From Paenibacillus sabinae T27 (GTDB lineage: Bacteria; Bacillota; Bacilli; Paenibacillales; Paenibacillaceae), in the NCBI RefSeq assembly GCF_000612505.1, contig NZ_CP004078.1, forward strand, positions 911,001 to 975,000: a DNA stretch of 64,000 nucleotides, written 5' to 3'. The notes under the pieces were generated by a model, which did no database searches, was not told the DNA's origin, and worked only from the letters and a program-made list of their open reading frames with translations. The position numbers and the translations under genes were made by a program. Shown piece by piece: positions 1 through 64,000 of this stretch (the first letter of the stretch is position 1; each line of letters begins with the position of its first letter).

Positions 1-2
1 GG

Positions 3-320
3 CGCAAACGCTGGGTTTACGGTTTATATGCACAGCAGATCATCTTGATCACCTCAAGCTATTTCATTCTTAAAAGTTTTGAGTATGAGCATATTTTCCC
101 CAGCATTTTGTCGATGTCGGTTGGCGTGTTTTTCATGACTTTGGCGGGTTCTTCCGGGGATATATCGGCGTATGCGCTCGGATTCGCGTTGGTGCTCATT
201 GGGGTTACCGGTTCATTTCTTTCCGTTGAAACACAGTGGAATGTAGAAATGTCCGCGGGAACCGTACTCTTCTTGACGGGGATCGTCCAGCTCATCTGGA
301 CAAAGAAATTAACAGGATAA
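3..320 (+). CDS. Membrane protein, C-terminal part (cut by window edge)
   Basis: The reading frame is open to the first base, so only the C-terminal ~105 residues are visible and the true start lies outside the window. The visible part has about three hydrophobic segments (around FILKSF...FPSILSMSVGVFFMTLAG, then ALGFALVLIGVTGSFLSV, then AGTVLFLTGIVQLIW) and a short basic tail, KKLTG. It is an integral membrane protein. It sits 13 bp upstream of a YhgE/Pip-type export protein and is probably cotranscribed with it. The family cannot be named from this fragment. Confidence 0.6.
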   Translation, partial: RKRWVYGLYAQQIILITSSYFILKSFEYEHIFPSILSMSVGVFFMTLAGSSGDISAYALGFALVLIGVTGSFLSVETQWNVEMSAGTVLFLTGIVQLIWTKKLTG

Positions 321-333
321 AGGAGCGATTTGT

Positions 334-1515
334 ATGAAAAATCTCGTAAAGACGTATGTGAAAAAGCCTCAAACGATTCTTGCCGTGGTAGTGGCCCTGA
401 TGGCTCAGCTTATTTTTTGCCTCGTATGGATGACGGCCTATGACGGTGTGCTGGACCGGACCGACCATTTGAAGGTTGCGATCGTGAACGAAGACGGCGA
501 GTTCGGGAAAAATATTGAAAATCAGCTAAGCGGCACTCTGCCTTTTGAAGTAACGGCAATGTCCAAAGAACAGGCCATGGACGGCCTTGTGCACCGCAAT
601 GTCCATTTAATCCTGACGATTCCGGATCAATTTGGCGAAAAGTTAACCACTCCCGGCACGCAGGCCGTGCTGACTTACAGCATCAATGAATCCAATCCGC
701 AGCTTACCAAGAGCGTAATGCAAACGGTCATCACGAAGGTTACGAATGAAATGAACCGCAACGCTTCGCTTCAAGGAACACAGATGGTCCTGGAGCAGTT
801 GAAGCTTCCTTCGAATCAAGCGTCGCAAACCGCCGAGAGCCTGTTGAACAAGATCGGTTCGGATGTGAAATCCCTGAATCCGGTAAATGGCATGCATAAT
901 CAGATGGTTCCCATGATGCTCGTGCTGGCTTCCTATGTCGGTTCCATGCTGATGGCGATGAATATCCACCAGGCTTCGGAAGCGGTCGGGTCCGCGCTGA
1001 CCAAATGGCAGCATTTCAGATTCCGCTTGCTGATTAACGGATTCGCCGCGGCTCTGATCTCCATCGTCGGCTCTTCGCTGATCGCGGTATTCGGCGGGCA
1101 AATGGAAAGCGGCTTTGGATTGTTCTGGATGTTCCATTTCCTGACGATGCTGACCTTCCTGTTCGTCGCGCAGCTATTCCTGACGATATTCGGGATGGCG
1201 GGCATGTTCATCAACATGACGATGCTGTCCATGCAGCTTGTCACTTCCGGAACGATCGTGCCGCGGCAAATGCTGAGCCATTTCTATCAATCGCTCGGCA
1301 GCTTCCTGCCTGCCACCCCTGCGGTTGAAGGGATCATGAATCTGCAATTTGGCGGACAGGATACGGCGAAGGATGTCTGGCTGCTGCTCTTGACGATTCT
1401 GGTCAGCGTCAGCATTACGGTCGTGATTACATTCCTCAAGAAACAGGAGGGTCTGAACAAGGTCTCTGAAGCTGAAAGAGACTCTGAAGGAGATTTGGCC
1501 ACAAACGCCATTTAA
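334..1515 (+). CDS. YhgE/Pip-like ABC-2 type membrane protein
   Basis: 393 residues. ATG follows AAGGAGCGATTTGT. One N-terminal membrane segment (about residues 13-33) is followed by a long extracytoplasmic domain (about 40-190) containing the pattern LKVAIVNEDG...GLVHRNVHLILTIPDQF, typical of the YhgE/Pip and ABC-2 permease extracellular domain. Five or six membrane segments follow (about 195-375). Relatives take part in export or phage-receptor functions at the cell surface. The neighbouring membrane gene upstream suggests a two-gene unit. The substrate is unknown. The tail is acidic and soluble. Confidence 0.7.
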   Translation: MKNLVKTYVKKPQTILAVVVALMAQLIFCLVWMTAYDGVLDRTDHLKVAIVNEDGEFGKNIENQLSGTLPFEVTAMSKEQAMDGLVHRNVHLILTIPDQFGEKLTTPGTQAVLTYSINESNPQLTKSVMQTVITKVTNEMNRNASLQGTQMVLEQLKLPSNQASQTAESLLNKIGSDVKSLNPVNGMHNQMVPMMLVLASYVGSMLMAMNIHQASEAVGSALTKWQHFRFRLLINGFAAALISIVGSSLIAVFGGQMESGFGLFWMFHFLTMLTFLFVAQLFLTIFGMAGMFINMTMLSMQLVTSGTIVPRQMLSHFYQSLGSFLPATPAVEGIMNLQFGGQDTAKDVWLLLLTILVSVSITVVITFLKKQEGLNKVSEAERDSEGDLATNAI

Positions 1516-1637
1516 CCGCCGGTGATACACGGATTACCGGGGATGCGATAGAATGAAACCATTATGAGTCAAGGACGGGCGCTGATTCCTTAACAAGGGT
1601 CAGCGCTTCACGTCCCGTACATTTAAGGGGGATTTAT

Positions 1638-2393
1638 ATGGAGGCGCAATTGCAATCGCAAGGCTTGAAGAAGAGGATCGGCACGCCGGCAGTCCCGGTA
1701 AACCGGCCGCTCTTGATGGTCGCTGCACGAACCGTATGCTTTGCCTTGGTGCAGCTTATGTTTGTGCTCATTTACCGGGTTACCTGGCAGGAGTCGGTGG
1801 CATGGTGGCCTTTTTTTGCCGTTGCCGCCAATTTGATCTGCTTTGTGCTGCTGTCAATCTTTGCGAAGGCCGAGGGGAAGAGCTACCTGGACATTATTCA
1901 TTTTGAGAAATCGAAGCTGCTGAAAGATATCAAGCAAATTTGGTGGGTGTTTATCGCAGCGGGGGTCGCCGGATTCATCGGGCTCAGCGGAGTCGGTTAT
2001 TTCATCTACGGCAGTCTGACGCCGCCGGATCAAATGATTCAGCCCTTGCCTTTGTGGGCGGCTGTCGCGGCATTTATTTTGTTCCCCTTGACCAATGCGC
2101 TCGTGGAAGTACCTACATACATGGGGTTTTGCTTGCCCCGTTTTGAAGCGGTCTGGAAATCAACCGGGAAGGCGCTGGTGCTGCCGTGTTTTTTTCTGGC
2201 GTTTCAGCATTTTACACTGCCGGTTATCCTTTCGGATGTAACTTATATGATCTGGCACTTTCTCGGAATGATTCCGCTGGCGCTTGCTGTAGGCTTTATT
2301 TACATAAAAATAAGAAGGCTTGTTCCCATCATGATTGTCCATTATATTATGGATGTAATGACTGTCGTTGGCGTGCTGACGCTGTCTATGTAA
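1638..2393 (+). CDS. CPBP-family intramembrane protein (degenerate motif 1)
   Basis: 251 residues with an AAGGGGG ribosome binding site 7 bp before ATG. About seven hydrophobic segments. The C-terminal half resembles the CPBP (CAAX protease/bacteriocin-processing) family: FLAFQHF fits motif 2 (FxxxH) and HYIMDV fits motif 3 (HxxxD/N). The expected motif 1 glutamate pair (EExxxR) is replaced by LVEVPTYMGFCLPR, with one Glu and a shifted Arg. Proteolytic activity is therefore uncertain. It is a stand-alone gene, with a GCGCTGA/TCAGCGC hairpin in the gap upstream. Confidence 0.7.
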   Translation: MEAQLQSQGLKKRIGTPAVPVNRPLLMVAARTVCFALVQLMFVLIYRVTWQESVAWWPFFAVAANLICFVLLSIFAKAEGKSYLDIIHFEKSKLLKDIKQIWWVFIAAGVAGFIGLSGVGYFIYGSLTPPDQMIQPLPLWAAVAAFILFPLTNALVEVPTYMGFCLPRFEAVWKSTGKALVLPCFFLAFQHFTLPVILSDVTYMIWHFLGMIPLALAVGFIYIKIRRLVPIMIVHYIMDVMTVVGVLTLSM

Positions 2394-2427
2394 TGTGAGG
2401 CATACCCCGGAAAGGAGAAGGATTTGC

Positions 2428-2814
2428 ATGAAAGAAAAAATCACATACGGGTCAATTGATGAGTATATTTCAACCTGTGCTCCTGAGGTTCAGGAAACAC
2501 TTCAAACGTTAAGAAAAGTGATTCAGGAGGCGGCGCCGGACGCGAAGGAAAAGATCAGCTACCAGATGCCTACATTTGATCTCCACGGCAATCTTGTGCA
2601 TTTTGCGGCGTTCAAAAAGCATATCGGCTTCTATCCGGCCCCGAGCGGAATCGAAGCGTTCCAGGAAGAAGTACAGAAATATCACAAGTCGAAGGGGACC
2701 CTGCAATTTCCCATGGATGAGCCGCTCCCGTATGACCTCATCAGCCGAATCGTAAAATACCGGGCTGCAAGCAACATCGCAAAGGCGGAAGCCAAATCGA
2801 AAAAGAAAAAGTAA
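2428..2814 (+). CDS. DUF1801 family protein (YdhG-like)
   Basis: 128 residues, cytosolic. ATG at 2428 is preceded by GAAAGGAGAAGG. The pattern EYISTCAPEVQETLQTLRK, then EKISYQMPTF, then HIGFYPAPSGIEAF, then KGTLQFPMDEPLP is characteristic of the DUF1801 family (YdhG/IscX-like alpha-beta fold). The tail is lysine rich (KSKKKK). It ends 4 bp before the next start codon region, so it is probably cotranscribed with the GNAT gene. The precise function is not known. Family assignment is firm. Confidence 0.85.
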   Translation: MKEKITYGSIDEYISTCAPEVQETLQTLRKVIQEAAPDAKEKISYQMPTFDLHGNLVHFAAFKKHIGFYPAPSGIEAFQEEVQKYHKSKGTLQFPMDEPLPYDLISRIVKYRAASNIAKAEAKSKKKK

Positions 2815-2845
2815 CATAATGAAGCAGACCGAAAGGAAGATACGT

Positions 2846-3373
2846 TTGAGTATTCGTTATGAAGTGATTTCCGAAGGGGAGATCGGCTGCATTAAGCATT
2901 TGTGCAATGAATTAATGGCTTATCAGCAGTCTAAAGCGCAGATCCGTCCGGAGCTGTTCGACAGCATGTGCTTTGAAACCCGTATGATTCCATCCGTCCG
3001 AAGCGCGAAAGCCAACTTTATTTTGGCGGCCAAAGACGGGGATGAGCTGGCAGGATATGTGTACAGCAATATTTCGCCGAAAGAGGTTTATGCGAATGAA
3101 TTTGCTACTTTTTTTGATATGGATTCGGTGGCCAATGAGGATGTAGGCTGTCTTTCCCAGTTTTATTTAAAAGAGGGATATCGCAATAAGGGCATCGGCA
3201 GCGTGTTGTTCCAACGGTCCATGGATTGGCTGAATTCGTTCGAGTCCATCCGCGACCGGTTTGTTTTCGTGTCCAACGGGAATGATGCTGCGCTGAACTT
3301 TTATCAGGGTAAAGGCTTCAACATAAGCCACCAAATTCTAGACGGGTTCATCACCGTGTTGAGGAATACATAA
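2846..3373 (+). CDS. GNAT-family N-acetyltransferase
   Basis: About 175 residues. The TTG at 2846 is preferred because AAAGGAAG lies 6-8 bp upstream. An in-frame ATG at 2819 lacks a good site and would add nine residues. The acetyl-CoA binding loop is visible as LKEGYRNKGIGSVLF (Q/RxxGxG/A), followed by the usual C-terminal helix and strand with NDAALNFYQGKGF. It should transfer an acetyl group from acetyl-CoA to an unknown amine. The next gene starts immediately after, suggesting a short operon. Confidence 0.85.
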   Translation: MSIRYEVISEGEIGCIKHLCNELMAYQQSKAQIRPELFDSMCFETRMIPSVRSAKANFILAAKDGDELAGYVYSNISPKEVYANEFATFFDMDSVANEDVGCLSQFYLKEGYRNKGIGSVLFQRSMDWLNSFESIRDRFVFVSNGNDAALNFYQGKGFNISHQILDGFITVLRNT

Positions 3374-3403
3374 TTGCGAAGAAAGTTCGAAAGGGCGATT
3401 AAA

Positions 3404-3667
3404 TTGGATAAAACATATAAAAATTGTCAGAGCTGCGGCATGCCGTTATCCCGCGACGAGCAGGGGGGCGGTACGGAGCAAAACGGCGATAAAAGCCCAA
3501 AATACTGCAGCCACTGCTACCAGAACGGCGAGTTTACGCTGCCTGATCTGACGGCGGAGCAAATGAAGGATAGAGTAAAGCAGAAGATGGCGGAGATGGG
3601 ATTTCCGAAGTTTCTGGTCGGCCTCTTTACCCGAAATATTCATAAGCTCGAACGGTGGCGGTCTTGA
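3404..3667 (+). CDS. Putative zinc-ribbon domain protein
   Basis: 87 residues from TTG 3404, chosen because AAAGGGC lies 7 bp upstream; an earlier in-frame TTG at 3374 has no such site. Two CxxC pairs (NCQSCGMPL near the N-terminus and YCSHCYQNGEF about 30 residues later) form a four-cysteine zinc site. The rest (LTAEQMKDRVKQKMAEMGFP) matches the short putative zinc-ribbon family found next to acetyltransferases in Bacillales. Biochemical role unknown. Its 3' end overlaps the remnant annotated on the other strand. Confidence 0.8.
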   Translation: MDKTYKNCQSCGMPLSRDEQGGGTEQNGDKSPKYCSHCYQNGEFTLPDLTAEQMKDRVKQKMAEMGFPKFLVGLFTRNIHKLERWRS

Positions 3668-3815
3668 TGGAAATCTCGCACTGAAACCAGGTGAAATCTC
3701 CGGTCTTTTCCTTCCACACGATATCCGACCTTGAAGGAATACGAATTCCGTTAAACGCTTTGAACTCCTTGTTCACTCCGCCCCAGTCGCATAATTGAGC
3801 GCTGTCAATCCTCAT
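3664..3815 (-). pseudogene. C-terminal remnant of a DUF6544/DUF6920-like gene
   Basis: The minus-strand reading frame contains a run with FNGIRIPSRSDIVWKEK, then GDFTWFQCEISI. It resembles the conserved end of the DUF6544/DUF6920 family (FNGIRIPT...IWKL..GDF.Y). Only about 45 family-like residues remain. There is no start codon with a ribosome binding site, and the frame upstream is closed by a stop. The gene seems to have been lost except for its 3' end, and the zinc-ribbon gene reads into it. The family call rests on memory of the motif. Confidence 0.4.
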
Positions 3816-3962
3816 CCACCCATATATTCCCTTCGAACATATGATATAGTGATAGATATCGACTATAGGTCTTAAGAACCGGCAAGATTCGCCTTAGTTC
3901 TTACAGTCTTCGCTTGGGGAGCGCGGCGTTTCGATAGATAAAGATTTTTGGGGGGAGCAAGG

Positions 3963-5198
3963 GTGTATTGTCATCAGTGCGGGGCGAAAAACGCTCCGGA
4001 ACAAAAAACATGCGTCAAATGCGGCGCGAGACTGCTGACGGCGGAGGTGCGGCAGGCGGTTCTGGAGGTGGCTGCGGGAGCGGAGGCAATGCAGCGGCCG
4101 CCGGCGTACCGGCAGGGAGAGCCGGTGGCAAAGCGCGAAGATAAGGCCTCGGGAGCCGGAGGCGTCTTTCAGTGGCTGATTCCGCTGCTGTTTGCGGGAT
4201 GCGTAGGTCTTGGTCTCATGCTGTATTACAGCCATGAACAGTCCGTGAACCGGACGGTGGCGGCACTGCACCAGCAGGCAAAGAAGGAGGCCTTGGCCGG
4301 GCGATATTCGCAGGCGGTCAAGCTGCTGGATGAGGCTTCGGCGAAGCGTCCCGGTTTCGCCGCTCTGCGCCGGGACCGCGACCTTGCGGCCAAGGCGGCG
4401 GGACTGCAGAGCCAGCTGAAGGAGGCCGCGGAGCAGTTGAAGGCGCAGAAGCTGGATTCCGGAGAAAAGGCGCTGAAGCAAATCGCCGCCGCGGTAAGCG
4501 AGCGGGAGGAACCGCTGTTTGCGCCGCTCAAGAAGGAGCTGGCGGCGGATCAGGTGAAGCTTACGGTAATGAAGGTGAAGAGCGGACTGGACAAGCTTCA
4601 TACGGTGGACGCCTTGGCGGAGAAGCTGGACTCGCTTAACGGACTTTCCGGTCAAGAGGCGGCCGCGGTAAAGGCGCAGATCATCGGCAAAATTGTCGGG
4701 ATCAGCTATGCGGCAGCCGAGAAGAAGCTTAGGGACAAGGACTTTGCCGGGGCCTTGGATGAGGTGGACGGCGGCCTGCTGTACGCCGCGGACAACGAGA
4801 AGCTGACGGCGTACCGGGAGCAGATCGTACAGGCCAAGCAGGAGTTCGAAGAGGCGGAGGCGAACCGCATCCGGCTCGCCGAGCAGAAAGCCGCGGAGGA
4901 AGACTTGAATAACCGGATGGCGGCTGTGGAGGTATCCGGGCTGCAGGTGGTTCTGGACGATTACGGCGATTTGCAAATCAGCGGAACGGTTACCAACAAG
5001 GCGACGCGGCCGATTGAATCTGTAAGCATCAGTCTCGATATTTACGATTTATCGGGGGCTTATCTGGGGAATACATATGCGAGCGTATCTCCCTATCGTC
5101 TGGAGCCGGGAGAGTCGGGGGATTTTTCCGCTTCGTATTACGGGGTATACAGCAAGGCCAAGGTTTCCGTGGCCAATGCGACCTGGTATTTGGAGTAG
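3963..5198 (+). CDS. Zinc-ribbon membrane protein with C-terminal FxLYD-like domain
   Basis: 411 residues from GTG 3963, with GGGGGAG 6 bp upstream. The N-terminus is a zinc-ribbon of the type YCHQCGAKN...TCVKCGARLL (two CxxC). A single membrane segment follows at about 70-90 (WLIPLLFAGCVGLGLML). Then comes a long alanine-, lysine- and glutamate-rich helical region (about 95-310) with TPR-like or coiled-coil character. The last ~85 residues (SGLQVVLDDYGDLQISGTV, then TNKATRPIESV) look like the beta-sandwich FxLYD domain of exported lipoproteins. The topology implies a cytoplasmic zinc finger and an external domain. It lies 13 bp before the HtrA-like protease and probably forms an operon with it, which suggests envelope quality control. 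Exact function unknown. Confidence 0.75.
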   Translation: MYCHQCGAKNAPEQKTCVKCGARLLTAEVRQAVLEVAAGAEAMQRPPAYRQGEPVAKREDKASGAGGVFQWLIPLLFAGCVGLGLMLYYSHEQSVNRTVAALHQQAKKEALAGRYSQAVKLLDEASAKRPGFAALRRDRDLAAKAAGLQSQLKEAAEQLKAQKLDSGEKALKQIAAAVSEREEPLFAPLKKELAADQVKLTVMKVKSGLDKLHTVDALAEKLDSLNGLSGQEAAAVKAQIIGKIVGISYAAAEKKLRDKDFAGALDEVDGGLLYAADNEKLTAYREQIVQAKQEFEEAEANRIRLAEQKAAEEDLNNRMAAVEVSGLQVVLDDYGDLQISGTVTNKATRPIESVSISLDIYDLSGAYLGNTYASVSPYRLEPGESGDFSASYYGVYSKAKVSVANATWYLE

Positions 5199-5211
5199 GG
5201 GGCGGAATAAC

Positions 5212-6354
5212 ATGCGTAAAGGAACTGCGATAAGCGTATTTTTCAGCATGCTGATCATAGGTTTAGGAGCTGTAGGCGCATACGGCATTCATCTTTGGAC
5301 CGAGCGTCAGCTCAGCGGGGGGCCGCTGCTGGCGACGGGACAGGTCAAGGCGCAAGCGGCCGCTGCGCCGAAGACGGCCGTTAATGCGAAGAAGACGCGT
5401 AAAGAGATTATCGAAGACAGCCAGAAGCGCGTCGTCACGATAGAGAGCGGGGACGGGCTTGGCTCGGGCTTTTTGTACAACGCCAAAGGAGATCTGCTGA
5501 CGAACGCCCATGTGGTGGCTGGCTCGCGGGAGGTTATGGTGCGTACGATGGACCACCGGGAATACACAGGACAGGTAATCGGTATCGGCACGGATTTGGA
5601 TGTGGCAGTCGTACGTGTGCCGGAGCTTAAGGACACCCAGCCGCTTCCGCTTGCCCGCAGCGGTAAGGCTGAGGTCGGAGACGAAGTTCTGGCTCTGGGC
5701 AGTCCGCTGGGCCTGGAGAATACGGTAACGACCGGTATTATCAGCGGTGTGGGCCGCAGCTTCGACATCGAGCCTTATAGCTACAGTAATCTGTACCAGA
5801 TTTCGGCTCCGATCACCCACGGCAACAGCGGCGGGCCGCTGGTGAGTGCCGATACCGGCGAGGTGCTGGGAATCAACTCTGCCGCCGCAACAGAGGAAGC
5901 GGGCATCGGGTTCAGCATTCCGATTGCGAATGTGTTGAAGCAGGCGGAAGAATGGTCGCAGCGGCCGATGGCCGAGCTGCCGGGTGCAAGCGGCGGCGGC
6001 TACGATACGGCTGAAAGCGATGGGCTAGAGGGCAGCCGGAGCCTCGTGGCGTCCTTCTATCAGAGCCTGAATGACGGCGATTATGTGACGGCGTACTCCC
6101 TGCTTGGCAGCGAATGGCAGAGCGGGACCGCTTATGAAGATTTCCGAAGCGGCTATCTGGAGACCGGCTATATTTCTGTCGGTACCCTATCGGCTGAGGA
6201 GCAGGGGGACGGAGCCTTGGTTACGGTCGATATTACGGCGGAAGAACGCCGGGACACGGGAACCGTGTATCAGACGTACCAGATGAGCTATTCGGTGGGG
6301 GTAGAGAACGGCAAGCTGAAGATTTTGCACGGTAAAGGCAAGAAAGTGGATTAA
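5212..6354 (+). CDS. HtrA/DegP-like membrane-anchored serine protease (S1C), no PDZ domain
   Basis: 380 residues. N-terminal membrane anchor (about 8-28), then a trypsin-like domain (about 65-250) with a complete catalytic triad: His100 in TNAHVV, Asp130 in DLDVAVV and Ser206 in GNSGGPL. The usual PDZ domain is missing. In its place the last ~110 residues (SFYQSLNDGDYVTAYSLLG...) form a small NTF2-like or DUF-type domain. It should cleave misfolded extracytoplasmic proteins. The upstream zinc-ribbon gene is close enough (13 bp) for cotranscription. A hairpin terminator follows the stop codon. Confidence 0.9.
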   Translation: MRKGTAISVFFSMLIIGLGAVGAYGIHLWTERQLSGGPLLATGQVKAQAAAAPKTAVNAKKTRKEIIEDSQKRVVTIESGDGLGSGFLYNAKGDLLTNAHVVAGSREVMVRTMDHREYTGQVIGIGTDLDVAVVRVPELKDTQPLPLARSGKAEVGDEVLALGSPLGLENTVTTGIISGVGRSFDIEPYSYSNLYQISAPITHGNSGGPLVSADTGEVLGINSAAATEEAGIGFSIPIANVLKQAEEWSQRPMAELPGASGGGYDTAESDGLEGSRSLVASFYQSLNDGDYVTAYSLLGSEWQSGTAYEDFRSGYLETGYISVGTLSAEEQGDGALVTVDITAEERRDTGTVYQTYQMSYSVGVENGKLKILHGKGKKVD

Positions 6355-6380
6355 AAAGGGGCCATAGCCCCGCTTTTTCA
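6353..6380 (+). terminator. Rho-independent terminator after the HtrA-like gene
   Basis: AAAAAGGGGC, then CAT, then a GCCCC...CTTTTT arm. The GC stem carries A on the left and T on the right, so it could stop transcription in both directions. A second GGGCTATGGCTC copy follows nearby. Confidence 0.75.
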
Positions 6381-6459
6381 GGCGTGAGAAGGCGGGCTAT
6401 GGCTCTAAGTGTTAGCATCGTCGGTAATGAAAGCTGCGGTTTGGCGAACGCCAGCCTCT

Positions 6460-7176
6460 TTAGTAAGAGCCTTCGGCGATCATAATATCGCCTTCCAGGT
6501 TGGCAACGGATAGATCCTGTTTCAGGTACATGTCATCATGTGGAAGGGCCAGCTGGAAATCACGGCCGCTGCAAATGGAAATATCACCTCCTTCAAGGAC
6601 AAAATCCAGCACATGTCCACCACCGTTGCGAGCCTCATTGATAAAATGCAGATGATACCCGGCCACTCCAATCCCTTGCGCGAAAGCGGGCGTCCAGAAA
6701 CCGGCAATCACACCGTCCACATCGGCAAAATGAAAGGAAGGCTGGGACTTTGTCACTTCCACAAAGGGCGGATACGGTTTAGCCTGATGCGGGACCGTGC
6801 GGGTATTGACCTCCCGGAAATGTCCGTCGATCCGGATGGCATGAAACAGATTCGGGCTTTCAACCAGCCCGTCCAGCACCTTCTCCAGCTCGGGACGGGT
6901 AACCGCCTTATTCAACCGGGAGGTCTGCTGTTTTTCAAAAAAAGTCACGGTAGAGAACGGTGTGGTTTCGTCAAGACTGACTTTTTTGGCGGTTCCGTCC
7001 GGATACAAATGAAAGAATTGATCGTCAAAGGCGATCATCTCGCCGTCCAGCTCATGAAACGTGCCGATACCGAAATCCCCGTGCTTTTGGAGCTCTCCAA
7101 AAGTGACCGTCCCGTCATACAGTCCGCTAAGCAGTGCAATCATAGTCGAGGCTTGGTAGATTACATGATTATCCAT
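6460..7176 (-). CDS. alsD: Alpha-acetolactate decarboxylase
   Basis: 238 residues, the usual length of the family. It converts alpha-acetolactate to acetoin. The zinc-binding core is seen as GYHLHFINEARNGGGHVLDF, with three conserved His residues. The N-terminal IYQASTMIALLSGLYDGT and the GDFGIGTFHELDGEM block are typical of AlsD/BudA. It lies 42 bp downstream of alsS on the same strand, the same order as the Bacillus alsSD operon. No alsR regulator gene is present beside it. Confidence 0.97.
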   Translation of the reverse strand: MDNHVIYQASTMIALLSGLYDGTVTFGELQKHGDFGIGTFHELDGEMIAFDDQFFHLYPDGTAKKVSLDETTPFSTVTFFEKQQTSRLNKAVTRPELEKVLDGLVESPNLFHAIRIDGHFREVNTRTVPHQAKPYPPFVEVTKSQPSFHFADVDGVIAGFWTPAFAQGIGVAGYHLHFINEARNGGGHVLDFVLEGGDISICSGRDFQLALPHDDMYLKQDLSVANLEGDIMIAEGSY

Positions 7177-7218
7177 TTGTCTGCAGCTCCTTTTTCTGGA
7201 TGGTATGAAATGATCATA

Positions 7219-8913
7219 TCAGTTTGCTTTATCAGGCAGCAGCTTTTCCCCGAGTTTGCCGCTGTCCCGGTAGTCAATCGGGATATCGACAACCACGGGG
7301 CCGATTTGGTCGAGCGCGCAGCGCAGCACTTCTTCGAGCTGTTCCGGCTTGTTGACCCGCAGCCCCACCGCGCCGAAGCTTTCGGCATACTGGACAACGT
7401 CAATGCTGCCAAAGTCTACGCCTGAGGTTCTGCCGTATTTGCCTATTTGCTGGAAGGCGACCATATTATAGGATCCGTCGCTCCAAACGATATGCACAAG
7501 CGGAAGCTTCAGGCGGACCGCCGTTTCCAGCTCCATCGAGGAGAAGAGGAACCCGCCGTCCCCGGATATGGAAACGACTTTTTCGCCCGGACGCACCAGC
7601 GCCGCGGCAATGGCCCAAGGCATTGCTACGCCGAGGGTCTGCATGCCGTTGCTGAAGAGCAGCCGGCGGGGCTCATAGCACCGGAAGTAGCGCGCCATCC
7701 AGATATAGTGCGAACCGACATCGCAGGTGACCGTTACCTGGTCGTCAATGAGCTTGCGCAGGGTGAGAATGAAATCCAGCGGGTGAACCCGCTCGGCGTG
7801 GGGAGAGCGGACGCCGGTTCCGTCCTGATCCAGCTTCTGCCGAAGCCCGTTCAGCAAGGAGAGCGATTCCGGGGGGAGGTGATAACTGGCCAAATGGGAG
7901 GTTAATGCTTCGACAGTCAGCGCAATGTTGCCGATTAATTCGATCACCGGCTGATAATCCTGATCGAAGTCGGCATGCCGGTTATCCAAATGATACACCT
8001 GCCGGACGCCTTCGCGATTCCACAGGTAGGGATCGTATTCTATCGGATTATAGCCGATCGTTAATACGGCATCGGCTTCTTTCAACAGAAGATCGCCGGG
8101 CTGGTTCGAGAATAGACCGACTCTGCCCATAAAATGCTCTTCCAGGTCGCGTGAGATGACGCCGGCGGCCTGAAAGGTTTCAACAACCGGAATGTCAGTG
8201 CCCCGGATGAGATTCCGGATCGCGGAGGTCACTTCCGGCGAGCTTGCCTTCATACCGAGCAGAATAACCGGGAGTTTGGCGTTGCGCAGTTTGTCTGCAG
8301 CCGCTTCGATAAGGACGGAGGGGGCGGTCCCAAGCTGAGGGGTGTTCAGGGGCCCGAAGCTGAAAGGGGCTGCTTCGCCGTGAAGGACATCCATCGGCAG
8401 GCTGACGAAGGCCGCTCCCGGCTGGGCGGTGGAAGCCTCGCGGAACGCGTTGGTAATCGCTTCGGCGATATTGTCCGGATGTTCGACTTCCACGCTGTAT
8501 TTGGTGACCGGTTTGAACAGGCCGGCATTGTCCATCGATTGATGCGTATGCTTTAACCGGTCTGCCCGGGAGACGGCTCCCGCCAGCGCCACAACCGGGT
8601 CGCTTTCGGAGTTGGCCGTCGCGAGCCCCGTGACCAGATTGGAAGCCCCAGGGCCGGAAGTGACCAGGCATACCCCCGGCTTTCCGGTCAGGCGTCCGAC
8701 AGCCGCCGCCATAAAAGCGGCGTTCTGCTCATGCCGGCAAACAATAAGTTCCGGGCCTCGTTCCCGCAAAACGTCAAATACGGCGTCGATTTTTGCTCCG
8801 GGAATTCCGAAAATGTACCGAACCCCTTGCGATATCAAACTGTCAACAACCAGATTGGCACCATTTGTCGCGGCGATCGCCGTAGAGAGAGTTGATTCTG
8901 CTTCCGCACTCAT
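7219..8913 (-). CDS. alsS: Acetolactate synthase, catabolic type
   Basis: 564 residues from the ATG at 8913, chosen because AAGGAG lies 9 bp upstream; in-frame ATGs further upstream would add up to 20 residues without a good site. It condenses two pyruvates to alpha-acetolactate using thiamine diphosphate. Visible motifs: the catalytic glutamate in [11 protein letters not shown] near the N-terminus, the central FAD-fold-like domain, and the ThDP/Mg site [15 protein letters not shown] ending in DGSYN. It is followed by alsD, so this is the acetoin pathway rather than branched-chain biosynthesis. No regulatory subunit gene is near. Confidence 0.97.
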
Positions 8914-9003
8914 CCTATCCATCTCCTTGTCTCTGAAATCTTTGAAAATCCATTTCCTTTTCAAAATTTCCATGAATATACAGAAAGCGCAATGCCAACA
9001 CCT

Positions 9004-9031
9004 ATTATATTACCAAAAAAAGTAAAATCAA
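9004..9031 (-). promoter_or_regulatory. Probable sigma-A promoter of alsSD
   Basis: On the minus strand TTGATT (9031-9026) and a perfect TATAAT (9009-9004) are separated by 16 bp. They lie about 90 bp upstream of the alsS start. The flanks are AT-rich. Confidence 0.6.
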
Positions 9032-9206
9032 GTGAAGAAATTTCAAACATCTATTGTTATAAATAACATAAGTTTACATTAATGCTCTTGGCGAAGTATC
9101 TAGTTCAATCATTAAAATTTGATAAATCCATGGCCGGCACAGTCCTATGAAAGCGTTGTCTATGGTATAGTGAAAGCAGGAGTCACAGGACAAAAGGGGG
9201 CTTACC

Positions 9207-10628
9207 ATGACGATTGCAACTACGATGATTATCCGGCTGGATATCGAGAAATCGGTCGCTTCTTTCGGAGATGTCGCTTCCGCGATTGCCGCGGCTGGCG
9301 GGGATATTGTCGCCATCGACGTGATCCGCGCGGGCAGGGAGATCACGACCCGGGACATTACGGTCAACGTGCAGGACGCCGGCAACGAGGAAATCATCCG
9401 CGTGCTGTCCGGCATGCCCGGGATTAAAGTGGTCAATGTATCCGACCGGACGTTCCTTGCCCATCTTGGCGGCAAGATCGAGGTCAACCCGAAGCTGCCG
9501 ATCAAGAACCGCGAGGATTTGTCCCAGGTCTATACGCCGGGGGTGGCGCGCGTCAGCCTGGCTATCGCGGAGGATAAATCGAAAGCGTATACATTGACGA
9601 TGAAGCGCAACACGGTGGCGGTTGTGACGGATGGAACGGCGGTGCTTGGCCTCGGAGACATCGGACCGGAAGCGGCTATGCCTGTGATGGAAGGCAAGGC
9701 GATGCTGTTCAAGCAGCTGGCGGGAATCGACGCTTTTCCGCTCTGTCTCGATACGAAAGATCCGGATGAAATCGTCCGAATCGTCAAAGCGGTCGCCCCC
9801 GGCTTCGGCGGTATCAACCTGGAGGATATTTCCTCGCCCCGCTGCTTCGGCATTGAGCGCCGGCTGGCGGAGGCGCTGGATATCCCCGTCTTCCATGACG
9901 ACCAGCACGGGACGGCGGTCGTCGTTCTGGCAGGACTGCTGAACGCGCTCAAAGTGGTCGGCAAGCCATTTGAGACCGCCCGGATCGTCGTTGCCGGAAT
10001 CGGCGCGGCAGGCGTCTCCATCTGCAATCTGCTGCTGTCGGCCGGAGCGGGACATGTCTGCGCGGTGGACAAGGAGGGCATTCTCTGCAAGAACATGCCC
10101 TACACCAACGAAGAATGGCGGCTGCTTGCCGAATCTACCAATCCGGAAGGGATAACGGGCCTGCTGGGGGAAGCGGTAAAAGGGGCCGATGTGTTCATCG
10201 GGGTGGCGGGCGCCGGTATTCTGAGCGTCGAGCATGTCCGGAGCATGGCTCCGGAGAGCATCATCTTCGCGATGGCCAATCCGATCCCCGAAATCCAGCC
10301 GGAGCTGGCCGAGCCGCATGTGCGCGTTCTGGCGACGGGAAGGAGCGACTATCCGAACCAGATCAACAATGTGCTGTGCTTCCCCGGGATCTTCCGCGGC
10401 GCGCTTGACTGCCGGGCACGGACCGTGAATCTGGAGATGAAGCTGGCGGCTGCCCAGGCGATCGCGGCGGTTGTTCAGCCCGATGAGCTCAACGAGCTGT
10501 ACATTATCCCCAGCATTTTTAATGAAAAAGTGGTTGAGCACGTGCGAGCCGCTGTCATTGAAGCGGCCATCCGTACCGGATCGGCGCGCCGGATACCTCC
10601 GGATTTTGCGGGGAGGCAGGAGAAATAA
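9207..10628 (+). CDS. NAD-dependent malic enzyme with N-terminal ACT domain
   Basis: 473 residues; ATG 9207 with AAAAGGGGG upstream. An ACT domain (about residues 5-80, IIRLDIEKSVASFGDVASAI) precedes the malic enzyme core. The core shows the substrate region VYTPGVARV, LGDIGPEAAMPVMEGKA, DDQHGTAVV and the NAD fold VVAGIGAAGVSICNLL. The reaction is oxidative decarboxylation of malate to pyruvate, which could feed the acetoin genes divergently encoded next to it. The ACT domain suggests allosteric control by a small ligand. An extended -10 (TGGTATAGT, ending at 9171) lies upstream. Confidence 0.95.
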   Translation: MTIATTMIIRLDIEKSVASFGDVASAIAAAGGDIVAIDVIRAGREITTRDITVNVQDAGNEEIIRVLSGMPGIKVVNVSDRTFLAHLGGKIEVNPKLPIKNREDLSQVYTPGVARVSLAIAEDKSKAYTLTMKRNTVAVVTDGTAVLGLGDIGPEAAMPVMEGKAMLFKQLAGIDAFPLCLDTKDPDEIVRIVKAVAPGFGGINLEDISSPRCFGIERRLAEALDIPVFHDDQHGTAVVVLAGLLNALKVVGKPFETARIVVAGIGAAGVSICNLLLSAGAGHVCAVDKEGILCKNMPYTNEEWRLLAESTNPEGITGLLGEAVKGADVFIGVAGAGILSVEHVRSMAPESIIFAMANPIPEIQPELAEPHVRVLATGRSDYPNQINNVLCFPGIFRGALDCRARTVNLEMKLAAAQAIAAVVQPDELNELYIIPSIFNEKVVEHVRAAVIEAAIRTGSARRIPPDFAGRQEK

Positions 10629-10662
10629 AGCAGCGGCAAACCGGCAAAAAAAGACAAGCAAA

Positions 10663-10699
10663 AACAGCCCCGCCAGGCCTGATGCCTGACTGGGCTGTT
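10663..10699. terminator. Bidirectional terminator between convergent genes
   Basis: AACAGCCC (10663-10670) pairs with GGGCTGTT (10692-10699), with an inner CCAGGC/GCCTG stem. It lies between the convergent malic enzyme and acyl-CoA ligase genes. A-rich on the left, weak T-run on the right. Confidence 0.7.
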
Positions 10700-10736
10700 G
10701 GTATTCAAGCGGACTAAAGCCGGAAGCTTTAGTTAC

Positions 10737-12320
10737 TCAGGCGTGAGCAAATTCCCTCGCCCGCAGCTCGACCCGGCGGATTTTGCCCGAGCTTGTCTTC
10801 GGAAGGTCGGAGACGAACTCGATTTTGCGCGGGTATTTATAAGGAGCCGTAATTTGCTTGGTGTGGGCCTGCAGCTCCTTCACCAGCTCCGGCGAAGCGG
10901 CGCTCTCATCCCGCAGAACGACAAAGGCTTTGACCACATGGCCCCGGATTTCGTCGGGACTGGCTACGACCGCGCATTCTTTGACGAGGGGATGCTTCAT
11001 GAGCGCTTCCTCTACCTCAAAGGGGCCGATCGTGTAGCCGGAGCTGATTATAATATCGTCGCCCCGGCCCTCAAACCAGAAGTAGCCGTCCTCGTCCTTG
11101 GATGCCCGGTCGCCGGTAATAAAGTAATCGCCGTGCGTGACGCTCGCTTTGCGTTCCGGGTCTTTGTAGTAGGTCTTGAACAGAGCCGGCATGTTCACAT
11201 GCACAGCAATGTCGCCGACCTCTCCCGGAGGAAGCGGGATGCCGTTCTCGTCCACCACTTCGATCATGCCCTGCGCCGTCGCCCGGCCCATGGAGCCGAT
11301 CCGGATCGGCATGTCCTTCAGCGTACCGATCAGCAGCGTGCTTTCCGTCTGGCCGTAGCCGTCCCGGATCGTGATGCCGAAATGGCGGTTGAACTCGTTG
11401 ATGACCTCCTGGTTCAGAGGCTCCCCGGCAGACACCGCGCAGCGGAGGCGGGAGAGGTCGTACCGGCCGAGTCCGTCAATCTTGGCCATAAGCCGGTACT
11501 CCGTCGGCGTACAGCACAGGACGTGGATTTCCCGGTCCTGAATCAGCTGCAAATACCGGTTCGGATGAAACGAACCGTTGTAGACAAAGCCGGTGGCTCC
11601 GTTGCCCAGCACGGACAGGAACGGGCTCCAGATCCACTTTTGCCAGCCTGGAGCAGCCGTGGCCCATACCGTATCCGATTCCCGGATGTCGAGCCACAGC
11701 GAGGTGATGCGCAAATGCGCGTAGCCCCAGCCGTGGGTATGGGCGACCGCCTTCGGGTTGCCGGTGGTACCGGAAGTGTAGGCGAGGATCGCCATGTCAT
11801 CCCGGCCGGTGGTAACGGCGGCATAAGTATCCGGCTGGCCTTCCATCAGCTCGTTCAGCTCCAGCCAGCCTTCTTCGGCTTCTCCGGCGTCCTCGGACAC
11901 CGAGAGACGGAAATCAAGAGCCGGAAGATCCTCCGCGATTTTATTCACTTCTCCCGTAGCCTCCGACCAGCAGATCACGGCTCTGGTTTCAGAGTGGCGA
12001 AGGCGGTAGGACAGATCCTTCGCGCGCAGCATTTCCGACGAAGGAATGATGACGAGCCCAAGCTTCAGGCATGCCAGGTAGATCACATAGGCGATAATCC
12101 GGCGCGGAACCATAACGAGCACCCGGTCGCCCTGGCGCAGCCCAAGCTCCGCCAGCCCGCCGGCCAGCCGATTGGCCCGCTTCAGCAGGTCACCATACGT
12201 AATTTCCTCATATTCCCCTTTGTCGCTTAACCATTTCAATGCAAGCTTGCCGGAAGGATGGCGTTCCATCTCCGACGTAATATTGTAACGCTCCGGAGCT
12301 ATCCATTGCTTATAATCCAA
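10737..12320 (-). CDS. Acyl-CoA synthetase, medium/branched-chain type (MbcS/YtcI-like)
   Basis: About 527 residues. AAGGAG (12335-12330) supports the TTG at 12320; an in-frame ATG at 12338 would add six residues but has no site. The product is an ANL-superfamily enzyme that adenylates a carboxylic acid and transfers it to CoA. Motifs: P-loop AYTSGTTGNPKAVAHTHGW, the A5 region DGYGQTES, the hinge FEGRGDDIIISSGYTIGP and the complete C-terminal domain with the catalytic lysine in PKTSSGKIRRVELR. It resembles the MACS or methylbutyryl-CoA ligase group. It is a complete counterpart to the truncated enzyme encoded divergently next to it. Confidence 0.9.
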   Translation of the reverse strand: MDYKQWIAPERYNITSEMERHPSGKLALKWLSDKGEYEEITYGDLLKRANRLAGGLAELGLRQGDRVLVMVPRRIIAYVIYLACLKLGLVIIPSSEMLRAKDLSYRLRHSETRAVICWSEATGEVNKIAEDLPALDFRLSVSEDAGEAEEGWLELNELMEGQPDTYAAVTTGRDDMAILAYTSGTTGNPKAVAHTHGWGYAHLRITSLWLDIRESDTVWATAAPGWQKWIWSPFLSVLGNGATGFVYNGSFHPNRYLQLIQDREIHVLCCTPTEYRLMAKIDGLGRYDLSRLRCAVSAGEPLNQEVINEFNRHFGITIRDGYGQTESTLLIGTLKDMPIRIGSMGRATAQGMIEVVDENGIPLPPGEVGDIAVHVNMPALFKTYYKDPERKASVTHGDYFITGDRASKDEDGYFWFEGRGDDIIISSGYTIGPFEVEEALMKHPLVKECAVVASPDEIRGHVVKAFVVLRDESAASPELVKELQAHTKQITAPYKYPRKIEFVSDLPKTSSGKIRRVELRAREFAHA

Positions 12321-12488
12321 TACCAACATCTCCTTCATAGGCGCAAGGTGTCTTCATTCATAAAAGTACAGCTGGTGTTCTCTCTTATTGTAGCATGAAC
12401 TCTTAGTACCAGATGCTAATTTAAATGTCGATATAAAAAATATTCTTGGTGCAGCTATCCGGACGTGAGCTTTATAATAAACGTTCTC

Positions 12489-12521
12489 GTTCTTTATAGA
12501 GTACATTGAAGATGATACATT
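12489..12521 (+). promoter_or_regulatory. SinR-type operator and extended -10 promoter of the AMP-binding gene
   Basis: GTTCTTTATAGAGTAC (12489-12504) differs at two positions from the perfect palindrome found upstream of lasso B1. An extended -10, TGATACATT, ends at 12521. The block ATGATACATTAA is repeated at the same distance from the operator in the cyclase promoter. Extra half-sites GTTCTCT (12377-12383) and GTTCTC (12483-12488) lie upstream. SinR of B. subtilis recognises GTTCTYT; binding here is inferred. Confidence 0.75.
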
Positions 12522-12564
12522 AATACAAGTCCGAATAATCCATCGTACATTGGGGGAACGGATC

Positions 12565-14055
12565 ATGGAGAATACACAGGGGTCCAGCAGAGATACGGTT
12601 TCGGAGCTGCTCAGGAAGCGGGCGGCCTGCGCCCCTCGAGATATAGCCTACAGCTACCCGGAATGGGAGCAGCATTACACCTGGTCCGACATGTGGGAGA
12701 ACGCCTCCGCTTTGGCCAAAGGTTTGCTGCGCCTTGGAGTGGCAAAGGGCGACCGGATCGCGCTGCTCATGCAGGGAAGAATGGAGATGATCCTGGCGAT
12801 GTTCGGTGCGGCCTGTATCGGCGCCATCATCGTTCCGCTAAATGCATACTCCAAAAAGAATGAGCTCCGGGGTTATCTGGACGATGCCAAGCCTGAAGTC
12901 TTGATTATCGGAACGGAAGGGTATGGCCAGTGCTATCCCGCGCTTGTCCGGGAACTGATCGCCGAATCGGACCAGGAACACCCGTGGATTCCTTCCCATG
13001 TATTCGTGGCGGGCGGGGATGAGGAGACCGAACTGCCGTTTCTTCCTTTTTCGGATCTATATGCGCTGGCCGGCCAAATCCGGGAAGGGGAGTTCCTGGA
13101 AGCCTGCCAAGCGGTAAGGTCTGAAGATCCGCTAATTCTTCTTTACACCTCGGGAACGACGGGACGGCCCAAGGGCGTCCTTCGTACAACCTCATCTTTT
13201 CTGGTATCGGAAGGCGGCTTCGCGCAGCGCAGCAGAGCAGCCGAGTGGCTTACCCGTCTAAGTGACCGCATCATCCGGAAATTCTCACTCATGAACCTGC
13301 TTCCTCTGCACCATCTGGGCGGCTTTGCCGCGATATTTACCGGACTGAAAGCCTGCAATATCCGGATCGTCATGCTCAGCCATTTCCATCCTGTGAACGC
13401 TTTATCGATGCTGGAGCGGGAGAAGTGTTCGATCCTGTCAGGAACCCCGTTTATGATTCAGCGCCTGCTTGCCGTTCCGGGACGGGAAGGCTGCAGCTTG
13501 TCGTCACTCCTCGGCGTTGTGTTTACGTCGCCGGCGGAGAACAGCGCTTTGCTGAAAAATATAATCCATGACCCGCAATTGAAGCTCGTGTTCTTCATGG
13601 TCAGCTACGGATCGTCCGAAGCAGGCTCGGTTTCGAACGGCGTCTGCTTCGTGAATCGCCGAAAGAATGCGGCGTTGTCCATGCTGTTCAAACTGCTGAA
13701 CTACTCCAATCTGCTCAGCGGGCGCATCGATCCCGGCGAATTTGAAGCCGGAGACTGGATCCATGGGGGAAAGGTGGACCGCGGAGTGCAGGTCCGCATC
13801 GTGAATCCGGATACGGGGGCGGTCCTTTCCTGCCTCGAGCAAGGCGAAATTCATATCCGGAGCCACCGGGTCATGCGCTATTATACGGAGAAGCAGAATG
13901 GCTCTTCGTTCACGGAAGACGGCTGGTACAAATCCGGGGATTTGGGATTTTTGGATGACAGGGGCCAGCTGAAAATCACCGACCGAATGAAACGCATCTC
14001 GCGGGGCGGAGAAACAATATCTCCCGCTGAAATGGAACGCGATAAATGTTGTTGA
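12565..14055 (+). CDS. AMP-binding (acyl-adenylating) enzyme lacking the C-terminal domain
   Basis: 496 residues from ATG 12565, with GGGGGAACGG upstream. The N-terminal adenylation domain is complete: P-loop ILLYTSGTTGRPKGVLRT near residue 192, LPLHHLGG, YGSSEAGS and DGWYKSGDLGFLDDRGQLKI. The protein stops right after the hinge, RGGETISPAEMERDKCC, so the ~100-residue C-terminal domain with the catalytic lysine is absent. No continuation is visible in the other frames before the next promoter. It might act as an adenylation-only enzyme or be decaying. It has its own SinR-type operator and lies immediately before the lasso genes, so it belongs to the same regulon. Confidence 0.85.
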   Translation: MENTQGSSRDTVSELLRKRAACAPRDIAYSYPEWEQHYTWSDMWENASALAKGLLRLGVAKGDRIALLMQGRMEMILAMFGAACIGAIIVPLNAYSKKNELRGYLDDAKPEVLIIGTEGYGQCYPALVRELIAESDQEHPWIPSHVFVAGGDEETELPFLPFSDLYALAGQIREGEFLEACQAVRSEDPLILLYTSGTTGRPKGVLRTTSSFLVSEGGFAQRSRAAEWLTRLSDRIIRKFSLMNLLPLHHLGGFAAIFTGLKACNIRIVMLSHFHPVNALSMLEREKCSILSGTPFMIQRLLAVPGREGCSLSSLLGVVFTSPAENSALLKNIIHDPQLKLVFFMVSYGSSEAGSVSNGVCFVNRRKNAALSMLFKLLNYSNLLSGRIDPGEFEAGDWIHGGKVDRGVQVRIVNPDTGAVLSCLEQGEIHIRSHRVMRYYTEKQNGSSFTEDGWYKSGDLGFLDDRGQLKITDRMKRISRGGETISPAEMERDKCC

Positions 14056-14073
14056 GCCTGGTTTGGAGACTTT

Positions 14074-14106
14074 GTTCTTTATAAAGCACGAAAAAGATGA
14101 TACATT
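14074..14106 (+). promoter_or_regulatory. SinR-type operator and extended -10 promoter of the lasso cyclase-kinase operon
   Basis: GTTCTTTATAAAGCAC (14074-14089), one mismatch from the perfect palindrome. The extended -10 TGATACATT ends at 14106, at the same spacing as in the promoter at 12489. The -35 would lie inside the operator (TTTATA), so a bound repressor would block RNA polymerase. Confidence 0.8.
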
Positions 14107-14182
14107 AAGTACAAATCTTGGATGCAAGCAATTGTGCCGCCTGGCATTATCGGGCGTTAAGCTTCAGATCGGGAGGGTCAGG

Positions 14183-16150
14183 ATGGGTGCGATCAGTGGA
14201 TTTTACAGGTTTGGAATGGATACGGATGCCGCCCCGGACGGCGCGTCCATTTTCGGAAAATTGAAAGTCTTCGCGTTTGACCGGGCCGCGGAATGGGCCG
14301 ATTCGTCTGTGCATCTGGGCTGCGGCATTCAGTACAACACCCCTGAATCGACAAGGGAGGAGCTACCTCGCTTAAACTCAGTCGGCACCCTGGCCATTAC
14401 GGCGGATGCGATCATTGACAACCGGGCGGAGCTGCTGGAGCAGTTCAACCTTAAAGACGGGTCTTCGGACGTTATAACCGACAGCGAGCTGATTATCCGG
14501 GCTTACGAGTCCTGGGGGCACGCCTGCCCCCTGCATCTTGTCGGCGATTACGCGTTTGCGATTTGGGATATCGGCAAGGAGGAGCTGTTTGTCGCCCGCG
14601 ACGCCATGGGATCGAGGACGCTGTACTATACGTCCGAGAACGGTTATTTTGCCTTCTGCACCGTAGAGACCCCCTTACTCAGTCTGTCCGGTAAGCCGGG
14701 CGAGCTGAATGAGAAGTGGATCACCGATTTTTTATCGATTGACGGAATACAGCATGAACTGGAATGTGAAGGCACCGTTTACCGGGGGATTTACCAGCTG
14801 CCGCCCGCTCACTATGGAATCGTCAATATGAAGGGTCTGGTCACAAAAAGGTATTGGGAGCCGCTGAAGGACATCAAGCCGATCGTGTATGGCAGTGACA
14901 AAGAGTATGTCGAGGCCTTTAACCGGTGCTTCTCCGAAGCGGTGGCGTGCCGGCTGAGAAGCGCGGGCGAGACCGGGATTTTTCTGAGCGGCGGGATGGA
15001 TTCCGGTTCGATTGCCTCGGTTGCGGCCCCATTGCTCGCGGATCAGGGGAAAAAGCTGTACGGCTTCACCTCCGTCCCGGTGTCCGGGTTCAGCGGGCGG
15101 CCGTCCGGAACGGCCATCTACAACGAATCCCGTGAAGTGGAGCTGATCGGACAAGCTTATCCCAACATCGATATCACTTACGGAAGCTTCCCCGGCAAGG
15201 ATTGCCTGACCGACGCCGATGAACTGCTTCGAATCTTTGAGCAGCCTTATAAAATCTTTCAGAACATGACCTGGTATCACTCCTTCCTGAAGATGGCCGC
15301 CGGCCAAAAATGTACGGTGATGCTGAACGGCCAGACCGGAAACAGCACGATCTCATACGGCAATTTCGGGGTTCAACTAGCGACGCTGTACAGACAAGGA
15401 AGAATCGCTGCGGCGGCCAGGGAAATCTATCAGTTCAGCAAATTGGCGAAGGCGCCGGTAAGGAAGGTGCTGAAAAGCGCAATTCCCGTAGTCATGCCAT
15501 ACCGTTTGAGCGTGTGGAAGCACCGAAGGGAGCTTCGTACGTTCGATCGCTTTGAGAACATGGTGATCAAGAGGTCGCTAATCCAGAAATGGGGTGTAGT
15601 CCAAGCTCTCGACCGGATAGGAGCCAATACGCTGATCAGCCGTTTTCCGGACTATGAGGAAGACCGAAAGGCTAGAACGAGCCCTCTGCCTTTTGCGCAT
15701 ATAGGAGCGGTGGAGACCAAGTTATCACTGGCCCATGGAATTACGATCCGCGATCCATCCCGGGATAAGCGGGTCTTCGAATTCTGCATGGCCATTCCCC
15801 CCGAGCAGTTTGTACGGAACGGACAGGACCGTTATTTGCTGCGGCGGGCCATGAAAGGCATCCTTCCGGACCCGATCCGGCTCAATATCCGGACCAAGGG
15901 GCAGCAAAGCGCGGACTGGATCTACAGGCTTGCTCCGCAGTGGTCCGGGGTTCTCGCCGAAGCGGAGAGGGCGCTTGCGCAAGGCGGCCTGGACCCATAC
16001 GTGGACAAGGATAAGCTGAAGGAGAAGCTTGCCAGGGCCAGCCGGGACGCAAGCGAGAATGATGAAAATCTGATCCGGTCGATTGTCATTACCGTTATTT
16101 TCGCCAGATTTCTAAGAGCATTTAATCCGACACCCGAGGTGGTACAATGA
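14183..16150 (+). CDS. Lasso peptide macrolactam synthetase (cyclase, C protein; asparagine synthetase-like)
   Basis: 655 residues. ATG 14183 is chosen because GGGAGG precedes it and the family starts with an M-x-A-I-x-G block; here MGAISGFYRF. The N-terminal glutaminase-like domain lacks the catalytic Cys2 and so cannot use glutamine. The synthetase domain has the PPi loop FLSGGMDSGS at about residue 268. It should adenylate the Asp or Glu side chain of the precursor and close the ring on the new N-terminus. It lacks any asparagine-metabolism context. Its stop overlaps the kinase start (ATGA). The leader peptidase partner genes are about 37 kb away at 53.4-54.1 kb. Expression appears to be under the operator at 14074. 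Confidence 0.93.
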   Translation: MGAISGFYRFGMDTDAAPDGASIFGKLKVFAFDRAAEWADSSVHLGCGIQYNTPESTREELPRLNSVGTLAITADAIIDNRAELLEQFNLKDGSSDVITDSELIIRAYESWGHACPLHLVGDYAFAIWDIGKEELFVARDAMGSRTLYYTSENGYFAFCTVETPLLSLSGKPGELNEKWITDFLSIDGIQHELECEGTVYRGIYQLPPAHYGIVNMKGLVTKRYWEPLKDIKPIVYGSDKEYVEAFNRCFSEAVACRLRSAGETGIFLSGGMDSGSIASVAAPLLADQGKKLYGFTSVPVSGFSGRPSGTAIYNESREVELIGQAYPNIDITYGSFPGKDCLTDADELLRIFEQPYKIFQNMTWYHSFLKMAAGQKCTVMLNGQTGNSTISYGNFGVQLATLYRQGRIAAAAREIYQFSKLAKAPVRKVLKSAIPVVMPYRLSVWKHRRELRTFDRFENMVIKRSLIQKWGVVQALDRIGANTLISRFPDYEEDRKARTSPLPFAHIGAVETKLSLAHGITIRDPSRDKRVFEFCMAIPPEQFVRNGQDRYLLRRAMKGILPDPIRLNIRTKGQQSADWIYRLAPQWSGVLAEAERALAQGGLDPYVDKDKLKEKLARASRDASENDENLIRSIVITVIFARFLRAFNPTPEVVQ

Positions 16151-17061
16151 GCGATCCCGATTTCGAGTTTCGTTATAAGGCGTTTGGCCTGAATATCGCT
16201 TCTAATTTCCTGCTCGAAGGGCTGCTGCCCGCGGACGGGGAGCCGGAGGTCTATATCCGTGAGGGAAAGGTGCCTGTCGACATGCCCGGTCCTCCGGGTT
16301 CTTATGGGTACACTCTTGTCGGAGACGACGGTTTTGCCTTTCGCGTCAAGGATATCGGCACCTTTCTCGTAACGGGCGGCACACAGATTCTGGCGGAACG
16401 AACCGAAGGCTGCGAGCCGGGTGCCCATGTGCTGTTCATTCTGGGTACCTGCATGGGTGTGCTCCTGTTCCAGCGCGGCCTGCTTCCGGTTCACGGCAGC
16501 GCGCTGGCGCTGGAGGGCAAGCATATGATCGTGACCGGGCATTCGGGTGCGGGCAAGTCTACACTTACAGCGGCATTGATCCAGCGCGGCTGCGCTTTTC
16601 TGGCGGATGATATCGCGGCGCTCCAGGAGGACGAAAACGGTGATCCGTGGATTATGCCCGCCTTTCCCAGACAAAAGCTGTGGCGGGATACGGCCGAGCA
16701 GATTTTTGGCAGTGTGGATTCATTGGAACGAATTCCGGGTATAAGGGATAAGTATCATGTATCGATGGACAGCGGGTTTATCGAGGCCCCCCGAAGGCTT
16801 GACGCCCTCTTTGAATTGTCCACTCATCCGGGAGCGGAGGTCATTGTCTCCGAGGTGAAAGGACCGGATAAGCTGATGGCCGTATTAAGGAATATTTATC
16901 GATCCGAGTTTGTGGAGCTGATGGGTAAGCAGGGAGAACATTTTATGCGGTGCTCTGCGCTTGCCGCCCGGATCCGTGTTTTCCATATCGAACGTCCGGA
17001 GAATGGTTTTACGGTTGATGAACAAATCAAGGACATAATTCATAATTTAAGCGTTTTATAA
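16147..17061 (+). CDS. HPr-kinase-like lasso peptide kinase (PadeK-type)
   Basis: 304 residues, overlapping the cyclase stop by 4 bp, so the two are translationally coupled. Walker A is seen as VTGHSGAGKSTL (residues 129-140), followed by LADDIAAL and a C-terminal HPr kinase/phosphorylase fold. Stand-alone HPr kinase homologues in paeninodin-type clusters phosphorylate the side chain of the C-terminal Ser of the precursor. The precursor gene 200 bp downstream does end in Ser, which fits. This is not the housekeeping HprK: it has an unrelated N-terminal domain (LNIASNFLLEGL) and sits in a lasso operon. Confidence 0.9.
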   Translation: MSDPDFEFRYKAFGLNIASNFLLEGLLPADGEPEVYIREGKVPVDMPGPPGSYGYTLVGDDGFAFRVKDIGTFLVTGGTQILAERTEGCEPGAHVLFILGTCMGVLLFQRGLLPVHGSALALEGKHMIVTGHSGAGKSTLTAALIQRGCAFLADDIAALQEDENGDPWIMPAFPRQKLWRDTAEQIFGSVDSLERIPGIRDKYHVSMDSGFIEAPRRLDALFELSTHPGAEVIVSEVKGPDKLMAVLRNIYRSEFVELMGKQGEHFMRCSALAARIRVFHIERPENGFTVDEQIKDIIHNLSVL

Positions 17062-17155
17062 TTGGGTAATAGTAAATTTTTATGTCATTTTATTGAATTT
17101 ATGGAATTGGTTATGCCGAAATCGTTCGCAATAACGTCCGAAAATTCTTGATTTT

Positions 17156-17184
17156 TTGAATTATCTATTGTATTGTAATATCAA
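17156..17184 (+). promoter_or_regulatory. Possible separate promoter of the lasso precursor gene
   Basis: TTGAAT (17156-17161) and TATCAA (17179-17184) are spaced 17 bp, with an alternative -10 TAATAT. The region 17062-17260 is AT-rich and holds no copy of the SinR-type palindrome. The precursor could therefore be transcribed both by read-through and from here. Confidence 0.35.
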
Positions 17185-17260
17185 ATATTGCCAGTGACAT
17201 CGAGGTTAACAGGGAATGTGCGGGGCAATGGCGATATTTAAATATCAGGAGGTGGAGTAT

Positions 17261-17395
17261 ATGATTAAAAAGGTGTGGGAAAAGCCAGAAGTGAAGGAAC
17301 TGAAGGTGAGCGGCACTGAGTATGGCACGAAAATTACCCCTAAGGTTGACGCCACCTGGACGGACGGAACGCATATTTTTTACTCTTTCAGCTAA
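17261..17395 (+). CDS. Lasso peptide precursor (A protein)
   Basis: 44 residues, found by direct translation. AGGAGGTGG lies just upstream of ATG. The leader starts MIKKVWEKPEVKELKVSGT and carries the W/Y-x-x-P-x-[VL] recognition pattern for the B1 protein (WEKPEV). The likely core begins GTKITPKVD, giving a nine-residue Gly1-Asp9 ring, then a tail ATWTDGTHIFYSFS with bulky His, Phe and Tyr plugs and a C-terminal Ser. The conserved leader Thr is then at -3 rather than the usual -2. If Thr is placed at -2 the core starts with Tyr and the ring would have ten residues. The terminal Ser is the expected target of the adjacent kinase. A strong terminator follows. Confidence 0.85.
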   Translation: MIKKVWEKPEVKELKVSGTEYGTKITPKVDATWTDGTHIFYSFS

Positions 17396-17408
17396 TTGAT
17401 TTTAAACG

Positions 17409-17447
17409 AAGGAGACCTCAAACGGTTTACGGTTTGAGGTCTCCTTT
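17409..17447. terminator. Strong bidirectional terminator after the lasso precursor
   Basis: AAGGAGACCTCAAAC pairs perfectly over 15 bp with GTTTGAGGTCTCCTT around an 8-base loop, followed by a TAAT tract. It separates the precursor from the convergent exporter gene. Confidence 0.85.
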
Positions 17448-17458
17448 AATGTTGATAG

Positions 17459-17497
17459 GAAGAGCTTGTCACTTGCTTTGAGTGACAAGCTCTTTTT
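17459..17497 (+). terminator. Second hairpin-T terminator, overlapping the 3' end of the exporter gene
   Basis: AGAGCTTGTCACT and AGTGACAAGCTCT form a 13-bp stem with a TTTTT run on the plus strand only. It overlaps the last codons of the minus-strand exporter. It would act as a back-up terminator for precursor transcripts. Confidence 0.7.
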
Positions 17498-19172
17498 GTT
17501 CATATAAGACGCCGCCGGACAGCCGGTAAATATGGTCGCAGACATCGAATACGGACAGGCGGTGCGTGATGGCGATGCATGTTCTCGGGGGCTCGGCATT
17601 CCGGATATTTTGCAGGACCGCCCACTCCGTATCCATATCCAGAGCCGATGTAGCCTCGTCGAGCAGGAGGATCGGCGCCGGCCGCAGCAGGGCGCGGGCA
17701 ATGGCGATTCGCTGGGCCTGGCCTTCGGATAAGCCGGAGCCGTGCTCGCCGATAACCGTATGAATGCCGTGCGGAAGCTTCTCTATAAAGCTTGAAGCAC
17801 AGGCTGTGTCAAGGGCGGCACGGATTTCCTCATCGGTGGCCGCAGGATTGCCGATTCGCAGATTGCCTTCGATCGTGCCGGAGAAGAGTGTGTTGCCTTG
17901 CGGCACATAGGAAAAATAAGACCTTGTATCGGCCGAAAGACGGAGGGGTTCGCGGTTCTTGCCGATGATGCTGATGTTTCCGCTCTGCGGTTCGAGCAAT
18001 GCCAGCAGAAGCCGGAGGAGTGTGGTTTTGCCTTCTCCCGAGGTCCCGATCAGGGCCACAAGCTCGCCGGGCTTTATGCGAAGATTAACGTCGGTGAGAA
18101 TCGGCTTGCTTGATTCATAGCTATAGGCGACATGCTCCATGCGCAGTTCAGACAGGCTTTCCTTGTCAACAGACGAAGGAAGCTCTTTTTTGGCTTCCGG
18201 CTGCAGCTGTTGAAATACGATCAGCCGCTCCGCCGAGGTGATCATGGCGATGAGGACTGGGAACGTGCGGGCCAAGCCTTCAAGCGGTCCCTGAATCTGC
18301 CCGACAAGCTGCAAGAACGCGGTAAACATCCCGAAGCTTGCGGCCCCGGTGGATATGCGGAATGCGCCCCAGATGAAGGCAAGGAAGAAGCCGAGCCGGT
18401 AGCCGATTCCCATGGTCAGGTCGGCCGCCGCGTTAAAGCGCGTGCGTTTCAGTATCCAGAACAATCGGTTCTGCTGGGAGGCCTGCACTTTCTCCAGACT
18501 GTTTTGTTCATTCTCGAACGTTTTGACAATCAGCAGGTTCTGGATGCATTCATGCAGCAGGGAACGATAGCGGCTTTCGGCGGACTGGATCTGATGCTGC
18601 ATCCTCTTCAGCTTGCGGCCGATATACCAGCTGATGATTACGGACACGGGCCCGAGCACGAAGGCGAATAGCGCCAGCGTTTTGTCAAAGTAGAGCAATG
18701 TAAGGAAGGCGGCCGCGAACTGGACAATCAAGGCGACGATGTTCGGCAGGGTATTGATCAATCCGTCGGTAACATTGGCGGCATCGCTTGTCAGATGGGT
18801 CAGCAGATCGCCGCTGTGGTATTTGCCGGCAGCGCTCCACTCCGTCCGGTACAGCCGGTCCATGAAGCGATGCTGCAAATCATTGGCTACCGTCTCTCTC
18901 AGTCTAACGGTTCTCAGGGTCAGCAAGGAGGAAAGGCCCAGCTGGAGAATCAGAATCAAGGCAAAGGCTATGGCGTAGACTCCGCTTAGGCGCATGCTGC
19001 TCTGTACGGCATGATCGATGACCTGCTTGGAGGCGACGGCGAGGGCCGCTCCGCTCAGGGAAATGACGACATTTAAAAGGATGATCCCGGACAGCGCACC
19101 CCATTTTCCCTTCATGCACTGCGTCAGCCAGCGGTAAATATCGGTGTTAAAGAGATGCCTGAGTTTGTTCAT
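17469..19172 (-). CDS. ABC exporter of the lasso peptide (D protein), fused TM and ATPase
   Basis: 567 residues; ATG 19172 with GGGGAGA upstream. About six membrane helices (about 20-320), then the nucleotide-binding domain: Walker A IGTSGEGKTTL, signature GLSEGQAQR (an unusual E for the second G of LSGGQ), Walker B ILLLDEATSALD and the H-loop AITHRL. There is no C39 peptidase domain, as expected for lasso systems where B2 removes the leader. It is convergent to the precursor gene and separated from it by a terminator. It should export the mature peptide and give self-protection. Its own promoter shows no palindromic operator. Confidence 0.88.
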   Translation of the reverse strand: MNKLRHLFNTDIYRWLTQCMKGKWGALSGIILLNVVISLSGAALAVASKQVIDHAVQSSMRLSGVYAIAFALILILQLGLSSLLTLRTVRLRETVANDLQHRFMDRLYRTEWSAAGKYHSGDLLTHLTSDAANVTDGLINTLPNIVALIVQFAAAFLTLLYFDKTLALFAFVLGPVSVIISWYIGRKLKRMQHQIQSAESRYRSLLHECIQNLLIVKTFENEQNSLEKVQASQQNRLFWILKRTRFNAAADLTMGIGYRLGFFLAFIWGAFRISTGAASFGMFTAFLQLVGQIQGPLEGLARTFPVLIAMITSAERLIVFQQLQPEAKKELPSSVDKESLSELRMEHVAYSYESSKPILTDVNLRIKPGELVALIGTSGEGKTTLLRLLLALLEPQSGNISIIGKNREPLRLSADTRSYFSYVPQGNTLFSGTIEGNLRIGNPAATDEEIRAALDTACASSFIEKLPHGIHTVIGEHGSGLSEGQAQRIAIARALLRPAPILLLDEATSALDMDTEWAVLQNIRNAEPPRTCIAITHRLSVFDVCDHIYRLSGGVLYEQKELVTQSK

Positions 19173-19397
19173 GCGTAATCTCCCCAATCTGCCGGATTAC
19201 TGGAAATAGTTACGGGTAAGGCAGGGACTAAAGTGTGGGTTCGTTCGCTGTAAAAAACATCTGGAAGTAAATACTTGGAATATGTCTCTGGTCTTAAGGT
19301 GAAGTCTATCAAAGATCAATCAAAAATCAAGTGTGAGATTTTACGGCTTGGCGGATTGCTCTTATGTTATGTATTTACAAATTCCGGATTCCATAAT

Positions 19398-19413
19398 ATT
19401 CTTTATAAAGAAC
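19398..19413 (+). promoter_or_regulatory. SinR-type operator upstream of the small secreted protein
   Basis: ATTCTTTATAAAGAAC, one mismatch (the first base) from the perfect palindrome. It lies about 45 bp before the start codon, within the likely promoter. The -10 could be TAGACT (19430-19435). Confidence 0.75.
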
Positions 19414-19459
19414 CACTTTGTAGTTCATTTAGACTATGTGAAAGAGAGGACTTGGAAGT

Positions 19460-19789
19460 ATGGTAACGTGTATGAAGAAATACGCTCGGCTAACGCTGAT
19501 TGTGCTGCTCGCCAGCGCGATTATGCTGCCGGCCTCTGCCTATGCATCCTCCGGCCCGGCAGAAGCGAAGTATTCCTCTTCTTATGCGACCTCCTTTTTA
19601 TCCTCACTGACCAACGTGATTGCTTCCTGGTTTGACAAGGAAGCAACAACGTCCCACAGCGGCAGCAACACTTCCGGTAATTGGTTAAGTTGGCTAAAAG
19701 GCAGGGACTGCGATGATGAGAAGGATTGGTGGGAGGACAATGAGCATGATTCCTACAAGCTATGGAAAAAGTATTACAGTTATAAATGA
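19460..19789 (+). CDS. Small secreted protein, unknown family, SinR-type regulation
   Basis: 109 residues; AGAGAGGA precedes ATG 19460 (ATG 19472 is also possible). A clear signal peptide (KKYARLTLIVLLASAIMLP) ends at ASAYA. The mature part of about 75 residues is rich in Ser, Trp, Lys and Asp (SWFDKE, NWLSWLKGRD, DWWEDNEHDSYKLWKKYYSYK), with one cysteine and many aromatics at the C-terminus. I do not recognise a family. A good operator sits in its promoter and it is flanked by the lasso exporter and the surface beta-helix gene. It could be a matrix component or another secreted factor of the biofilm regulon. Confidence 0.8.
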   Translation: MVTCMKKYARLTLIVLLASAIMLPASAYASSGPAEAKYSSSYATSFLSSLTNVIASWFDKEATTSHSGSNTSGNWLSWLKGRDCDDEKDWWEDNEHDSYKLWKKYYSYK

Positions 19790-19791
19790 GA

Positions 19792-19823
19792 AATGGCCCG
19801 GGATGCCCCGGGCCATTTTTTTT
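19792..19823. terminator. Bidirectional terminator
   Basis: AATGGCCCGGG (19792-19802), loop ATGC, CCCGGGCCATT (19807-19817), then a run of T. It lies between the convergent small secreted protein and SLH protein genes. Confidence 0.9.
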
Positions 19824-22800
19824 ACTTGTTCAGGATATTGCCGCTCTGTACGTCATTGCTCTTCAGAGCAAGTATGGCTTTATTCAGGATATTATTCTTG
19901 ACGGTATACGGAGGCGCATTCACACCCGCATAGATGGTGGAAATGCCTATGGCGGCGATGTTGGAGGACACCGTATTGCCGATAATCGAGACGTTGAAGA
20001 CATCGGCGGGATCGTTACGTTTCCAGTAGTCGTTGATTTTGATCAGTTCGACCGAAGTCCGGGCCAGCTTCATGGCCGTCACCGTATTATTTTCGAGCAC
20101 GACCCGGTTGGCCGTTTCAACCGTAATGGCTGAAGCATCCCCGTTGACGTTGAACTTGGAGTTCGTGATCTTCAGGTCCAGATTGGCATGGCTTGCGATA
20201 AGAGCGGTGTTGCCGGTGGCGTTCGAGGTAAAGGTGCAATTATCGAAGCTGTATACGCCATTGGCAACAATGGGGGAACCGAACCGGCTGCCGTCCGCCG
20301 CTTCAAATACAGAGTTCGTGTACGTTCCCTGCGGTAAAGTCATGCCTTGCGCGGAGTTGAATCCGAGCACTTTGATATTATCGAAGGTCGATCCCGGTTT
20401 CGGGCTGCCGTTGAAGCTGGCCAGTGCGGCTTCCCCGGTTATGGTCACGTTGGACACGTCAATGGCTTCTCCGCTTAGGGCAAAGCCCGCGTCCACCTTC
20501 TTGGTAATCCGGATATTCACATTGGAAACTTTAATGCCTTTCGGATTCTTGGCGCTGACGGACAGCTTTCCGTTGGTGATCTCCATACCGTCGATGATGA
20601 TATTGGGCCCTTGGAAGAAGGTGCCGGAATCATTCATCCGGTTATTGAGGAAAGTGGCGTCGTGATAGGCCATGATCCGGGTTCCGTCAAAATGATTGTT
20701 AACGATCTTGGCGTTCTTAAACGGCTCCGATATGGCAAGGCCGATGATGCCTTTGGAAGCGAGATGGTTGCCCTCAACGGTTGCGTCATGCCCGTCATAC
20801 AGGATAACGTCATAAACCGCATTATTATAGAATTCGTTGTTTTTAATGAAAATATTGGTGTTCAGGTTTCCGTTCTGTCCGTATCCGCCCTCGACGTCAA
20901 TCCCCGACTGGGGCGCGATGCCTTTCATATCATGCAGGACGTTGTTTATAATCAGCGCATTGTCGGCCCCTCCGACTGTAATGCCCTGGCGGCGGTTAAA
21001 GGCGAACTCGGAGTTCTTAACGACCGCATTCTGGGTTACGGTCCGGTTCCAGGCTTCCAGGTAAGCGCCGTTGGACGTGGCTTTATTGAAGACAAGGTGG
21101 AAGTAAGCCGCGCCATCCGGTATCGTCATGATTTCTCTGGCTATAGCTTGCTGATTCTTGATGAAGGAACCGTCCGCGCGATAGAAATACACGGTGAAGC
21201 TGACAGGCAGATTGGCAATATTGGATATTTCGAAGGTCCGCTCGGTCTTGAAGATGGCGTTGTTAAAATAAATGCCGTCTTTGGTCCGGACCTTAGCGCT
21301 GTCGCTGACCGGCTGGCCGGTTGCGCTGATTCCGCCGGACACAAAGCTGGCGGCGTAGAGATCCTTGAACATGGTGCCAAAGCCGCCAAGCACCAGCCCG
21401 TCGCCGGTGAAATTCATCGCTTTGACTCCATCTATCGTCGTGTTCTTGGCGCCTTCGACGAATATGCCGTATCCGCCTTCGTGAGTGCCCGTATTATAAG
21501 GGTCCCGCTGGGAATAGTCGTGGGTCAGCTTGTCGCCAAGGTAGGTTCCGCCGCGAAGCGTTACATTGTTCGCGCCGTACCCGACATACATGACATCGTA
21601 ACGTTCCTTGCCGTTGGTTTCTTTCTGCAGGACGGCATCCATCGGCAGGTCAAACAGCATATCGCCGACCATGTTGATCCGGCTTGCCTTGTCAATCAGA
21701 TAGGTTCCGGCCGGCAGTGTTGTTGCCGTGATGCCTTTCTGGCGGGCCCAGACCAAGGCGTTGTTAATGCCCTTGACGGTCTCCACCGGATGCGTGCCGT
21801 CGTTATAGATTCCCCAGCGTGCCAGTTCAATCAGATAGTGCGTGGGAGAGGCCGTCACGGGCGCGCTCAGGGGTGAGCGGTTGCCGCTGGTGTCAACGGC
21901 TTCGACCTGGATGCTGTACGAGACGCCGAAATCCAGGCCTTTCGCTTCGTAAAAGTTCTGCGCGAGCGGCGCGGCGTTCTTTTTTTGCCCGTTCACGTAG
22001 ACGTTGTATCCGGCCAGATCGCTTTCCTTGCCGGCTGCCCAGGAGACGGAAACTTTGCTTGGACCGCCTGTTGCAGTTACCTCCGCGGGAACGGCCGGCG
22101 GGGTAATGTCTTTCGTCCGGATGGAAAGATCAATGCCGCTTGAAGTCTTCACAACCGTATAGACCGTTTTGAGCGTGAAGGAATATTCAGTCGCCCCGGA
22201 CAGTCCTTCCGCTTTGAATCTGCCGTCCTTCGAAGAGCCAATCAGCACGCCGCCCAGGTAAATATCCACCCGGTCAAAGCCCGGAGAGACGGGATTATTC
22301 CAGGTTAGCGTTACCGATGTGCCATCGTCCACAGCAGTCAGCCCGCTGATTTCTTCGGGCTCCGCGTAATCCGGAGCGAGCGGTGTGACCGATACTGCGA
22401 TGGAGGGCTTCGATTCCAGCAGGGCGTCATTCACAGCGGTCACATACATCTTGTAGGTTTGGCCATTCTTCAATCCGTTCAGCTTGTAGGTGACGCCGGT
22501 TACCGTATCGGTATTATTCTTTAAGTCGTCCACATAGATATTGTAGCCGATAATGCCGCTCTCGCCGCTCTCCGTCCAGTTTAACAGCGCCGCGCTGTCC
22601 GTAGCGGAGGCGGACAGTCCGGCCGGAGGGGATGGAAGGCTGGCAGTCGTTGTCGTCATGCTTAATTCGGTGCCTGCGGACTCCATGCCGTTCAGATTAA
22701 CGGTTTTGAGGACAAAATGGTAGGTTGTGGCGGGAAGAAGACCGGTTTCCTGGTAGAACGTACCGGTTGTCGATTTCTTCAGGCTTCCTTCTTTATAAAT

Positions 22801-23940
22801 GTTAACGGCTTTAAAATCGGCATACGCCGGATTGGTCCAGCTAAAAGATAGGCTGGTCGGACCGCTGAGCGGCTTCAATCCGTACACTTCCTTCAGCACA
22901 GTCGTTGGGCTGGGAGCAGATGTCGGCGCAGGCGTTGGCGCAGGCGTCGGTGCCAGGGTTGGCGCCGGTGCCGGTGTTGGTGCAGGCGCCGGTGTCGGTG
23001 TTGGTGCAGGCGCCGGTGTCGGTGCCGGTGTCGGTGCAGGCGCCGGTGCAAGTGTCGGTGCAGGCGTCCGCGCGGCTGTCGGCGCGGGAGTCGGCGTCGG
23101 TACGGGTCCGGGCGTCGTACCGGGCGACGGGGCTGCGGTCGGTTCAAGGGACGGTTCAGCCGAAGGAGCCGAAGCACCCCCGCCTCCGGTTCCGCCGCCG
23201 CCAATGGCGGCCATCGCAACAGCGGCGGGAGGTTCGCTCGCGGATACGCCTTCCGGCGAAGCGGACGGACTGGAGGCCGTCGATGCCTCTTGTGATCCGG
23301 TGTCGCCGTACCGCAGATCCTGGTAGAGCGTTCTTGCGAGCAGGGCCGCGAATTCGGACCGGGTTACCTTTTTGGACGGCTGGAATTTGCCGTTCTCGTC
23401 TCCGACTGCGATGCCGTTCGTTAAGAGCTTGTCGATGGACGAAGCCGCCCAGTGGTTGCCGACGTCGGAGGCGAGGGCCGCATCATTCGCCCCCTGGCTG
23501 TCCAGATCGAAGGCGCGCGCGAGAAGCACGGCGCTGTCGGCCCGGGTCAGCGTCTCGCCGGGACGGAACGAGCCGTCCATATAGCCGGTGATGAGATTGG
23601 ACTTCTTCGCGGCTTCGATGTACGGATAGGCCCAATAGGCCGGCGTCACATCGGAAATCGCCTGCGGAACGCCATCATTCGGGTCGATGTCAAGCTGACT
23701 TGCCTGAACGATGATTTTTACGGCTTCGGCCCGGGTGATTGGATTGTCCGGACGGAAGGTTCCGTCGTTGTACCCGCCGATCAGCCGCTCATCTTTCAGG
23801 CGGTAGATCTCTTTTTGCGCCCAGTGCTTGGACGAAATGTCGGAGAACAACGCCGGACCGGCTGCCTCCGCCCGGGGAAAGCTTGGCGTCAGCAGGGCGG
23901 CGATCAGAAGCAATGTGAGAGTTCCTGCTATTTTTTTCAT
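19822..23940 (-). CDS. S-layer-anchored FN3 / parallel beta-helix surface protein (pectate-lyase-like)
   Basis: 1372 residues. Signal peptide (1-26), three SLH domains (about 31-200, with [34 protein letters not shown] and [19 protein letters not shown]), a long Thr/Pro/Ala-rich linker (about 215-345), about four fibronectin type III modules (350-705) and a right-handed parallel beta-helix domain (705-1372) with many NNTV/GNTV turns. The SLH domains bind pyruvylated secondary cell-wall polymer, so it would display the beta-helix at the surface. Beta-helix proteins of this sort are polysaccharide lyases, hydrolases or C5-epimerases; the substrate may be the neighbouring exopolysaccharide. The beta-helix aligns end to end with the divergent gene at 24192. 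A SinR-like half-site (24064-24070) lies upstream. Confidence 0.88.
22915..23115. repeat. Low-complexity repeats coding for the Pro/Thr/Ala linker
   Basis: Short imperfect tandem units such as GGTGCAGGCGCCGGTGTCGGT recur through the stretch; on the coding (minus) strand they give A-P-T-P-A-P repeats. The linker length is likely to vary between strains by slippage. Confidence 0.8.
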
Positions 23941-24136
23941 GCGGATTATCCCTTCTGTTGAGGTAATTTGTAATCGGAATTGTTGCCTGACATAGTTTAT
24001 CGGAATTCGCTATAAAGGATTGAAGACGGAAAACAGGAGATTTGGAGGAAAAAGAGCAGGTCTAAAGAACCGTTTTTGCTGAGTGGGACTTAAGCCTTTC
24101 CATTCGAAAAAAAACGTGATAGTCTAAAATAGCATA

Positions 24137-24152
24137 GTTCGTTTTAAAGAAC
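24137..24152 (+). promoter_or_regulatory. SinR-type operator upstream of the secreted beta-helix gene
   Basis: GTTCGTTTTAAAGAAC, two mismatches from the perfect palindrome, 40 bp before the start codon. The sequence TATAGACATT follows as a likely -10 region. An isolated AAAGAAC half-site at 24064-24070 lies between this gene and the divergent SLH gene and may serve either. Confidence 0.65.
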
Positions 24153-24191
24153 GTTTGATATAGACATTGAATCTTGAAGTGGGAGGACGAA

Positions 24192-26336
24192 ATGGGAATG
24201 AGCAAAGCTTTATGGAGATTTCTTCTGCCTTTGTTTGTTTTGCTGCTGCTTTCAGGGGGGCCGCCCCAGATCTATGGTCAGGATTCATCCGAACCGCAGC
24301 CTCCGGTGATGATCGAGCTGTCCAAGTGGCAGATTTATAATGACGAAACCCATCCGGCGGAAACGACCAAAGGCATCAACGCGGCTTTAAGCACGCTGCA
24401 TAAGAGCGGGGTTCAAGCTGTGACGCTTCCGTCCGGCACCTACCTGATTGATAAGGACAGCCGCATTAACATGGTCAGCGATATGACGTTTGTGTTGCCG
24501 GATGACGCCGTGCTGCAGAAGGAGGCCAACGGAAAAGAGCGGTACGAAACGATGTATCTTGGCTACGGTGTGGACAATGTTACCTTAAAGGGAGGAACCT
24601 ACAGCGGAGACAAGAACCAGCATGATTTCTCCAAAAAGGACAGCCCGCATAGTGCGGGGACGCACGAGAACGGATACGGCATTTTGATGGAGGGAGCGTC
24701 CAATGTTGTGGTCGACGGCGTCAAGACCGTTAATTTTACCGGTGACGGGATGACGATCGGCGGCGTTGGCACGTTGATTAAAGACCTGTATGAGAAAGGC
24801 TTTGTTTCCGGAGCGCTGGGCGCCAAAGGCCAGGCCGTGAACAACAAGAACAAAATTCGCACCCAGACACCAATTCCGCTGACCGCTCCCATTCTTCAAA
24901 CGGAAAAAACTATCGAAATCTCAAACGTCAAAAAGCTGCCGTATACGTTCGAAGTCTATTTCTACCAAAGCGGCGGCAAATTCATCAAGAAAATATCGGC
25001 CAAGGCCCGCGATCAAATTGCCATTCCTCCCGAAGCCGCCTATTGTCATCTTGTGCTGAATCAGGCGTCATCCAAGGGCGGCTATCTGGAGGTGTGGAAC
25101 CGGGTCGTCAGCCGGAACATTACGGTACGAAACTCGGAGTCCGCGTTCAACCGGCGCCAGGGCATCACGGTCGGCGGAGCCGACAATGTGCTGATTACCG
25201 GGAATCTGCTCCACGATATCAAAGGAACGGCCCCGCAGTCCGGCGTTGATGTGGAGGGCGGATACGGGGAGAACGGCAATCTGAACACGAACATTACGAT
25301 CAGGAACAATCAGTTCTACAACAACGCCGCCTATGACGCCATTCTGTACGACGGGCGGAACGCCTGGGTGGACGGGAATCATTTTGCCTCCAGGGGAGCC
25401 ATTGGACTTGCTGTATCCGAGCCGTTTCGCGGCGCCTGGATTTCCGGCAACCAATTTGATGGTACGCGCATTTATGCTTACCGTGATGCAACCCTGCAAA
25501 ATAACAGCATGAACGATTCCGTCACCTTTTTCGAAGGGCCGAATATTGTGATTGATGGAATGAAGATTACGAACGGCACACTTGCTTTAAGCGCGAAACA
25601 GGCGTTCGGAATCAAGGTGTCCAATGTCGACATCGCCATTACGCAAAAAGTGGATGCAGGGCTTAGCGTCAACAATCAGCCGGTGCGCCTCAGCAATGTT
25701 ACGATTACCGGGGAGCCCTCTTTACGTAGTGTTTCGGGGAACGCCGCCCCGGGAAGCGTGTTCGATCAGTTGAAGGTGATTGGCTACAATGCCGCTTACG
25801 GGCTGTCCCTGCCGCCGGGAATCTACAAGAACAGCCGCTTCGAGGCGGCGGAAAGCGGGAAATTTGGGACTCTTTCAGCCGTTCTGGCCGGAGAGTACAT
25901 GTTTGACGGCTGCACGTTTAGAGGGAATACGGATGGGGCGGGCACGCTGTACGCCGAGAACAAGCAGTTAAAGCTGGCCGTGAAGAATTCTACCTTCGAG
26001 CTGCCGGGCAGCATGCAGGCTGTCAGCATTCAAGCGGCGCAGAGCGTTCTTGTGGAGAACAATGTGGTGAACGCGGAGCATCTGACTTCCAAGGGCACGG
26101 AGTTGATCAAAATAGGCGATTATTGGAAGCGGAACGAACCGTATGATGTGCTGGGCGCGGTAATCCGGAAGAACAAGATTACGAGCAACCTGCAGGCCGT
26201 GGGGATCTCGACGGAGTATGCCGGAGTAAATGCGCCTCCCTATCAAATCGAAGGCAATATCCTAGTTAATGCGCGGCTCTCTCTGAAAGCGAATGATAGA
26301 GTCAATAACAATATACTGAAGCAGCTTAAATATTGA
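24192..26336 (+). CDS. Secreted parallel beta-helix protein, paralogue of the SLH protein
   Basis: About 714 residues from ATG 24192, with GGGAGG 5 bp upstream. A signal peptide (LWRFLLPLFVLLLL) is followed by a pectate-lyase-like parallel beta-helix. It starts IELSKWQIYNDETHPAETTK and continues through [12 protein letters not shown] and TNITIRNNQFYNN. It corresponds over its whole length to residues about 705-1372 of the SLH protein, but has no SLH or FN3 domains. It would be released instead of wall bound. The likely role is lyase, hydrolase or epimerase action on polysaccharide. It is divergent from the SLH gene and next to the eps promoter; the operator suggests co-expression with eps. 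Confidence 0.88.
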   Translation: MGMSKALWRFLLPLFVLLLLSGGPPQIYGQDSSEPQPPVMIELSKWQIYNDETHPAETTKGINAALSTLHKSGVQAVTLPSGTYLIDKDSRINMVSDMTFVLPDDAVLQKEANGKERYETMYLGYGVDNVTLKGGTYSGDKNQHDFSKKDSPHSAGTHENGYGILMEGASNVVVDGVKTVNFTGDGMTIGGVGTLIKDLYEKGFVSGALGAKGQAVNNKNKIRTQTPIPLTAPILQTEKTIEISNVKKLPYTFEVYFYQSGGKFIKKISAKARDQIAIPPEAAYCHLVLNQASSKGGYLEVWNRVVSRNITVRNSESAFNRRQGITVGGADNVLITGNLLHDIKGTAPQSGVDVEGGYGENGNLNTNITIRNNQFYNNAAYDAILYDGRNAWVDGNHFASRGAIGLAVSEPFRGAWISGNQFDGTRIYAYRDATLQNNSMNDSVTFFEGPNIVIDGMKITNGTLALSAKQAFGIKVSNVDIAITQKVDAGLSVNNQPVRLSNVTITGEPSLRSVSGNAAPGSVFDQLKVIGYNAAYGLSLPPGIYKNSRFEAAESGKFGTLSAVLAGEYMFDGCTFRGNTDGAGTLYAENKQLKLAVKNSTFELPGSMQAVSIQAAQSVLVENNVVNAEHLTSKGTELIKIGDYWKRNEPYDVLGAVIRKNKITSNLQAVGISTEYAGVNAPPYQIEGNILVNARLSLKANDRVNNNILKQLKY

Positions 26337-26346
26337 CCGGGCGAAG

Positions 26347-26396
26347 AAGCGGCTCCATTTGTCATTCCTGTGATGAGTGGAAGCCGCTTTTTTTGG
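26347..26396 (+). terminator. Terminator after the secreted beta-helix gene
   Basis: AAGCGGCTTCC-type left arm (AAGAAGCGGCTCCA) pairs with TGGAAGCCGCTTTTTTT, with an inner CAT/ATG stem. Confidence 0.8.
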
Positions 26397-26462
26397 TGCG
26401 TATGAACGAACAGGAACTGATCTTTATAACAAACAAAATCACCGAAATTAAGGGGATAATAG

Positions 26463-26491
26463 TTGACACGTTCTATATAAAGAACTAAAAT
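26463..26491 (+). promoter_or_regulatory. eps promoter with an operator filling the spacer
   Basis: TTGACA (26463-26468) and TAAAAT (26486-26491) are 17 bp apart. The palindrome GTTCTATATAAAGAAC (26470-26485) exactly occupies the spacer. A half-site GTTCTTT (26503-26509) lies just after the start region and an imperfect one (TCTTTATAAC) lies at 26421. This is a textbook layout for repression by SinR. It precedes the chain-length gene of the eps operon. Confidence 0.85.
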
Positions 26492-26539
26492 TAACGCACA
26501 ACGTTCTTTATTACGTTACTCTTTAAAGTGGGTGAGAAC

Positions 26540-27286
26540 ATGGAAGATGAGAACACGGCATACGAAAAAGAACCTCCAGCGAGAGCCCCGGTCAAGGAAA
26601 TCAACTTGAAAGAATGGGCTTTAGTCATCAAACGGAGAATATGGATTATTCTCCTGCCAACCCTCCTTTTTGCCGTGCTGGGGGGGCTGTACAGCTCTCA
26701 GCCGGAAGTGCCCCTGTACTCTTCTTCGGCAAGAATCATGATTCCCGCAACTACACCCGAGCAGCTCAGCACAATCAAAGTGTTCATTCGGGAGCCTGTT
26801 GTTCTGGAACGAGTGATCCGGGAGACCGGTATCCCGAGATCGCCTGAAGGCCTGCGCGGCCAGATCAGCGTGGACAGTGTAGACAATTCCATCATTACGC
26901 TCATTTCAGTTGTTGACCCCGACCCTGCGGTCGCGCCGCAGCTCGCCAATGCCGTCGTTCGCGTGTTCGCCGATGAAGTAAACAAGCGCATGGGCTTTAC
27001 CGGAATCAATATGCTTACGGAAGCGGCCGAAGCTCCTAATCCTGCGCCGATTAATCCGCCGAGCGACCGTGCGCTGAAGGTGGGGCTGTTTGCCGGTCTT
27101 GTCATTGGTTTGGGGCTGGCCTTCCTTCTGGATTCGCTGGACGACACCCTGCGCTCCGAGGAAGACATTGAACGGATACTTGGCGTCGATTCACTGGGTC
27201 AGGTCTCCAAATTCCAGCGTAAGAACTTCTCGGGCAATTCCCGAAGAAAAAATGAGTATATACGGGGTGAGGCTATTGGCTCATAG
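26540..27286 (+). CDS. epsA: Polysaccharide chain-length determinant (Wzz/YveK, EpsA-like)
   Basis: 248 residues; ATG 26540 with GGTGAG just upstream; a GTG at 26528 has no site. Two membrane segments (about 35-53 and 185-205) bracket an extracellular domain; the second ends in the LDDTLRSEEDIERILG block typical of the Wzz/CapA adaptor of BY-kinases. It should set the length of exopolysaccharide chains and activate the EpsB kinase. It is the first gene of the operon and directly follows the operator-controlled promoter. Confidence 0.9.
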   Translation: MEDENTAYEKEPPARAPVKEINLKEWALVIKRRIWIILLPTLLFAVLGGLYSSQPEVPLYSSSARIMIPATTPEQLSTIKVFIREPVVLERVIRETGIPRSPEGLRGQISVDSVDNSIITLISVVDPDPAVAPQLANAVVRVFADEVNKRMGFTGINMLTEAAEAPNPAPINPPSDRALKVGLFAGLVIGLGLAFLLDSLDDTLRSEEDIERILGVDSLGQVSKFQRKNFSGNSRRKNEYIRGEAIGS

Positions 27287-27296
27287 GGAGAGAAAG

Positions 27297-27935
27297 TTGG
27301 ATTCGCGTGCGGCGTACGGCTGTCTTCTCGTCCATCACATTCCCACCGCGGCGGCTTCCGAGCAGTACAGAAGGATACGGAACAACATTCGGATAGCGTC
27401 GGGAAAAAAAGAGCGGCTGTCGCTGGTCATTACCTCTCCTTCGCCCGGGGAAGGGAAATCGACCTCGGCCGCGAACCTGGCGGTAAGCTTCGCCCAGCGG
27501 GGGGATAAAGTGCTCCTTGTGGATGGCAATGTCAGGAACCCGGTTCTGAACCAGGTGTTCGGCATCAAGCAATGGCCCGGGCTCTCCGACGGGCTGGCTA
27601 CCGGGATTGATTTTGACGAAATCGTGTATCCGACGAGCATTGAGGGGCTGGCCGTCATTCCCGGCGGGTCGCCCATGCCGGGAACGGCCGATCTGCTGGA
27701 CTCCCGGGTGATGGAGGAGCTATTGGAGCGGGCCAAAGCCAAATATACGGTCATCCTGATCGACAGCCCGGCGGTACTCGATACGCCCGACGCGATCGCG
27801 CTGGCAGGCCGGTGCGACGGAGCCGTGCTCGTTCTGCGCAGCGGAAAGACGCAGCAGAAGAAAGCGATTGAAGCGAAGCGTCTGCTCGATTTTGGAAAGG
27901 TGAACCTCTTGGGCACCGTGCTTAACCGGAGTTAG
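27297..27935 (+). CDS. epsB: Tyrosine-protein kinase / capsular ATPase (CpsD/EpsB-like)
   Basis: About 212 residues from TTG 27297, with AGGGAG 6 bp upstream; ATG 27252 or GTG 27267 would overlap epsA. BY-kinase motifs: Walker A SPSPGEGKSTS, Walker A' VLLVDGNVRNP (D and R, though N replaces the usual D before V) and Walker B VILIDSPAVLD. The protein ends in LLGTVLNRS and does not have the usual C-terminal cluster of tyrosines. It may depend on another substrate for phosphorylation, or act simply as the ATPase partner of EpsA. Confidence 0.88.
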   Translation: MDSRAAYGCLLVHHIPTAAASEQYRRIRNNIRIASGKKERLSLVITSPSPGEGKSTSAANLAVSFAQRGDKVLLVDGNVRNPVLNQVFGIKQWPGLSDGLATGIDFDEIVYPTSIEGLAVIPGGSPMPGTADLLDSRVMEELLERAKAKYTVILIDSPAVLDTPDAIALAGRCDGAVLVLRSGKTQQKKAIEAKRLLDFGKVNLLGTVLNRS

Positions 27936-27987
27936 GAACAGGACGAATGCGCAGTTCATTTCTTTTGGGGAAGGAGTTGGGTGAACG

Positions 27988-29832
27988 TTGCTTTATAAGC
28001 ATCGGCTATCCGTTTTAATTGTGCTGGATTCGTTTATTGTGCTTACGGCCATCTTCGCAAGCAGCTTTCTGGTTAACGCTACTCTCGACGTCTTTACATA
28101 TCCGGTGATTATCAGTTCGGTTACGTTGCTCCTCAGTCATCACATCTTCGCATTTGTGTACCATCTCTACCGCAAAGCCTGGAAGTATGCCGGCGTTGAA
28201 GAAAGCCTCCTCATTGCGAAGGTGGTGTCCTTCTCCTTGCTTGCGGCGGCCACCGTACAGTTCGTCTTCTCGTACGACGTTCAGTACCGGCTGCTGCTGG
28301 TCACCTGGATGCTTCATATGATGCTGATCGGCGGGTCGCGGTTTTGCTGGCGGGTGCTCAGAACCGCACATGCCAAGCAGGAGACGGGCAGCGCGCCGGA
28401 CGGCGCCAAACGGACGCTGATCATCGGCGCAGGGTCGGCCGGAACCATGGTTGCCAGGCAGCTTCTGTCCGGAGCAGATAAGGAGCTGAAACCGGTCGCT
28501 TTTGTCGACGATCATTTGAGCAAGCTTGGCCTTGATATTATGGGGATTCCTGTTGCCGGCCGAATCAAGGATATTGAATACGTAGCGGGGCGGTATCAGG
28601 TGGAGCATATCGTCATCGCGATTCCTTCCCTGCCCAAAGCCCGGCTGAAGGCGATTTACGAAGAATGCGCCAAGACCTCGGCCAAGACTCAGACGATTCC
28701 GATGCTTGAGGATATTGCGAGCGGCAAAGTGGCGGTCAGCCAGTTCCGGGACGTTCAGGTTGAGGATCTGCTCGGCAGAGAGCCGGTGCGCCTGGATCTT
28801 GACAGTATTTCCGGGTATGTAACGGGCAAGGTTGTGCTCGTCACGGGAGCGGGCGGTTCCATCGGCTCGGAGGTATGCAGGCAGATTTCCAGATTCAAGC
28901 CCAAAAAGCTGGTGCTGCTCGGCCATGGGGAGAACAGCATCTATACGATTGAAATCGAGCTCAAAGCGATGTTCCGGGACTCGGGCATCCAATTCTATAC
29001 CGAGATTGCGGATCTGCAGGATGAGAGCAAAATTATGACCCTGATGAAATTTCATCAGCCGGATGTTGTCTATCACGCCGCCGCCCACAAACATGTGCCG
29101 CTGATGCAGCGCAATCCCGAGGAAGCGGTCAAGAACAACATTATCGGCACGATGAATATCGCCGAGGCGTCGAGCCTGACGGGAGTGGGAACGTTTGTCA
29201 TGATCTCCACGGACAAAGCGGTCAATCCGACCAGCGTCATGGGATCGACCAAACGGATCGCCGAGATGATTATCCAGCATATGGACCGGTTCAGCGCAAC
29301 CAAGTTTGTCGCCGTCCGGTTCGGCAATGTGCTGGGAAGCCGCGGCAGCGTCATCCCGCTGTTCCGCAAACAGATTGAACAAGGCGGGCCGGTGACCGTT
29401 ACCCATCCGGATATGGTCCGTTATTTCATGACGATTCCCGAGGCATCGCGGCTGGTCATACAGGCGGGCGCGCTGGCGCGCGGGGGAGAGATTTTCGTGC
29501 TGGATATGGGAGAGCCGGTCAAGATTGTCGATTTGGCCAAAAATCTCATCCGCATGTCGGGCTACTCCGCCCAGGAAATCGGCATCGAATTCACCGGCAT
29601 GAGACCGGGAGAGAAGCTGTACGAGGAGCTTCTGAGAGATACAGAGGTTCATGATGTTCAGGTCTACCCCAAGATTTATGTCGGCAAGTCCTATGAAGTG
29701 AACTTTGAAGCCATCAATCACCTGCTAGAGGCCTATGATTCGCTGTCCATCGAAGAGCTGAGAAGCCTGCTGCTGGATATCGCCAACAACCGCTTCGAGA
29801 AGGTTCCTGTGAAAAAAGCGACGGTTGTGTAG
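27988..29832 (+). CDS. epsC: UDP-N-acetylglucosamine 4,6-dehydratase, membrane type (CapD/EpsC-like)
   Basis: 614 residues; TTG start with GGAAGGAG upstream. Four N-terminal membrane segments (to about residue 115), a nucleotide-binding domain (IIGAGSAGTMVARQLL near residue 151) and the catalytic short-chain dehydrogenase domain (VLVTGAGGSIGSEVCRQI near residue 285, then STDKAVNPTSVMGSTKR). The first step of bacillosamine-type sugar synthesis is expected. Partner enzymes EpsN (36589) and EpsM (38872) are in the same locus. Confidence 0.94.
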   Translation: MLYKHRLSVLIVLDSFIVLTAIFASSFLVNATLDVFTYPVIISSVTLLLSHHIFAFVYHLYRKAWKYAGVEESLLIAKVVSFSLLAAATVQFVFSYDVQYRLLLVTWMLHMMLIGGSRFCWRVLRTAHAKQETGSAPDGAKRTLIIGAGSAGTMVARQLLSGADKELKPVAFVDDHLSKLGLDIMGIPVAGRIKDIEYVAGRYQVEHIVIAIPSLPKARLKAIYEECAKTSAKTQTIPMLEDIASGKVAVSQFRDVQVEDLLGREPVRLDLDSISGYVTGKVVLVTGAGGSIGSEVCRQISRFKPKKLVLLGHGENSIYTIEIELKAMFRDSGIQFYTEIADLQDESKIMTLMKFHQPDVVYHAAAHKHVPLMQRNPEEAVKNNIIGTMNIAEASSLTGVGTFVMISTDKAVNPTSVMGSTKRIAEMIIQHMDRFSATKFVAVRFGNVLGSRGSVIPLFRKQIEQGGPVTVTHPDMVRYFMTIPEASRLVIQAGALARGGEIFVLDMGEPVKIVDLAKNLIRMSGYSAQEIGIEFTGMRPGEKLYEELLRDTEVHDVQVYPKIYVGKSYEVNFEAINHLLEAYDSLSIEELRSLLLDIANNRFEKVPVKKATVV

Positions 29833-29855
29833 AGCCAAGGAAAGGAAGGCCGCCC

Positions 29856-31031
29856 ATGTCCCGAAAAGTGTTGTTTTGCGCAACCGTCGACTTTCATTTC
29901 AGAGCCTTTCATCTGCCTGTCATGGAATGGTTTAAACAGCGGGGCTGGGAGGTTCATGTCGCGGCGCGCGGCGAGCTTGATCTGCCTTTCACCGACAGGA
30001 AGTTCAATATCCCCATTGAACGGTCTCCGCTGCGCGGCGGGAATTGGGCGGCTTACCGCGAGCTGAAGGAAATTATAAGGACCAACGATTATGACCTGGT
30101 TCATGCGCATACGCCGATGGGCGGGGTCCTGGCCCGTCTGGCCGCGGCGGGTTCGCGCAAGAAGGGAACCCGGATGCTGTACACCGCCCACGGCTTTCAT
30201 TTCTGCAAGGGATCTTCGCTTGCAAGCTGGCTGCTCTATTATCCGGTCGAGAGGGGCCTGTCGCGGCTGACAGACTGTCTGATTACCATCAATGAAGAAG
30301 ATTACCGGCTGGCCGCGGGGCGGAGGTTCAAAGCCGGGCGGATCGAGCATGTGCACGGCGTAGGCGTGGATACCGACAAATTCAGGCCCGCCGCCCCTGC
30401 TGAAAAGCTCAGGCTACGGCAGCAATCCCCCTACGCAGCGGAGGATGTGCTGATGTTCTACGCCGGGGAGTTCAACGGCAACAAGAACCATCAGCTCCTT
30501 ATCCGAGCGTTAGCCCGGGCCCAGGATCAGGGAGCCGCAATCCGGCTGCTGCTCGCGGGAGAGGGGCCGCTGCAGGAGCAGTGCCGCCAGCTGGCGGCGG
30601 AGCTAGGGGTCGCCGGACGGGTCGAGTTTCTCGGCTACCGGCGAGACATCGACCGGCTGCTGCCCTTGTGCGACGCGGCGGTTTCCTCAAGCCTGCGGGA
30701 GGGGCTGCCGGTCAATATTATGGAGGCGATGGCCTGCGGCCTCCCCATTATCGCCACAAGAAACCGGGGACATGCGGAGCTTGTGAAGCCCGGGGAGAAC
30801 GGGTATCTTGTGGAGCCCGGTCCCGGGCAGGAAGACAGGCTGGCTGAGTATATGTTTGAGCTCAGCTTGTCCGCCGGTTTGCGGAGCCTGATGGGGAACA
30901 AGAGTCTGGAGCTTATCCAGACGTATCAGTTGAAGTCGGTCGTCAGGGAGCTGAGCTCCATCTACATAGGGCATATGCGGGAGGAGGAGAGCGATGAAAC
31001 CGGAAATCAGCGTTATCGTGCCCATATATAA
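29856..31031 (+). CDS. epsD: Glycosyltransferase family 4 (EpsD-like)
   Basis: 391 residues. The N-terminal VLFCATVDFHFRAFHLPVM, then HAHTPMGGVLARLAA and YTAHGFHFCKG, closely match EpsD of B. subtilis. The C-terminal GT-B domain has SSLREGLPVNIMEAMACGLP. It should add a sugar to the lipid-linked repeat unit at the inner face of the membrane. It overlaps the next gene by 38 bp and follows epsC by 23 bp in the same operon. Confidence 0.93.
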   Translation: MSRKVLFCATVDFHFRAFHLPVMEWFKQRGWEVHVAARGELDLPFTDRKFNIPIERSPLRGGNWAAYRELKEIIRTNDYDLVHAHTPMGGVLARLAAAGSRKKGTRMLYTAHGFHFCKGSSLASWLLYYPVERGLSRLTDCLITINEEDYRLAAGRRFKAGRIEHVHGVGVDTDKFRPAAPAEKLRLRQQSPYAAEDVLMFYAGEFNGNKNHQLLIRALARAQDQGAAIRLLLAGEGPLQEQCRQLAAELGVAGRVEFLGYRRDIDRLLPLCDAAVSSSLREGLPVNIMEAMACGLPIIATRNRGHAELVKPGENGYLVEPGPGQEDRLAEYMFELSLSAGLRSLMGNKSLELIQTYQLKSVVRELSSIYIGHMREEESDETGNQRYRAHI

Positions 31032-32169
31032 TATGGAGGCCTATTTGCCGCGCTGCCTGGACAGTCTGCTGAACCAAACCTTCAGCGATCTGGAGATTAT
31101 CGCCGTCAATGACGGATCGGCGGACGGCAGCCTCTCCATCCTCCTGGATTATGCCGGCCGGGACAGCCGCATCATTCCGGTCAACCGGGACAACGGCGGC
31201 GTATCTTCCGCCCGCAATGAAGGGATCGGCCGCGCAAGAGGAAGGTACATCGCCTTTGTCGATCCGGATGATTGGGTGGAGCGCGAGATGTTCATGAAGA
31301 TGCGCGAAGCGGCGGAGATGGAAGAGGCGGATATCGTCATGTGCACGTATATGCGCGAATTCGGGACGCATGCGAAAGAGAAAATCTTTCCGCTTCCGGA
31401 CATGAAGGTATACCGTCACCAAGAGGTCCAGGACCGGATTACGAGGCGGCTGTTCGGCCCGCTGGGAGAGGAATTGGCGGAGCCCGAGTATCTGGACGCC
31501 TGGGGCACCGTATGGGGGAAGCTGTACCGTGCGGATTTGATCAAGAGGGCGGCGGCCTCTTTTATCAACCTTGAAACGATCGGCACCAACGAGGATTCGC
31601 TCTTCAATATCCAGGTATGCCACCATGCCCGTTCCTTCGTCTTCCTGGGCCGCCCGTTCTATCATTACTGGAAGGTCAACGCTTCCTCCATCACCTCACG
31701 CCATAACCCTTTGCTGGAGAGCAAATTCAACAATCTGTACGCACACATGGAAGCCTATATCCGCGAGCGCGGGCTGCCAGAGGAATATACGGCGGCGCTG
31801 CATAACCGGATCTGCGTCAATACGCTGGGGCTCGGCCTCAATATCATTAGCGAGGACAACAGGGCTTCGGCATTCGGCAAAATCAGAGAGATTCGCGCGC
31901 TGGTTGCAAAGCCCGACGTCGCCGCCTCCTTTGCCGGATTTGAACTGCGGTACTGCGCGGGGGCCTGGAAAATCTTCTTTCTGATGGGGAAATGGAAAAT
32001 GGCTGCAGGAATGTATCTCATGCTGATCGCGATCAACCGATTGCGAATGAGGAAGACGGGAGGTGCGGACAATGGGGCCCGTTCGAATTCTTCAGGTCGT
32101 CACCGTCATGAACAGGGGCGGACTGGAAACGATGCTCATGAACTACTATCGCCAGATGGACCGCGATGA
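30994..32169 (+). CDS. Glycosyltransferase family 2 (EpsH/EpsJ-like)
   Basis: 391 residues as read. GT-A fold: PEISVIVPIYNMEAYLPRCL, VNDGSADGS and the metal site FVDPDDWVEREMF, with VWGKLYR typical of this subgroup. It overlaps epsF by about 98 bp; the last ~35 residues (GADNGARSNSSGRHRHEQ...) are encoded inside epsF and have no family character. The natural end of the domain is near RLRMRKTGG, so a recent loss of the stop codon or a frameshift is likely. Confidence 0.88.
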   Translation: MKPEISVIVPIYNMEAYLPRCLDSLLNQTFSDLEIIAVNDGSADGSLSILLDYAGRDSRIIPVNRDNGGVSSARNEGIGRARGRYIAFVDPDDWVEREMFMKMREAAEMEEADIVMCTYMREFGTHAKEKIFPLPDMKVYRHQEVQDRITRRLFGPLGEELAEPEYLDAWGTVWGKLYRADLIKRAAASFINLETIGTNEDSLFNIQVCHHARSFVFLGRPFYHYWKVNASSITSRHNPLLESKFNNLYAHMEAYIRERGLPEEYTAALHNRICVNTLGLGLNIISEDNRASAFGKIREIRALVAKPDVAASFAGFELRYCAGAWKIFFLMGKWKMAAGMYLMLIAINRLRMRKTGGADNGARSNSSGRHRHEQGRTGNDAHELLSPDGPR

Positions 32170-33190
32170 TATTCAGTTTGATTTCATGGTGCACCGGGAG
32201 GAAAGGGGGCATTACGACGATGAAATCGAGGCCATGGGCGGTGTTATCTACCGGATGCCGCCGATCAAGCCGGGGAATTACCGGCGGTATTTTGGAAGGC
32301 TGAGGGAATTCTTTAACGCGCACCCGGAATACCGGGTGGTTCATTCCCACATCAACGAGAACAGCAGCTTTGTACTGAGGGCCGCCAAAAGAGCGGGGAT
32401 TCCGTGCCGGATTGCCCACAGCCACCTTAGCGATCTGAAGCTGGATCTGAAATTTCCCTTCCGCGTATACGCCAAAGCGGTGATGAAGGATAATCCGAAC
32501 CGGTACTTTGCCTGCTCGAAGAAGGCGGGACGCTGGCTGTTCGGCACCGCGAGGGAGAGCGCTCTCGTCGTGATGAATAACGCGATCAACCTTCGGGAAT
32601 TTGCCTTTGACGCGGGCGTCCGTGAGCAGGTGAGAAGCGAGCTTCAGGCGGGCGATCGCCTCGTAATCGGCCACGTCGGGCGGTTCAACGAGCAGAAGAA
32701 CCATACGTTTCTGATTGATATTTTTCACAGCGTTTATCTGCGGAACCCTAATGCGCTTCTCGTTCTGGTCGGTGAGGGCTATCTGGAGCCGGCGATCCGG
32801 CAAAAAGTTAAACAGCTCGGATTACAGGACCATGTCGCCTTCCTGGGCGTCCGTTCGGATATTCCGAGGCTGATGCAGGGCATGGACCTGTTCTTGTTCC
32901 CGTCCTTGTTTGAAGGGCTGCCCGTCGTTCTGGTGGAAGCGCAGGCAGCCGGACTGAGGTGCATCGCTTCAAGCTCGATTACCCGGGAATCGGATTTGAC
33001 GGGCAGGGTACGGTTCATCGGTCTTCAGGAGCCGGTCGATACCTGGGCGCAGGAGATTCTGGACAGCTCCTGCGAGCGTGCGGATACATCGGAGCAGCTT
33101 CGCGAGAGCGGGTATGACTCCGCGAAGACCGCGGAGTGGCTGGCTTCTTTTTACCATACGGAATGTCAGCCGATTCTTAATCAGAGGTGA
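32072..33190 (+). CDS. epsF: Glycosyltransferase family 4 (EpsF-like)
   Basis: 372 residues; ATG 32072 follows GGGAGGTG by 7 bp. It begins PVRILQVVTVMNRGGLETML, has the CRIAHSHLSD segment in the middle and FLFPSLFEGLPVVLVEAQAAG in the donor-binding domain, like EpsF. Role: addition of a sugar to the growing repeat. It lies in frame with the operon order epsD-GT2-epsF of the Bacillus eps locus. Confidence 0.92.
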   Translation: MGPVRILQVVTVMNRGGLETMLMNYYRQMDRDDIQFDFMVHREERGHYDDEIEAMGGVIYRMPPIKPGNYRRYFGRLREFFNAHPEYRVVHSHINENSSFVLRAAKRAGIPCRIAHSHLSDLKLDLKFPFRVYAKAVMKDNPNRYFACSKKAGRWLFGTARESALVVMNNAINLREFAFDAGVREQVRSELQAGDRLVIGHVGRFNEQKNHTFLIDIFHSVYLRNPNALLVLVGEGYLEPAIRQKVKQLGLQDHVAFLGVRSDIPRLMQGMDLFLFPSLFEGLPVVLVEAQAAGLRCIASSSITRESDLTGRVRFIGLQEPVDTWAQEILDSSCERADTSEQLRESGYDSAKTAEWLASFYHTECQPILNQR

Positions 33191-33195
33191 GCACA

Positions 33196-34143
33196 ATGGC
33201 GCCAACGCTAACGGTCTTTACTCCAACCTACAATAGAGCCCATACGCTGCATTTATGCTACCAGAGCCTGATCAGGCAGTCGTGCCGGGACTTTGTCTGG
33301 CTGATTATCGACGACGGCTCGACGGACCGGACCCGGGAGCTGGTTGAGGAGTGGACCTGGGAGGGCAAGGTTCCGATCCGCTACCACTACCAGGACAATC
33401 AGGGGATGCACGGCGCGCATAACGCCGCCTATGAACGGATCGACACGGAGCTTAACGTATGCATCGACTCCGATGATTATTTGGCCGATGACGCGGTGGA
33501 CCAAATCATTTCGTTCTGGAAGAAGCACGGAAGCCTGGAATATGCGGGCATCGTGGGGCTGGACGCCTCGCCGGACGGAGAGGTGATCGGGACGGAAATG
33601 CCGGGGAACCTGAAGGCGTCGACGCTGAGCGGCCTGTACGCCAAATGGAAGGTCAAGGGCGACAAAAAGCTGGTCTACCGCACGCAGGTGACAAGCGGCG
33701 TTCCGCCGTATCCGATTTTTCCGGGCGAGCGGTATGTTCCGCTGTCGTATAAATACTTGCTGATCGATCAGCAGCTTCCGCTGCTGGTTATGAACGAGGT
33801 GCTCTGCCATGTGGAATACCGGACCGACGGCTCCAGCCTGAACATGCTGAACCAATACCGCAGGAACCCGCAGGGCTTTGCTTTTTTTCGGAAAGTGGCG
33901 ATGCAGTACGCGCCGTCGTTCAAAGAACGGTTCCGCGAAGCCGTTCATTATGTGTCGAGCAGCCTGATTATGGGGAACCGCAGGTTTGTCGCAGAGTCGC
34001 CCCGCAAGGGAGTGACGCTGCTCGCGTCGCCGCTCGGACTCTTGCTGTACCTGTACATCCGGCGGACGCAGCGCTCCGCTCCGGTCTCCGCGCCGGAAGC
34101 TCCGAGCCCGGCCAGGCTGCTGCAGGAGCGTGACGCGCAATGA
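33196..34143 (+). CDS. Glycosyltransferase family 2
   Basis: 315 residues; ATG 33196 follows GAGGTGAG by 5 bp. The start PTLTVFTPTYNRAHTLHLCY and the motif IDDGSTDRTR with NVCIDSDDYLADDAV are those of GT2 enzymes. The stop overlaps the epsG start (ATGA). It is related to the gene at 49453. The C-terminal ~60 residues contain one weak hydrophobic segment (LLASPLGLLLYLYI), which might attach it to the membrane. Confidence 0.9.
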   Translation: MAPTLTVFTPTYNRAHTLHLCYQSLIRQSCRDFVWLIIDDGSTDRTRELVEEWTWEGKVPIRYHYQDNQGMHGAHNAAYERIDTELNVCIDSDDYLADDAVDQIISFWKKHGSLEYAGIVGLDASPDGEVIGTEMPGNLKASTLSGLYAKWKVKGDKKLVYRTQVTSGVPPYPIFPGERYVPLSYKYLLIDQQLPLLVMNEVLCHVEYRTDGSSLNMLNQYRRNPQGFAFFRKVAMQYAPSFKERFREAVHYVSSSLIMGNRRFVAESPRKGVTLLASPLGLLLYLYIRRTQRSAPVSAPEAPSPARLLQERDAQ

Positions 34144-35213
34144 CCGTGTTATGGATTCACTTGGCGTTCGCTTTTCTGCTCTCGCTGTCGGCCAGGTACT
34201 TCTCGATGCCAAGCGGTGCGCTGCCGGCAGGCGTCAGGCCGAACCGTCTGCTGTTCATTCTGACGGCGCTGTGGTTCTGCCTCATTTCCGGGCTGAGAAA
34301 GAACATCGGAGACACGGAAACGTATATCCGTACCTACCGGACCGTGGATTTTACCTGGGAGTATATCTGGAAGACGGGCGACATCGGGTTCAATATTTTT
34401 CAAAAAATCTTGAAGATGTACACGAGCAACCCGCAATACATGATCCTGATTACGGCGTTTGTCACCAACATGCTCATTATTATGGTGCTCTACAAATATG
34501 CCCGGCTGTTCGAGCTTGGCGTGTTTATCTATATTACTTCCGGCTCGTTTATTGTCTCGATGAACGGAATCCGGCAGTATCTGGCGGCTTCGATCGTCTT
34601 TGCGGCTTCGAAATATCTTTTTGCGGGGGACTGGAAGCGGTATTTCCCGGTTGTCCTGTTCGCCGCCTTGTTTCACCAGAGCGCCCTGGTCCTTATTCCC
34701 ATTTATTTTCTAGTCCGCCGGAAGGCCTGGACCCTGTCGACCCTGCTGCTGCTGGGAGTTGCGGTTATTATCGTCTTTGGCTTCAATCAATTTTCGGAGC
34801 TGCTGTTCTCGGCGATCAAGGACACGAACTACGGCAAGTATGAAACGTTCTCGGAGGGTGGCGCCAACATGCTGCGGGTGCTCTTCTACGGACTGCCGCT
34901 GGTGGCCGCTTATCTCGGTAGGCAGAAGCTGAGAGCCATCTTTTCCGATAGCGATGTGATCGTCAACATGTCTTTGATCGGCTTTGTCCTGATGCTGATT
35001 TCTACCCAGAACTGGATTTTCGCAAGGCTGGCGATCTATTTTAACCTTTATCAGGTTTTGCTTGTGGCCTGGATCGTCAAGGCGTTCCGGAAAAAGGATC
35101 AGAAGCTGGTCTATATGCTGCTGCTTGGCGTGTATCTGGTCTATTTCTTTTATGAAAATGTGCTTACGCTCGGCATCGAATATCGAAGCAATTTCATTAC
35201 TTGGTTCAATTAA
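34140..35213 (+). CDS. epsG: O-unit polymerase, EpsG-like (Wzy)
   Basis: 357 residues with about ten hydrophobic segments. It starts ATG 34140 overlapping the previous stop. The DTETYIRTYR region near residue 60 and the loop FAALFHQSALVLIPIYFL are typical of EpsG polymerases. It should join repeat units at the outer face of the membrane. It sits in the middle of the operon, as epsG does in Bacillus. Confidence 0.88.
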   Translation: MTVLWIHLAFAFLLSLSARYFSMPSGALPAGVRPNRLLFILTALWFCLISGLRKNIGDTETYIRTYRTVDFTWEYIWKTGDIGFNIFQKILKMYTSNPQYMILITAFVTNMLIIMVLYKYARLFELGVFIYITSGSFIVSMNGIRQYLAASIVFAASKYLFAGDWKRYFPVVLFAALFHQSALVLIPIYFLVRRKAWTLSTLLLLGVAVIIVFGFNQFSELLFSAIKDTNYGKYETFSEGGANMLRVLFYGLPLVAAYLGRQKLRAIFSDSDVIVNMSLIGFVLMLISTQNWIFARLAIYFNLYQVLLVAWIVKAFRKKDQKLVYMLLLGVYLVYFFYENVLTLGIEYRSNFITWFN

Positions 35214-35225
35214 GGAGGCAGCCGG

Positions 35226-35969
35226 ATGAATTCTTCGGAGAAAATCCCCAAGGTTGTCCACTACTGCTGGTTCGGCCGCGGCGAGAAGCCGGGAAAGCTA
35301 AGGAAGTGCATTAGAAGCTGGCATAAGCACCTGCCTGAATATAAGTTCGTGGAATGGAACGAGGACAACTTCGATGTCACGGTCAACCGGTATGTGCGGG
35401 AAGCCTATGAGCGGCGAAAATACGCGTTTGTCAGCGACTACGCCCGGCTGCAGGCCTTATACGACCACGGCGGAGTCTACCTGGACACGGATGTTGAGGT
35501 CATCAGACCGCTGGACCGTTTTCTGGAGCTGGGGGCTTTCTCGGGCTTCGAGGACGGGCATTTTCTGCAATCCGGCACGATGGGCGCGGTCGCGGGGCAT
35601 CCCTGGATCAAGGAGCTTCTGGATTATTACGAGACTCGGAGCTTTCTGCTGCCGGACGGCTCACCCGATACGACGACGAACACAGCGGTAATCAGCGGGA
35701 TTTGCACGCGGCACGGTTTGGAGCTGAACGGGCAGTATCAGGTGACGGCGAATGGCGTGAGCTTTTTCCCGAGGACCTACTTCAGCCCATACGACTACAT
35801 CAACGGGGGAAGCTATCTGACCGGGGACAGCTATACGATTCACCATTTCGCGCAGTCCTGGCTGCCGCTTCGCGTCAGGATCAGGAGCGGTGTGAAGCGG
35901 ACGGTCAGCCGTGTGGTAGGTCCGGACAATATCGCAAGAATGCGAAAATTATTTTCTCAAGGGTCGTGA
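35226..35969 (+). CDS. Glycosyltransferase of the GT32/capsular type (DXD)
   Basis: 247 residues. It begins [18 protein letters not shown] and has the donor site [14 protein letters not shown] (DXD), typical of the GT32/Gly_transf_sug family. It is likely to transfer a sugar to the repeat unit. The stop is overlapped by the start of epsL (GTGA). There is no counterpart in the B. subtilis eps operon, so it may be a step specific to this polymer. Confidence 0.9.
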
Positions 35970-36589
35970 AGAGGATGAAAAGAGGGTTTGATCTCGCCGT
36001 GTCGCTCACGGTATTGCTCTTGTTCTCTCCGGTTATCGCGGTTACGGCGCTGCTGGTCCGGCTGAAGCTCGGCTCGCCGGTTCTGTTCAAGCAGCAGAGG
36101 CCCGGTCTGCACGGCCATCCGTTCCATGTCTATAAATTCAGGACGATGACGGATGAGCGGGACGGTTCGGGGCAGCTGCTGTCCGACCATATCCGCCTGA
36201 CGCCGTTTGGACAGTTTCTCCGCAAATACAGCCTTGATGAGCTTCCCCAGCTGTGGAATGTGGTCAAGGGAGACATCAGCCTTGTCGGTCCCAGGCCGCT
36301 GCTTATGAGCTATCTGCCGCTGTATTCGGAAGAGCAGGCCAGGCGGCATCTGGTGAAGCCGGGAATCACCGGCTGGGCCCAGGTGAACGGACGCAACGCC
36401 ATTTCCTGGGAGGAGAAATTCAAGCTGGATACGTGGTATGTCGATCACCGGAGCTTCGCTCTGGATCTGAAAATTCTGGCCTTGACCCTGCTGAAAGTCG
36501 TCAAATCGGAGGGCATCAGCAGTGGAAATCATGTGACCATGCCCGTATTTCAGGGAGGCGTGAACAAAGAAGAAGGAAGTCGAGGTTGA
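35966..36589 (+). CDS. epsL: Undecaprenyl-phosphate sugar phosphotransferase (EpsL-like priming enzyme)
   Basis: 207 residues from GTG 35966, overlapping the previous stop; ATG 35975 is an alternative. One N-terminal hydrophobic segment, then the bacterial sugar transferase core: [36 protein letters not shown] and VGPRPL, then [18 protein letters not shown]. It closely resembles EpsL. It should place the first sugar (probably a bacillosamine derivative) on the lipid carrier. Confidence 0.95.
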
Positions 36590-37758
36590 TGAGAATGGCA
36601 CAAGAACGGATCTTTCTGTCCCCGCCCCATATGAGCGGCCGGGAGCAATTATATATCGATGAAGCGTTCGATACGAACTGGATTGCCCCGCTCGGCCCCA
36701 ATGTCGACGCCTTCGAAAGGGAGATTGCCGAATATACCGGCTCTCTCGGAGCCGCTGCGCTGAGTTCGGGCACGGCAGCCATTCATATCGCGCTCCGCCT
36801 GCTGGATATCGGGCCCGGCGACCGGGTATTCTGCTCCAGCTTTACTTTCATAGCGAGCGCCAATCCCGTGCTTTATGTCGGGGCTGAGCCGGTCTTCATC
36901 GATTCGGAGCCGGAGACCTGGAACATGTCTGTCGATGCGCTGACAAAAGCCTTCGAGGACGCCGACCGGGAGGGCCGTCTCCCCAAGGCGGTCATCGTCG
37001 TTCATCTGTACGGGCAGAGCGCCCGGATGAAGGAGATTTTGGCCCTGTGCAACCGGTATGAGGTGCCGGTGATTGAGGATGCCGCGGAATCGCTGGGCTC
37101 CACCTATGAAGGCAAGGCGAGCGGCACCTTCGGCAAGTTCGGCATCTACTCGTTCAACGGCAACAAAATTATTACGACCTCCGGCGGAGGCATGATCGTA
37201 TCTGACGACGAGGAGGCGCTAAACAAGGCGCGCTTCCTGGCGACGCAGGCAAGGGATCAGGCGCCGCATTACCAGCACAGCGTCATGGGCTACAATTACC
37301 GGCTCAGCAATCTCCTCGCGGGAGTGGGCCGGGCCCAGCTTCAGGTTCTGGAAGAGCGGGTGGAGGCCAGGAGAGCCGTGTTCGAGAACTACCGGACGGC
37401 TTTCGGCGAGCTGAAGGGCATCGAGTTCATGCCGGAACTGCCGAGTACGCGCTCGAACCGGTGGCTGACCGCCCTCACCCTTGATGAAGAGAAAGCCGGG
37501 GTGAACATCAGCGACCTGCTTGCGGCGCTTGCCGCTGACAATATCGAAGCCCGGCCGCTGTGGAAGCCGCTGCATCTTCAGCCGGTCTTCGCGGGCTCGC
37601 GCTTCTATCCGCACAGCGGGACGCTGTGCGTGTCCGAGCGCCTGTTCCAATCCGGCATTTGCCTTCCTTCCGGATCGAGCCTGAGCGCAGAGCAGCAGCA
37701 GCGGGTGATCGACAGCATCTGGCGCTCGCTGGAAAAGGTAGCGAACCCTGCCCGTTAG
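36589..37758 (+). CDS. epsN: DegT/DnrJ/EryC1 aminotransferase (EpsN-like)
   Basis: 389 residues; ATG 36589 overlaps the epsL stop (TGATG). PLP-dependent aminotransferase of the sugar type: SSGTAAIHIALRLL, FTFIASANPV, EDAAESLGSTYEGK and the lysine block FNGNKIITTSGGGM. It would aminate the 4-keto sugar made by EpsC. It ends the first co-directional block of the locus; a repeat-rich gap follows. Confidence 0.95.
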   Translation: MRMAQERIFLSPPHMSGREQLYIDEAFDTNWIAPLGPNVDAFEREIAEYTGSLGAAALSSGTAAIHIALRLLDIGPGDRVFCSSFTFIASANPVLYVGAEPVFIDSEPETWNMSVDALTKAFEDADREGRLPKAVIVVHLYGQSARMKEILALCNRYEVPVIEDAAESLGSTYEGKASGTFGKFGIYSFNGNKIITTSGGGMIVSDDEEALNKARFLATQARDQAPHYQHSVMGYNYRLSNLLAGVGRAQLQVLEERVEARRAVFENYRTAFGELKGIEFMPELPSTRSNRWLTALTLDEEKAGVNISDLLAALAADNIEARPLWKPLHLQPVFAGSRFYPHSGTLCVSERLFQSGICLPSGSSLSAEQQQRVIDSIWRSLEKVANPAR

Positions 37759-37937
37759 GCGTGCCGGGGATGTACAGGCGCGTGAAGACCGTGAGGAGCA
37801 AAGCCGTGGCTGGCGGAAGCGATGGGCAGGGACCGGCCGAATCGGCAGCGGGCGCGGGAGGGGCGGAAGTGGCTGGCGGAAGCGGGGAGGGGCGGAAGTC
37901 AGGGACGGGCAGAACCCGCTGTGTGGAGCCAGGGAGG

Positions 37938-38152
37938 GGAGTTCGTAGCAGGTGAAAACCGGGAACGGACTAAATCCGCATGGGCGGAAGCCCAGACATG
38001 CGGATTAGGGGACGGGTCGAACCCGCTGAGAAGAGACCGGGAGGGTGGAGTTCGTAGCAGGTGGACACCGGGAACGGACTAAATCCGCATGGGCGGAATC
38101 CCGGACATGCGGAATAGCGACGGGTCGAACCCGCTGTGCGGAGGCCGGGAGG
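37938..38152. repeat. Tandem direct repeat, two copies of about 109 bp
   Basis: Copy 1 begins at 37938 and copy 2 at 38047, both with GGAGTTCGTAGCAGGTG, then ACCGGGAACGGACTAAATCC. Each contains an inverted repeat; in copy 1 AATCCGCATG pairs with CATGCGGATT (37973-38006). The short motif CGGGTCGAACCCGCT is in both. Confidence 0.85.
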
Positions 38153-38379
38153 GGCGGAAACGGGAACTTGCGGGATCGGGGATGGACAGAATCGTACCGG
38201 GGCGGAAGTGGGAAACGGAGCAACGAGCAAAAATGTATCCGGTACGAGCAGCAGCGAGGCGTGATGGACCGAACAAACCACTTGAATGAAACGAACCAAA
38301 TGACCCAAACGAACCAAATGACCCTGAAAACCTGAAATTGTACATCTTTTGCCGGCCTTGGAGCTTTCACTGGCTGGGA

Positions 38380-38520
38380 TACCTGCTATTATGCAGTTAT
38401 TTCCGGTTCAACACCCATTGCAGGAGGCATAGTCCTGAAGTTCCTGCACGATAGCAGGTTTTTCCCACTAACCCACGTTTTTGCCTGAAAAAACCTGCAC
38501 ATTCGCTGGTTTGCAAGCAA
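38380..38520. repeat. Interspersed short repeat (GCAGGTATTT family), copy 1
   Basis: Contains TACCTGCTATTATGCAGTT, ATTTCCGG and ACCTGCACATTCG blocks. A related stretch lies at 56510-56690. These look like the small intergenic repeats found in many Paenibacillus genomes; that comparison is from memory. Confidence 0.5.
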
Positions 38521-38702
38521 GAGCGCTGAACTAATCCGTAACCCACGGGATCTTGCGGTACGGCCCCGCGCCCCGTGCATCTTTGCAGCCACGGCCTCCT
38601 GCGGTGCAGCCGCCCTCGCCTACGGCCTCCTGCGGTACAGCCACCCCGCGCATCTCGTCTGCGGACTCCTGCGGTGCAGCCGCCCCGCTATCCCCGCCGC
38701 CC

Positions 38703-38905
38703 CAACTACAAATCCCGTCCGCTCGCGGCGCACGATCTTGATGGAGCACTAAACATAACGACACCAACCGGATCTTGCGGAGCCACCCGTACATCCCCGC
38801 CGTCCCGTACATCCCCGCTCCGCGCATCTCGCCTACGGCCTCACCCGCCCCATGCACCCCCGCCGCTACAACTACAAATACCGCTCGCCCGCGGCGCGCG
38901 ATCTT
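38703..38905. repeat. Duplicated 3' end of epsM
   Basis: CAACTACAAATCCCG... at 38703-38739 repeats, with several differences, the sequence at 38869-38905, which is the end of the epsM coding region. Surrounding blocks (GCGCATCTCG, CCTACGGCCTC) are also doubled, with an offset of about 166 bp. Confidence 0.6.
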
Positions 38906-39531
38906 ACGACGACGGCAGGCGTTCCGTAGGCCACCGCGTACCCGCCGATATCGGAGAGAACAGTCGCCCCCGCCCCAATGACTGTGTGCTCCCCGATGCG
39001 GACGGAGTGAATGGCGTTCGCTCCCAGCGAGAGCACGGAAAAATCGCCGATCGTCACATTCCCGCCCGTCGTGGCGCCCGGAGCCAGCGTGACATAATCC
39101 CCGGTCCGGCTGTCGTGATCGACCGATGCGTTTGGATACAGCACGCAGTGTTCGCCGATGACCGTGTCGCTGTTAACGACCGCCCCCGCCATCAGAACGG
39201 TGCCTTGTCCCAGCACGGCTCCCCTTGCGATCCAGGCGCCCGGATGGACAGCGGTAACGAAGGGAATATCCGGGCAATGGGAAGTGATCCGGGCGACGAT
39301 GCCCGCGCGGGCCCAGTTGTCTCCGATGGCGACGATGACGCCGTCTATTTCCTCCCGGTGATCGGCAAGGTATTGTTCGCTTCCAAGAATCCGGTATCCG
39401 TACACGTCGGTGCCAGCAGCCTTGTAGCTGTCGAGCAGCCCCGCGATCCGGTATTGCCCATGCCGCTCAACAGTATCGATTACCGCTTTGGCATGCCCTC
39501 CCGCTCCGAATACGACAATGTTATTCTTCAA
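38872..39531 (-). CDS. epsM: Sugar O/N-acetyltransferase, PglD/EpsM-like
   Basis: 219 residues. N-terminal Rossmann-like domain (NIVVFGAGGHAKAVID), then left-handed beta-helix hexapeptide repeats (GAVLGQGTVLMAG, NASVDHDSRTGDYVTLAPGA) with the catalytic-type His in DHDS. It should acetylate the 4-amino sugar made by EpsC and EpsN. Its strand is opposite to the rest of the locus. The 3' end abuts the repeat-rich gap; the 5' side faces the 28-bp repeats. This suggests the segment was inverted within the locus. Confidence 0.92.
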   Translation of the reverse strand: MKNNIVVFGAGGHAKAVIDTVERHGQYRIAGLLDSYKAAGTDVYGYRILGSEQYLADHREEIDGVIVAIGDNWARAGIVARITSHCPDIPFVTAVHPGAWIARGAVLGQGTVLMAGAVVNSDTVIGEHCVLYPNASVDHDSRTGDYVTLAPGATTGGNVTIGDFSVLSLGANAIHSVRIGEHTVIGAGATVLSDIGGYAVAYGTPAVVVRSRAAGERYL

Positions 39532-39727
39532 GGCTCAAGTCCCCCTTTTTAAAATATAAGAATTTATAAGCCGGGCGCTTATCATTTGGTCTTATATTTC
39601 TTCTAGTTTCAATATAGCACACGCTCCGGGCCAATTTACGGTTTTTGCAACTTAGCAATTGACAACTTTCAGGCAGGAGTGTTACGCTTTACTTGCGTTC
39701 GTTAAATAGAACAAAAATAACGATTTC

Positions 39728-39923
39728 CGTTCGCTATGCTCTCATTCTAAGTACTCGTTCGCTATGCTCTCATTCTAAGTACTCGTTCGCTATGCTCTCA
39801 TTCTATGTGCTCGTTCACTATGCTCTTGTTCTATGAACTCGTTCACTATGCTCTCATTCCATGCACTCGTTCGCTATGCTCTCATTCCATATTCTCGTTC
39901 GTTATGTACTCATTCGCTATGTT
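39728..39923. repeat. 28-bp tandem repeat, about seven copies
   Basis: Units start at 39728, 39756, 39784, 39812, 39840, 39868 and 39896. Consensus CGTTCGCTATGCTCTCATTC followed by TAAGTACT, with more changes in later copies. The unit is not a multiple of three and no start codon site lies inside, so it is not coding. It lies directly before the ribosome binding site of the nucleotidyltransferase-like gene and could affect its expression. Confidence 0.92.
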
Positions 39924-39945
39924 ATCGATGGTAAGGAGATATCCC

Positions 39946-41124
39946 ATGGGAAATCCATTTGCGCTGAAGACGGAAGCCCTGTCAACCGAAATGCGTCTTC
40001 TCCTGGCGATTCTCGCGGCGGAGAAGGCCGAGGATCTGCCGGTCCGCTTCCCAGACTTGTTCCGCGAGGCGGACTGGGAGGAGTTCGTCAAGCTTGCGCT
40101 GCATCATCGCGTATATCCCAATCTCTATCCCCGGATGAAGAGTCTGGGGGAGGCGGTGCCGGGGGAAGTGACAGGTTGCCTGTATGCCCACTACAGCCGG
40201 AACACGTTCCAGATGCTTCATCTAAGCGCTGAAATGGAATTTCTGGGTGGGGAGCTGGCCCGGAGAAATATCCGCGCGCTTTTTCTGAAGGGGCCGGTCA
40301 TTGCCAAAGATCTGTACGGGGACATCTCCATGCGCACCTCCTGCGATCTGGATCTCCTGATTCCGCTGGCCCAGCTGCCGGGCGCGGAGATGATGCTGAC
40401 CAGTCTGGGGTATATCAAGGACGATTATATCCATACCGTTCTGAACGACTGGAAATGGCGGCATCACCACACGACCTTCACCCATCCGAAAAAAGGGGTC
40501 AAGGTGGAGCTTCATTGGAGGCTGAATCCGGCACCTTCCGGCGAACCCGATTTCGAGGAGCTGTGGGAACGAAGACGCCTAAGCAAGCTGACTGGCCGGC
40601 CGGTTGCCTATTTGGGGAAGGAAGACCTGTTCCTGTTCCTCGTCTCCCACGGGGCGAGGCACGGCTGGTCGAGACTGCGGTGGCTGCTCGATATTAAGCA
40701 GCTGCTGCTGCAGCGGCCGGACGCCAGAAGGCTGACCGCTCTGCTCCGCAAGCACCGCTACTACCATGTCGGGGGGCAGGCGCTGACCCTGGCCCGGGAG
40801 CTGCTGGACGCCGAGATCGCGGAAGGCCTTGAGCGAATGGAACGCGCTCCGAAATCGCGGGCGATGGCGCAGGGCGCGATGTTTTATCTGGAACGGATGA
40901 TTAACCTGCATTCGCTTCCCGTTCCCGAGGATGTGGCGTCTTATCACAAGCGGCATCAATTCGCGCTGTTCTCACCGGTCCAGAAGCTCGTGTTCGTCCT
41001 GAGCTTCCTCTTTCCTTATCCGGAGGATGCCGAAACGCTGCCGCTGCCCAAACCGCTGCATTTCCTGTATGTTCCGCTCCGGCCCTTTCTATGGGCTTGG
41101 CGAAAGAGCAAACGCTTTACCTGA
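39946..41124 (+). CDS. Nucleotidyltransferase-like protein, NTP_transf_5 family (PadeN-type), copy 1
   Basis: 392 residues from ATG 39946, with AAGGAGAT 5 bp upstream. Family motif: IRALFLKGPVIAKDLYGDIS, then RTSCDLDLLIP, then HWRLNPAPSGEP and SHGARHGWSRLRWLLDIK. This family is common in lasso-peptide and polysaccharide loci. The activity is not known; the fold predicts nucleotidyl transfer. A close paralogue is at 56863. The 28-bp repeats end right before its ribosome binding site. Confidence 0.85.
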   Translation: MGNPFALKTEALSTEMRLLLAILAAEKAEDLPVRFPDLFREADWEEFVKLALHHRVYPNLYPRMKSLGEAVPGEVTGCLYAHYSRNTFQMLHLSAEMEFLGGELARRNIRALFLKGPVIAKDLYGDISMRTSCDLDLLIPLAQLPGAEMMLTSLGYIKDDYIHTVLNDWKWRHHHTTFTHPKKGVKVELHWRLNPAPSGEPDFEELWERRRLSKLTGRPVAYLGKEDLFLFLVSHGARHGWSRLRWLLDIKQLLLQRPDARRLTALLRKHRYYHVGGQALTLARELLDAEIAEGLERMERAPKSRAMAQGAMFYLERMINLHSLPVPEDVASYHKRHQFALFSPVQKLVFVLSFLFPYPEDAETLPLPKPLHFLYVPLRPFLWAWRKSKRFT

Positions 41125-41165
41125 TTTCGGCTTTGGCCGTTTACCGAAGGGAGATGAGGCTTCAG

Positions 41166-41810
41166 ATGATTGGAAAAGTGCTAAGGACGGTCCGCAGCCA
41201 GTACCGCGAACGGGGTCTGTTAAGTACGCTGGCCATGAACCTGTCTCATTTCACCGGATTTTTGCGGGGGCTGTTCTATAAGCTCTTGTATTTCGGCAGC
41301 ATTTCCTATGCTCCGTTCTCCATGCAGGGCAACAGCACCATCGAAATCTTCAACCGGAAATCCAGGCTGAAGCTCGGCAGCTTCGTATTTATCCGCAAAA
41401 ATGTCAGCATCCGGCTGGATCACGGCGGCGAGCTGACGCTGGGGAACAAAACGTTCATCAACGATAACTGCACGATCAACTGTGTTCACCGCATCACGAT
41501 CGGCGATTATGTGAAGATCGCTCCTAACGTCTGCATTAACGATCATGACCACAATTACAAGCCGGATTCGGATAGCCCGCTGATTCAGGATGAGGTCATT
41601 ATCGGCAGCCATGTATGGATTGGAGCGAACACGGTGATTTTGCGGGGGACGGTGATCGGCGATCATTCGGTGATTGCGGCCGGGAGCGTGGTCAAGGGAA
41701 CGGTGCCGCCGTACACCCTGTTCCTCAACAAGCGTGAGAACAGCTTGAAAGAGATTACTGGGGCGAACGTATTCGCCATGACACCCGCCGCATCGGGGGG
41801 ACCGTCATGA
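41166..41810 (+). CDS. Acyltransferase with hexapeptide repeats (WbbJ/LbH-like)
   Basis: About 214 residues from ATG 41166 (ATG 41154 is also possible). The C-terminal half is a left-handed beta-helix: TIEIFNRKSRLKLGSFVFIR, NKTFINDNCTINCV, then VCINDHDHNYKPDSD and IGANTVILRGTVIGDHSVIA. The His-rich NDHDH loop is the usual active site. It probably adds an acetyl group to a sugar of the polymer. The stop overlaps the next start. Confidence 0.85.
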   Translation: MIGKVLRTVRSQYRERGLLSTLAMNLSHFTGFLRGLFYKLLYFGSISYAPFSMQGNSTIEIFNRKSRLKLGSFVFIRKNVSIRLDHGGELTLGNKTFINDNCTINCVHRITIGDYVKIAPNVCINDHDHNYKPDSDSPLIQDEVIIGSHVWIGANTVILRGTVIGDHSVIAAGSVVKGTVPPYTLFLNKRENSLKEITGANVFAMTPAASGGPS

Positions 41811-43003
41811 AGAAGAGCATCCTAATCTCCGTATACGATCTGGAAATCGGCGGCATTGAGCGAAGCCTGATCAACATGCTGGAGGCCTTCGATTACGAGC
41901 ATTACGAGATCGACCTGCTTGTGTTTCGTCACCAGGGTGACTTTATGGACATGATTCCCCGGGACGTAAATCTGCTGCCGGAAAAGAAGCCGTATACCGT
42001 GCTCCGAAAGTCGCTTCGGGAGTGTCTTGCGGACGGAAGCTATCTCGCCGCTGGCGTGCGGCTGATATCGAAGGCCATAGCCCGGGTCCGGGCCGCCCGG
42101 AGAAAGCTGAACGAAGGTCCCGGCTATATCCAGATGCAGTGGGAGGCCAGGCTGTCTTCGTATTATTTTCCCCGTCTCCCCAAAACTTACGATCTGGTCA
42201 TCAGCAACGGCTGGCCGCATGACGTCGCACTGAGAAAGGTAAAAGCCCGTAAAAAGCTCGCCTGGATTCATACGGATTACAGCAAGCTGGAAATCGACAA
42301 CAGGCTGGATCTCAAGGTATGGCGGGAGTTCGATTACATCGCTTCGATCTCTGCCGACTGTACCGCTTCTTTTATAAGTACATATCCGGAGCTCCGCCCC
42401 AAAATTGTGCAGATCGAAAACATCATCTCGCCCGAATTCATCAGGAAAATGTCCCAAGCGGAGGATGCGCCGGAGGTCGCGGATATGTTTAACGTGGTGT
42501 CCGTCGGCCGGCTGTCCTATGTGAAGGGCTACGACATGGCGGTTCAGGCTTTAAGAACGCTGCATAACAGGGGGATGACCGGCATCCGGTGGTATGTGAT
42601 CGGATATGGGGGCTACGAGCGGGAACTGAGGGAGCTGATCGCCCGAAACGGCCTTCAGGAGAGCTTCATTCTTTTAGGCAAAAAAATAAATCCCTATCCC
42701 TACATCAACAGGTGCGACGTGTACGTCCAACCGTCCCGCTACGAAGGCAAAGCCGTAACCATTACGGAAGCGCAGATCCTGGGCAAGCCTGTCATCATCA
42801 CGAATTACCCTACGGCGCCAAGTCAGGTAACGGACGGAGTGGACGGAACAATCTGCGATCTCAGCCCGGACGGGATTGCCGAAGCGATTCAAAGCCTGTA
42901 CCACAGCCGCGAGAAGCGAAACGTCCTCATTCATAATCTGAAAGACAGAGATTACAGCAACCGTGGTGAATTGAACAAGCTGTATGAGCTGATCCCTTCC
43001 TAA
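41807..43003 (+). CDS. Glycosyltransferase family 4, paralogue 1 of 3
   Basis: 398 residues, starting on the previous stop. MKKSILISVYDLEIGGIERSL in the acceptor domain, then YVQPSRYEGKAVTITEAQILG and a glycine-rich loop in the donor domain. Sequence pattern is shared with the genes at 45243 and 46442 (GG.E.SL...L..YEIDLLVFRHQG). Role: sugar transfer. Confidence 0.9.
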   Translation: MKKSILISVYDLEIGGIERSLINMLEAFDYEHYEIDLLVFRHQGDFMDMIPRDVNLLPEKKPYTVLRKSLRECLADGSYLAAGVRLISKAIARVRAARRKLNEGPGYIQMQWEARLSSYYFPRLPKTYDLVISNGWPHDVALRKVKARKKLAWIHTDYSKLEIDNRLDLKVWREFDYIASISADCTASFISTYPELRPKIVQIENIISPEFIRKMSQAEDAPEVADMFNVVSVGRLSYVKGYDMAVQALRTLHNRGMTGIRWYVIGYGGYERELRELIARNGLQESFILLGKKINPYPYINRCDVYVQPSRYEGKAVTITEAQILGKPVIITNYPTAPSQVTDGVDGTICDLSPDGIAEAIQSLYHSREKRNVLIHNLKDRDYSNRGELNKLYELIPS

Positions 43004-43029
43004 TCCACGCGAAGGAGCCGCCCTAAGCC

Positions 43030-44061
43030 ATGAATGTAAAAGTGAGCGTTGTAATTCCGGTATATAATGCGGGTTCCCGTCTTGGAGAATGCATCGAGTC
43101 TCTGATGAAGCAGACGCTCGGAGAGTGCGAGTTTATCTTCGTGAATGACGGGTCCACCGATGACAGCAGGGCGATTATCGAAGCGCATCTTCCGCTCGAT
43201 CCGAGAATCCGGCTGATCAACCAGGATAATCAGGGGGTCAGCATCGCGCGAAATACGGGCCTTCAGGCAGCCGGCGGACAATATATCGGGTTCGTGGATG
43301 CCGACGACACTGTGGAGCCGGATATGTTCGAGGTGCTGTATGCGAGCGCGGTGCAGTGGGGCTGCGACGCCGTCATTTCCGATTTTGAAAGCGCCGCAGG
43401 CTCCCACCGGTTCGTTACGCGGTTTCCGCTGCCTCGCAGCATCAAGCTGGACCGGGAATATATCCGCGGGCAGCTGCTGCCCGAATTTATCAAATCAGAT
43501 GCGCTCAATTCCGTATGGAATAAGCTGTACAAGGCCGAGGTTATTACAAAAAACAGGGTCGAATTTCCAGCCAAGGTGGCGCTGGGGGAGGACGGAGCTT
43601 TTAATCTCCTTTTTTTCTGCGGGGCGGACAGTGCGGTCTATATCGATTACTGCGGGTACCATTACCAGGAAACGGCCGGCAGCGCGACCCGGAATATCGC
43701 GGGGAAGGACTACTTCGCAAGGGCGGTTCAGGTATACGAAGCCCGGCTGCCGCAAATTTTCATGGACCAGCTCGTTGGGGAGAACATTGCCGAATGGAAA
43801 TCGGAGAAGCTGATCAACACGGTGATGTCCATTATTCACCTGTATTTCGAGCCATCCCCGGAGATGGGGCTAAGGCGCAGATACAAGTATGTGAAAGACA
43901 TGATCGGCAGCGGAGCCGTGAAGGAAGCACTACCCGTCTATTGGGAGAAGCATTACGGCAGCGCGGACCGGTACCGGAGGGTGCTGCTTGAAATGATCCG
44001 AAGGAAAGTCGTGCCAGGATTATACTTAGCTGCCGCATACAGCAGAATGCGAAACAGATAA
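43030..44061 (+). CDS. Glycosyltransferase family 2 (EpsJ-like)
   Basis: 343 residues. KVSVVIPVYNAGSRLGECIE, VNDGSTDDSR and FVDADDTVEPDMFEVLY are the GT2 nucleotide-sugar and metal sites; VWNKLYKAEVI follows. It resembles EpsJ and the family member at 30994. Start ATG 43030 has GGAGCCGCC upstream. Co-directional with all neighbours. Confidence 0.92.
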   Translation: MNVKVSVVIPVYNAGSRLGECIESLMKQTLGECEFIFVNDGSTDDSRAIIEAHLPLDPRIRLINQDNQGVSIARNTGLQAAGGQYIGFVDADDTVEPDMFEVLYASAVQWGCDAVISDFESAAGSHRFVTRFPLPRSIKLDREYIRGQLLPEFIKSDALNSVWNKLYKAEVITKNRVEFPAKVALGEDGAFNLLFFCGADSAVYIDYCGYHYQETAGSATRNIAGKDYFARAVQVYEARLPQIFMDQLVGENIAEWKSEKLINTVMSIIHLYFEPSPEMGLRRRYKYVKDMIGSGAVKEALPVYWEKHYGSADRYRRVLLEMIRRKVVPGLYLAAAYSRMRNR

Positions 44062-44076
44062 CGAGGAGGCATAGCC

Positions 44077-45234
44077 ATGAAGATCATGATGTTTTTGCAT
44101 GGCGGGAGTTTGAACCGGGGCTGCGAGGCGATTGTCCGCTCCTCCACAACGATCATTAAGGAAAAAATCACGGATTCCAAAGTGTATCTGTCCTCGAACC
44201 GGCCGGAAAGCGACCAAATAATCACCGCTCTGGACGGGATTTACGACGGGTCCGACAAGGCGATCCGAAAGTACTCGTATGACTGGCTTCTGTCCTCATT
44301 TAAGGTGAAGTTTTTTAAAGATGAATCCTTTATTTTCGGCAAAATCCACCACAACATTATCAAGCACATCAACGATATGGATGTCTATCTCTCGATTGGC
44401 GGGGATAACTACTGCTACGGCGAGCAGCCGGGCTGGTATGAAATTGACCGGAGAGTCAAGAAAGAGGGCAAGAAGCTGGTGCTGTGGGGATGCTCCATCG
44501 GTGAGGAGGATATGACCGATCTGAAGCTGGATGATCTGAAACGATTTGATCTGATCCTCGCCCGCGAATCGCTGACCTACGACATGCTGAGGAGCAAGGG
44601 GCTCACCAATGTCCGTCTATGCGCCGATCCGGCTTTTACGATGGAGAAAGAGGAGCTGCCCTTACCCGAAGGCTGGCAGGCCGGAAATACGGTCGGCTTC
44701 AACTTCAGCCCGCTGGTGATGAACCGCAACAGGGAGTCCGCCGCCGCCGTCCGGGAACTTCTAAATCACATCTTGGACACGACCGATTTGACGATCGTCC
44801 TCACTCCCCATGTGATGGAGAACGGGAACAACGACTATGAAGTGTTGAAGCGGTATGAAGAGGAATTTCGGCATACCGGCCGGGTCATTCTGCTCCCCGA
44901 TCATCTGACGGCTATCCAGTATAAAGGATATATCGCGAGAATGAGATTTTTCATCGGGGCAAGAACCCATGCTACCATCGCTGCCTATTCCAATCTGGTG
45001 CCGACTATGGTTCTGGGTTACAGCGTGAAGTCGAAGGGTATCTCCAAAGATATTTTCGGGGAAGAGAAGCTGGTGCTCGGGATCGAGGAAATATCCAGCG
45101 GAGAGAGGCTGATTCAGAAATTCGACGAAATGCTGCGCGATGAAGACCGGATCAGGCACACGCTGCAGAAATCCATTCCCCGCATCCAGGCCATGTCGTA
45201 CAAAGCCGTCGATTATTTACAAGAACTGGCGTGA
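44077..45234 (+). CDS. Polysaccharide pyruvyl transferase
   Basis: 385 residues with ACGAGGAGG upstream of ATG 44077. PF04230-type pattern: MMFLHGGSLNRGCEAIVRSS, YLSIGGDNYCYGEQPGWYEI, LWGCSIGEED and FIGARTHATIAAYSNLVPTM. It should add a pyruvyl ketal from phosphoenolpyruvate to a sugar, giving the polymer negative charge. B. subtilis has EpsI and EpsO in the same position of the pathway. Confidence 0.93.
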   Translation: MKIMMFLHGGSLNRGCEAIVRSSTTIIKEKITDSKVYLSSNRPESDQIITALDGIYDGSDKAIRKYSYDWLLSSFKVKFFKDESFIFGKIHHNIIKHINDMDVYLSIGGDNYCYGEQPGWYEIDRRVKKEGKKLVLWGCSIGEEDMTDLKLDDLKRFDLILARESLTYDMLRSKGLTNVRLCADPAFTMEKEELPLPEGWQAGNTVGFNFSPLVMNRNRESAAAVRELLNHILDTTDLTIVLTPHVMENGNNDYEVLKRYEEEFRHTGRVILLPDHLTAIQYKGYIARMRFFIGARTHATIAAYSNLVPTMVLGYSVKSKGISKDIFGEEKLVLGIEEISSGERLIQKFDEMLRDEDRIRHTLQKSIPRIQAMSYKAVDYLQELA

Positions 45235-45242
45235 GGCCCGTT

Positions 45243-46445
45243 ATGAAAAAGAACCTGCTGTTCGTCATGCCCGGTCTGTCCGCCGGGGGAGGGGAAAAGA
45301 GCCTGGTCAATTTGCTCTCCCAGATTGATTTCGGGCAATACGCCGTCGATTTATTTCTGTTCAATCACGAAGGGATTTTTATGGAGTTCCTGCCCAAAGA
45401 GGTCAATGTGCTGCCGCTTCCCGAGAGCTTCAGGCTGTTTCATCTGCCGCTGGCCCGTTCCGTCAAGGAGCTGGTGCTCCGGCATAAGCTGCCTCTGGCC
45501 TACAGCCGGACGATGTTTGCGTTCAAGAACGCCGTCTCGCAGAGCCGGGCCGTTACCGAGCAGTACAGCTGGAAGTATATTTCCAGATCGGTGGAACCGC
45601 TTGAAAAACAGTACGATGTGGCCATCGGCTTCCTTGAGAAGACGTCAACTTACTTCTGCGTCGATAAAGTGAACGCGGTCAAAAAGATCGGCTGGGTTCA
45701 TATCGATTACGACAAGCTGGGCATGGACCCGGAGTTTGACAAAGGCTATTTTCAGCGGCTGGACCATATTGTCACGGTGTCGGAGGAATGCGTCGACATT
45801 CTCGCCAGACGGTTCCCGGAGCAGCGGCACAAAATCGAGCTGATCTACAACATTATCTCTCCGAGAATCATCCGGCAGATGGCCGATCAGGCCAAAGTAG
45901 ACGTCTACGGCCGCTCCGGTAATGAAATCGTCATTCTGTCCATCGGCCGTCTGCATCCCCAGAAGGGCTTCGAATTAGCGATTGAAGCGTGCAAGCTCCT
46001 CGTAACCAAAGGATACGATATCTGCTGGAATGTCATTGGAAGCGGGGAGGAGAAGGCCCGGCTGACCCGGCTGATCCGGGAGAACGGCCTGGAGAACCAT
46101 TTCAAGCTGCTGGGGCTGATGACTAATCCGTACTCCTACATCAAGCATGCCGATTTCTATGTGCAGACCTCGCGGTTCGAGGGCAAATCCATTGCCATTG
46201 ATGAGGCGAAAATTCTGAACAAACCGATTCTCGTCACCAATTTCAGCACCGCCAAGGATCAGATCAGACATGAGCATAACGGACTGATCGCTTCCATGAA
46301 TCCGGAGGATATTGCCCGGGGAATCGAGCGGCTGATCGAGGACCGGGAGCTCAGAGCCCGGTTGTCCCGCAATCTTTCCCTGGAGAAGCTGGGCACGGAG
46401 GAAGAGATCGATAAACTTTACAGGCTTGTGGGTGAGGCGCAATGA
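45243..46445 (+). CDS. Glycosyltransferase family 4, paralogue 2 of 3
   Basis: 400 residues; ATG 45243 with GTGAGG upstream; GTG 45231 has no site. MKKNLLFVMPGLSAGGGEKSL; donor domain ISIGRLHPQKGFELAIEAC-type and YVQTSRFEGKSIAIDEAKIL. Closely similar to the next gene, so probably a tandem duplication. Its stop is overlapped by the next start. Confidence 0.92.
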   Translation: MKKNLLFVMPGLSAGGGEKSLVNLLSQIDFGQYAVDLFLFNHEGIFMEFLPKEVNVLPLPESFRLFHLPLARSVKELVLRHKLPLAYSRTMFAFKNAVSQSRAVTEQYSWKYISRSVEPLEKQYDVAIGFLEKTSTYFCVDKVNAVKKIGWVHIDYDKLGMDPEFDKGYFQRLDHIVTVSEECVDILARRFPEQRHKIELIYNIISPRIIRQMADQAKVDVYGRSGNEIVILSIGRLHPQKGFELAIEACKLLVTKGYDICWNVIGSGEEKARLTRLIRENGLENHFKLLGLMTNPYSYIKHADFYVQTSRFEGKSIAIDEAKILNKPILVTNFSTAKDQIRHEHNGLIASMNPEDIARGIERLIEDRELRARLSRNLSLEKLGTEEEIDKLYRLVGEAQ

Positions 46446-47641
46446 AGAAGAGGCTGCTGTTCGTGATGAATAATCTGCACTGCGGCGGCGCGGAGAAGTC
46501 CCTGATTTCCCTGCTGCAGACCCTGGATTATTCCCGCTATGAGGTCGACCTGTTTCTGTTCAGGCATGAGGGCTTGTTCATGTCCCAGATTCCGAGTTTC
46601 GTTAATTTGCTGCAGGCGCCCCCGGATAATCTTTATTTTAATATGTCGATCAAAACGGCATTCGCCGACTGCCTCCGCAAAGGCAAGCTCAAGATCGCCC
46701 TGGCCCGGTTGTTCGCGCAGTTCATCTTCGTAACGGAGAAGAACGCAGCCCGTTCGGAGCAGCGGGCGTGGAAATACGTATCCGCTTCGATTCCCCGGAT
46801 TAACGGCAAGTACGATGCGGCCATCGGCTTTCTGGAGAAGAATCCGATCTACTGCATCATCGACAAGGTGGATGCGAAGGTCAAGATCGGCTGGATTCAT
46901 ACCAATTACGCCAGCCTGCGGATGGATGCGGCGATCGACAGGCCTTTTTTTGACCGGCTGGATTATATCGTTACCGTCTCCGACGAATGCGCCAGCGCGC
47001 TGCACAAGGCGTTTAAGGCTCAGACCGGCAAGATCAAAGTGATTCATAATATCGTATCGCCATCCATTATCCGGCGGATGTCCGAGCTGGAGATGCCGAA
47101 GCCGCCCGCTTCCGGCAAGGGCTGCATGAATATTACGACCGTGGCGAGGCTCAGTCCGGTGAAGGGAATCGACCTGGCGATCGAAGCCTGCCGGATTCTG
47201 GTGGAGCAAGGGTATCCGGTTCGCTGGAATGTTCTCGGTTACGGGACCGATTCGGAAGTCCGGGACTGTACCCGGCTGATCCGGGAGTACGGTCTGGAAG
47301 AATACTTCAAGCTGCTGGGAACGGTCGATAATCCCTATCCTTATTTGAAATCGGCGGACATTTACGTCCAGCCCTCGCGGTTCGAGGGGAAATCGATTGC
47401 CGTCGATGAAGCCAAAATCATGGGCAAACCGATCATCGTCACCAATTTCAGCACGGCCAAAGAGCAGATTGAGCATCGGCTTAACGGCTGGATCGCCGGG
47501 ATGAATCCAGAGGAGCTTGCCGAAGGCATACGCAAAGTCATCGAGGACGAACAGCTGAGGGCCCGCTGGGCAGAGCGTCTCGCCCGGGAGAAGCTGGGGA
47601 CGGAAGCCGAAGTGAATAAGCTGTACGAATTGATCTCGTGA
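46442..47641 (+). CDS. Glycosyltransferase family 4, paralogue 3 of 3
   Basis: 399 residues; ATGA overlap with the previous gene. MKKRLLFVMNNLHCGGAEKSL, IGWIHTNYASLRMD, then ARLSPVKGIDLAIEACRIL and YVQPSRFEGKSIAVDEAKIM. The near-identical organisation with the previous gene suggests duplication and divergence of acceptor or donor specificity. Confidence 0.92.
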   Translation: MKKRLLFVMNNLHCGGAEKSLISLLQTLDYSRYEVDLFLFRHEGLFMSQIPSFVNLLQAPPDNLYFNMSIKTAFADCLRKGKLKIALARLFAQFIFVTEKNAARSEQRAWKYVSASIPRINGKYDAAIGFLEKNPIYCIIDKVDAKVKIGWIHTNYASLRMDAAIDRPFFDRLDYIVTVSDECASALHKAFKAQTGKIKVIHNIVSPSIIRRMSELEMPKPPASGKGCMNITTVARLSPVKGIDLAIEACRILVEQGYPVRWNVLGYGTDSEVRDCTRLIREYGLEEYFKLLGTVDNPYPYLKSADIYVQPSRFEGKSIAVDEAKIMGKPIIVTNFSTAKEQIEHRLNGWIAGMNPEELAEGIRKVIEDEQLRARWAERLAREKLGTEAEVNKLYELIS

Positions 47642-47653
47642 AAGGGTGAGCCC

Positions 47654-48217
47654 ATGTTCGAGAGAGTAAAGAAAGCCATCGCGCTAAGGCTGGGAAGAAT
47701 CAGCACGGAGCAATTGAACATCGAGGCGTGCATCCGCCAAGGAATGAAGGTCGGACGTAATTGCCACGGATTAGGTGCCGCAACCATCGACTATGCGCAC
47801 TGCTGGCTGATTGAAATCGGCGACAATGTCACCTTCGCTCCGCAGGTGTATTTATTGGCTCACGACGCAAGCACCAAGCGGCATCTGGATTATACGAAGA
47901 TAGCGAAGATTGTCATCGAAGACGGGGCCTTTATCGGAGCGAGGGCCTTGATCATGCCGGGCGTCACTGTGGGGAAGAACGCGATTGTGGCCGCAGGCAG
48001 CATTGTTACCAAGTCCGTGCCCGAGGGGATGGTCGTCGCCGGCAATCAGGCAAGAGTGCTGTCCACAACCGAGGCGTATATTCAAAAGCATCAGGAGAAA
48101 ATGGGGCATTCGGATCTGTACGACGAGAACTGGACGATCGGCCGCCGGATTTCGCCGGACATGTGCAGGCAAATGTCGGATCAATTGATAAATGGCTCTG
48201 TCGGCTATGTGAAGTGA
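47654..48217 (+). CDS. Hexapeptide-repeat acetyltransferase (LacA/VatD-like)
   Basis: 187 residues. [20 protein letters not shown] and [20 protein letters not shown], then [20 protein letters not shown] are left-handed beta-helix turns with the catalytic His. It should acetylate a sugar in the repeat unit. It starts 13 bp after the preceding glycosyltransferase and belongs to the same operon. Confidence 0.92.
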
Positions 48218-48253
48218 GCTTAAAACTACGAAGCCCGAAAGGATTTGCCCGAG

Positions 48254-49456
48254 ATGGTCATACAGATTCTTCTCTATTTGATTGCTGCCGCTGCTATAAT
48301 CGCCGCTGCCATTGATCTTATCCCGGTCTGGAAAAGCTGGTTTGGCCGGATACATATCGGCCGCTACGATGACAGGCGAGTCTGGAGCCGCGCTCTGACC
48401 GCGAGAGGCCTTAAGTGGCTGAGCCGAATGCCCGCGGTGAAAGTCACCGATAATACCCGGCTCATCGCGCTGGATATGCTCCGGGGGAATTACACGAAGA
48501 GCGCGATCCAGCACTGGCAGGAGGCCGCCCTGCTGCTCGGCCTGGGCGAATATTTGCGGCAAAACGACGATCCCGCCGTAAGGCAGAGCATTCAGAGTTT
48601 TCTGGACTCGAAGCTGGACGGCGGCGGCCGCTGGAAGGAACAGCCGAAGCATGTCGACACCGCCATTCTGGCCTACGCGATCCTCAGCCTTGATTTTATC
48701 GGATCAGACCGGGTTGAGCCGGCCATGCACGCCGTCTGGGAGTTGATCCGGGAGCACCTGGGGACGGACGGAACCGTAAGCTACCGCCAGTCGGTAAAAG
48801 GGTACCGCTACGTGGACACGGTCGGATTCATCTGTCCTTTCCTCGTGGCCTACGGACTCAAGTACGGCCGGCCCGAGTGCGTCGATCTGGCGGTGAAGCA
48901 GATCACTGAATACGAGCAGCACGGCATGCTGGAGCCCCATCATATCCCCGTGCACGCTTACAACGTGGAGAACCATGTCCCGCTTGGGCTGTACGGCTGG
49001 GGCAGAGGGCTAGGCTGGTTCGCCATCGGGCTGATCGACGCCTGGAGCCAGCTTCCCCCGGATCACCGGCATAAGCCGGTTCTGGAGCGCAGCGTGGAGA
49101 GGTACGCCGAGGCGGTGATGCGCTTCCAGCAGCCGGACGGCAGCTGGCGATGGACGGTCACCCGGGGCGAATGCAGGCCGGACTCCTCGGCGGTGGCTAC
49201 CCTGGCCTGGTTTCTGCAGGGCGCTTCGGCCATCGGCCGCATTTCGGTGGAGTGCCGTTTATCGGCCGAAGCCGCCATGCGGTACCTGATGGGGGTTACG
49301 AGGCGCAGCGGTGCCGTCGATTTCTCGCAGGGCGACACGAAAGATATCGGCGTCTACTCAACCCTGTTCGATGTCCTTCCCTTTACCCAAGGCTATGCCA
49401 TCCGCGCGGTCAACCGGTACCTGAACACGTTCCATGAGAAGGGGGAGCCGAGATGA
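48254..49456 (+). CDS. GH88/GH105-like unsaturated glucuronyl hydrolase homologue, membrane-anchored
   Basis: About 400 residues from ATG 48254, with AAAGGA 10 bp upstream. An N-terminal hydrophobic segment (ILLYLIAAAAIIAAAIDLIP) could be an anchor. The (alpha/alpha)6 hydrolase core shows YVDTVGFICPFLVAYGLKYG, ENHVPLGLYGWGRGLGWFAI and the CRPDSSAVATLAWFL segment, as in GH88/GH105. Such enzymes remove unsaturated uronic sugars released by lyases. Its place inside an eps operon, with lyase-like beta-helix proteins nearby, suggests editing or turnover of the polymer. Confidence 0.82.
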   Translation: MVIQILLYLIAAAAIIAAAIDLIPVWKSWFGRIHIGRYDDRRVWSRALTARGLKWLSRMPAVKVTDNTRLIALDMLRGNYTKSAIQHWQEAALLLGLGEYLRQNDDPAVRQSIQSFLDSKLDGGGRWKEQPKHVDTAILAYAILSLDFIGSDRVEPAMHAVWELIREHLGTDGTVSYRQSVKGYRYVDTVGFICPFLVAYGLKYGRPECVDLAVKQITEYEQHGMLEPHHIPVHAYNVENHVPLGLYGWGRGLGWFAIGLIDAWSQLPPDHRHKPVLERSVERYAEAVMRFQQPDGSWRWTVTRGECRPDSSAVATLAWFLQGASAIGRISVECRLSAEAAMRYLMGVTRRSGAVDFSQGDTKDIGVYSTLFDVLPFTQGYAIRAVNRYLNTFHEKGEPR

Positions 49457-50334
49457 AAATAACCGTCTTCACCCCGGCCTATAACCGGGGGTACATCCTT
49501 CCCGAGCTGTATCGGTCGCTGCAGGCCCAGACCTTTGCCGATTTCGAATGGCTGGTCATCGACGACGGCTCAAGCGACCGGACGCCTGAACTGTTCAAAG
49601 CCTGGGAGCGAGAGCAGAACCCATTCTCGATCCGCTATTTCAGAGTGGAGAACGGGGGCAAGCACCGGGCGATCAACAAGGGAGTGAATCTGGCGAGAGG
49701 CGAGCTGTTCTTTATCGTCGATTCGGATGACCGCCTGACGCCGGATGCGCTGGAGAGCATCGCGAAATGGGAGGAGGGGCTGCAAGGCAACAGCCGTTTT
49801 TGCGGCGTCGCCGGAAACCGGGGAGCCGATAGCCAGCATGTGATCGGGACCACGTTCGAGGGCGAATATGTGGACGCCACGTCGCTTGAAAGAACCCGGC
49901 TTGGCATTACCGGCGACAAGGCCGAGGTTTTTTACACGAAAATCCTTAGAAATTACCGGTTCGACGAAATCGAGGGCGAGAAATTTTTGACGGAATCCAC
50001 AGTGTGGGACCGCATGGCCTACGACGGGCTGAAGCTGAGGTGGTTTAATCACACCATTTATATCTGCGACTATCTGGAGGATGGACTCACCCGCAACATG
50101 AAACGGATATTTTCGGAAAATCCAAAAGGGACGGCTCTTTATATCAAACAGCAGATTAAGCACTATAACTACGATTTAAGAGGAAGGCTCTCCAACTACA
50201 ACCTGTACTACGATTTCGTGGGAGCAAGGACCGGTCTGAGGAAGGCGGCCCGTTACCTGGAAATTCACCCTTTGACTTTACTTGCCGCCACCTGTCTGGT
50301 GAGGCTGAGGAAGCTTATGCTCCAGCGGCCCTAG
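49453..50334 (+). CDS. Glycosyltransferase family 2
   Basis: 293 residues, ATGA overlap with the hydrolase. KITVFTPAYNRGYILPELYR, IDDGSSDRTP and FFIVDSDDRLTPDALESI give a GT2 fold. It is similar to the gene at 33196. The C-terminal region (LLAATCLVRLRKLML) might touch the membrane. Co-directional with the flippase downstream. Confidence 0.92.
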   Translation: MKITVFTPAYNRGYILPELYRSLQAQTFADFEWLVIDDGSSDRTPELFKAWEREQNPFSIRYFRVENGGKHRAINKGVNLARGELFFIVDSDDRLTPDALESIAKWEEGLQGNSRFCGVAGNRGADSQHVIGTTFEGEYVDATSLERTRLGITGDKAEVFYTKILRNYRFDEIEGEKFLTESTVWDRMAYDGLKLRWFNHTIYICDYLEDGLTRNMKRIFSENPKGTALYIKQQIKHYNYDLRGRLSNYNLYYDFVGARTGLRKAARYLEIHPLTLLAATCLVRLRKLMLQRP

Positions 50335-50372
50335 CTTATTTAAGCACACTGAAAAGGATATAGGGGATAGCC

Positions 50373-51920
50373 ATGAGAGTAAAAAACTCCATCATCAACA
50401 TAACGGCAGGCATCGGCAACCAGCTGGTGATGACCCTGCTGAGCTTTGTATCCCGAACCGTCTTCATTAACAGCCTCGGCATCGAGTATCTGGGCGTGAA
50501 TGGACTGTTCACGAATATTCTCGCGATGCTGACGCTGGCGGAGGCGGGGATCGGCACAAGCATCATGTACAGTCTCTATAAGCCGATTGCGGAAAATGAT
50601 CACGTGCAGATTAACAAGCTGATGCGGCTGTACCGCAGCGCCTATCTCGTTATCGCTCTGGTGGTCACGGTGCTGGGCCTGTCCCTGCTCCCTTTTCTGG
50701 ATGAGATCGTCAAGAACACGGACATCCCGCATCTGTATCTGATCTATCTGATCTTCCTGCTTAATACGGTGACGCCTTATCTTTTCTCCTACAAAAATTC
50801 ATTCCTGAATGTGAATCAGAAGAGCTATATCGTCACTGTGGCGTACTCCGCATCCTCTATTCTTTCAACTAGTCTCAAAATCGGCATCCTGTACTTTACG
50901 GCGAATTACATCCTGTTCCTGATCATCGACAGCATTCTAACTATCGTTACGTCGGTATATCTGACCATGACCGCCAACCGGAAATATCCGTATCTCAGGC
51001 AAAAAGCAGCAGGCAAGCTGGATGCGGGAACCAAAGGCGGAATCATCAAAAATGTCAAAGCGATCGTCATCCAAAATATCGGCAGCTATCTGGTGCTCGG
51101 GACGGAAAATATTCTGATTTCCACCTTTGTCAGCGTCGCGGCCGTAGGCCTGTATTCCAACTATAAAATGCTGATCGATATCGCCAGAACCTTTATCAAC
51201 CAGGTGTTCAGCAATTTGTACCACAGTGTCGGGAATCTCGTCTCCAGCGAAAGTGAGGAGAAAATATACAGTGTCTATAAAGTGATGCTGCTGCTCAGCT
51301 TCTGGCTGTACTCTCTGCTCGCGATCCTGCTGTATCTCCTGATTGAGCCGTTTATCGGGCTCTGGATCGGCGGAAAGTTCCTGATGACCGGTGGGGTACT
51401 CCTTGTCCTGCTGCTGCTGTTCTACGAACGGGGAATGCGCAATCCGATCAGCACGGTGAAGACGACGGCCGGCATTTTTCATGAAGACCGCTTCGTTCCG
51501 CTGGCCCAGGCCGTCCTCGGACTAGGGGTTTCCATTTTTCTGGTACGGCAGATCGGCATTGAAGGAGTTTTCATCGGCTCTCTGTTCGGCGCGCTGGCCA
51601 TGCCATTCTGGACAACACCCTATCTGGTCTACAAAAAAGTGTTCCATTTGCCCGTCGCCGATTATTACCTGAAATTCGTCACTTACTCTTTGATTGGGAT
51701 AAGCGCTTTTTTTGCGGCGTACTATACAAGCGGTTTTATCCACGCGGGAAATTTCCCGCAGCTGATTGTCAAAGGAATTGTCGCGTTTGCAACCGTCAAC
51801 CTGATCTACTTCGCGGTCTTTCATCGGAGGGAAGAATTTAAGTACCTTCAGGGCATTACCAAGGTTATGTTCGGCAAAGTCACCTTAAAGTTCAAGCCCC
51901 ATTTGAAGAACGGAGGATGA
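50373..51920 (+). CDS. Polysaccharide flippase (Wzx/EpsK-like)
   Basis: 515 residues with about 12-14 hydrophobic segments. Starts RVKNSIINITAGIGNQLVMT and has SRTVFINSLGIEYLGVNGLF, a typical pattern of the polysaccharide-transporter family. It should flip lipid-linked repeat units across the membrane before polymerisation by EpsG. Four bp before galE. Confidence 0.93.
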   Translation: MRVKNSIINITAGIGNQLVMTLLSFVSRTVFINSLGIEYLGVNGLFTNILAMLTLAEAGIGTSIMYSLYKPIAENDHVQINKLMRLYRSAYLVIALVVTVLGLSLLPFLDEIVKNTDIPHLYLIYLIFLLNTVTPYLFSYKNSFLNVNQKSYIVTVAYSASSILSTSLKIGILYFTANYILFLIIDSILTIVTSVYLTMTANRKYPYLRQKAAGKLDAGTKGGIIKNVKAIVIQNIGSYLVLGTENILISTFVSVAAVGLYSNYKMLIDIARTFINQVFSNLYHSVGNLVSSESEEKIYSVYKVMLLLSFWLYSLLAILLYLLIEPFIGLWIGGKFLMTGGVLLVLLLLFYERGMRNPISTVKTTAGIFHEDRFVPLAQAVLGLGVSIFLVRQIGIEGVFIGSLFGALAMPFWTTPYLVYKKVFHLPVADYYLKFVTYSLIGISAFFAAYYTSGFIHAGNFPQLIVKGIVAFATVNLIYFAVFHRREEFKYLQGITKVMFGKVTLKFKPHLKNGG

Positions 51921-51924
51921 TGGC

Positions 51925-52959
51925 ATGGCCATACTAATTACCGGAGGCGCCGGCTATATCGGCAGCCATACTGCGGTGGAACTGCTCGAAGCGGGATACG
52001 AGATTGTTATAGTCGATAATTTTGCCAACAGCCATCCCGAGGCGATCCGTCGGATCACGGAGATCACGGGCCGCACGTTCCCTTTTTATGAGCTCGACTT
52101 ATTGGACAGTGAAGGGCTGGAGGACGTGTTCGCTCGGCACCCGATCGAAGCGGTCATTCATTTTGCAGGGCTTAAGGCGGTAGGGGAGTCGATGGAAGAT
52201 CCGCTCAGGTACTATCATACGAATCTGCTGAGTACCTTGATGCTGTGCAAGACGATGCAAAAATATGAAGTGTTCCGGATCGTATTCAGCTCCTCGGCAA
52301 CCGTATACGGCGCTCCGGAGTCGGTGCCCATTACGGAAGACTCTCCTGTAGGCGCAACTAATCCTTACGGACGGACCAAAGAAATGATCGAGCATATTCT
52401 GCGTGATGTCGCGGTGTCCAATCCCCGCTGGGGAATTTCGATTCTGCGTTACTTTAACCCGATAGGAGCGCACAAGAGCGGGCGGATCGGCGAGGACCCG
52501 AACGGCATTCCGAACAATCTGCTGCCTTATATTTCCCAGGTGGCCGTTGGCAAACTGGCCATGCTCAGCGTGTACGGGAATGATTATCCTACTGCCGACG
52601 GCACGGGCGTAAGAGACTATATTCATGTCGTGGATCTGGCGCAGGGCCATTTGAAGGCGCTAGAGCGGGTTATGGAGCGCGCTGATGTCGAGGTATACAA
52701 CTTGGGAACGGGCCTGGGCTCAAGCGTACTGGAGATGGTGAAGGCCTTCGAGAAGGTGTCGGGCAAGGCCATACCTTACCGGGTTACCGAGCGAAGAGCG
52801 GGCGATATCGCCGTCTGCTACGCGGATACGTCCAGAGCGAATGAAGAATTGCATTGGAAGGCTGTGCGCGGGTTAGAGGAGATGTGCGAAGATACGTGGC
52901 GGTGGCAGTCAGTGAATCCGGGAGGCTATACGGAGAGCGAGCTGGAAAAAGCGAATTAA
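51925..52959 (+). CDS. galE: UDP-glucose 4-epimerase
   Basis: 344 residues; starts ATG 51925 with GGAGGATG upstream. NAD site LITGGAGYIGSHTAVELL, the SSATVYGAPE and NPYGRTKEMIE (Y-x3-K) motif and the LRYFNPIGAH block. It interconverts UDP-Glc and UDP-Gal (and perhaps the N-acetyl forms) to supply precursors to the locus. It is the last gene of the locus before a bidirectional terminator and the inverted lasso/sinR operon. Confidence 0.96.
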   Translation: MAILITGGAGYIGSHTAVELLEAGYEIVIVDNFANSHPEAIRRITEITGRTFPFYELDLLDSEGLEDVFARHPIEAVIHFAGLKAVGESMEDPLRYYHTNLLSTLMLCKTMQKYEVFRIVFSSSATVYGAPESVPITEDSPVGATNPYGRTKEMIEHILRDVAVSNPRWGISILRYFNPIGAHKSGRIGEDPNGIPNNLLPYISQVAVGKLAMLSVYGNDYPTADGTGVRDYIHVVDLAQGHLKALERVMERADVEVYNLGTGLGSSVLEMVKAFEKVSGKAIPYRVTERRAGDIAVCYADTSRANEELHWKAVRGLEEMCEDTWRWQSVNPGGYTESELEKAN

Positions 52960-52964
52960 AACGG

Positions 52965-53004
52965 GCCGTCTCAAAGGCAAATTGCCGGAGAGATGGCTTT
53001 TTTT
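52965..53004. terminator. Bidirectional terminator between galE and sinR
   Basis: GCCGTCTC (52965-52972) pairs with GAGATGGC, with an inner GGCAA/TTGCC stem; TTTTTTT follows on the plus strand and CCGTTTTAATT on the minus strand. Confidence 0.8.
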
Positions 53005-53036
53005 GTGCGGTATTAGTGTGCGGTATTGGGCGGGGG

Positions 53037-53366
53037 TTAACGGCGTTCCATCCTCCATTTGTTGTATTCCAGAAAGTCGCGGAACTCCCTTTTGCTGATG
53101 CCGGAGTGCATCGCTTCCTTAATTAACTCGTTCCACTCCAGATCAGTCTGCTCGGCGTCTTCCTTCTTCGGGTCCGAATGCAGGAATTCTTCCACGGTGA
53201 TGCCCAGAACGGAGCCGACTTTTTCCAGAAACTGAATGGAGGGGTTCTTCTGGATTCCGCGTTCGATCGAGCTCAAATAAGATTTGGCGACTCCGGCTCT
53301 TTCGGACAATTCCGTAAGGGAATAATTCTTCTTTTTGCGAAGCTGCTGTATTCGTTTACCAATCAT
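53037..53366 (-). CDS. sinR: SinR homologue, XRE-family biofilm repressor
   Basis: 109 residues; ATG 53366 with GGAGG 6 bp upstream, overlapping the B2 stop by 11 bp. The DNA-binding domain (IGKRIQQLRKKKNYSLTEL, SERAGVAKSYLSSIERG, NPSIQFLEKVGSVLGI) is very close to SinR. The C-terminal oligomerisation domain (DLEWNELIKEAMHSGISKRE, FRDFLEYNKWR) is present; it is the part that binds SinI. No sinI or slrR is visible. It is the third gene of the lasso B1-B2 operon, whose promoter carries the perfect operator, so it probably represses itself. Confidence 0.93.
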   Translation of the reverse strand: MIGKRIQQLRKKKNYSLTELSERAGVAKSYLSSIERGIQKNPSIQFLEKVGSVLGITVEEFLHSDPKKEDAEQTDLEWNELIKEAMHSGISKREFRDFLEYNKWRMERR

Positions 53367-53841
53367 GGCTGACCTCCGTAATTGATCTGGTACCCGCAGA
53401 TTTGGCGAATTTGTCGACTACCACAAATCGATCCATGACTTCCGCCCCGGAAATATAGTGGGAACCGCTGCGAAGCCAGGCGTGAGCGATCAGTTTTCCG
53501 TCCTCGTCTTTGGCCGTTCCTAAATATAGGGTGCTCCCGATGCCCCTTCTTTCCAGCATTTTCATGCCGGCGATGGCCCTTACCAGGCATTTGCTGTCCC
53601 ATGGAGTGTATTGGCTGACGGTCTGAATGGAGTGGGCCACCCGCCACATGGAGGGAGTAAGCGCCGAATCGCTCTCCCGGCCCGTCTCTTGCCCTCTTTC
53701 GCCAAGTGACGGCGCCACTTTAGAGAACTTGCGAAAGAGGAGGGTACGGGCCCAGCCGAGCAGTAAAAAGGCTTCCAAATAAGACAAGAGGGCAGTCTTG
53801 TCCAAGCCAAGCAGCAACCGGAGCTTTCTGGCCAGCTTCAT
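53356..53841 (-). CDS. Lasso peptide leader peptidase (B2, transglutaminase-like)
   Basis: 161 residues; ATGA overlap with B1. A transglutaminase-like cysteine protease core: Cys85 in PWDSKCLVRAIAG, His120 in LIAHAWLRSG and a C-terminal Asp (VVVDKF). It removes the precursor leader using the bound RRE protein B1. The short N-terminal region (about 60 residues) is helical. No precursor or cyclase gene is nearby; the matching ones are at 14-17 kb. Translation is coupled to B1 upstream and to sinR downstream. Confidence 0.92.
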   Translation of the reverse strand: MKLARKLRLLLGLDKTALLSYLEAFLLLGWARTLLFRKFSKVAPSLGERGQETGRESDSALTPSMWRVAHSIQTVSQYTPWDSKCLVRAIAGMKMLERRGIGSTLYLGTAKDEDGKLIAHAWLRSGSHYISGAEVMDRFVVVDKFAKSAGTRSITEVSHDW

Positions 53842-54140
53842 CCGGCATCCGCCACGCGAATCAAATCTTCTGTCAACAGATGCTGTAAAAAAGGAATGAC
53901 GTCCTGTTCGCAAATGTCGGCGTCAATTTCATAGATTTGCTGAAGTGCTATGATAATCTCCTGAACAGACCGCGGAGTGCTGATAATGCTCCAGATATCG
54001 CCGCCAACCTGTCCGAGGTTATAATACTTTCCCTGTTGTACGCTGAGCATCACTTTTTCGCCATCCATATCGCTGACAATATTGCCCTCGCATTGAACAA
54101 GGACGGTATCTATCGATAAAATCTTGGTTTGTTTGATCAT
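53838..54140 (-). CDS. Lasso peptide leader-binding protein (B1, PqqD-like RRE)
   Basis: 100 residues. PqqD-type RRE: VMLSVQQGKYYNLGQVGGDIW (strands and turn with Y/LN.V) then LQQIYEIDADICEQDVIPFL helices. It binds the lasso leader (pattern WxxPxV in the precursor at 17261) and delivers it to B2. First gene of the B1-B2-sinR operon, downstream of the perfect operator at 54205. Confidence 0.9.
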   Translation of the reverse strand: MIKQTKILSIDTVLVQCEGNIVSDMDGEKVMLSVQQGKYYNLGQVGGDIWSIISTPRSVQEIIIALQQIYEIDADICEQDVIPFLQHLLTEDLIRVADAG

Positions 54141-54204
54141 GGATCAACCACTCCTTAACCGGGGATTTGGAAGGCAAACATAAAGAAGTATCATGCTCGG
54201 TTAT

Positions 54205-54220
54205 GTTCTTTATAAAGAAC
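54205..54220 (-). promoter_or_regulatory. Perfect SinR-type palindrome in the B1-B2-sinR promoter
   Basis: GTTCTTTATAAAGAAC, fully self-complementary. A possible extended -10, TGATAC, lies on the minus strand 26 nt after the operator start (ATGATAC block as in the other operator promoters). It precedes B1 by about 65 bp. It would allow SinR autoregulation. Confidence 0.85.
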
Positions 54221-54301
54221 ATAAAGCTAATTATAAGTTAACATTCAGCTATATTAAAGTCAACTGTCCACAGGGGTATTTTTAGATTCGACTTTGGGAT
54301 A

Positions 54302-54330
54302 TTGACCTCATTATTTGAATGTGGTATATA
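54302..54330 (+). promoter_or_regulatory. Sigma-A promoter of htpG
   Basis: TTGACC (54302-54307) and TATATA (54325-54330), spacing 17 bp, immediately upstream of the CIRCE element. Confidence 0.8.
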
Positions 54331-54340
54331 AAAATAGGGA

Positions 54341-54367
54341 TTAGCACTCAGGTGATTCGAGTGCTAA
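54341..54367 (+). promoter_or_regulatory. CIRCE operator (HrcA) of htpG
   Basis: TTAGCACTC, nine bases, GAGTGCTAA: a perfect match to the HrcA operator. It overlaps the expected transcription start of htpG. HrcA itself is not in the window. Confidence 0.96.
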
Positions 54368-54424
54368 ATTTTCATTACAACGAACCGTTTCTATATGCAT
54401 TTATATTTTGGAAGGAGACTAGGC

Positions 54425-56305
54425 ATGGTCAAAAAGCAGTTTCAAGCCGAATCCAAACGTTTGCTGGAAATGATGATCAACTCGATTTACTCGCAGCGCG
54501 AAATCTTTCTCCGCGAGCTTATTTCCAACTCCAGCGACGCCATCGACAAAATTTATTACAAGGCGCTGACTGACGATACGCTTACGTTCAACAAAGAGGA
54601 TTACTTCATTAGAATTACAGCCGATAAAGAGAATCGTACGCTGATCGTCTCCGATACCGGAATCGGCATGACGCAGGAAGAGCTGGAGAACAATCTCGGC
54701 GTAATCGCGAAGAGCGGGTCGCTCGCCTTCAAGAAGGAGAACGAAGCCAAGGACGGACATAACATTATCGGCCAGTTCGGGGTAGGTTTCTATTCCGCGT
54801 TCATGGTGGCCGACAGCATTACCGTAATCAGCCGGGCGCTCGGCAGCGACACGGCTTTCAAATGGGAGTCCGAGGGTGCGGACGGCTATACGATCGAGCC
54901 TACCGATAAGGCTTCCATCGGCACCGAAATTATTTTGAAGATCAAGGAAAATACCGAAGAAGACAACTATGACGAGTATTTGGAAGAGTACCGGCTGAGA
55001 TCGATCATCAAGAAATACTCCGATTTTATCCGCTACCCGATCAAGATGGACGTTACCCGCAGTGTGCCGAAGGAAGGCGCGGAGAACGAGTACGAGGAAA
55101 TTACGGAAGAGCAGACCGTCAACAGCATGGTCCCGATCTGGCGCAAGAACAAGAGCGAGCTGAAAGACGAGGATTACGAGAACTTCTATCAGGAGAAGCG
55201 CTATGGCTTCGACAAGCCGCTGAAGCACATCCATATCAGCGCCGACGGCGCGGTGGTGTATAACGCAATTCTGTTCATTCCGGAGAATACGCCTTTCGAC
55301 TATTACACGAAGGAATATGAAAAAGGCCTCGAGCTGTACTCGAACGGCGTCCTCATCATGAACAAATGCGCCGATCTGCTGCCCGACTATTTCAGCTTCG
55401 TAAAAGGCATGGTCGATTCCGAGGACCTGTCGCTGAACATCTCCCGTGAGCTGCTTCAGCATGACCGCCAGCTCAGCCTGATCGCGAAGAACATCAAGAA
55501 CAAGATAAAGAGCGCTCTGCTAAGTCTGCTCAAGGACGAGAGAGAGAAATACGAGAAGTTCTTCGGCGCCTTCGGCCGGGGGCTGAAATTCGGCGTGTAC
55601 AACGATTACGGCATGAATAAGGACACGCTTCAGGATCTGCTGCTGTTCCATTCCTCCAAGGAGAAGAAACTGGTCAGTTTGGACGAATACGTGTCGAGAA
55701 TGCCTGAGGATCAGAAATACATCTACTACGCTTCCGGCGAGTCCATCGAACGGATCGAGAAGCTGCCGCAGACCGAGTTGGTAGCCGATAAGGGCTATGA
55801 AATTTTGTATTTTACCGACGATATCGACGAATTCGCCATCAAAGTTCTTCTGAGCTACAAGGACAAAGAATTCAAATCCGTCTCCAGCGGCGATCTTGGC
55901 ATCGATACGGAAGAGCAGGATAAAGCCGCGGAGAACGCGGATACCGAGAACAAGGATCTCTTTGAGGAGATGAAAGGGCTGCTCGGCGGCAAGGTTAAGA
56001 GCGTCAAAGCTTCCAAACGCCTCAAATCCCATCCGGTCTGCCTGTCCTCCGAAGGCGAGCTGACGATCGAGATGGAAAAAACGCTCCGGGCGATGCAGAA
56101 CGCCGGCGATGTCCAGGCCGAGAAGGTGCTGGAGATCAACGTGAACCATGACGTCTTCAAGTCGCTGAAGGATGCGCAGAGCAAGGACAAGGAGAAGCTG
56201 GCGCTCTACACGAATCTGCTGTACAACCAGGCGCTGCTGATCGAAGGTCTGCCGGTTGGCGATCCGGTGGAGTTCACGAACGATATTTGCAAAATCATGG
56301 TGTAA
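54425..56305 (+). CDS. htpG: Chaperone protein HtpG (Hsp90)
   Basis: 626 residues, full length; ATG 54425 with GGAAGGAG upstream. N-terminal ATPase: [29 protein letters not shown] and [15 protein letters not shown]. The middle domain has [13 protein letters not shown] and the C-terminal dimerisation region is complete. The gene is under a sigma-A promoter and a CIRCE element. B. subtilis htpG is known not to have CIRCE, so heat-shock control differs here. Confidence 0.98.
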
Positions 56306-56322
56306 AACATTTCTTTGAATTG

Positions 56323-56365
56323 AACAGCCGGCTGCAGGCGCTTAGCCAACAGTCGGCTGTTTTGC
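56323..56365 (+). terminator. Terminator after htpG
   Basis: AACAGCCG (56323-56330) pairs with CGGCTGTT (56354-56361), followed by TTGC. Confidence 0.75.
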
Positions 56366-56862
56366 TTTACATACGCCCCTTCTTAACTGAAGGACGCACA
56401 GAACAAGGACAAGGAGAAGTTGGTTTGGCTTCTACGTAGTACCCTTCTTAAGGCAAGGTAGCCGAAGTGGCGGCCGTTGCGAGGAATGTTGCGCGGAATG
56501 CCTGCAGGTGTACATCTTTTTTTTCATAAGCTTCTCCGCCAAATCAAATACCTGCAAAGATGCATGTATTACTTTGCCATTCTCCTGATTCCGGCGTGTA
56601 TGCATCCAATGCCTGCACGATCGCAGCTATTTCCTTCTTCCCAAGTAGAATCCGCGACAAAACCTGCAGGTTTGCAGGAAAACACAGGGCCCACCTAAAC
56701 AGCCGATCCGCTAAGGGGGCCATGAGAATTAGACCAGGCGGAATTAGTAGCTTTGTGATAATTAGCAGCCAGCTAAAGCAAGAGAGGCTTAGGGTTTGAC
56801 ATATTTCTGGCAGCGGTGATACGCTCTCTTCAAAAGACATCGCGGCAGAAGGAGAATTCCCT
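56366..56862. repeat. Gap with interspersed short repeat, copy 2; no gene seen
   Basis: The stretch 56510-56690 contains AATACCTGCAAAG, ATGCATG, CCTGCACGATCGCAG and AACCTGCAGG blocks similar to 38380-38520. A TTGACA (56796-56801) near the end could be the -35 of the next gene. The open frames here have no ribosome binding site. Confidence 0.5.
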
Positions 56863-58047
56863 ATGGATGAACGGAATGTGATAGATCATGGGATTTTATC
56901 TAAGGAACTATTGCTTCTTCTTGCTCTGCTTGCTAAGGACAAAGTTGACGAGATGGCAGACCGGCAGCCGGAGATGTTCGCGGATATCGATTGGAAGGAG
57001 TTCATGCGGCTTGCCATGCATCATCGCGTGTATCCTTTTCTATATCCCAAACTCAGCCGTATGGCCGAAGGGAAGATTCCTTCCGGGCTCGTTCAGTGGC
57101 TCAAGCAAGAGTACTGCAATAATACCGTCCGGATGCTCCACCTCAGCGGCGAAATGGACAGGCTGGCCGATAAGCTGGCTGACGCGGGCATCCCGGCCCT
57201 TTTCCTGAAAGGACCGGTGCTGGCGCAGGCTTTGTACGGCGATATCTCGCTCCGTACATCCCGTGACCTCGATTTTATCGTCCCTTTGGACAAGCTGGCT
57301 GAAGCAGAAGCCCTACTCGTCCGGCTCGGCTACGTGGAGGAAATCGAATTCGAGACGATTCTGGGAGACTGGAAATGGAGACAGCATCACAGGACGTACA
57401 ATCACCCCGACGTCAACATTAAGGCAGAGATCCACTGGAGGCTGAATCCGGCGCCTTCCAGAGAGCCGGGCTTCGGTGAACTGTGGGAGCGAAAGAGGAC
57501 GAGCGATGCGTTGGGCCGTAATATTCATTATTTGGGGGCCGAGGATTTGTTCCTATTCCTGGCCGCTCACGGAGCCAGACACGGCTGGTCCAGATTGCGA
57601 TGGCTGCTGGATATCAAGCAGCTGCTACTTCAGCGGCCGGACGGCGGGACATTGACCCGGCTTCTTCACCGCTACGGATATGACGATATCGGGGGCCAAG
57701 CCCTTTTACTAGCGACGGAAGTGCTTAAAGCGCCGGTTGATCCAGGCCTTTCACGTTTGATGGAAAGGCCGAAGGCCCGGCGTCTGGCGCGGCTTTCCAT
57801 GTTCTACGTGGGGCGGATGGTCAATCTGCATAATCCGCCGCTGCCGCCTGAAGTAGAGCGGCATTACCGATATTATCAGCCGGCGATTTTATCGCGGGGG
57901 CAGCAGCTGGTGTACGCGCTCGGTTTTCTTTTTCCTTATGCGGCGGACGCGAAGACGCTGCCCTTGCCGAGGCCGCTGCACTTTCTTTACTTCGTTTTGC
58001 GGCCCTTTTTATGGACATGGAGAAAAGCCTTCGGCGAGGGCAAATGA
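56863..58047 (+). CDS. Nucleotidyltransferase-like protein, NTP_transf_5 family (PadeN-type), copy 2
   Basis: 394 residues; AGAAGGAGAA upstream of ATG 56863. The same motifs as at 39946: IPALFLKGPVLAQALYGDIS, RTSRDLDFIVPL, HWRLNPAPSREP and AHGARHGWSRLRWLLDIK. The two genes align end to end. One copy lies inside eps and one beside the B1-B2-sinR end of the locus. The function is not known. Confidence 0.85.
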   Translation: MDERNVIDHGILSKELLLLLALLAKDKVDEMADRQPEMFADIDWKEFMRLAMHHRVYPFLYPKLSRMAEGKIPSGLVQWLKQEYCNNTVRMLHLSGEMDRLADKLADAGIPALFLKGPVLAQALYGDISLRTSRDLDFIVPLDKLAEAEALLVRLGYVEEIEFETILGDWKWRQHHRTYNHPDVNIKAEIHWRLNPAPSREPGFGELWERKRTSDALGRNIHYLGAEDLFLFLAAHGARHGWSRLRWLLDIKQLLLQRPDGGTLTRLLHRYGYDDIGGQALLLATEVLKAPVDPGLSRLMERPKARRLARLSMFYVGRMVNLHNPPLPPEVERHYRYYQPAILSRGQQLVYALGFLFPYAADAKTLPLPRPLHFLYFVLRPFLWTWRKAFGEGK

Positions 58048-58077
58048 GCCGCTCACTCACTAAAAACCTCCAGTTCT

Positions 58078-58119
58078 ATAACCCGCTTTCGGCTCATACG
58101 CTGGAGCGGGTTATTTTTT
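58078..58119 (+). terminator. Terminator after the nucleotidyltransferase-like gene
   Basis: ATAACCCGCT (58078-58087) and AGCGGGTTAT (58105-58114) form a perfect 10-bp stem, followed by TTTTTT. Confidence 0.9.
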
Positions 58120-58233
58120 TGCCTACATCTCCGGACCGAGGTCCGAATCGGCTTGCGGACGGTATGGGCCGGTTCGGCCTTCGGATTATAATAGAGATAA
58201 AGTGGTATTAAACGGATAGGGGAGGGGTACCGT

Positions 58234-59163
58234 TTGACGATTCTTGAGGTTAAGAAATTGAAAAAATCTTTCGGCGAGGTCAAGGCTGTTCAGGACATCA
58301 GCTTCACGGTGGAAGCGGGGGAGGTCTTTACGATTATCGGGCCGAACGGAGCGGGCAAGACGACAACCCTGGAGATGATCGAAGGCTTGCAGCCGCCGGA
58401 TGCCGGCAGTATTTTCATTGCCGGATTGTCCTGGGACAAGAACGAGAGCGAAATCAAGACCCGGATCGGCGTACAGCCTCAGTCGAGCGCCTTGTTCGAC
58501 CTGCTCACCGCCGAGGAAAATCTGGACTTGTTCGCTTCCTTTTACCCGAAGCGCAAATCGACCGCCGAGGTGCTGGAAATGATCAATCTGACCGAGCACC
58601 GGAACAAGCGGGTCAAATCACTGTCCGGCGGCCAGCGTCAGCGTCTGGCCATCGGCCTTGCGATGATCAATGACCCGCAGGTGATTTTTCTCGATGAGCC
58701 GACAACGGGACTCGACCCTCAGGCGCGCCGCAACATCTGGGACATTATTCTTCAATTGAAGCAGATGGGGACGACGATAATTTTGACGACGCACTACATG
58801 GAAGAGGCGGAGAAGCTGAGCGACCGCGTCTGCATCGTCGATCAGGGCACGGTGATCAGCCTCGACACGCCGGCGGCACTGATCGGCAAGCTGACGCGGG
58901 AACGGGAAGTACGGCTGTCTTTCTTTGATGGTGAAGCTGCGGCAGCGCGGACCGAGCAGGCGCTCCGGGACCTTCCGGAAATTGTACGGATGGAGCGGGA
59001 CGGGGAGAACCTGACGCTCTGGTCGCCGGAGCCGGAGCAGGTGCTGTACGGGTTGCTTGGTTTCACCAAGGAGCAGGGTTATCGGGTCGAGCATGTGTCC
59101 ATTCGCGAAATGAGCCTTGAAGATGTCTTTATTGCCTTCACGGGCAAGGAATGGAGGGATTGA
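58234..59163 (+). CDS. ABC transporter ATP-binding protein (ABC-2 exporter)
   Basis: 309 residues; TTG 58234 with GGAGGGG upstream. Walker A IIGPNGAGKTTTLEMI, signature LSGGQRQRL, Walker B VIFLDEPTTGLD and a C-terminal region (VSIREMSLEDVFIAFTG) typical of the drug/antibiotic DrrA/NatA type. It works with the permease starting 3 bp downstream. Exporter for a drug or an unknown molecule. Confidence 0.95.
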   Translation: MTILEVKKLKKSFGEVKAVQDISFTVEAGEVFTIIGPNGAGKTTTLEMIEGLQPPDAGSIFIAGLSWDKNESEIKTRIGVQPQSSALFDLLTAEENLDLFASFYPKRKSTAEVLEMINLTEHRNKRVKSLSGGQRQRLAIGLAMINDPQVIFLDEPTTGLDPQARRNIWDIILQLKQMGTTIILTTHYMEEAEKLSDRVCIVDQGTVISLDTPAALIGKLTREREVRLSFFDGEAAAARTEQALRDLPEIVRMERDGENLTLWSPEPEQVLYGLLGFTKEQGYRVEHVSIREMSLEDVFIAFTGKEWRD

Positions 59164-59165
59164 TC

Positions 59166-60287
59166 ATGAACGCAGGCACCCAGCTGAAGAAATTATTTAT
59201 TGCTCAACTGAAGACGATGTTCCGCGAGAAGGCGGTCTGGTTTTGGAATTTATTTTTCCCGGTTATTCTCATGGTGCTGTTTATGGTTATTTTGGGCGGA
59301 GGCGGGGACGGCGGAGACTTCAAAGCGAAGGTGGCGCTGGTTAAGCCGGTATCGACCGCGGCCAGCGATTCTCTGGAGGCCGGACTGAGGAAGATTCCGG
59401 TCTTCGAGTGGAAGTCGGGGGAGGCCGTCGATGGCACCCAGGCCGATAAGTTGGTAAAGGGCAAGGATGTTGACGCGGCCATCGTTCTGCCGGAGAACGG
59501 CAGCGGCGGCGATATCCGCCTGATCGTCAATGCCGAGAATGAGAGCAACGCCACCACCCAAGCGATCCGGGGCATTCTGGACCGATATGTTCAGGAAGCC
59601 AGCTTTGCGGCGGCGGGAGTCGAACCGGCTTTCCGGCTGCAGACGTCGTCGGTGTCGAGCGGCAGCAAGGATATCAGCAGCGCGGACTTCCTTCTGACCG
59701 GCTTGATTTCCCTGTCCATCGCCCAGGCCGGACTGTTCGGGATGGTCGACATGGTTGAAATCCGCAGATCCGGCCTGCTCAAGCGGCTGCGCATGACCCC
59801 GATGCGGATGGGGCTGTACGGCCTTGGCGGCATGCTGGTCCGCTTCGTGCTCAGCTTCGTGCAGATTGTCCTGCTGACCGTTATCGGTGTCTTCGGGTTC
59901 GGCGCGAATCTGCATCTGAATCTGCCGGTGCTGATTATCGCCTTCTTCATCGGAGTTCTGGCCTTCAACGCCCTTGGTTATCTGATCTCTTCCTTCAGCA
60001 AATCCCTGGAATCCTACATGGGTGTGGCGAACATCACCAGTTTCCTGATGATGTTCATCAGCGGCGTCTTCTTCTCCACCAGCAGCCTGCCCGATTGGCT
60101 GAAGCCAGTCACCCGGGTGCTGCCGCTGACCTATTTCGTCGAAGGCATGCGGGACGGCATGGTTTACGGCTCCGGCCTGTTTAACGCCGCGTTCTGGAGC
60201 GGCATCGGCATCCTCACCCTGTGGGGAGCGGCGGCGTTCGCCCTCGGGGCACTGATTTACCGGAAGGCTAAGGTGGAGGTGCGGTAG
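59166..60287 (+). CDS. ABC-2 type transporter permease
   Basis: 373 residues; ATG 59166 with GGAGGG upstream, 3 bp after the ATPase stop. One N-terminal membrane segment, an external domain (about 50-175) and five C-terminal segments (about 178-365) with KSLESYMGVANITSFLMMFI and the FFSTSSLPDWLKPVTRVLPL loop, typical of the YadH/NodJ-like permeases. It forms the exporter channel. Confidence 0.93.
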   Translation: MNAGTQLKKLFIAQLKTMFREKAVWFWNLFFPVILMVLFMVILGGGGDGGDFKAKVALVKPVSTAASDSLEAGLRKIPVFEWKSGEAVDGTQADKLVKGKDVDAAIVLPENGSGGDIRLIVNAENESNATTQAIRGILDRYVQEASFAAAGVEPAFRLQTSSVSSGSKDISSADFLLTGLISLSIAQAGLFGMVDMVEIRRSGLLKRLRMTPMRMGLYGLGGMLVRFVLSFVQIVLLTVIGVFGFGANLHLNLPVLIIAFFIGVLAFNALGYLISSFSKSLESYMGVANITSFLMMFISGVFFSTSSLPDWLKPVTRVLPLTYFVEGMRDGMVYGSGLFNAAFWSGIGILTLWGAAAFALGALIYRKAKVEVR

Positions 60288-60334
60288 AGGTTGCGGCAGC
60301 GGTTGAACGGTTAAGAGAAGGACCATACATGGAC

Positions 60335-60371
60335 GGGTGGCTGTTCCTTTAATGGGTAGCCGCCTTTTTTT
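60335..60371 (+). terminator. Terminator after the ABC exporter
   Basis: GGGTGGCTG pairs with GGTAGCCGCC (G-T allowed), followed by TTTTTTTG. Confidence 0.65.
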
Positions 60372-60484
60372 GTTGTCCAGAGAGCAGGCTGTATATGTCT
60401 TTCCACGGTCAATGTTGAGTCCGGCTCCCGACTAGGCTAAAATATCCCTATCACAACATTGATTACAGAAGGGAATTGTGCCGT

Positions 60485-60952
60485 TTGAGTAATGAAGAAA
60501 TGAACGTTGAGAAAGTAAGCGCCGAAACAGCGGATAGCGGACTCCCTGAGAATTACGCGGAATTGAAAAAGGAGGCAGGCCGCTCTGCAGATTGGAGAGC
60601 CCGTCTGTCCGCGGTCGAGGAGCTGGGGAATTACCCTCACCGGCAGGTTATTGATATTCTGACGCGCCTGGCCGAAAGCGATCCGGTCTATACTGTGCAG
60701 GAAGCGGCTTACCTGAAGCTTAAAGCATTCGGCGAGAATGTGGCGGCGCCTTCCAAGAACAAGCCCGAGCTGTTCAAAGGCATCACCAAAATTCTGCTGC
60801 GAATCAAGAAAAGCCTTCCCCGGAACCATACGTATGAAGAGTTCAAGGAAAAGCTGAAGAAGATGCGGATCGACGTGTACGACGCCTATGAAGGCGAGAA
60901 GGGCGAAGACTTCGACAAGTGGCTGGAGAGCAAGTGGTCTTCGGTAAAATAA
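60485..60952 (+). CDS. HEAT-repeat-like conserved protein
   Basis: 155 residues from TTG 60485, with AGAAGGGA about 10 bp upstream. The central part (DWRARLSAVEELGNYPHRQV, IDILTRLAESDPVYTVQEAA) is a pair of HEAT-like helices, like those of phycocyanobilin lyase repeats. The C-terminal half is charged. Probably a protein-interaction module; function unknown. Confidence 0.75.
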   Translation: MSNEEMNVEKVSAETADSGLPENYAELKKEAGRSADWRARLSAVEELGNYPHRQVIDILTRLAESDPVYTVQEAAYLKLKAFGENVAAPSKNKPELFKGITKILLRIKKSLPRNHTYEEFKEKLKKMRIDVYDAYEGEKGEDFDKWLESKWSSVK

Positions 60953-60989
60953 CTTGGCCAGTCCCAAAATAGGGACGAGCCGACAGTGA

Positions 60990-61034
60990 AGGAGCAGCTC
61001 CGGCCTGCGGTTAGGCTGGGGATGTGCTCTTTTT
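60990..61034 (+). terminator. Probable terminator after the HEAT-repeat gene
   Basis: GAGCAGCTCCGGCCT and AGGCTGGGGATGTGCTC form an imperfect stem around GCGGTT, followed by TTTTTTG. Confidence 0.6.
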
Positions 61035-61071
61035 TGTTATCTATATGATCTTAAAAAAGGAGGGCACTGCC

Positions 61072-61539
61072 ATGATTCTCGTCAGTGCTTGCCTTGCCGG
61101 TGTCGAGTGCCGGTATGACGGCTCGCATAATGTGCAGGAGAAAATTAGGCAATTGGCCCGTGAGAACAAGGTTGTGCTTGTCTGCCCCGAAGTGTTCGGC
61201 GGTTGTCCCACGCCGCGCGAGCCGGCCGAGATTGTGGGAGGAACCGGTGAAGATGTTTTGAAAGGACGAGCCAAGGTCATTGACCGGTCCGGAAAGGATG
61301 TTACCGGGCTCTTCATAGCGGGGGCCTATAAAGCGCTGGAAACCGCGCGGGAGCATCAGGCTACACTCATTGTACTAAAAGAAAACAGTCCTTCCTGCGG
61401 CAGCAGCATGATTTATGACGGCCGGTTTGCGGGCCATAAAATCCCCGGAGAGGGTGTAACGGCCGCTTTGCTGCGGCGGGAAGGTTTCAAGGTTGTTTCG
61501 GAGAACGAGTTTGCGTCGGGAGAATATGATGCCTGGTAA
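61072..61539 (+). CDS. DUF523 family protein
   Basis: 155 residues; ATG 61072 with AAAAGGAGGG upstream. MILVSACLAGVECRYDGSHN, VLVCPEVFGGCPTPREPAEI, then LKENSPSCGSSMIYDG are the conserved cysteine blocks of DUF523. Probably a metal- or thiol-binding protein. Activity not known. Confidence 0.92.
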   Translation: MILVSACLAGVECRYDGSHNVQEKIRQLARENKVVLVCPEVFGGCPTPREPAEIVGGTGEDVLKGRAKVIDRSGKDVTGLFIAGAYKALETAREHQATLIVLKENSPSCGSSMIYDGRFAGHKIPGEGVTAALLRREGFKVVSENEFASGEYDAW

Positions 61540-61601
61540 CCGCTCCTTCTCCGGGTTCATTCGAGCATTTTAAGCGGCTTACCATACATGAAGCAAAAGC
61601 G

Positions 61602-61633
61602 CCCCGGTCATCCATGCCCGGGGCCCTCTTTTT
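61602..61633 (+). terminator. Terminator after DUF523
   Basis: CCCCGG / CCGGGG stem with CATCCATG between, followed by CCCTCTTTTTACG. Confidence 0.75.
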
Positions 61634-61692
61634 ACGTAAGTCCATTACAATTGTGATTGCCGTATTTTGGCGCTTAAGCCATGGGCGGGATG

Positions 61693-61821
61693 CTATTTGT
61701 TCGTGCTGTGCTGCTTGTTCTGGAGCTTGCTGCCTTCATTGCCTTTTGCCCGGTGCTTGTTTTTCTCGTCTTTTTTCTGAGTGTCGTGCAGCTTTTCCAC
61801 AAATTCATGGGTGCTATCCAT
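61693..61821 (-). CDS. DUF4023-like small protein
   Basis: 42 residues; read directly from the minus strand. AAAGGAGGA lies 5 bp before ATG. The sequence MDSTHEFVEKLHDTQKKDEK..., ending SKLQNKQHSTNK, is very hydrophilic and matches the short DUF4023 family of Bacillales. It is too short for most ORF callers. Function unknown. Confidence 0.75.
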   Translation of the reverse strand: MDSTHEFVEKLHDTQKKDEKNKHRAKGNEGSKLQNKQHSTNK

Positions 61822-61993
61822 GGTTGTCCTCCTTTAGGCGATATGCATGGTATTAATGTAACCCGTTTACCTGTAAACCATGTGCTTTAAACGATCCGGG
61901 TAGGTCATTTTGGTCCTTCTGAATCTTTTTCTAGTAAATGGTATGATAGAGAGACAAGAAACAATAGATTCGGCAGGAAGGGAAAATAGGGAT

Positions 61994-62848
61994 ATGGAAC
62001 TTGTTTTTGTATACGGTACGTTGCGGCAAGGTGAGGTAAATCATCATTTAATGAGCGGCGCACGGTTGATCGCGCGTATGGCGCAGATCCAGGGAGTGTT
62101 AATGGATACGGGGCGGGGCTACCCGGCTGTAGTACAGGAAGACTCTGGCGTTGTGGCGGGCGAGCTGTATGAAGTATCGGCGGAGATGCTGGCAAGGCTG
62201 GATGAGCTCGAGGATTTTTACGGCCCGGAGAACCCGGCAAATGAATATGAGCGAATCAGAACGGCTGTGACGACGGACAGCGGACAACGGGAAGCATGGG
62301 TATATGTATATATGAAGCGGGAGCATGACGTCATTGCCCAGGGAGACTGGAAGCTGCATTTGCTAAGGCAGAATTCCCATGTGCTTTATTTTGCCTATGG
62401 TAGCTGCATGGACTTGGAAAGAATCACACTGGCAGGAGCGGCAGAATGGTTTGTGGATGTGAGAGGCCGCGGGGTAGCGGACGGGTTCAATCTTCAGTTT
62501 ACCTACCGGGCCAAGGATGGCGGCCGTGCCGATCTGGTGGAGGACGGGGGCAGAGTGGAGGGCAAGCTGTACAGGATACCGACTGAATGTCTGGACAAGT
62601 ACCTGTATCTCCGGGAAGGCGTGAACAGCGGAATGTATCGACCGGCGGTTCTAAGTGTCCAGTGCGAAGACGGAAGTGTGCAGGATGCGGTGACGTTCCT
62701 GGTTGTGTACAAAAATCCCGAGATGTCCCCGCCGGGACACTATATGCGGGAAATTTTGCGTGGAGCGCGCCCGATTGTCTCTTTAGAATATTATGGGGAG
62801 CTGGAAGAGCGGTTCTGGACGAGCTATGGATTTCGGCTGGAGGAGTAA
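61994..62848 (+). CDS. Tandem gamma-glutamylcyclotransferase-like protein
   Basis: 284 residues from ATG 61994, with GGAAGGG upstream. Two GGCT-fold domains: the first with FVYGTLRQGEVNHHLM and the second with YFAYGSCMDLERI. Each has the YG(T/S) phosphate-binding type loop; the first also has DELEDFYGPENP, with the likely catalytic Glu. Probably acts on gamma-glutamylamine compounds. The fusion of two such domains is less common than single ones. Confidence 0.85.
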   Translation: MELVFVYGTLRQGEVNHHLMSGARLIARMAQIQGVLMDTGRGYPAVVQEDSGVVAGELYEVSAEMLARLDELEDFYGPENPANEYERIRTAVTTDSGQREAWVYVYMKREHDVIAQGDWKLHLLRQNSHVLYFAYGSCMDLERITLAGAAEWFVDVRGRGVADGFNLQFTYRAKDGGRADLVEDGGRVEGKLYRIPTECLDKYLYLREGVNSGMYRPAVLSVQCEDGSVQDAVTFLVVYKNPEMSPPGHYMREILRGARPIVSLEYYGELEERFWTSYGFRLEE

Positions 62849-62881
62849 TTAAAGGTCCTGAAACAATATTTAAAATAATGC

Positions 62882-62910
62882 TTGCATTAGTTTCGTGTCC
62901 ATGGTATATT
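62882..62910 (+). promoter_or_regulatory. rrn promoter P1
   Basis: TTGCAT (62882-62887) and TATATT (62905-62910), spacing 17 bp. Confidence 0.75.
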
Positions 62911-62966
62911 CTAATTCCGGCCAAGAAATACGGGCTCTGCTTCAAAAAAAGAATTAAAAAAAGAGC

Positions 62967-62995
62967 TTGCATTAAACGGTCGGATATGATATATT
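62967..62995 (+). promoter_or_regulatory. rrn promoter P2
   Basis: TTGCAT (62967-62972) and TATATT (62990-62995), spacing 17 bp, identical hexamers to P1, 85 bp downstream. A typical antitermination region (TGATCTTTGAAAACTGAAC) follows. Confidence 0.8.
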
Positions 62996-63124
62996 ATAAA
63001 AGTTGCTGCTGATGAGAAGTTGAGCGGCGGCAAAGAAGTTTGATCTTTGAAAACTGAACAACGAGTGAGTATTAAATGAGAAGAAATTCTCGTCAGTTTG
63101 TTTGATTGAGCTATCGGCTCTACC

Positions 63125-64000
<876 letters not shown>

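Follow-up and report, generated by a model that had tools for sequence, protein, structure and literature searches.

A paeninodin-like lasso peptide pathway interleaved with an exopolysaccharide locus, probably under a common SinR-type operator, in Paenibacillus sabinae T27

Genes of the two lasso groups and of the intervening locus

The genome of Paenibacillus sabinae T27 is a single contig of 5.27 Mb, of which we analysed a stretch of 64,000 nucleotides, hereafter the window; the closest named relative found is P. rhizophilus. The first lasso group opens with the cyclase (C protein; 14183..16150, + strand; PF00733 and PF13537), whose best family is NF033535, with a score of 351.5 bits that lies below the 525-bit cut-off. 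The gene of a HPrK-type lasso peptide kinase follows (K protein; 16147..17061, +), carrying the Walker A motif GHSGAGKST and scoring 33.1 bits with PF07475 (cut-off 33.3) and 34.4 bits with TIGR04352 (cut-off 200). The lasso precursor (17261..17395, +), recognized from its translation, has 44 residues, a WEKP leader motif, a C-terminal Ser and the predicted core GTKITPKVDATWTDGTHIFYSFS; orthologues occur in 6 related loci, and the C-terminal Ser is found in these precursors. A MsbA-type ABC exporter (D protein; 17469..19187, −; PF00005 and PF00664) is convergent to the precursor, and the 16-bp hairpin between them (17408..17447, fold −27.8 kcal/mol), not listed by the terminator scan, is a possible bidirectional terminator. 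Ahead of the cyclase lies an AMP-binding acyl ligase gene (12565..14055, +; PF00501), with a C-terminal end shorter than in P. rhizophilus, where an ORF of 591 aa is followed by a second ORF, missing in the window.

The second group, B1-B2-sinR, occupies the minus strand: it comprises the leader-binding RRE protein B1 (53838..54140; NF033536, 127 bits, cut-off 80), the leader peptidase B2 (53356..53841; NF033537, 97 bits, cut-off 33; PF13471), with a manually chosen start codon, and, as last gene, a SinR-type repressor (53037..53366) with PF01381 (HTH_3) and PF08671 (SinI) domains. B1-B2 and the exporter are about 34 kb apart. A small secreted protein of at most 109 aa, with no match in Pfam or NCBIfam, is encoded beyond the exporter (19460..19789, +). 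The region between the lasso groups (19.8–52.96 kb) holds a SLH / fibronectin III / beta-helix surface protein (19822..23940, −), a second, secreted beta-helix protein, which is the first gene on the exopolysaccharide (eps) side (24174..26336, +; PF13229), and the eps locus itself (26528..52959, +), including Wzz, tyrosine kinase, PglF-type dehydratase, glycosyltransferases, EpsG, pyruvyl transferase, GH88, flippase and GalE; flippase and GalE were named from their translation by eye, the others by family search. A NTP_transf_5 nucleotidyltransferase also lies inside eps (39805..41124, +; PF14907): in other lasso clusters its relatives come immediately behind B2, as in L062, where one beside B2 is 57% identical. 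The only match of a Rfam scan of the window is 16S rRNA at its edge.

The two lasso groups, seen at 14.2–19.2 and 53.0–54.1 kb, are indeed parted by a whole eps locus, as the first-pass annotation had described. A second complete lasso cluster with its own B1 and B2, which that annotation had named as evidence to the contrary, was not found genome-wide: profile search (E <= 0.001) yielded a single match each for B1 and B2 across the whole single-contig genome, and a true home for these genes elsewhere is rejected on this ground. A further cyclase-family match (207 bits), located at 4.06 Mb, probably represents an asparagine synthetase, because the same search matches 9 of 14 control genomes, including those of B. 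subtilis and E. coli.

The pathway shows many features of the paeninodin-like class: a lasso cyclase, the split B1 and B2 of Bacillota type, a HPrK-type kinase, a C-terminal Ser, the WEKP (WxxP) motif in the precursor and, in B1, a Gly at the position of LppB N33. This Gly is residue 43 (YYNLGQ), where RREs of the linear polyphosphorylated peptide (LPP) type carry Asn, the position having been aligned by eye, not by structure. In the cyclase tree, the window protein groups with cyclases mostly having B1/B2 neighbours. Paeninodin-like precursors have a leader Thr at −2 and an Asp or Glu at core position 7–9; taking Gly1 as core start puts the ring Asp at 9 and Thr at −3, while placing Thr at −2 moves Asp to 10. 

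Paeninodin-like peptides as presented in the available text of PMC13381572, among them the pba cluster of P. alginolyticus, share with the window the set of C, K, A, B1, B2 and D and the WxxP leader, along with the discriminating Gly of B1, the C-terminal Ser, a NTP_transf_5 neighbour and a polysaccharide-locus neighbourhood. In contrast, the window cyclase sits on a separate branch, nearer Clostridium cyclases, the core is not of the AGPG type found in paeninodin-type precursors, B1-B2 is remote from the exporter, and sinR is part of the B1-B2 operon. LPP clusters (same text) are also similar in RRE, HPrK-type kinase, NTP transferase, MsbA-type exporter and polysaccharide neighbourhood; however, they lack a macrolactam cyclase and have a YxxP leader, whereas cyclase, B2 and a WxxP leader are all present in the window, and assignment to LPP is rejected.

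That no lasso system of this arrangement had been described was too strong a claim: the available text of PMC13381572 (2026) already places paeninodin-type clusters within capsular polysaccharide loci, and reports that in P. alginolyticus the induction of an eps gene in stationary phase is synchronous with that of a lasso B1 gene. It states the roles of paeninodin-type lasso peptides as unknown, and no mass attributable to a lasso or LPP product was reported there from P. alginolyticus cells or medium. The text searched makes no mention of SinR-type operators in connection with the family, and SinR, SlrR, operator, Spo0A and AbrB occur in it 0 times.

A SinR-type palindrome in the window and its relatives

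The operator, GTTCTTTATAAAGAAC, is a 16-bp palindrome (window site GTTCTTT-AT-AAAGAAC). Eight sites with up to 3 mismatches are found in the window, against 0.05 expected, and none of 100 shuffles reached 8. Genome-wide, up to 2 mismatches give 9 sites, 6 of them in the window, the only perfect one being that at B1; up to 3 mismatches give 32 sites versus 20 for the reversed pattern, so that a lone 3-mismatch site means little. Each of eight genomes has 7–9 sites when up to 2 mismatches are allowed, versus 1–5 for the reversed pattern.

The first site (12489..12504, 2 mismatches) precedes the AMP-ligase gene and has a counterpart in P. rhizophilus (G013; L066:8116). The site before the cyclase operon (14074..14089, 1 mismatch) starts 109 bp upstream of the cyclase start. 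A third (19398..19413, 1 mismatch; same sequence at L066:16507 and L096:18073) lies between the exporter and the small secreted gene; both P. rhizophilus and P. spiritus keep this gene behind an operator site. Action of the window site on the exporter is uncertain, because it stands 211 bp from the exporter start and 62 bp before the divergent small gene. One site precedes the second beta-helix gene (24137..24152, 2 mismatches; identical at L067:1202) and two precede the eps operon (26419..26485): the one at 26470 (1 mismatch) is identical at L067:3532, the one at 26419 (3 mismatches) has no counterpart there. A weak operator-like site lies inside eps, before the nucleotidyltransferase gene (39697..39712, 3 mismatches; identical at L067:16118 and L069:593), and the perfect one precedes B1-B2-sinR (54205..54220). 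P. rhizophilus has counterparts for 7 of the 8 sites, and in P. spiritus sites are found at cyclase, precursor, ligase, small secreted protein, Wzz and B1. The split lasso cluster with a shared operator is confirmed; of the statement that both lasso groups and eps carry the same operator, the presence at all three stands, while the copies are not the same, differing from the pattern by 0–3 mismatches.

Promoter scanning gave no promoter-like match at the cyclase operator, nothing decisive at the precursor and, at B1, a single match on the right strand, ending 9 bases before the operator (0.9 expected by chance). The window precursor has no operator of its own, the best candidate having 6 mismatches; one is present before the precursor in G034 and P. 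spiritus. This absence, together with the shortened ligase gene, itself bearing an operator, and the missing ORF next to it, might indicate a pathway that is decaying in this strain and yields no peptide. We regard this as very improbable: cyclase, kinase, precursor, exporter, B1 and B2 are all intact open frames with conserved orthologues, and the AMP ligase is, to our knowledge, not among the known lasso genes.

According to the available text of PMC3163267, B. subtilis SinR binds GTTCTCTAAAGAGAAC, two inverted GTTCTYT half-sites 2 bp apart, with a Kd of 300 nM. The window palindrome, with inverted GTTCTYT half-sites, 2-bp spacing and a location at promoters, has the known layout of a SinR operator. 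The window SinR matches that of B. subtilis over residues 1–107 (3.4e-37), with the AKSYLSSIER stretch unchanged. The likeness to the B. subtilis regulon (epsA-O, tapA-sipW-tasA) extends to the EpsG-type eps target and to a SinI-like gene; the window differs in having a lasso pathway and one sinR inside the regulated B1-B2 operon. The available text of a paper on P. polymyxa eps and biofilm (PMC7911366) makes no mention of lasso peptides.

Operators and layout at other lasso loci

As the first-pass annotation had proposed to check, synteny was searched in related Paenibacillus, and both P. rhizophilus and P. spiritus were found to have the split layout; P. spiritus was read as three pieces of one contig, with a gap of about 1.7 kb between two of them. 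G034 and P. sinensis have a compact version: in these relatives the exporter comes after sinR on the same strand, while in the window eps stands between the two. A careful cyclase tree gives no branching order among P. spiritus (split), G034/P. sinensis (compact) and the window clade, and therefore both insertion and loss of eps stand. B2 is present in 29 of 37 same-genus genomes.

A cyclase-upstream site (up to 2 mismatches) was found in 23 of 32 loci, against 1 of 32 for the reversed pattern; L049, with a weak cyclase match (25%), was left out of this count. Random 300-bp windows contained a site in 49 of 3200 cases, true sites included, since they were drawn from the same 32 loci. A second set consisted of 80 named lasso loci, belonging to Paenibacillus and further Bacillales, from 78 genomes (L116/L173 and L148/L151 each share one), the best 80 of at least 497 cyclase relatives. 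Of these 80, 34 have a site in the 300 bp ahead of the cyclase (reversed pattern, 0), a proportion that is no estimate of frequency because the set was ranked by likeness to the window cyclase. The two sets overlap (P. rhizophilus, P. typhae, P. albidus, P. jilunlii) and are not independent; neither contains a cyclase-upstream site with exactly 3 mismatches. Counted as site-free were L104, with only 18 bases before the cyclase, L119 (2 mismatches, about 316 bp upstream), L120 (581 bp), L131 and L155, with sites deeper in the locus, and L125 (4 mismatches at the cyclase). The excess in the window and the reversed-pattern controls across lasso loci lead us to reject a chance palindrome.

Among the same best 80 of at least 497, a SinR homologue is encoded in the genomes of all 34 site-bearing loci and of 15 of the 46 site-free ones (Fisher 3.7e-11); corrected for the tree, this leaves 8 independent pairs: on average SinR changes in step with the site in 2.9 of them and against it in none, with no difference in the rest (p about 0.25). 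Two separate cyclase lineages carry the operator.

The view of the operator as a mark of the split layout proved too narrow, and specificity for either the split or eps is rejected: many species, within Paenibacillus and among other Bacillales, carry the operator ahead of the cyclase of a compact cluster. In G041, G052 and G057, from other families, a compact cluster and eps both have sites before them. G034 has operators on a compact cluster and no EpsG match, while eps, SinR and sites occur in G037 without a B2 match; either partner can therefore stand alone. In G039, G045, G047, G049 and G054, lasso clusters lie beside Wzz/kinase genes without a site, and no SinR match was found in these genomes: a lasso-polysaccharide neighbourhood thus does not need the operator.

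Such site-free neighbourhoods, together with the operator-bearing compact clusters of G034 and P. sinensis, which have no eps in between, would suit a different account, in which split and shared control are incidental, eps having moved beside, or been lost from, a stand-alone antibiotic lasso cluster, with SinR providing stationary-phase timing only. The patchy and mobile nature of paeninodin and LPP clusters (available text of PMC13381572) points the same way. Eps markers are nevertheless enriched at site-bearing loci, being found in the flanks (of up to 10 kb) of 22 of 34 versus 8 of 46 others (best 80 of at least 497), which still leaves 12 site-bearing loci with none. Furthermore, the operator is carried by two cyclase lineages, and the window and P. 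spiritus share the interleaved layout despite cyclases that are only 55% identical; we hold this account to be unlikely. Among loci of the same best 80 of at least 497 having Wzz and at least 100 bases upstream of it, Wzz has its own site in 10 of 14 site-bearing and 1 of 4 other loci.

A predicted common SinR regulon

The explanation we favour, as reasonably probable on the sequence data, is that one paeninodin-like lasso pathway is interleaved with an EpsG-type eps locus, all within one SinR-type regulon. Its basis is the genes, a palindrome of SinR-operator layout, the conservation of the latter, and sinR in the B1-B2 operon; the lasso B1 and eps co-induction published for P. alginolyticus also speaks for it. 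Active SinR on the palindromes would block cyclase-kinase-precursor, B1-B2-sinR, the beta-helix and small secreted proteins, and eps; once SinR were neutralized, possibly through the SinI-like gene beside the second sinR, all units would open together. B1 may then present the WxxP leader of the precursor to B2, the cyclase would close the ring, probably Gly1-Asp9, the kinase would modify the C-terminal Ser, and the exporter would release the peptide while matrix polysaccharide is made. Opening of B1-B2-sinR should also yield repressor, a likely negative feedback, since sinR is its last gene. The original proposal of a single regulator thus finds partial support in a SinR-type operator at both lasso parts and eps, conserved in relatives.

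Which SinR would read the palindrome is a separate matter, as two copies are present in the genome (E <= 1e-10), one in the window and one at 341 kb. The latter adjoins a SinI-like gene, coding for a 50-aa PF08671 protein (G000:C1), a predicted antagonist. The main reader might thus be the 341-kb SinR, or a SinR/SlrR-like heterodimer, with the SinR of the lasso operon as a local modulator or antagonist; this would fit the presence of SinR within the flanks of only 11 of the 34 site-bearing loci (best 80 of at least 497), all 34 of whose genomes encode one. We consider it rather doubtful, given that a sinR gene neighbours B1-B2, with a site of no more than 1 mismatch ahead of them, not only in the window, but also in P. 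rhizophilus, G029, G024, P. spiritus, G034, P. sinensis and P. harenae.

Extending the common-regulon reading beyond the window, we tentatively propose, at somewhat less than an even chance, that operator-bearing peptides of the paeninodin family are, in Paenibacillus and further Bacillales, programmed products of the matrix state that work within the biofilm and are not primarily secreted antibiotics; that two unrelated cyclase lineages gained the operator independently; and that some species took the repressor gene into the operon of the leader peptidase, giving feedback between maturation and repression. A conserved SinR-type operator before many clusters tells when to look for their products, namely in derepressed, matrix-producing cells, and removal of sinR is a simple genetic handle; the biofilm hypothesis is thereby directly testable in many species, among them ordinary laboratory isolates.

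A further NTP_transf_5 nucleotidyltransferase gene of the lasso-linked kind (56863..58047, +; PF14907) lies in the window, with no operator before it (best candidate, 5 mismatches). It may code for a tailoring enzyme, and its relatives, about 60–72% identical, are found beside paeninodin-type clusters.

Lasso genes and operator sites in the window

The window, positions 911001–975000 of a 5.27-Mb genome on a single contig, carries lasso peptide genes in two groups. The first (12.5–19.2 kb) comprises an AMP-binding ligase, a lasso cyclase, an HPrK-type kinase and a 44-aa precursor, with an ABC exporter on the opposite strand; the second (53.0–54.1 kb, minus strand) comprises B1 (leader-binding RRE), B2 (leader peptidase) and a SinR-like repressor, the B2 and SinR genes overlapping by 11 bases. 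The intervening DNA holds genes for two beta-helix proteins, one an SLH/beta-helix surface protein and the other secreted, and an exopolysaccharide (eps) locus encoding Wzz, a kinase, a PglF-type dehydratase, EpsG, glycosyltransferases, a pyruvyl transferase and GH88. Since B1 and B2 have one match each genome-wide, these genes form one pathway in two places, and the split cluster described in the first-pass annotation is borne out.

Searching the window for the palindrome GTTCTTTATAAAGAAC with up to 3 mismatches gave 8 sites, against 0.05 expected: before the ligase (12489), the cyclase (14074), a small secreted protein gene (19398), the beta-helix gene (24137), eps (26419 and 26470) and B1 (54205, perfect), and inside eps, before a nucleotidyltransferase gene (39697). 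Genome-wide, nine sites have 2 or fewer mismatches, and six of them fall within the window. The 3-mismatch sites 26419 and 39697 are weak on their own, because the genome-wide count at this level (32) is near that of the reversed control (20). The site consists of two inverted GTTCTYT half-sites with 2-bp spacing; this layout is the same as that bound by B. subtilis SinR with a Kd of 300 nM (PMC3163267). The window SinR matches the B. subtilis protein across residues 1–107 (3.4e-37), the AKSYLSSIER stretch being identical. A second sinR near 341 kb (G000:C1:341197-341831; L174:6198-6832), 53% identical, adjoins a convergent SinI-like gene (50 aa, SinI domain).

The small secreted protein (19460–19789), for which a family search gave no match, has conserved counterparts in P. 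rhizophilus, P. spiritus and the surveyed genome G024, each preceded by a one-mismatch site, and is possibly a matrix protein. The ligase gene (12565–14055), behind its site, is shorter than its P. rhizophilus counterpart (locus L066, 591 aa), where an extra ORF separates ligase and cyclase. The P. spiritus ligase (L096) is likewise preceded by a site and is located, together with a PF01757 acyltransferase, between exporter and small secreted protein. Two NTP_transf_5 nucleotidyltransferases (39805–41124, inside eps, with a weak conserved site upstream, and 56863–58047, beyond HtpG) have homologues within lasso clusters of relatives. A 325-aa eps-locus protein (38575–39552), with no match in a Pfam search, shares 71% identity with its P. 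rhizophilus counterpart across the region that matches. A 16S rRNA gene starts at the window edge (63125–64000). An isolated site, GTTCTGTATAACGAAC, lies at G000:C1:4868490-4868505 (L081:5491), and the identical sequence or its complement is present in G013 (P. rhizophilus), G024, G029 and G034.

Split and compact arrangements in relatives

The split order, sought by synteny in related Paenibacillus genomes, was found again in P. rhizophilus (cyclase 85% identical), which has counterparts for 7 of the 8 window sites, all but 26419, and in P. spiritus (cyclase 55% identical), on one 64.7-kb contig with sites before cyclase, precursor, ligase, small secreted protein, Wzz and B1. Genomes G029 and G024 are consistent with it as far as their short contigs extend. 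A compact form occurs in G034 and P. sinensis, with cyclase-kinase-precursor on one strand and B1-B2-SinR-exporter on the other; sites precede cyclase and B1 in both, and the precursor in G034, whose genome gave no match for EpsG. In the compact form the exporter comes next after sinR and shares its strand; in the window they are about 34 kb apart. The cyclase tree does not tell apart the order of origin of the two forms. The first-pass reading of a split cluster apparently under one regulator is partly supported by the sites at cyclase, eps and B1, and has to be widened, since the operator also precedes compact clusters.

The P. harenae locus (L116) runs from eps through cyclase-kinase-exporter to SinR-B2-B1 on the opposite strand, and both cyclase and B1 have a site; here the same B1-B2-SinR unit accompanies another cyclase lineage.

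Operator and SinR across lasso loci

The operator before lasso cyclases is widespread, not universal. In a first set of 32 cyclase loci, from a 60-genome survey and the window (a weak match, L049, was dropped), 23 carried a site of no more than 2 mismatches in the 300 bp upstream of the cyclase, the other 9 having 5 or more mismatches; the reversed pattern reached 2 mismatches in 1 of 32. In a second, non-random set of 80 named cyclase loci, the best 80 of 497 relatives, 34 had up to 2 mismatches, none exactly 3, and 46 had 4 or more, with no reversed match at up to 3. Site-bearing loci occur in Paenibacillus, Cytobacillus, Metabacillus, Peribacillus, Jeotgalibacillus, Fredinandcohnia, Alkalihalobacillus and Bacillus.

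A SinR homologue (E up to 1e-10) is present in the genomes of 34/34 site-bearing against 15/46 site-free loci of the best 80 of 497 (78 genomes; Fisher 3.7e-11), and of 23/23 against 3/9 in the first set (9.3e-5; the three being G017 plus a second cluster in each of G009 and G025). The two sets overlap, and kinship inflates both statistics. The cyclase tree yields 8 independent pairs, of which on average 2.9 differ in the same direction and 0 in the opposite one, the rest showing no difference (p about 0.25). Within the genus, 25 of 37 genomes have a SinR homologue.

On this tree the window cyclase groups with those of P. rhizophilus, P. sinensis, P. spiritus and P. soyae (the last without a site), among Clostridium cyclases devoid of site and SinR and far from the paeninodin clade, a position that makes separate gain of the site in two cyclase lineages most likely.

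Where Wzz was examinable among the best 80 of 497, it had its own site at 10 of 14 site-bearing loci versus 1 of 4 others. G041, G052 and G057, three genomes that belong to other families, each have a compact cluster next to eps, both preceded by sites. Against a strict link speak five genomes with no SinR match (G039, G045, G047, G049, G054), whose lasso clusters adjoin Wzz/kinase genes and lack the site, and G037, which has eps, SinR and sites and no B2 match. Among seven B1-B2 loci that gave no cyclase match (L030-L032, L034, L035, L038, L046), none showed a site of 2 or fewer mismatches.

Proposed mechanism, predicted peptide and published work

The mechanism we propose builds on the observed gene content, the sites, their conservation, the location of sinR within the B1-B2 operon and the SinI-like gene next to the second sinR. 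SinR would repress all units, and antagonism of SinR would release all of them at once; B1, B2, the cyclase and the kinase would mature a C-terminally phosphorylated lasso peptide, to be exported during matrix production, and the sinR encoded in B1-B2-sinR would close the loop.

The predicted ring size is ambiguous. The leader Thr usually lies at -2, a position implying here a ring of 10 residues; alternatively the core would begin with Gly1, with Asp9 as acceptor in the orthologues seen and Thr at -3. The precursor (17261–17395), like those of six related loci, would have either Thr at -3 or a 10-residue ring, and each of these would be unusual.

The arrangement, taken in the first-pass annotation as undescribed, has related published forms in the paeninodin-like and linear polyphosphorylated peptide (LPP) clusters inside capsular polysaccharide loci of Popov et al. 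2026 (PMC13381572). That paper reports that lasso B1, LPP RRE and an eps gene of P. alginolyticus rise synchronously in stationary phase, with no attributable product mass, and leaves a biofilm role as speculation; its text contains no occurrence of SinR, SlrR, operator, Spo0A or AbrB. A full-text search, with most subscription journals outside its scope, gave no related publication on lasso peptides and SinR, and among the matches listed (titles and abstract starts, few subscription journals) none beyond PMC13381572 linked lasso peptides to SinR, biofilm or polysaccharide. Within the literature searched, a conserved SinR-type operator at lasso clusters is apparently a new finding, and it offers a direct test of the purpose of paeninodin-type peptides.

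At L122 and L161, both with cyclase sites, two B1-type genes, an NTP transferase and an exporter lie upstream of a lasso cluster near Wzz/kinase genes, which looks like the LPP-plus-lasso arrangement in PMC13381572.
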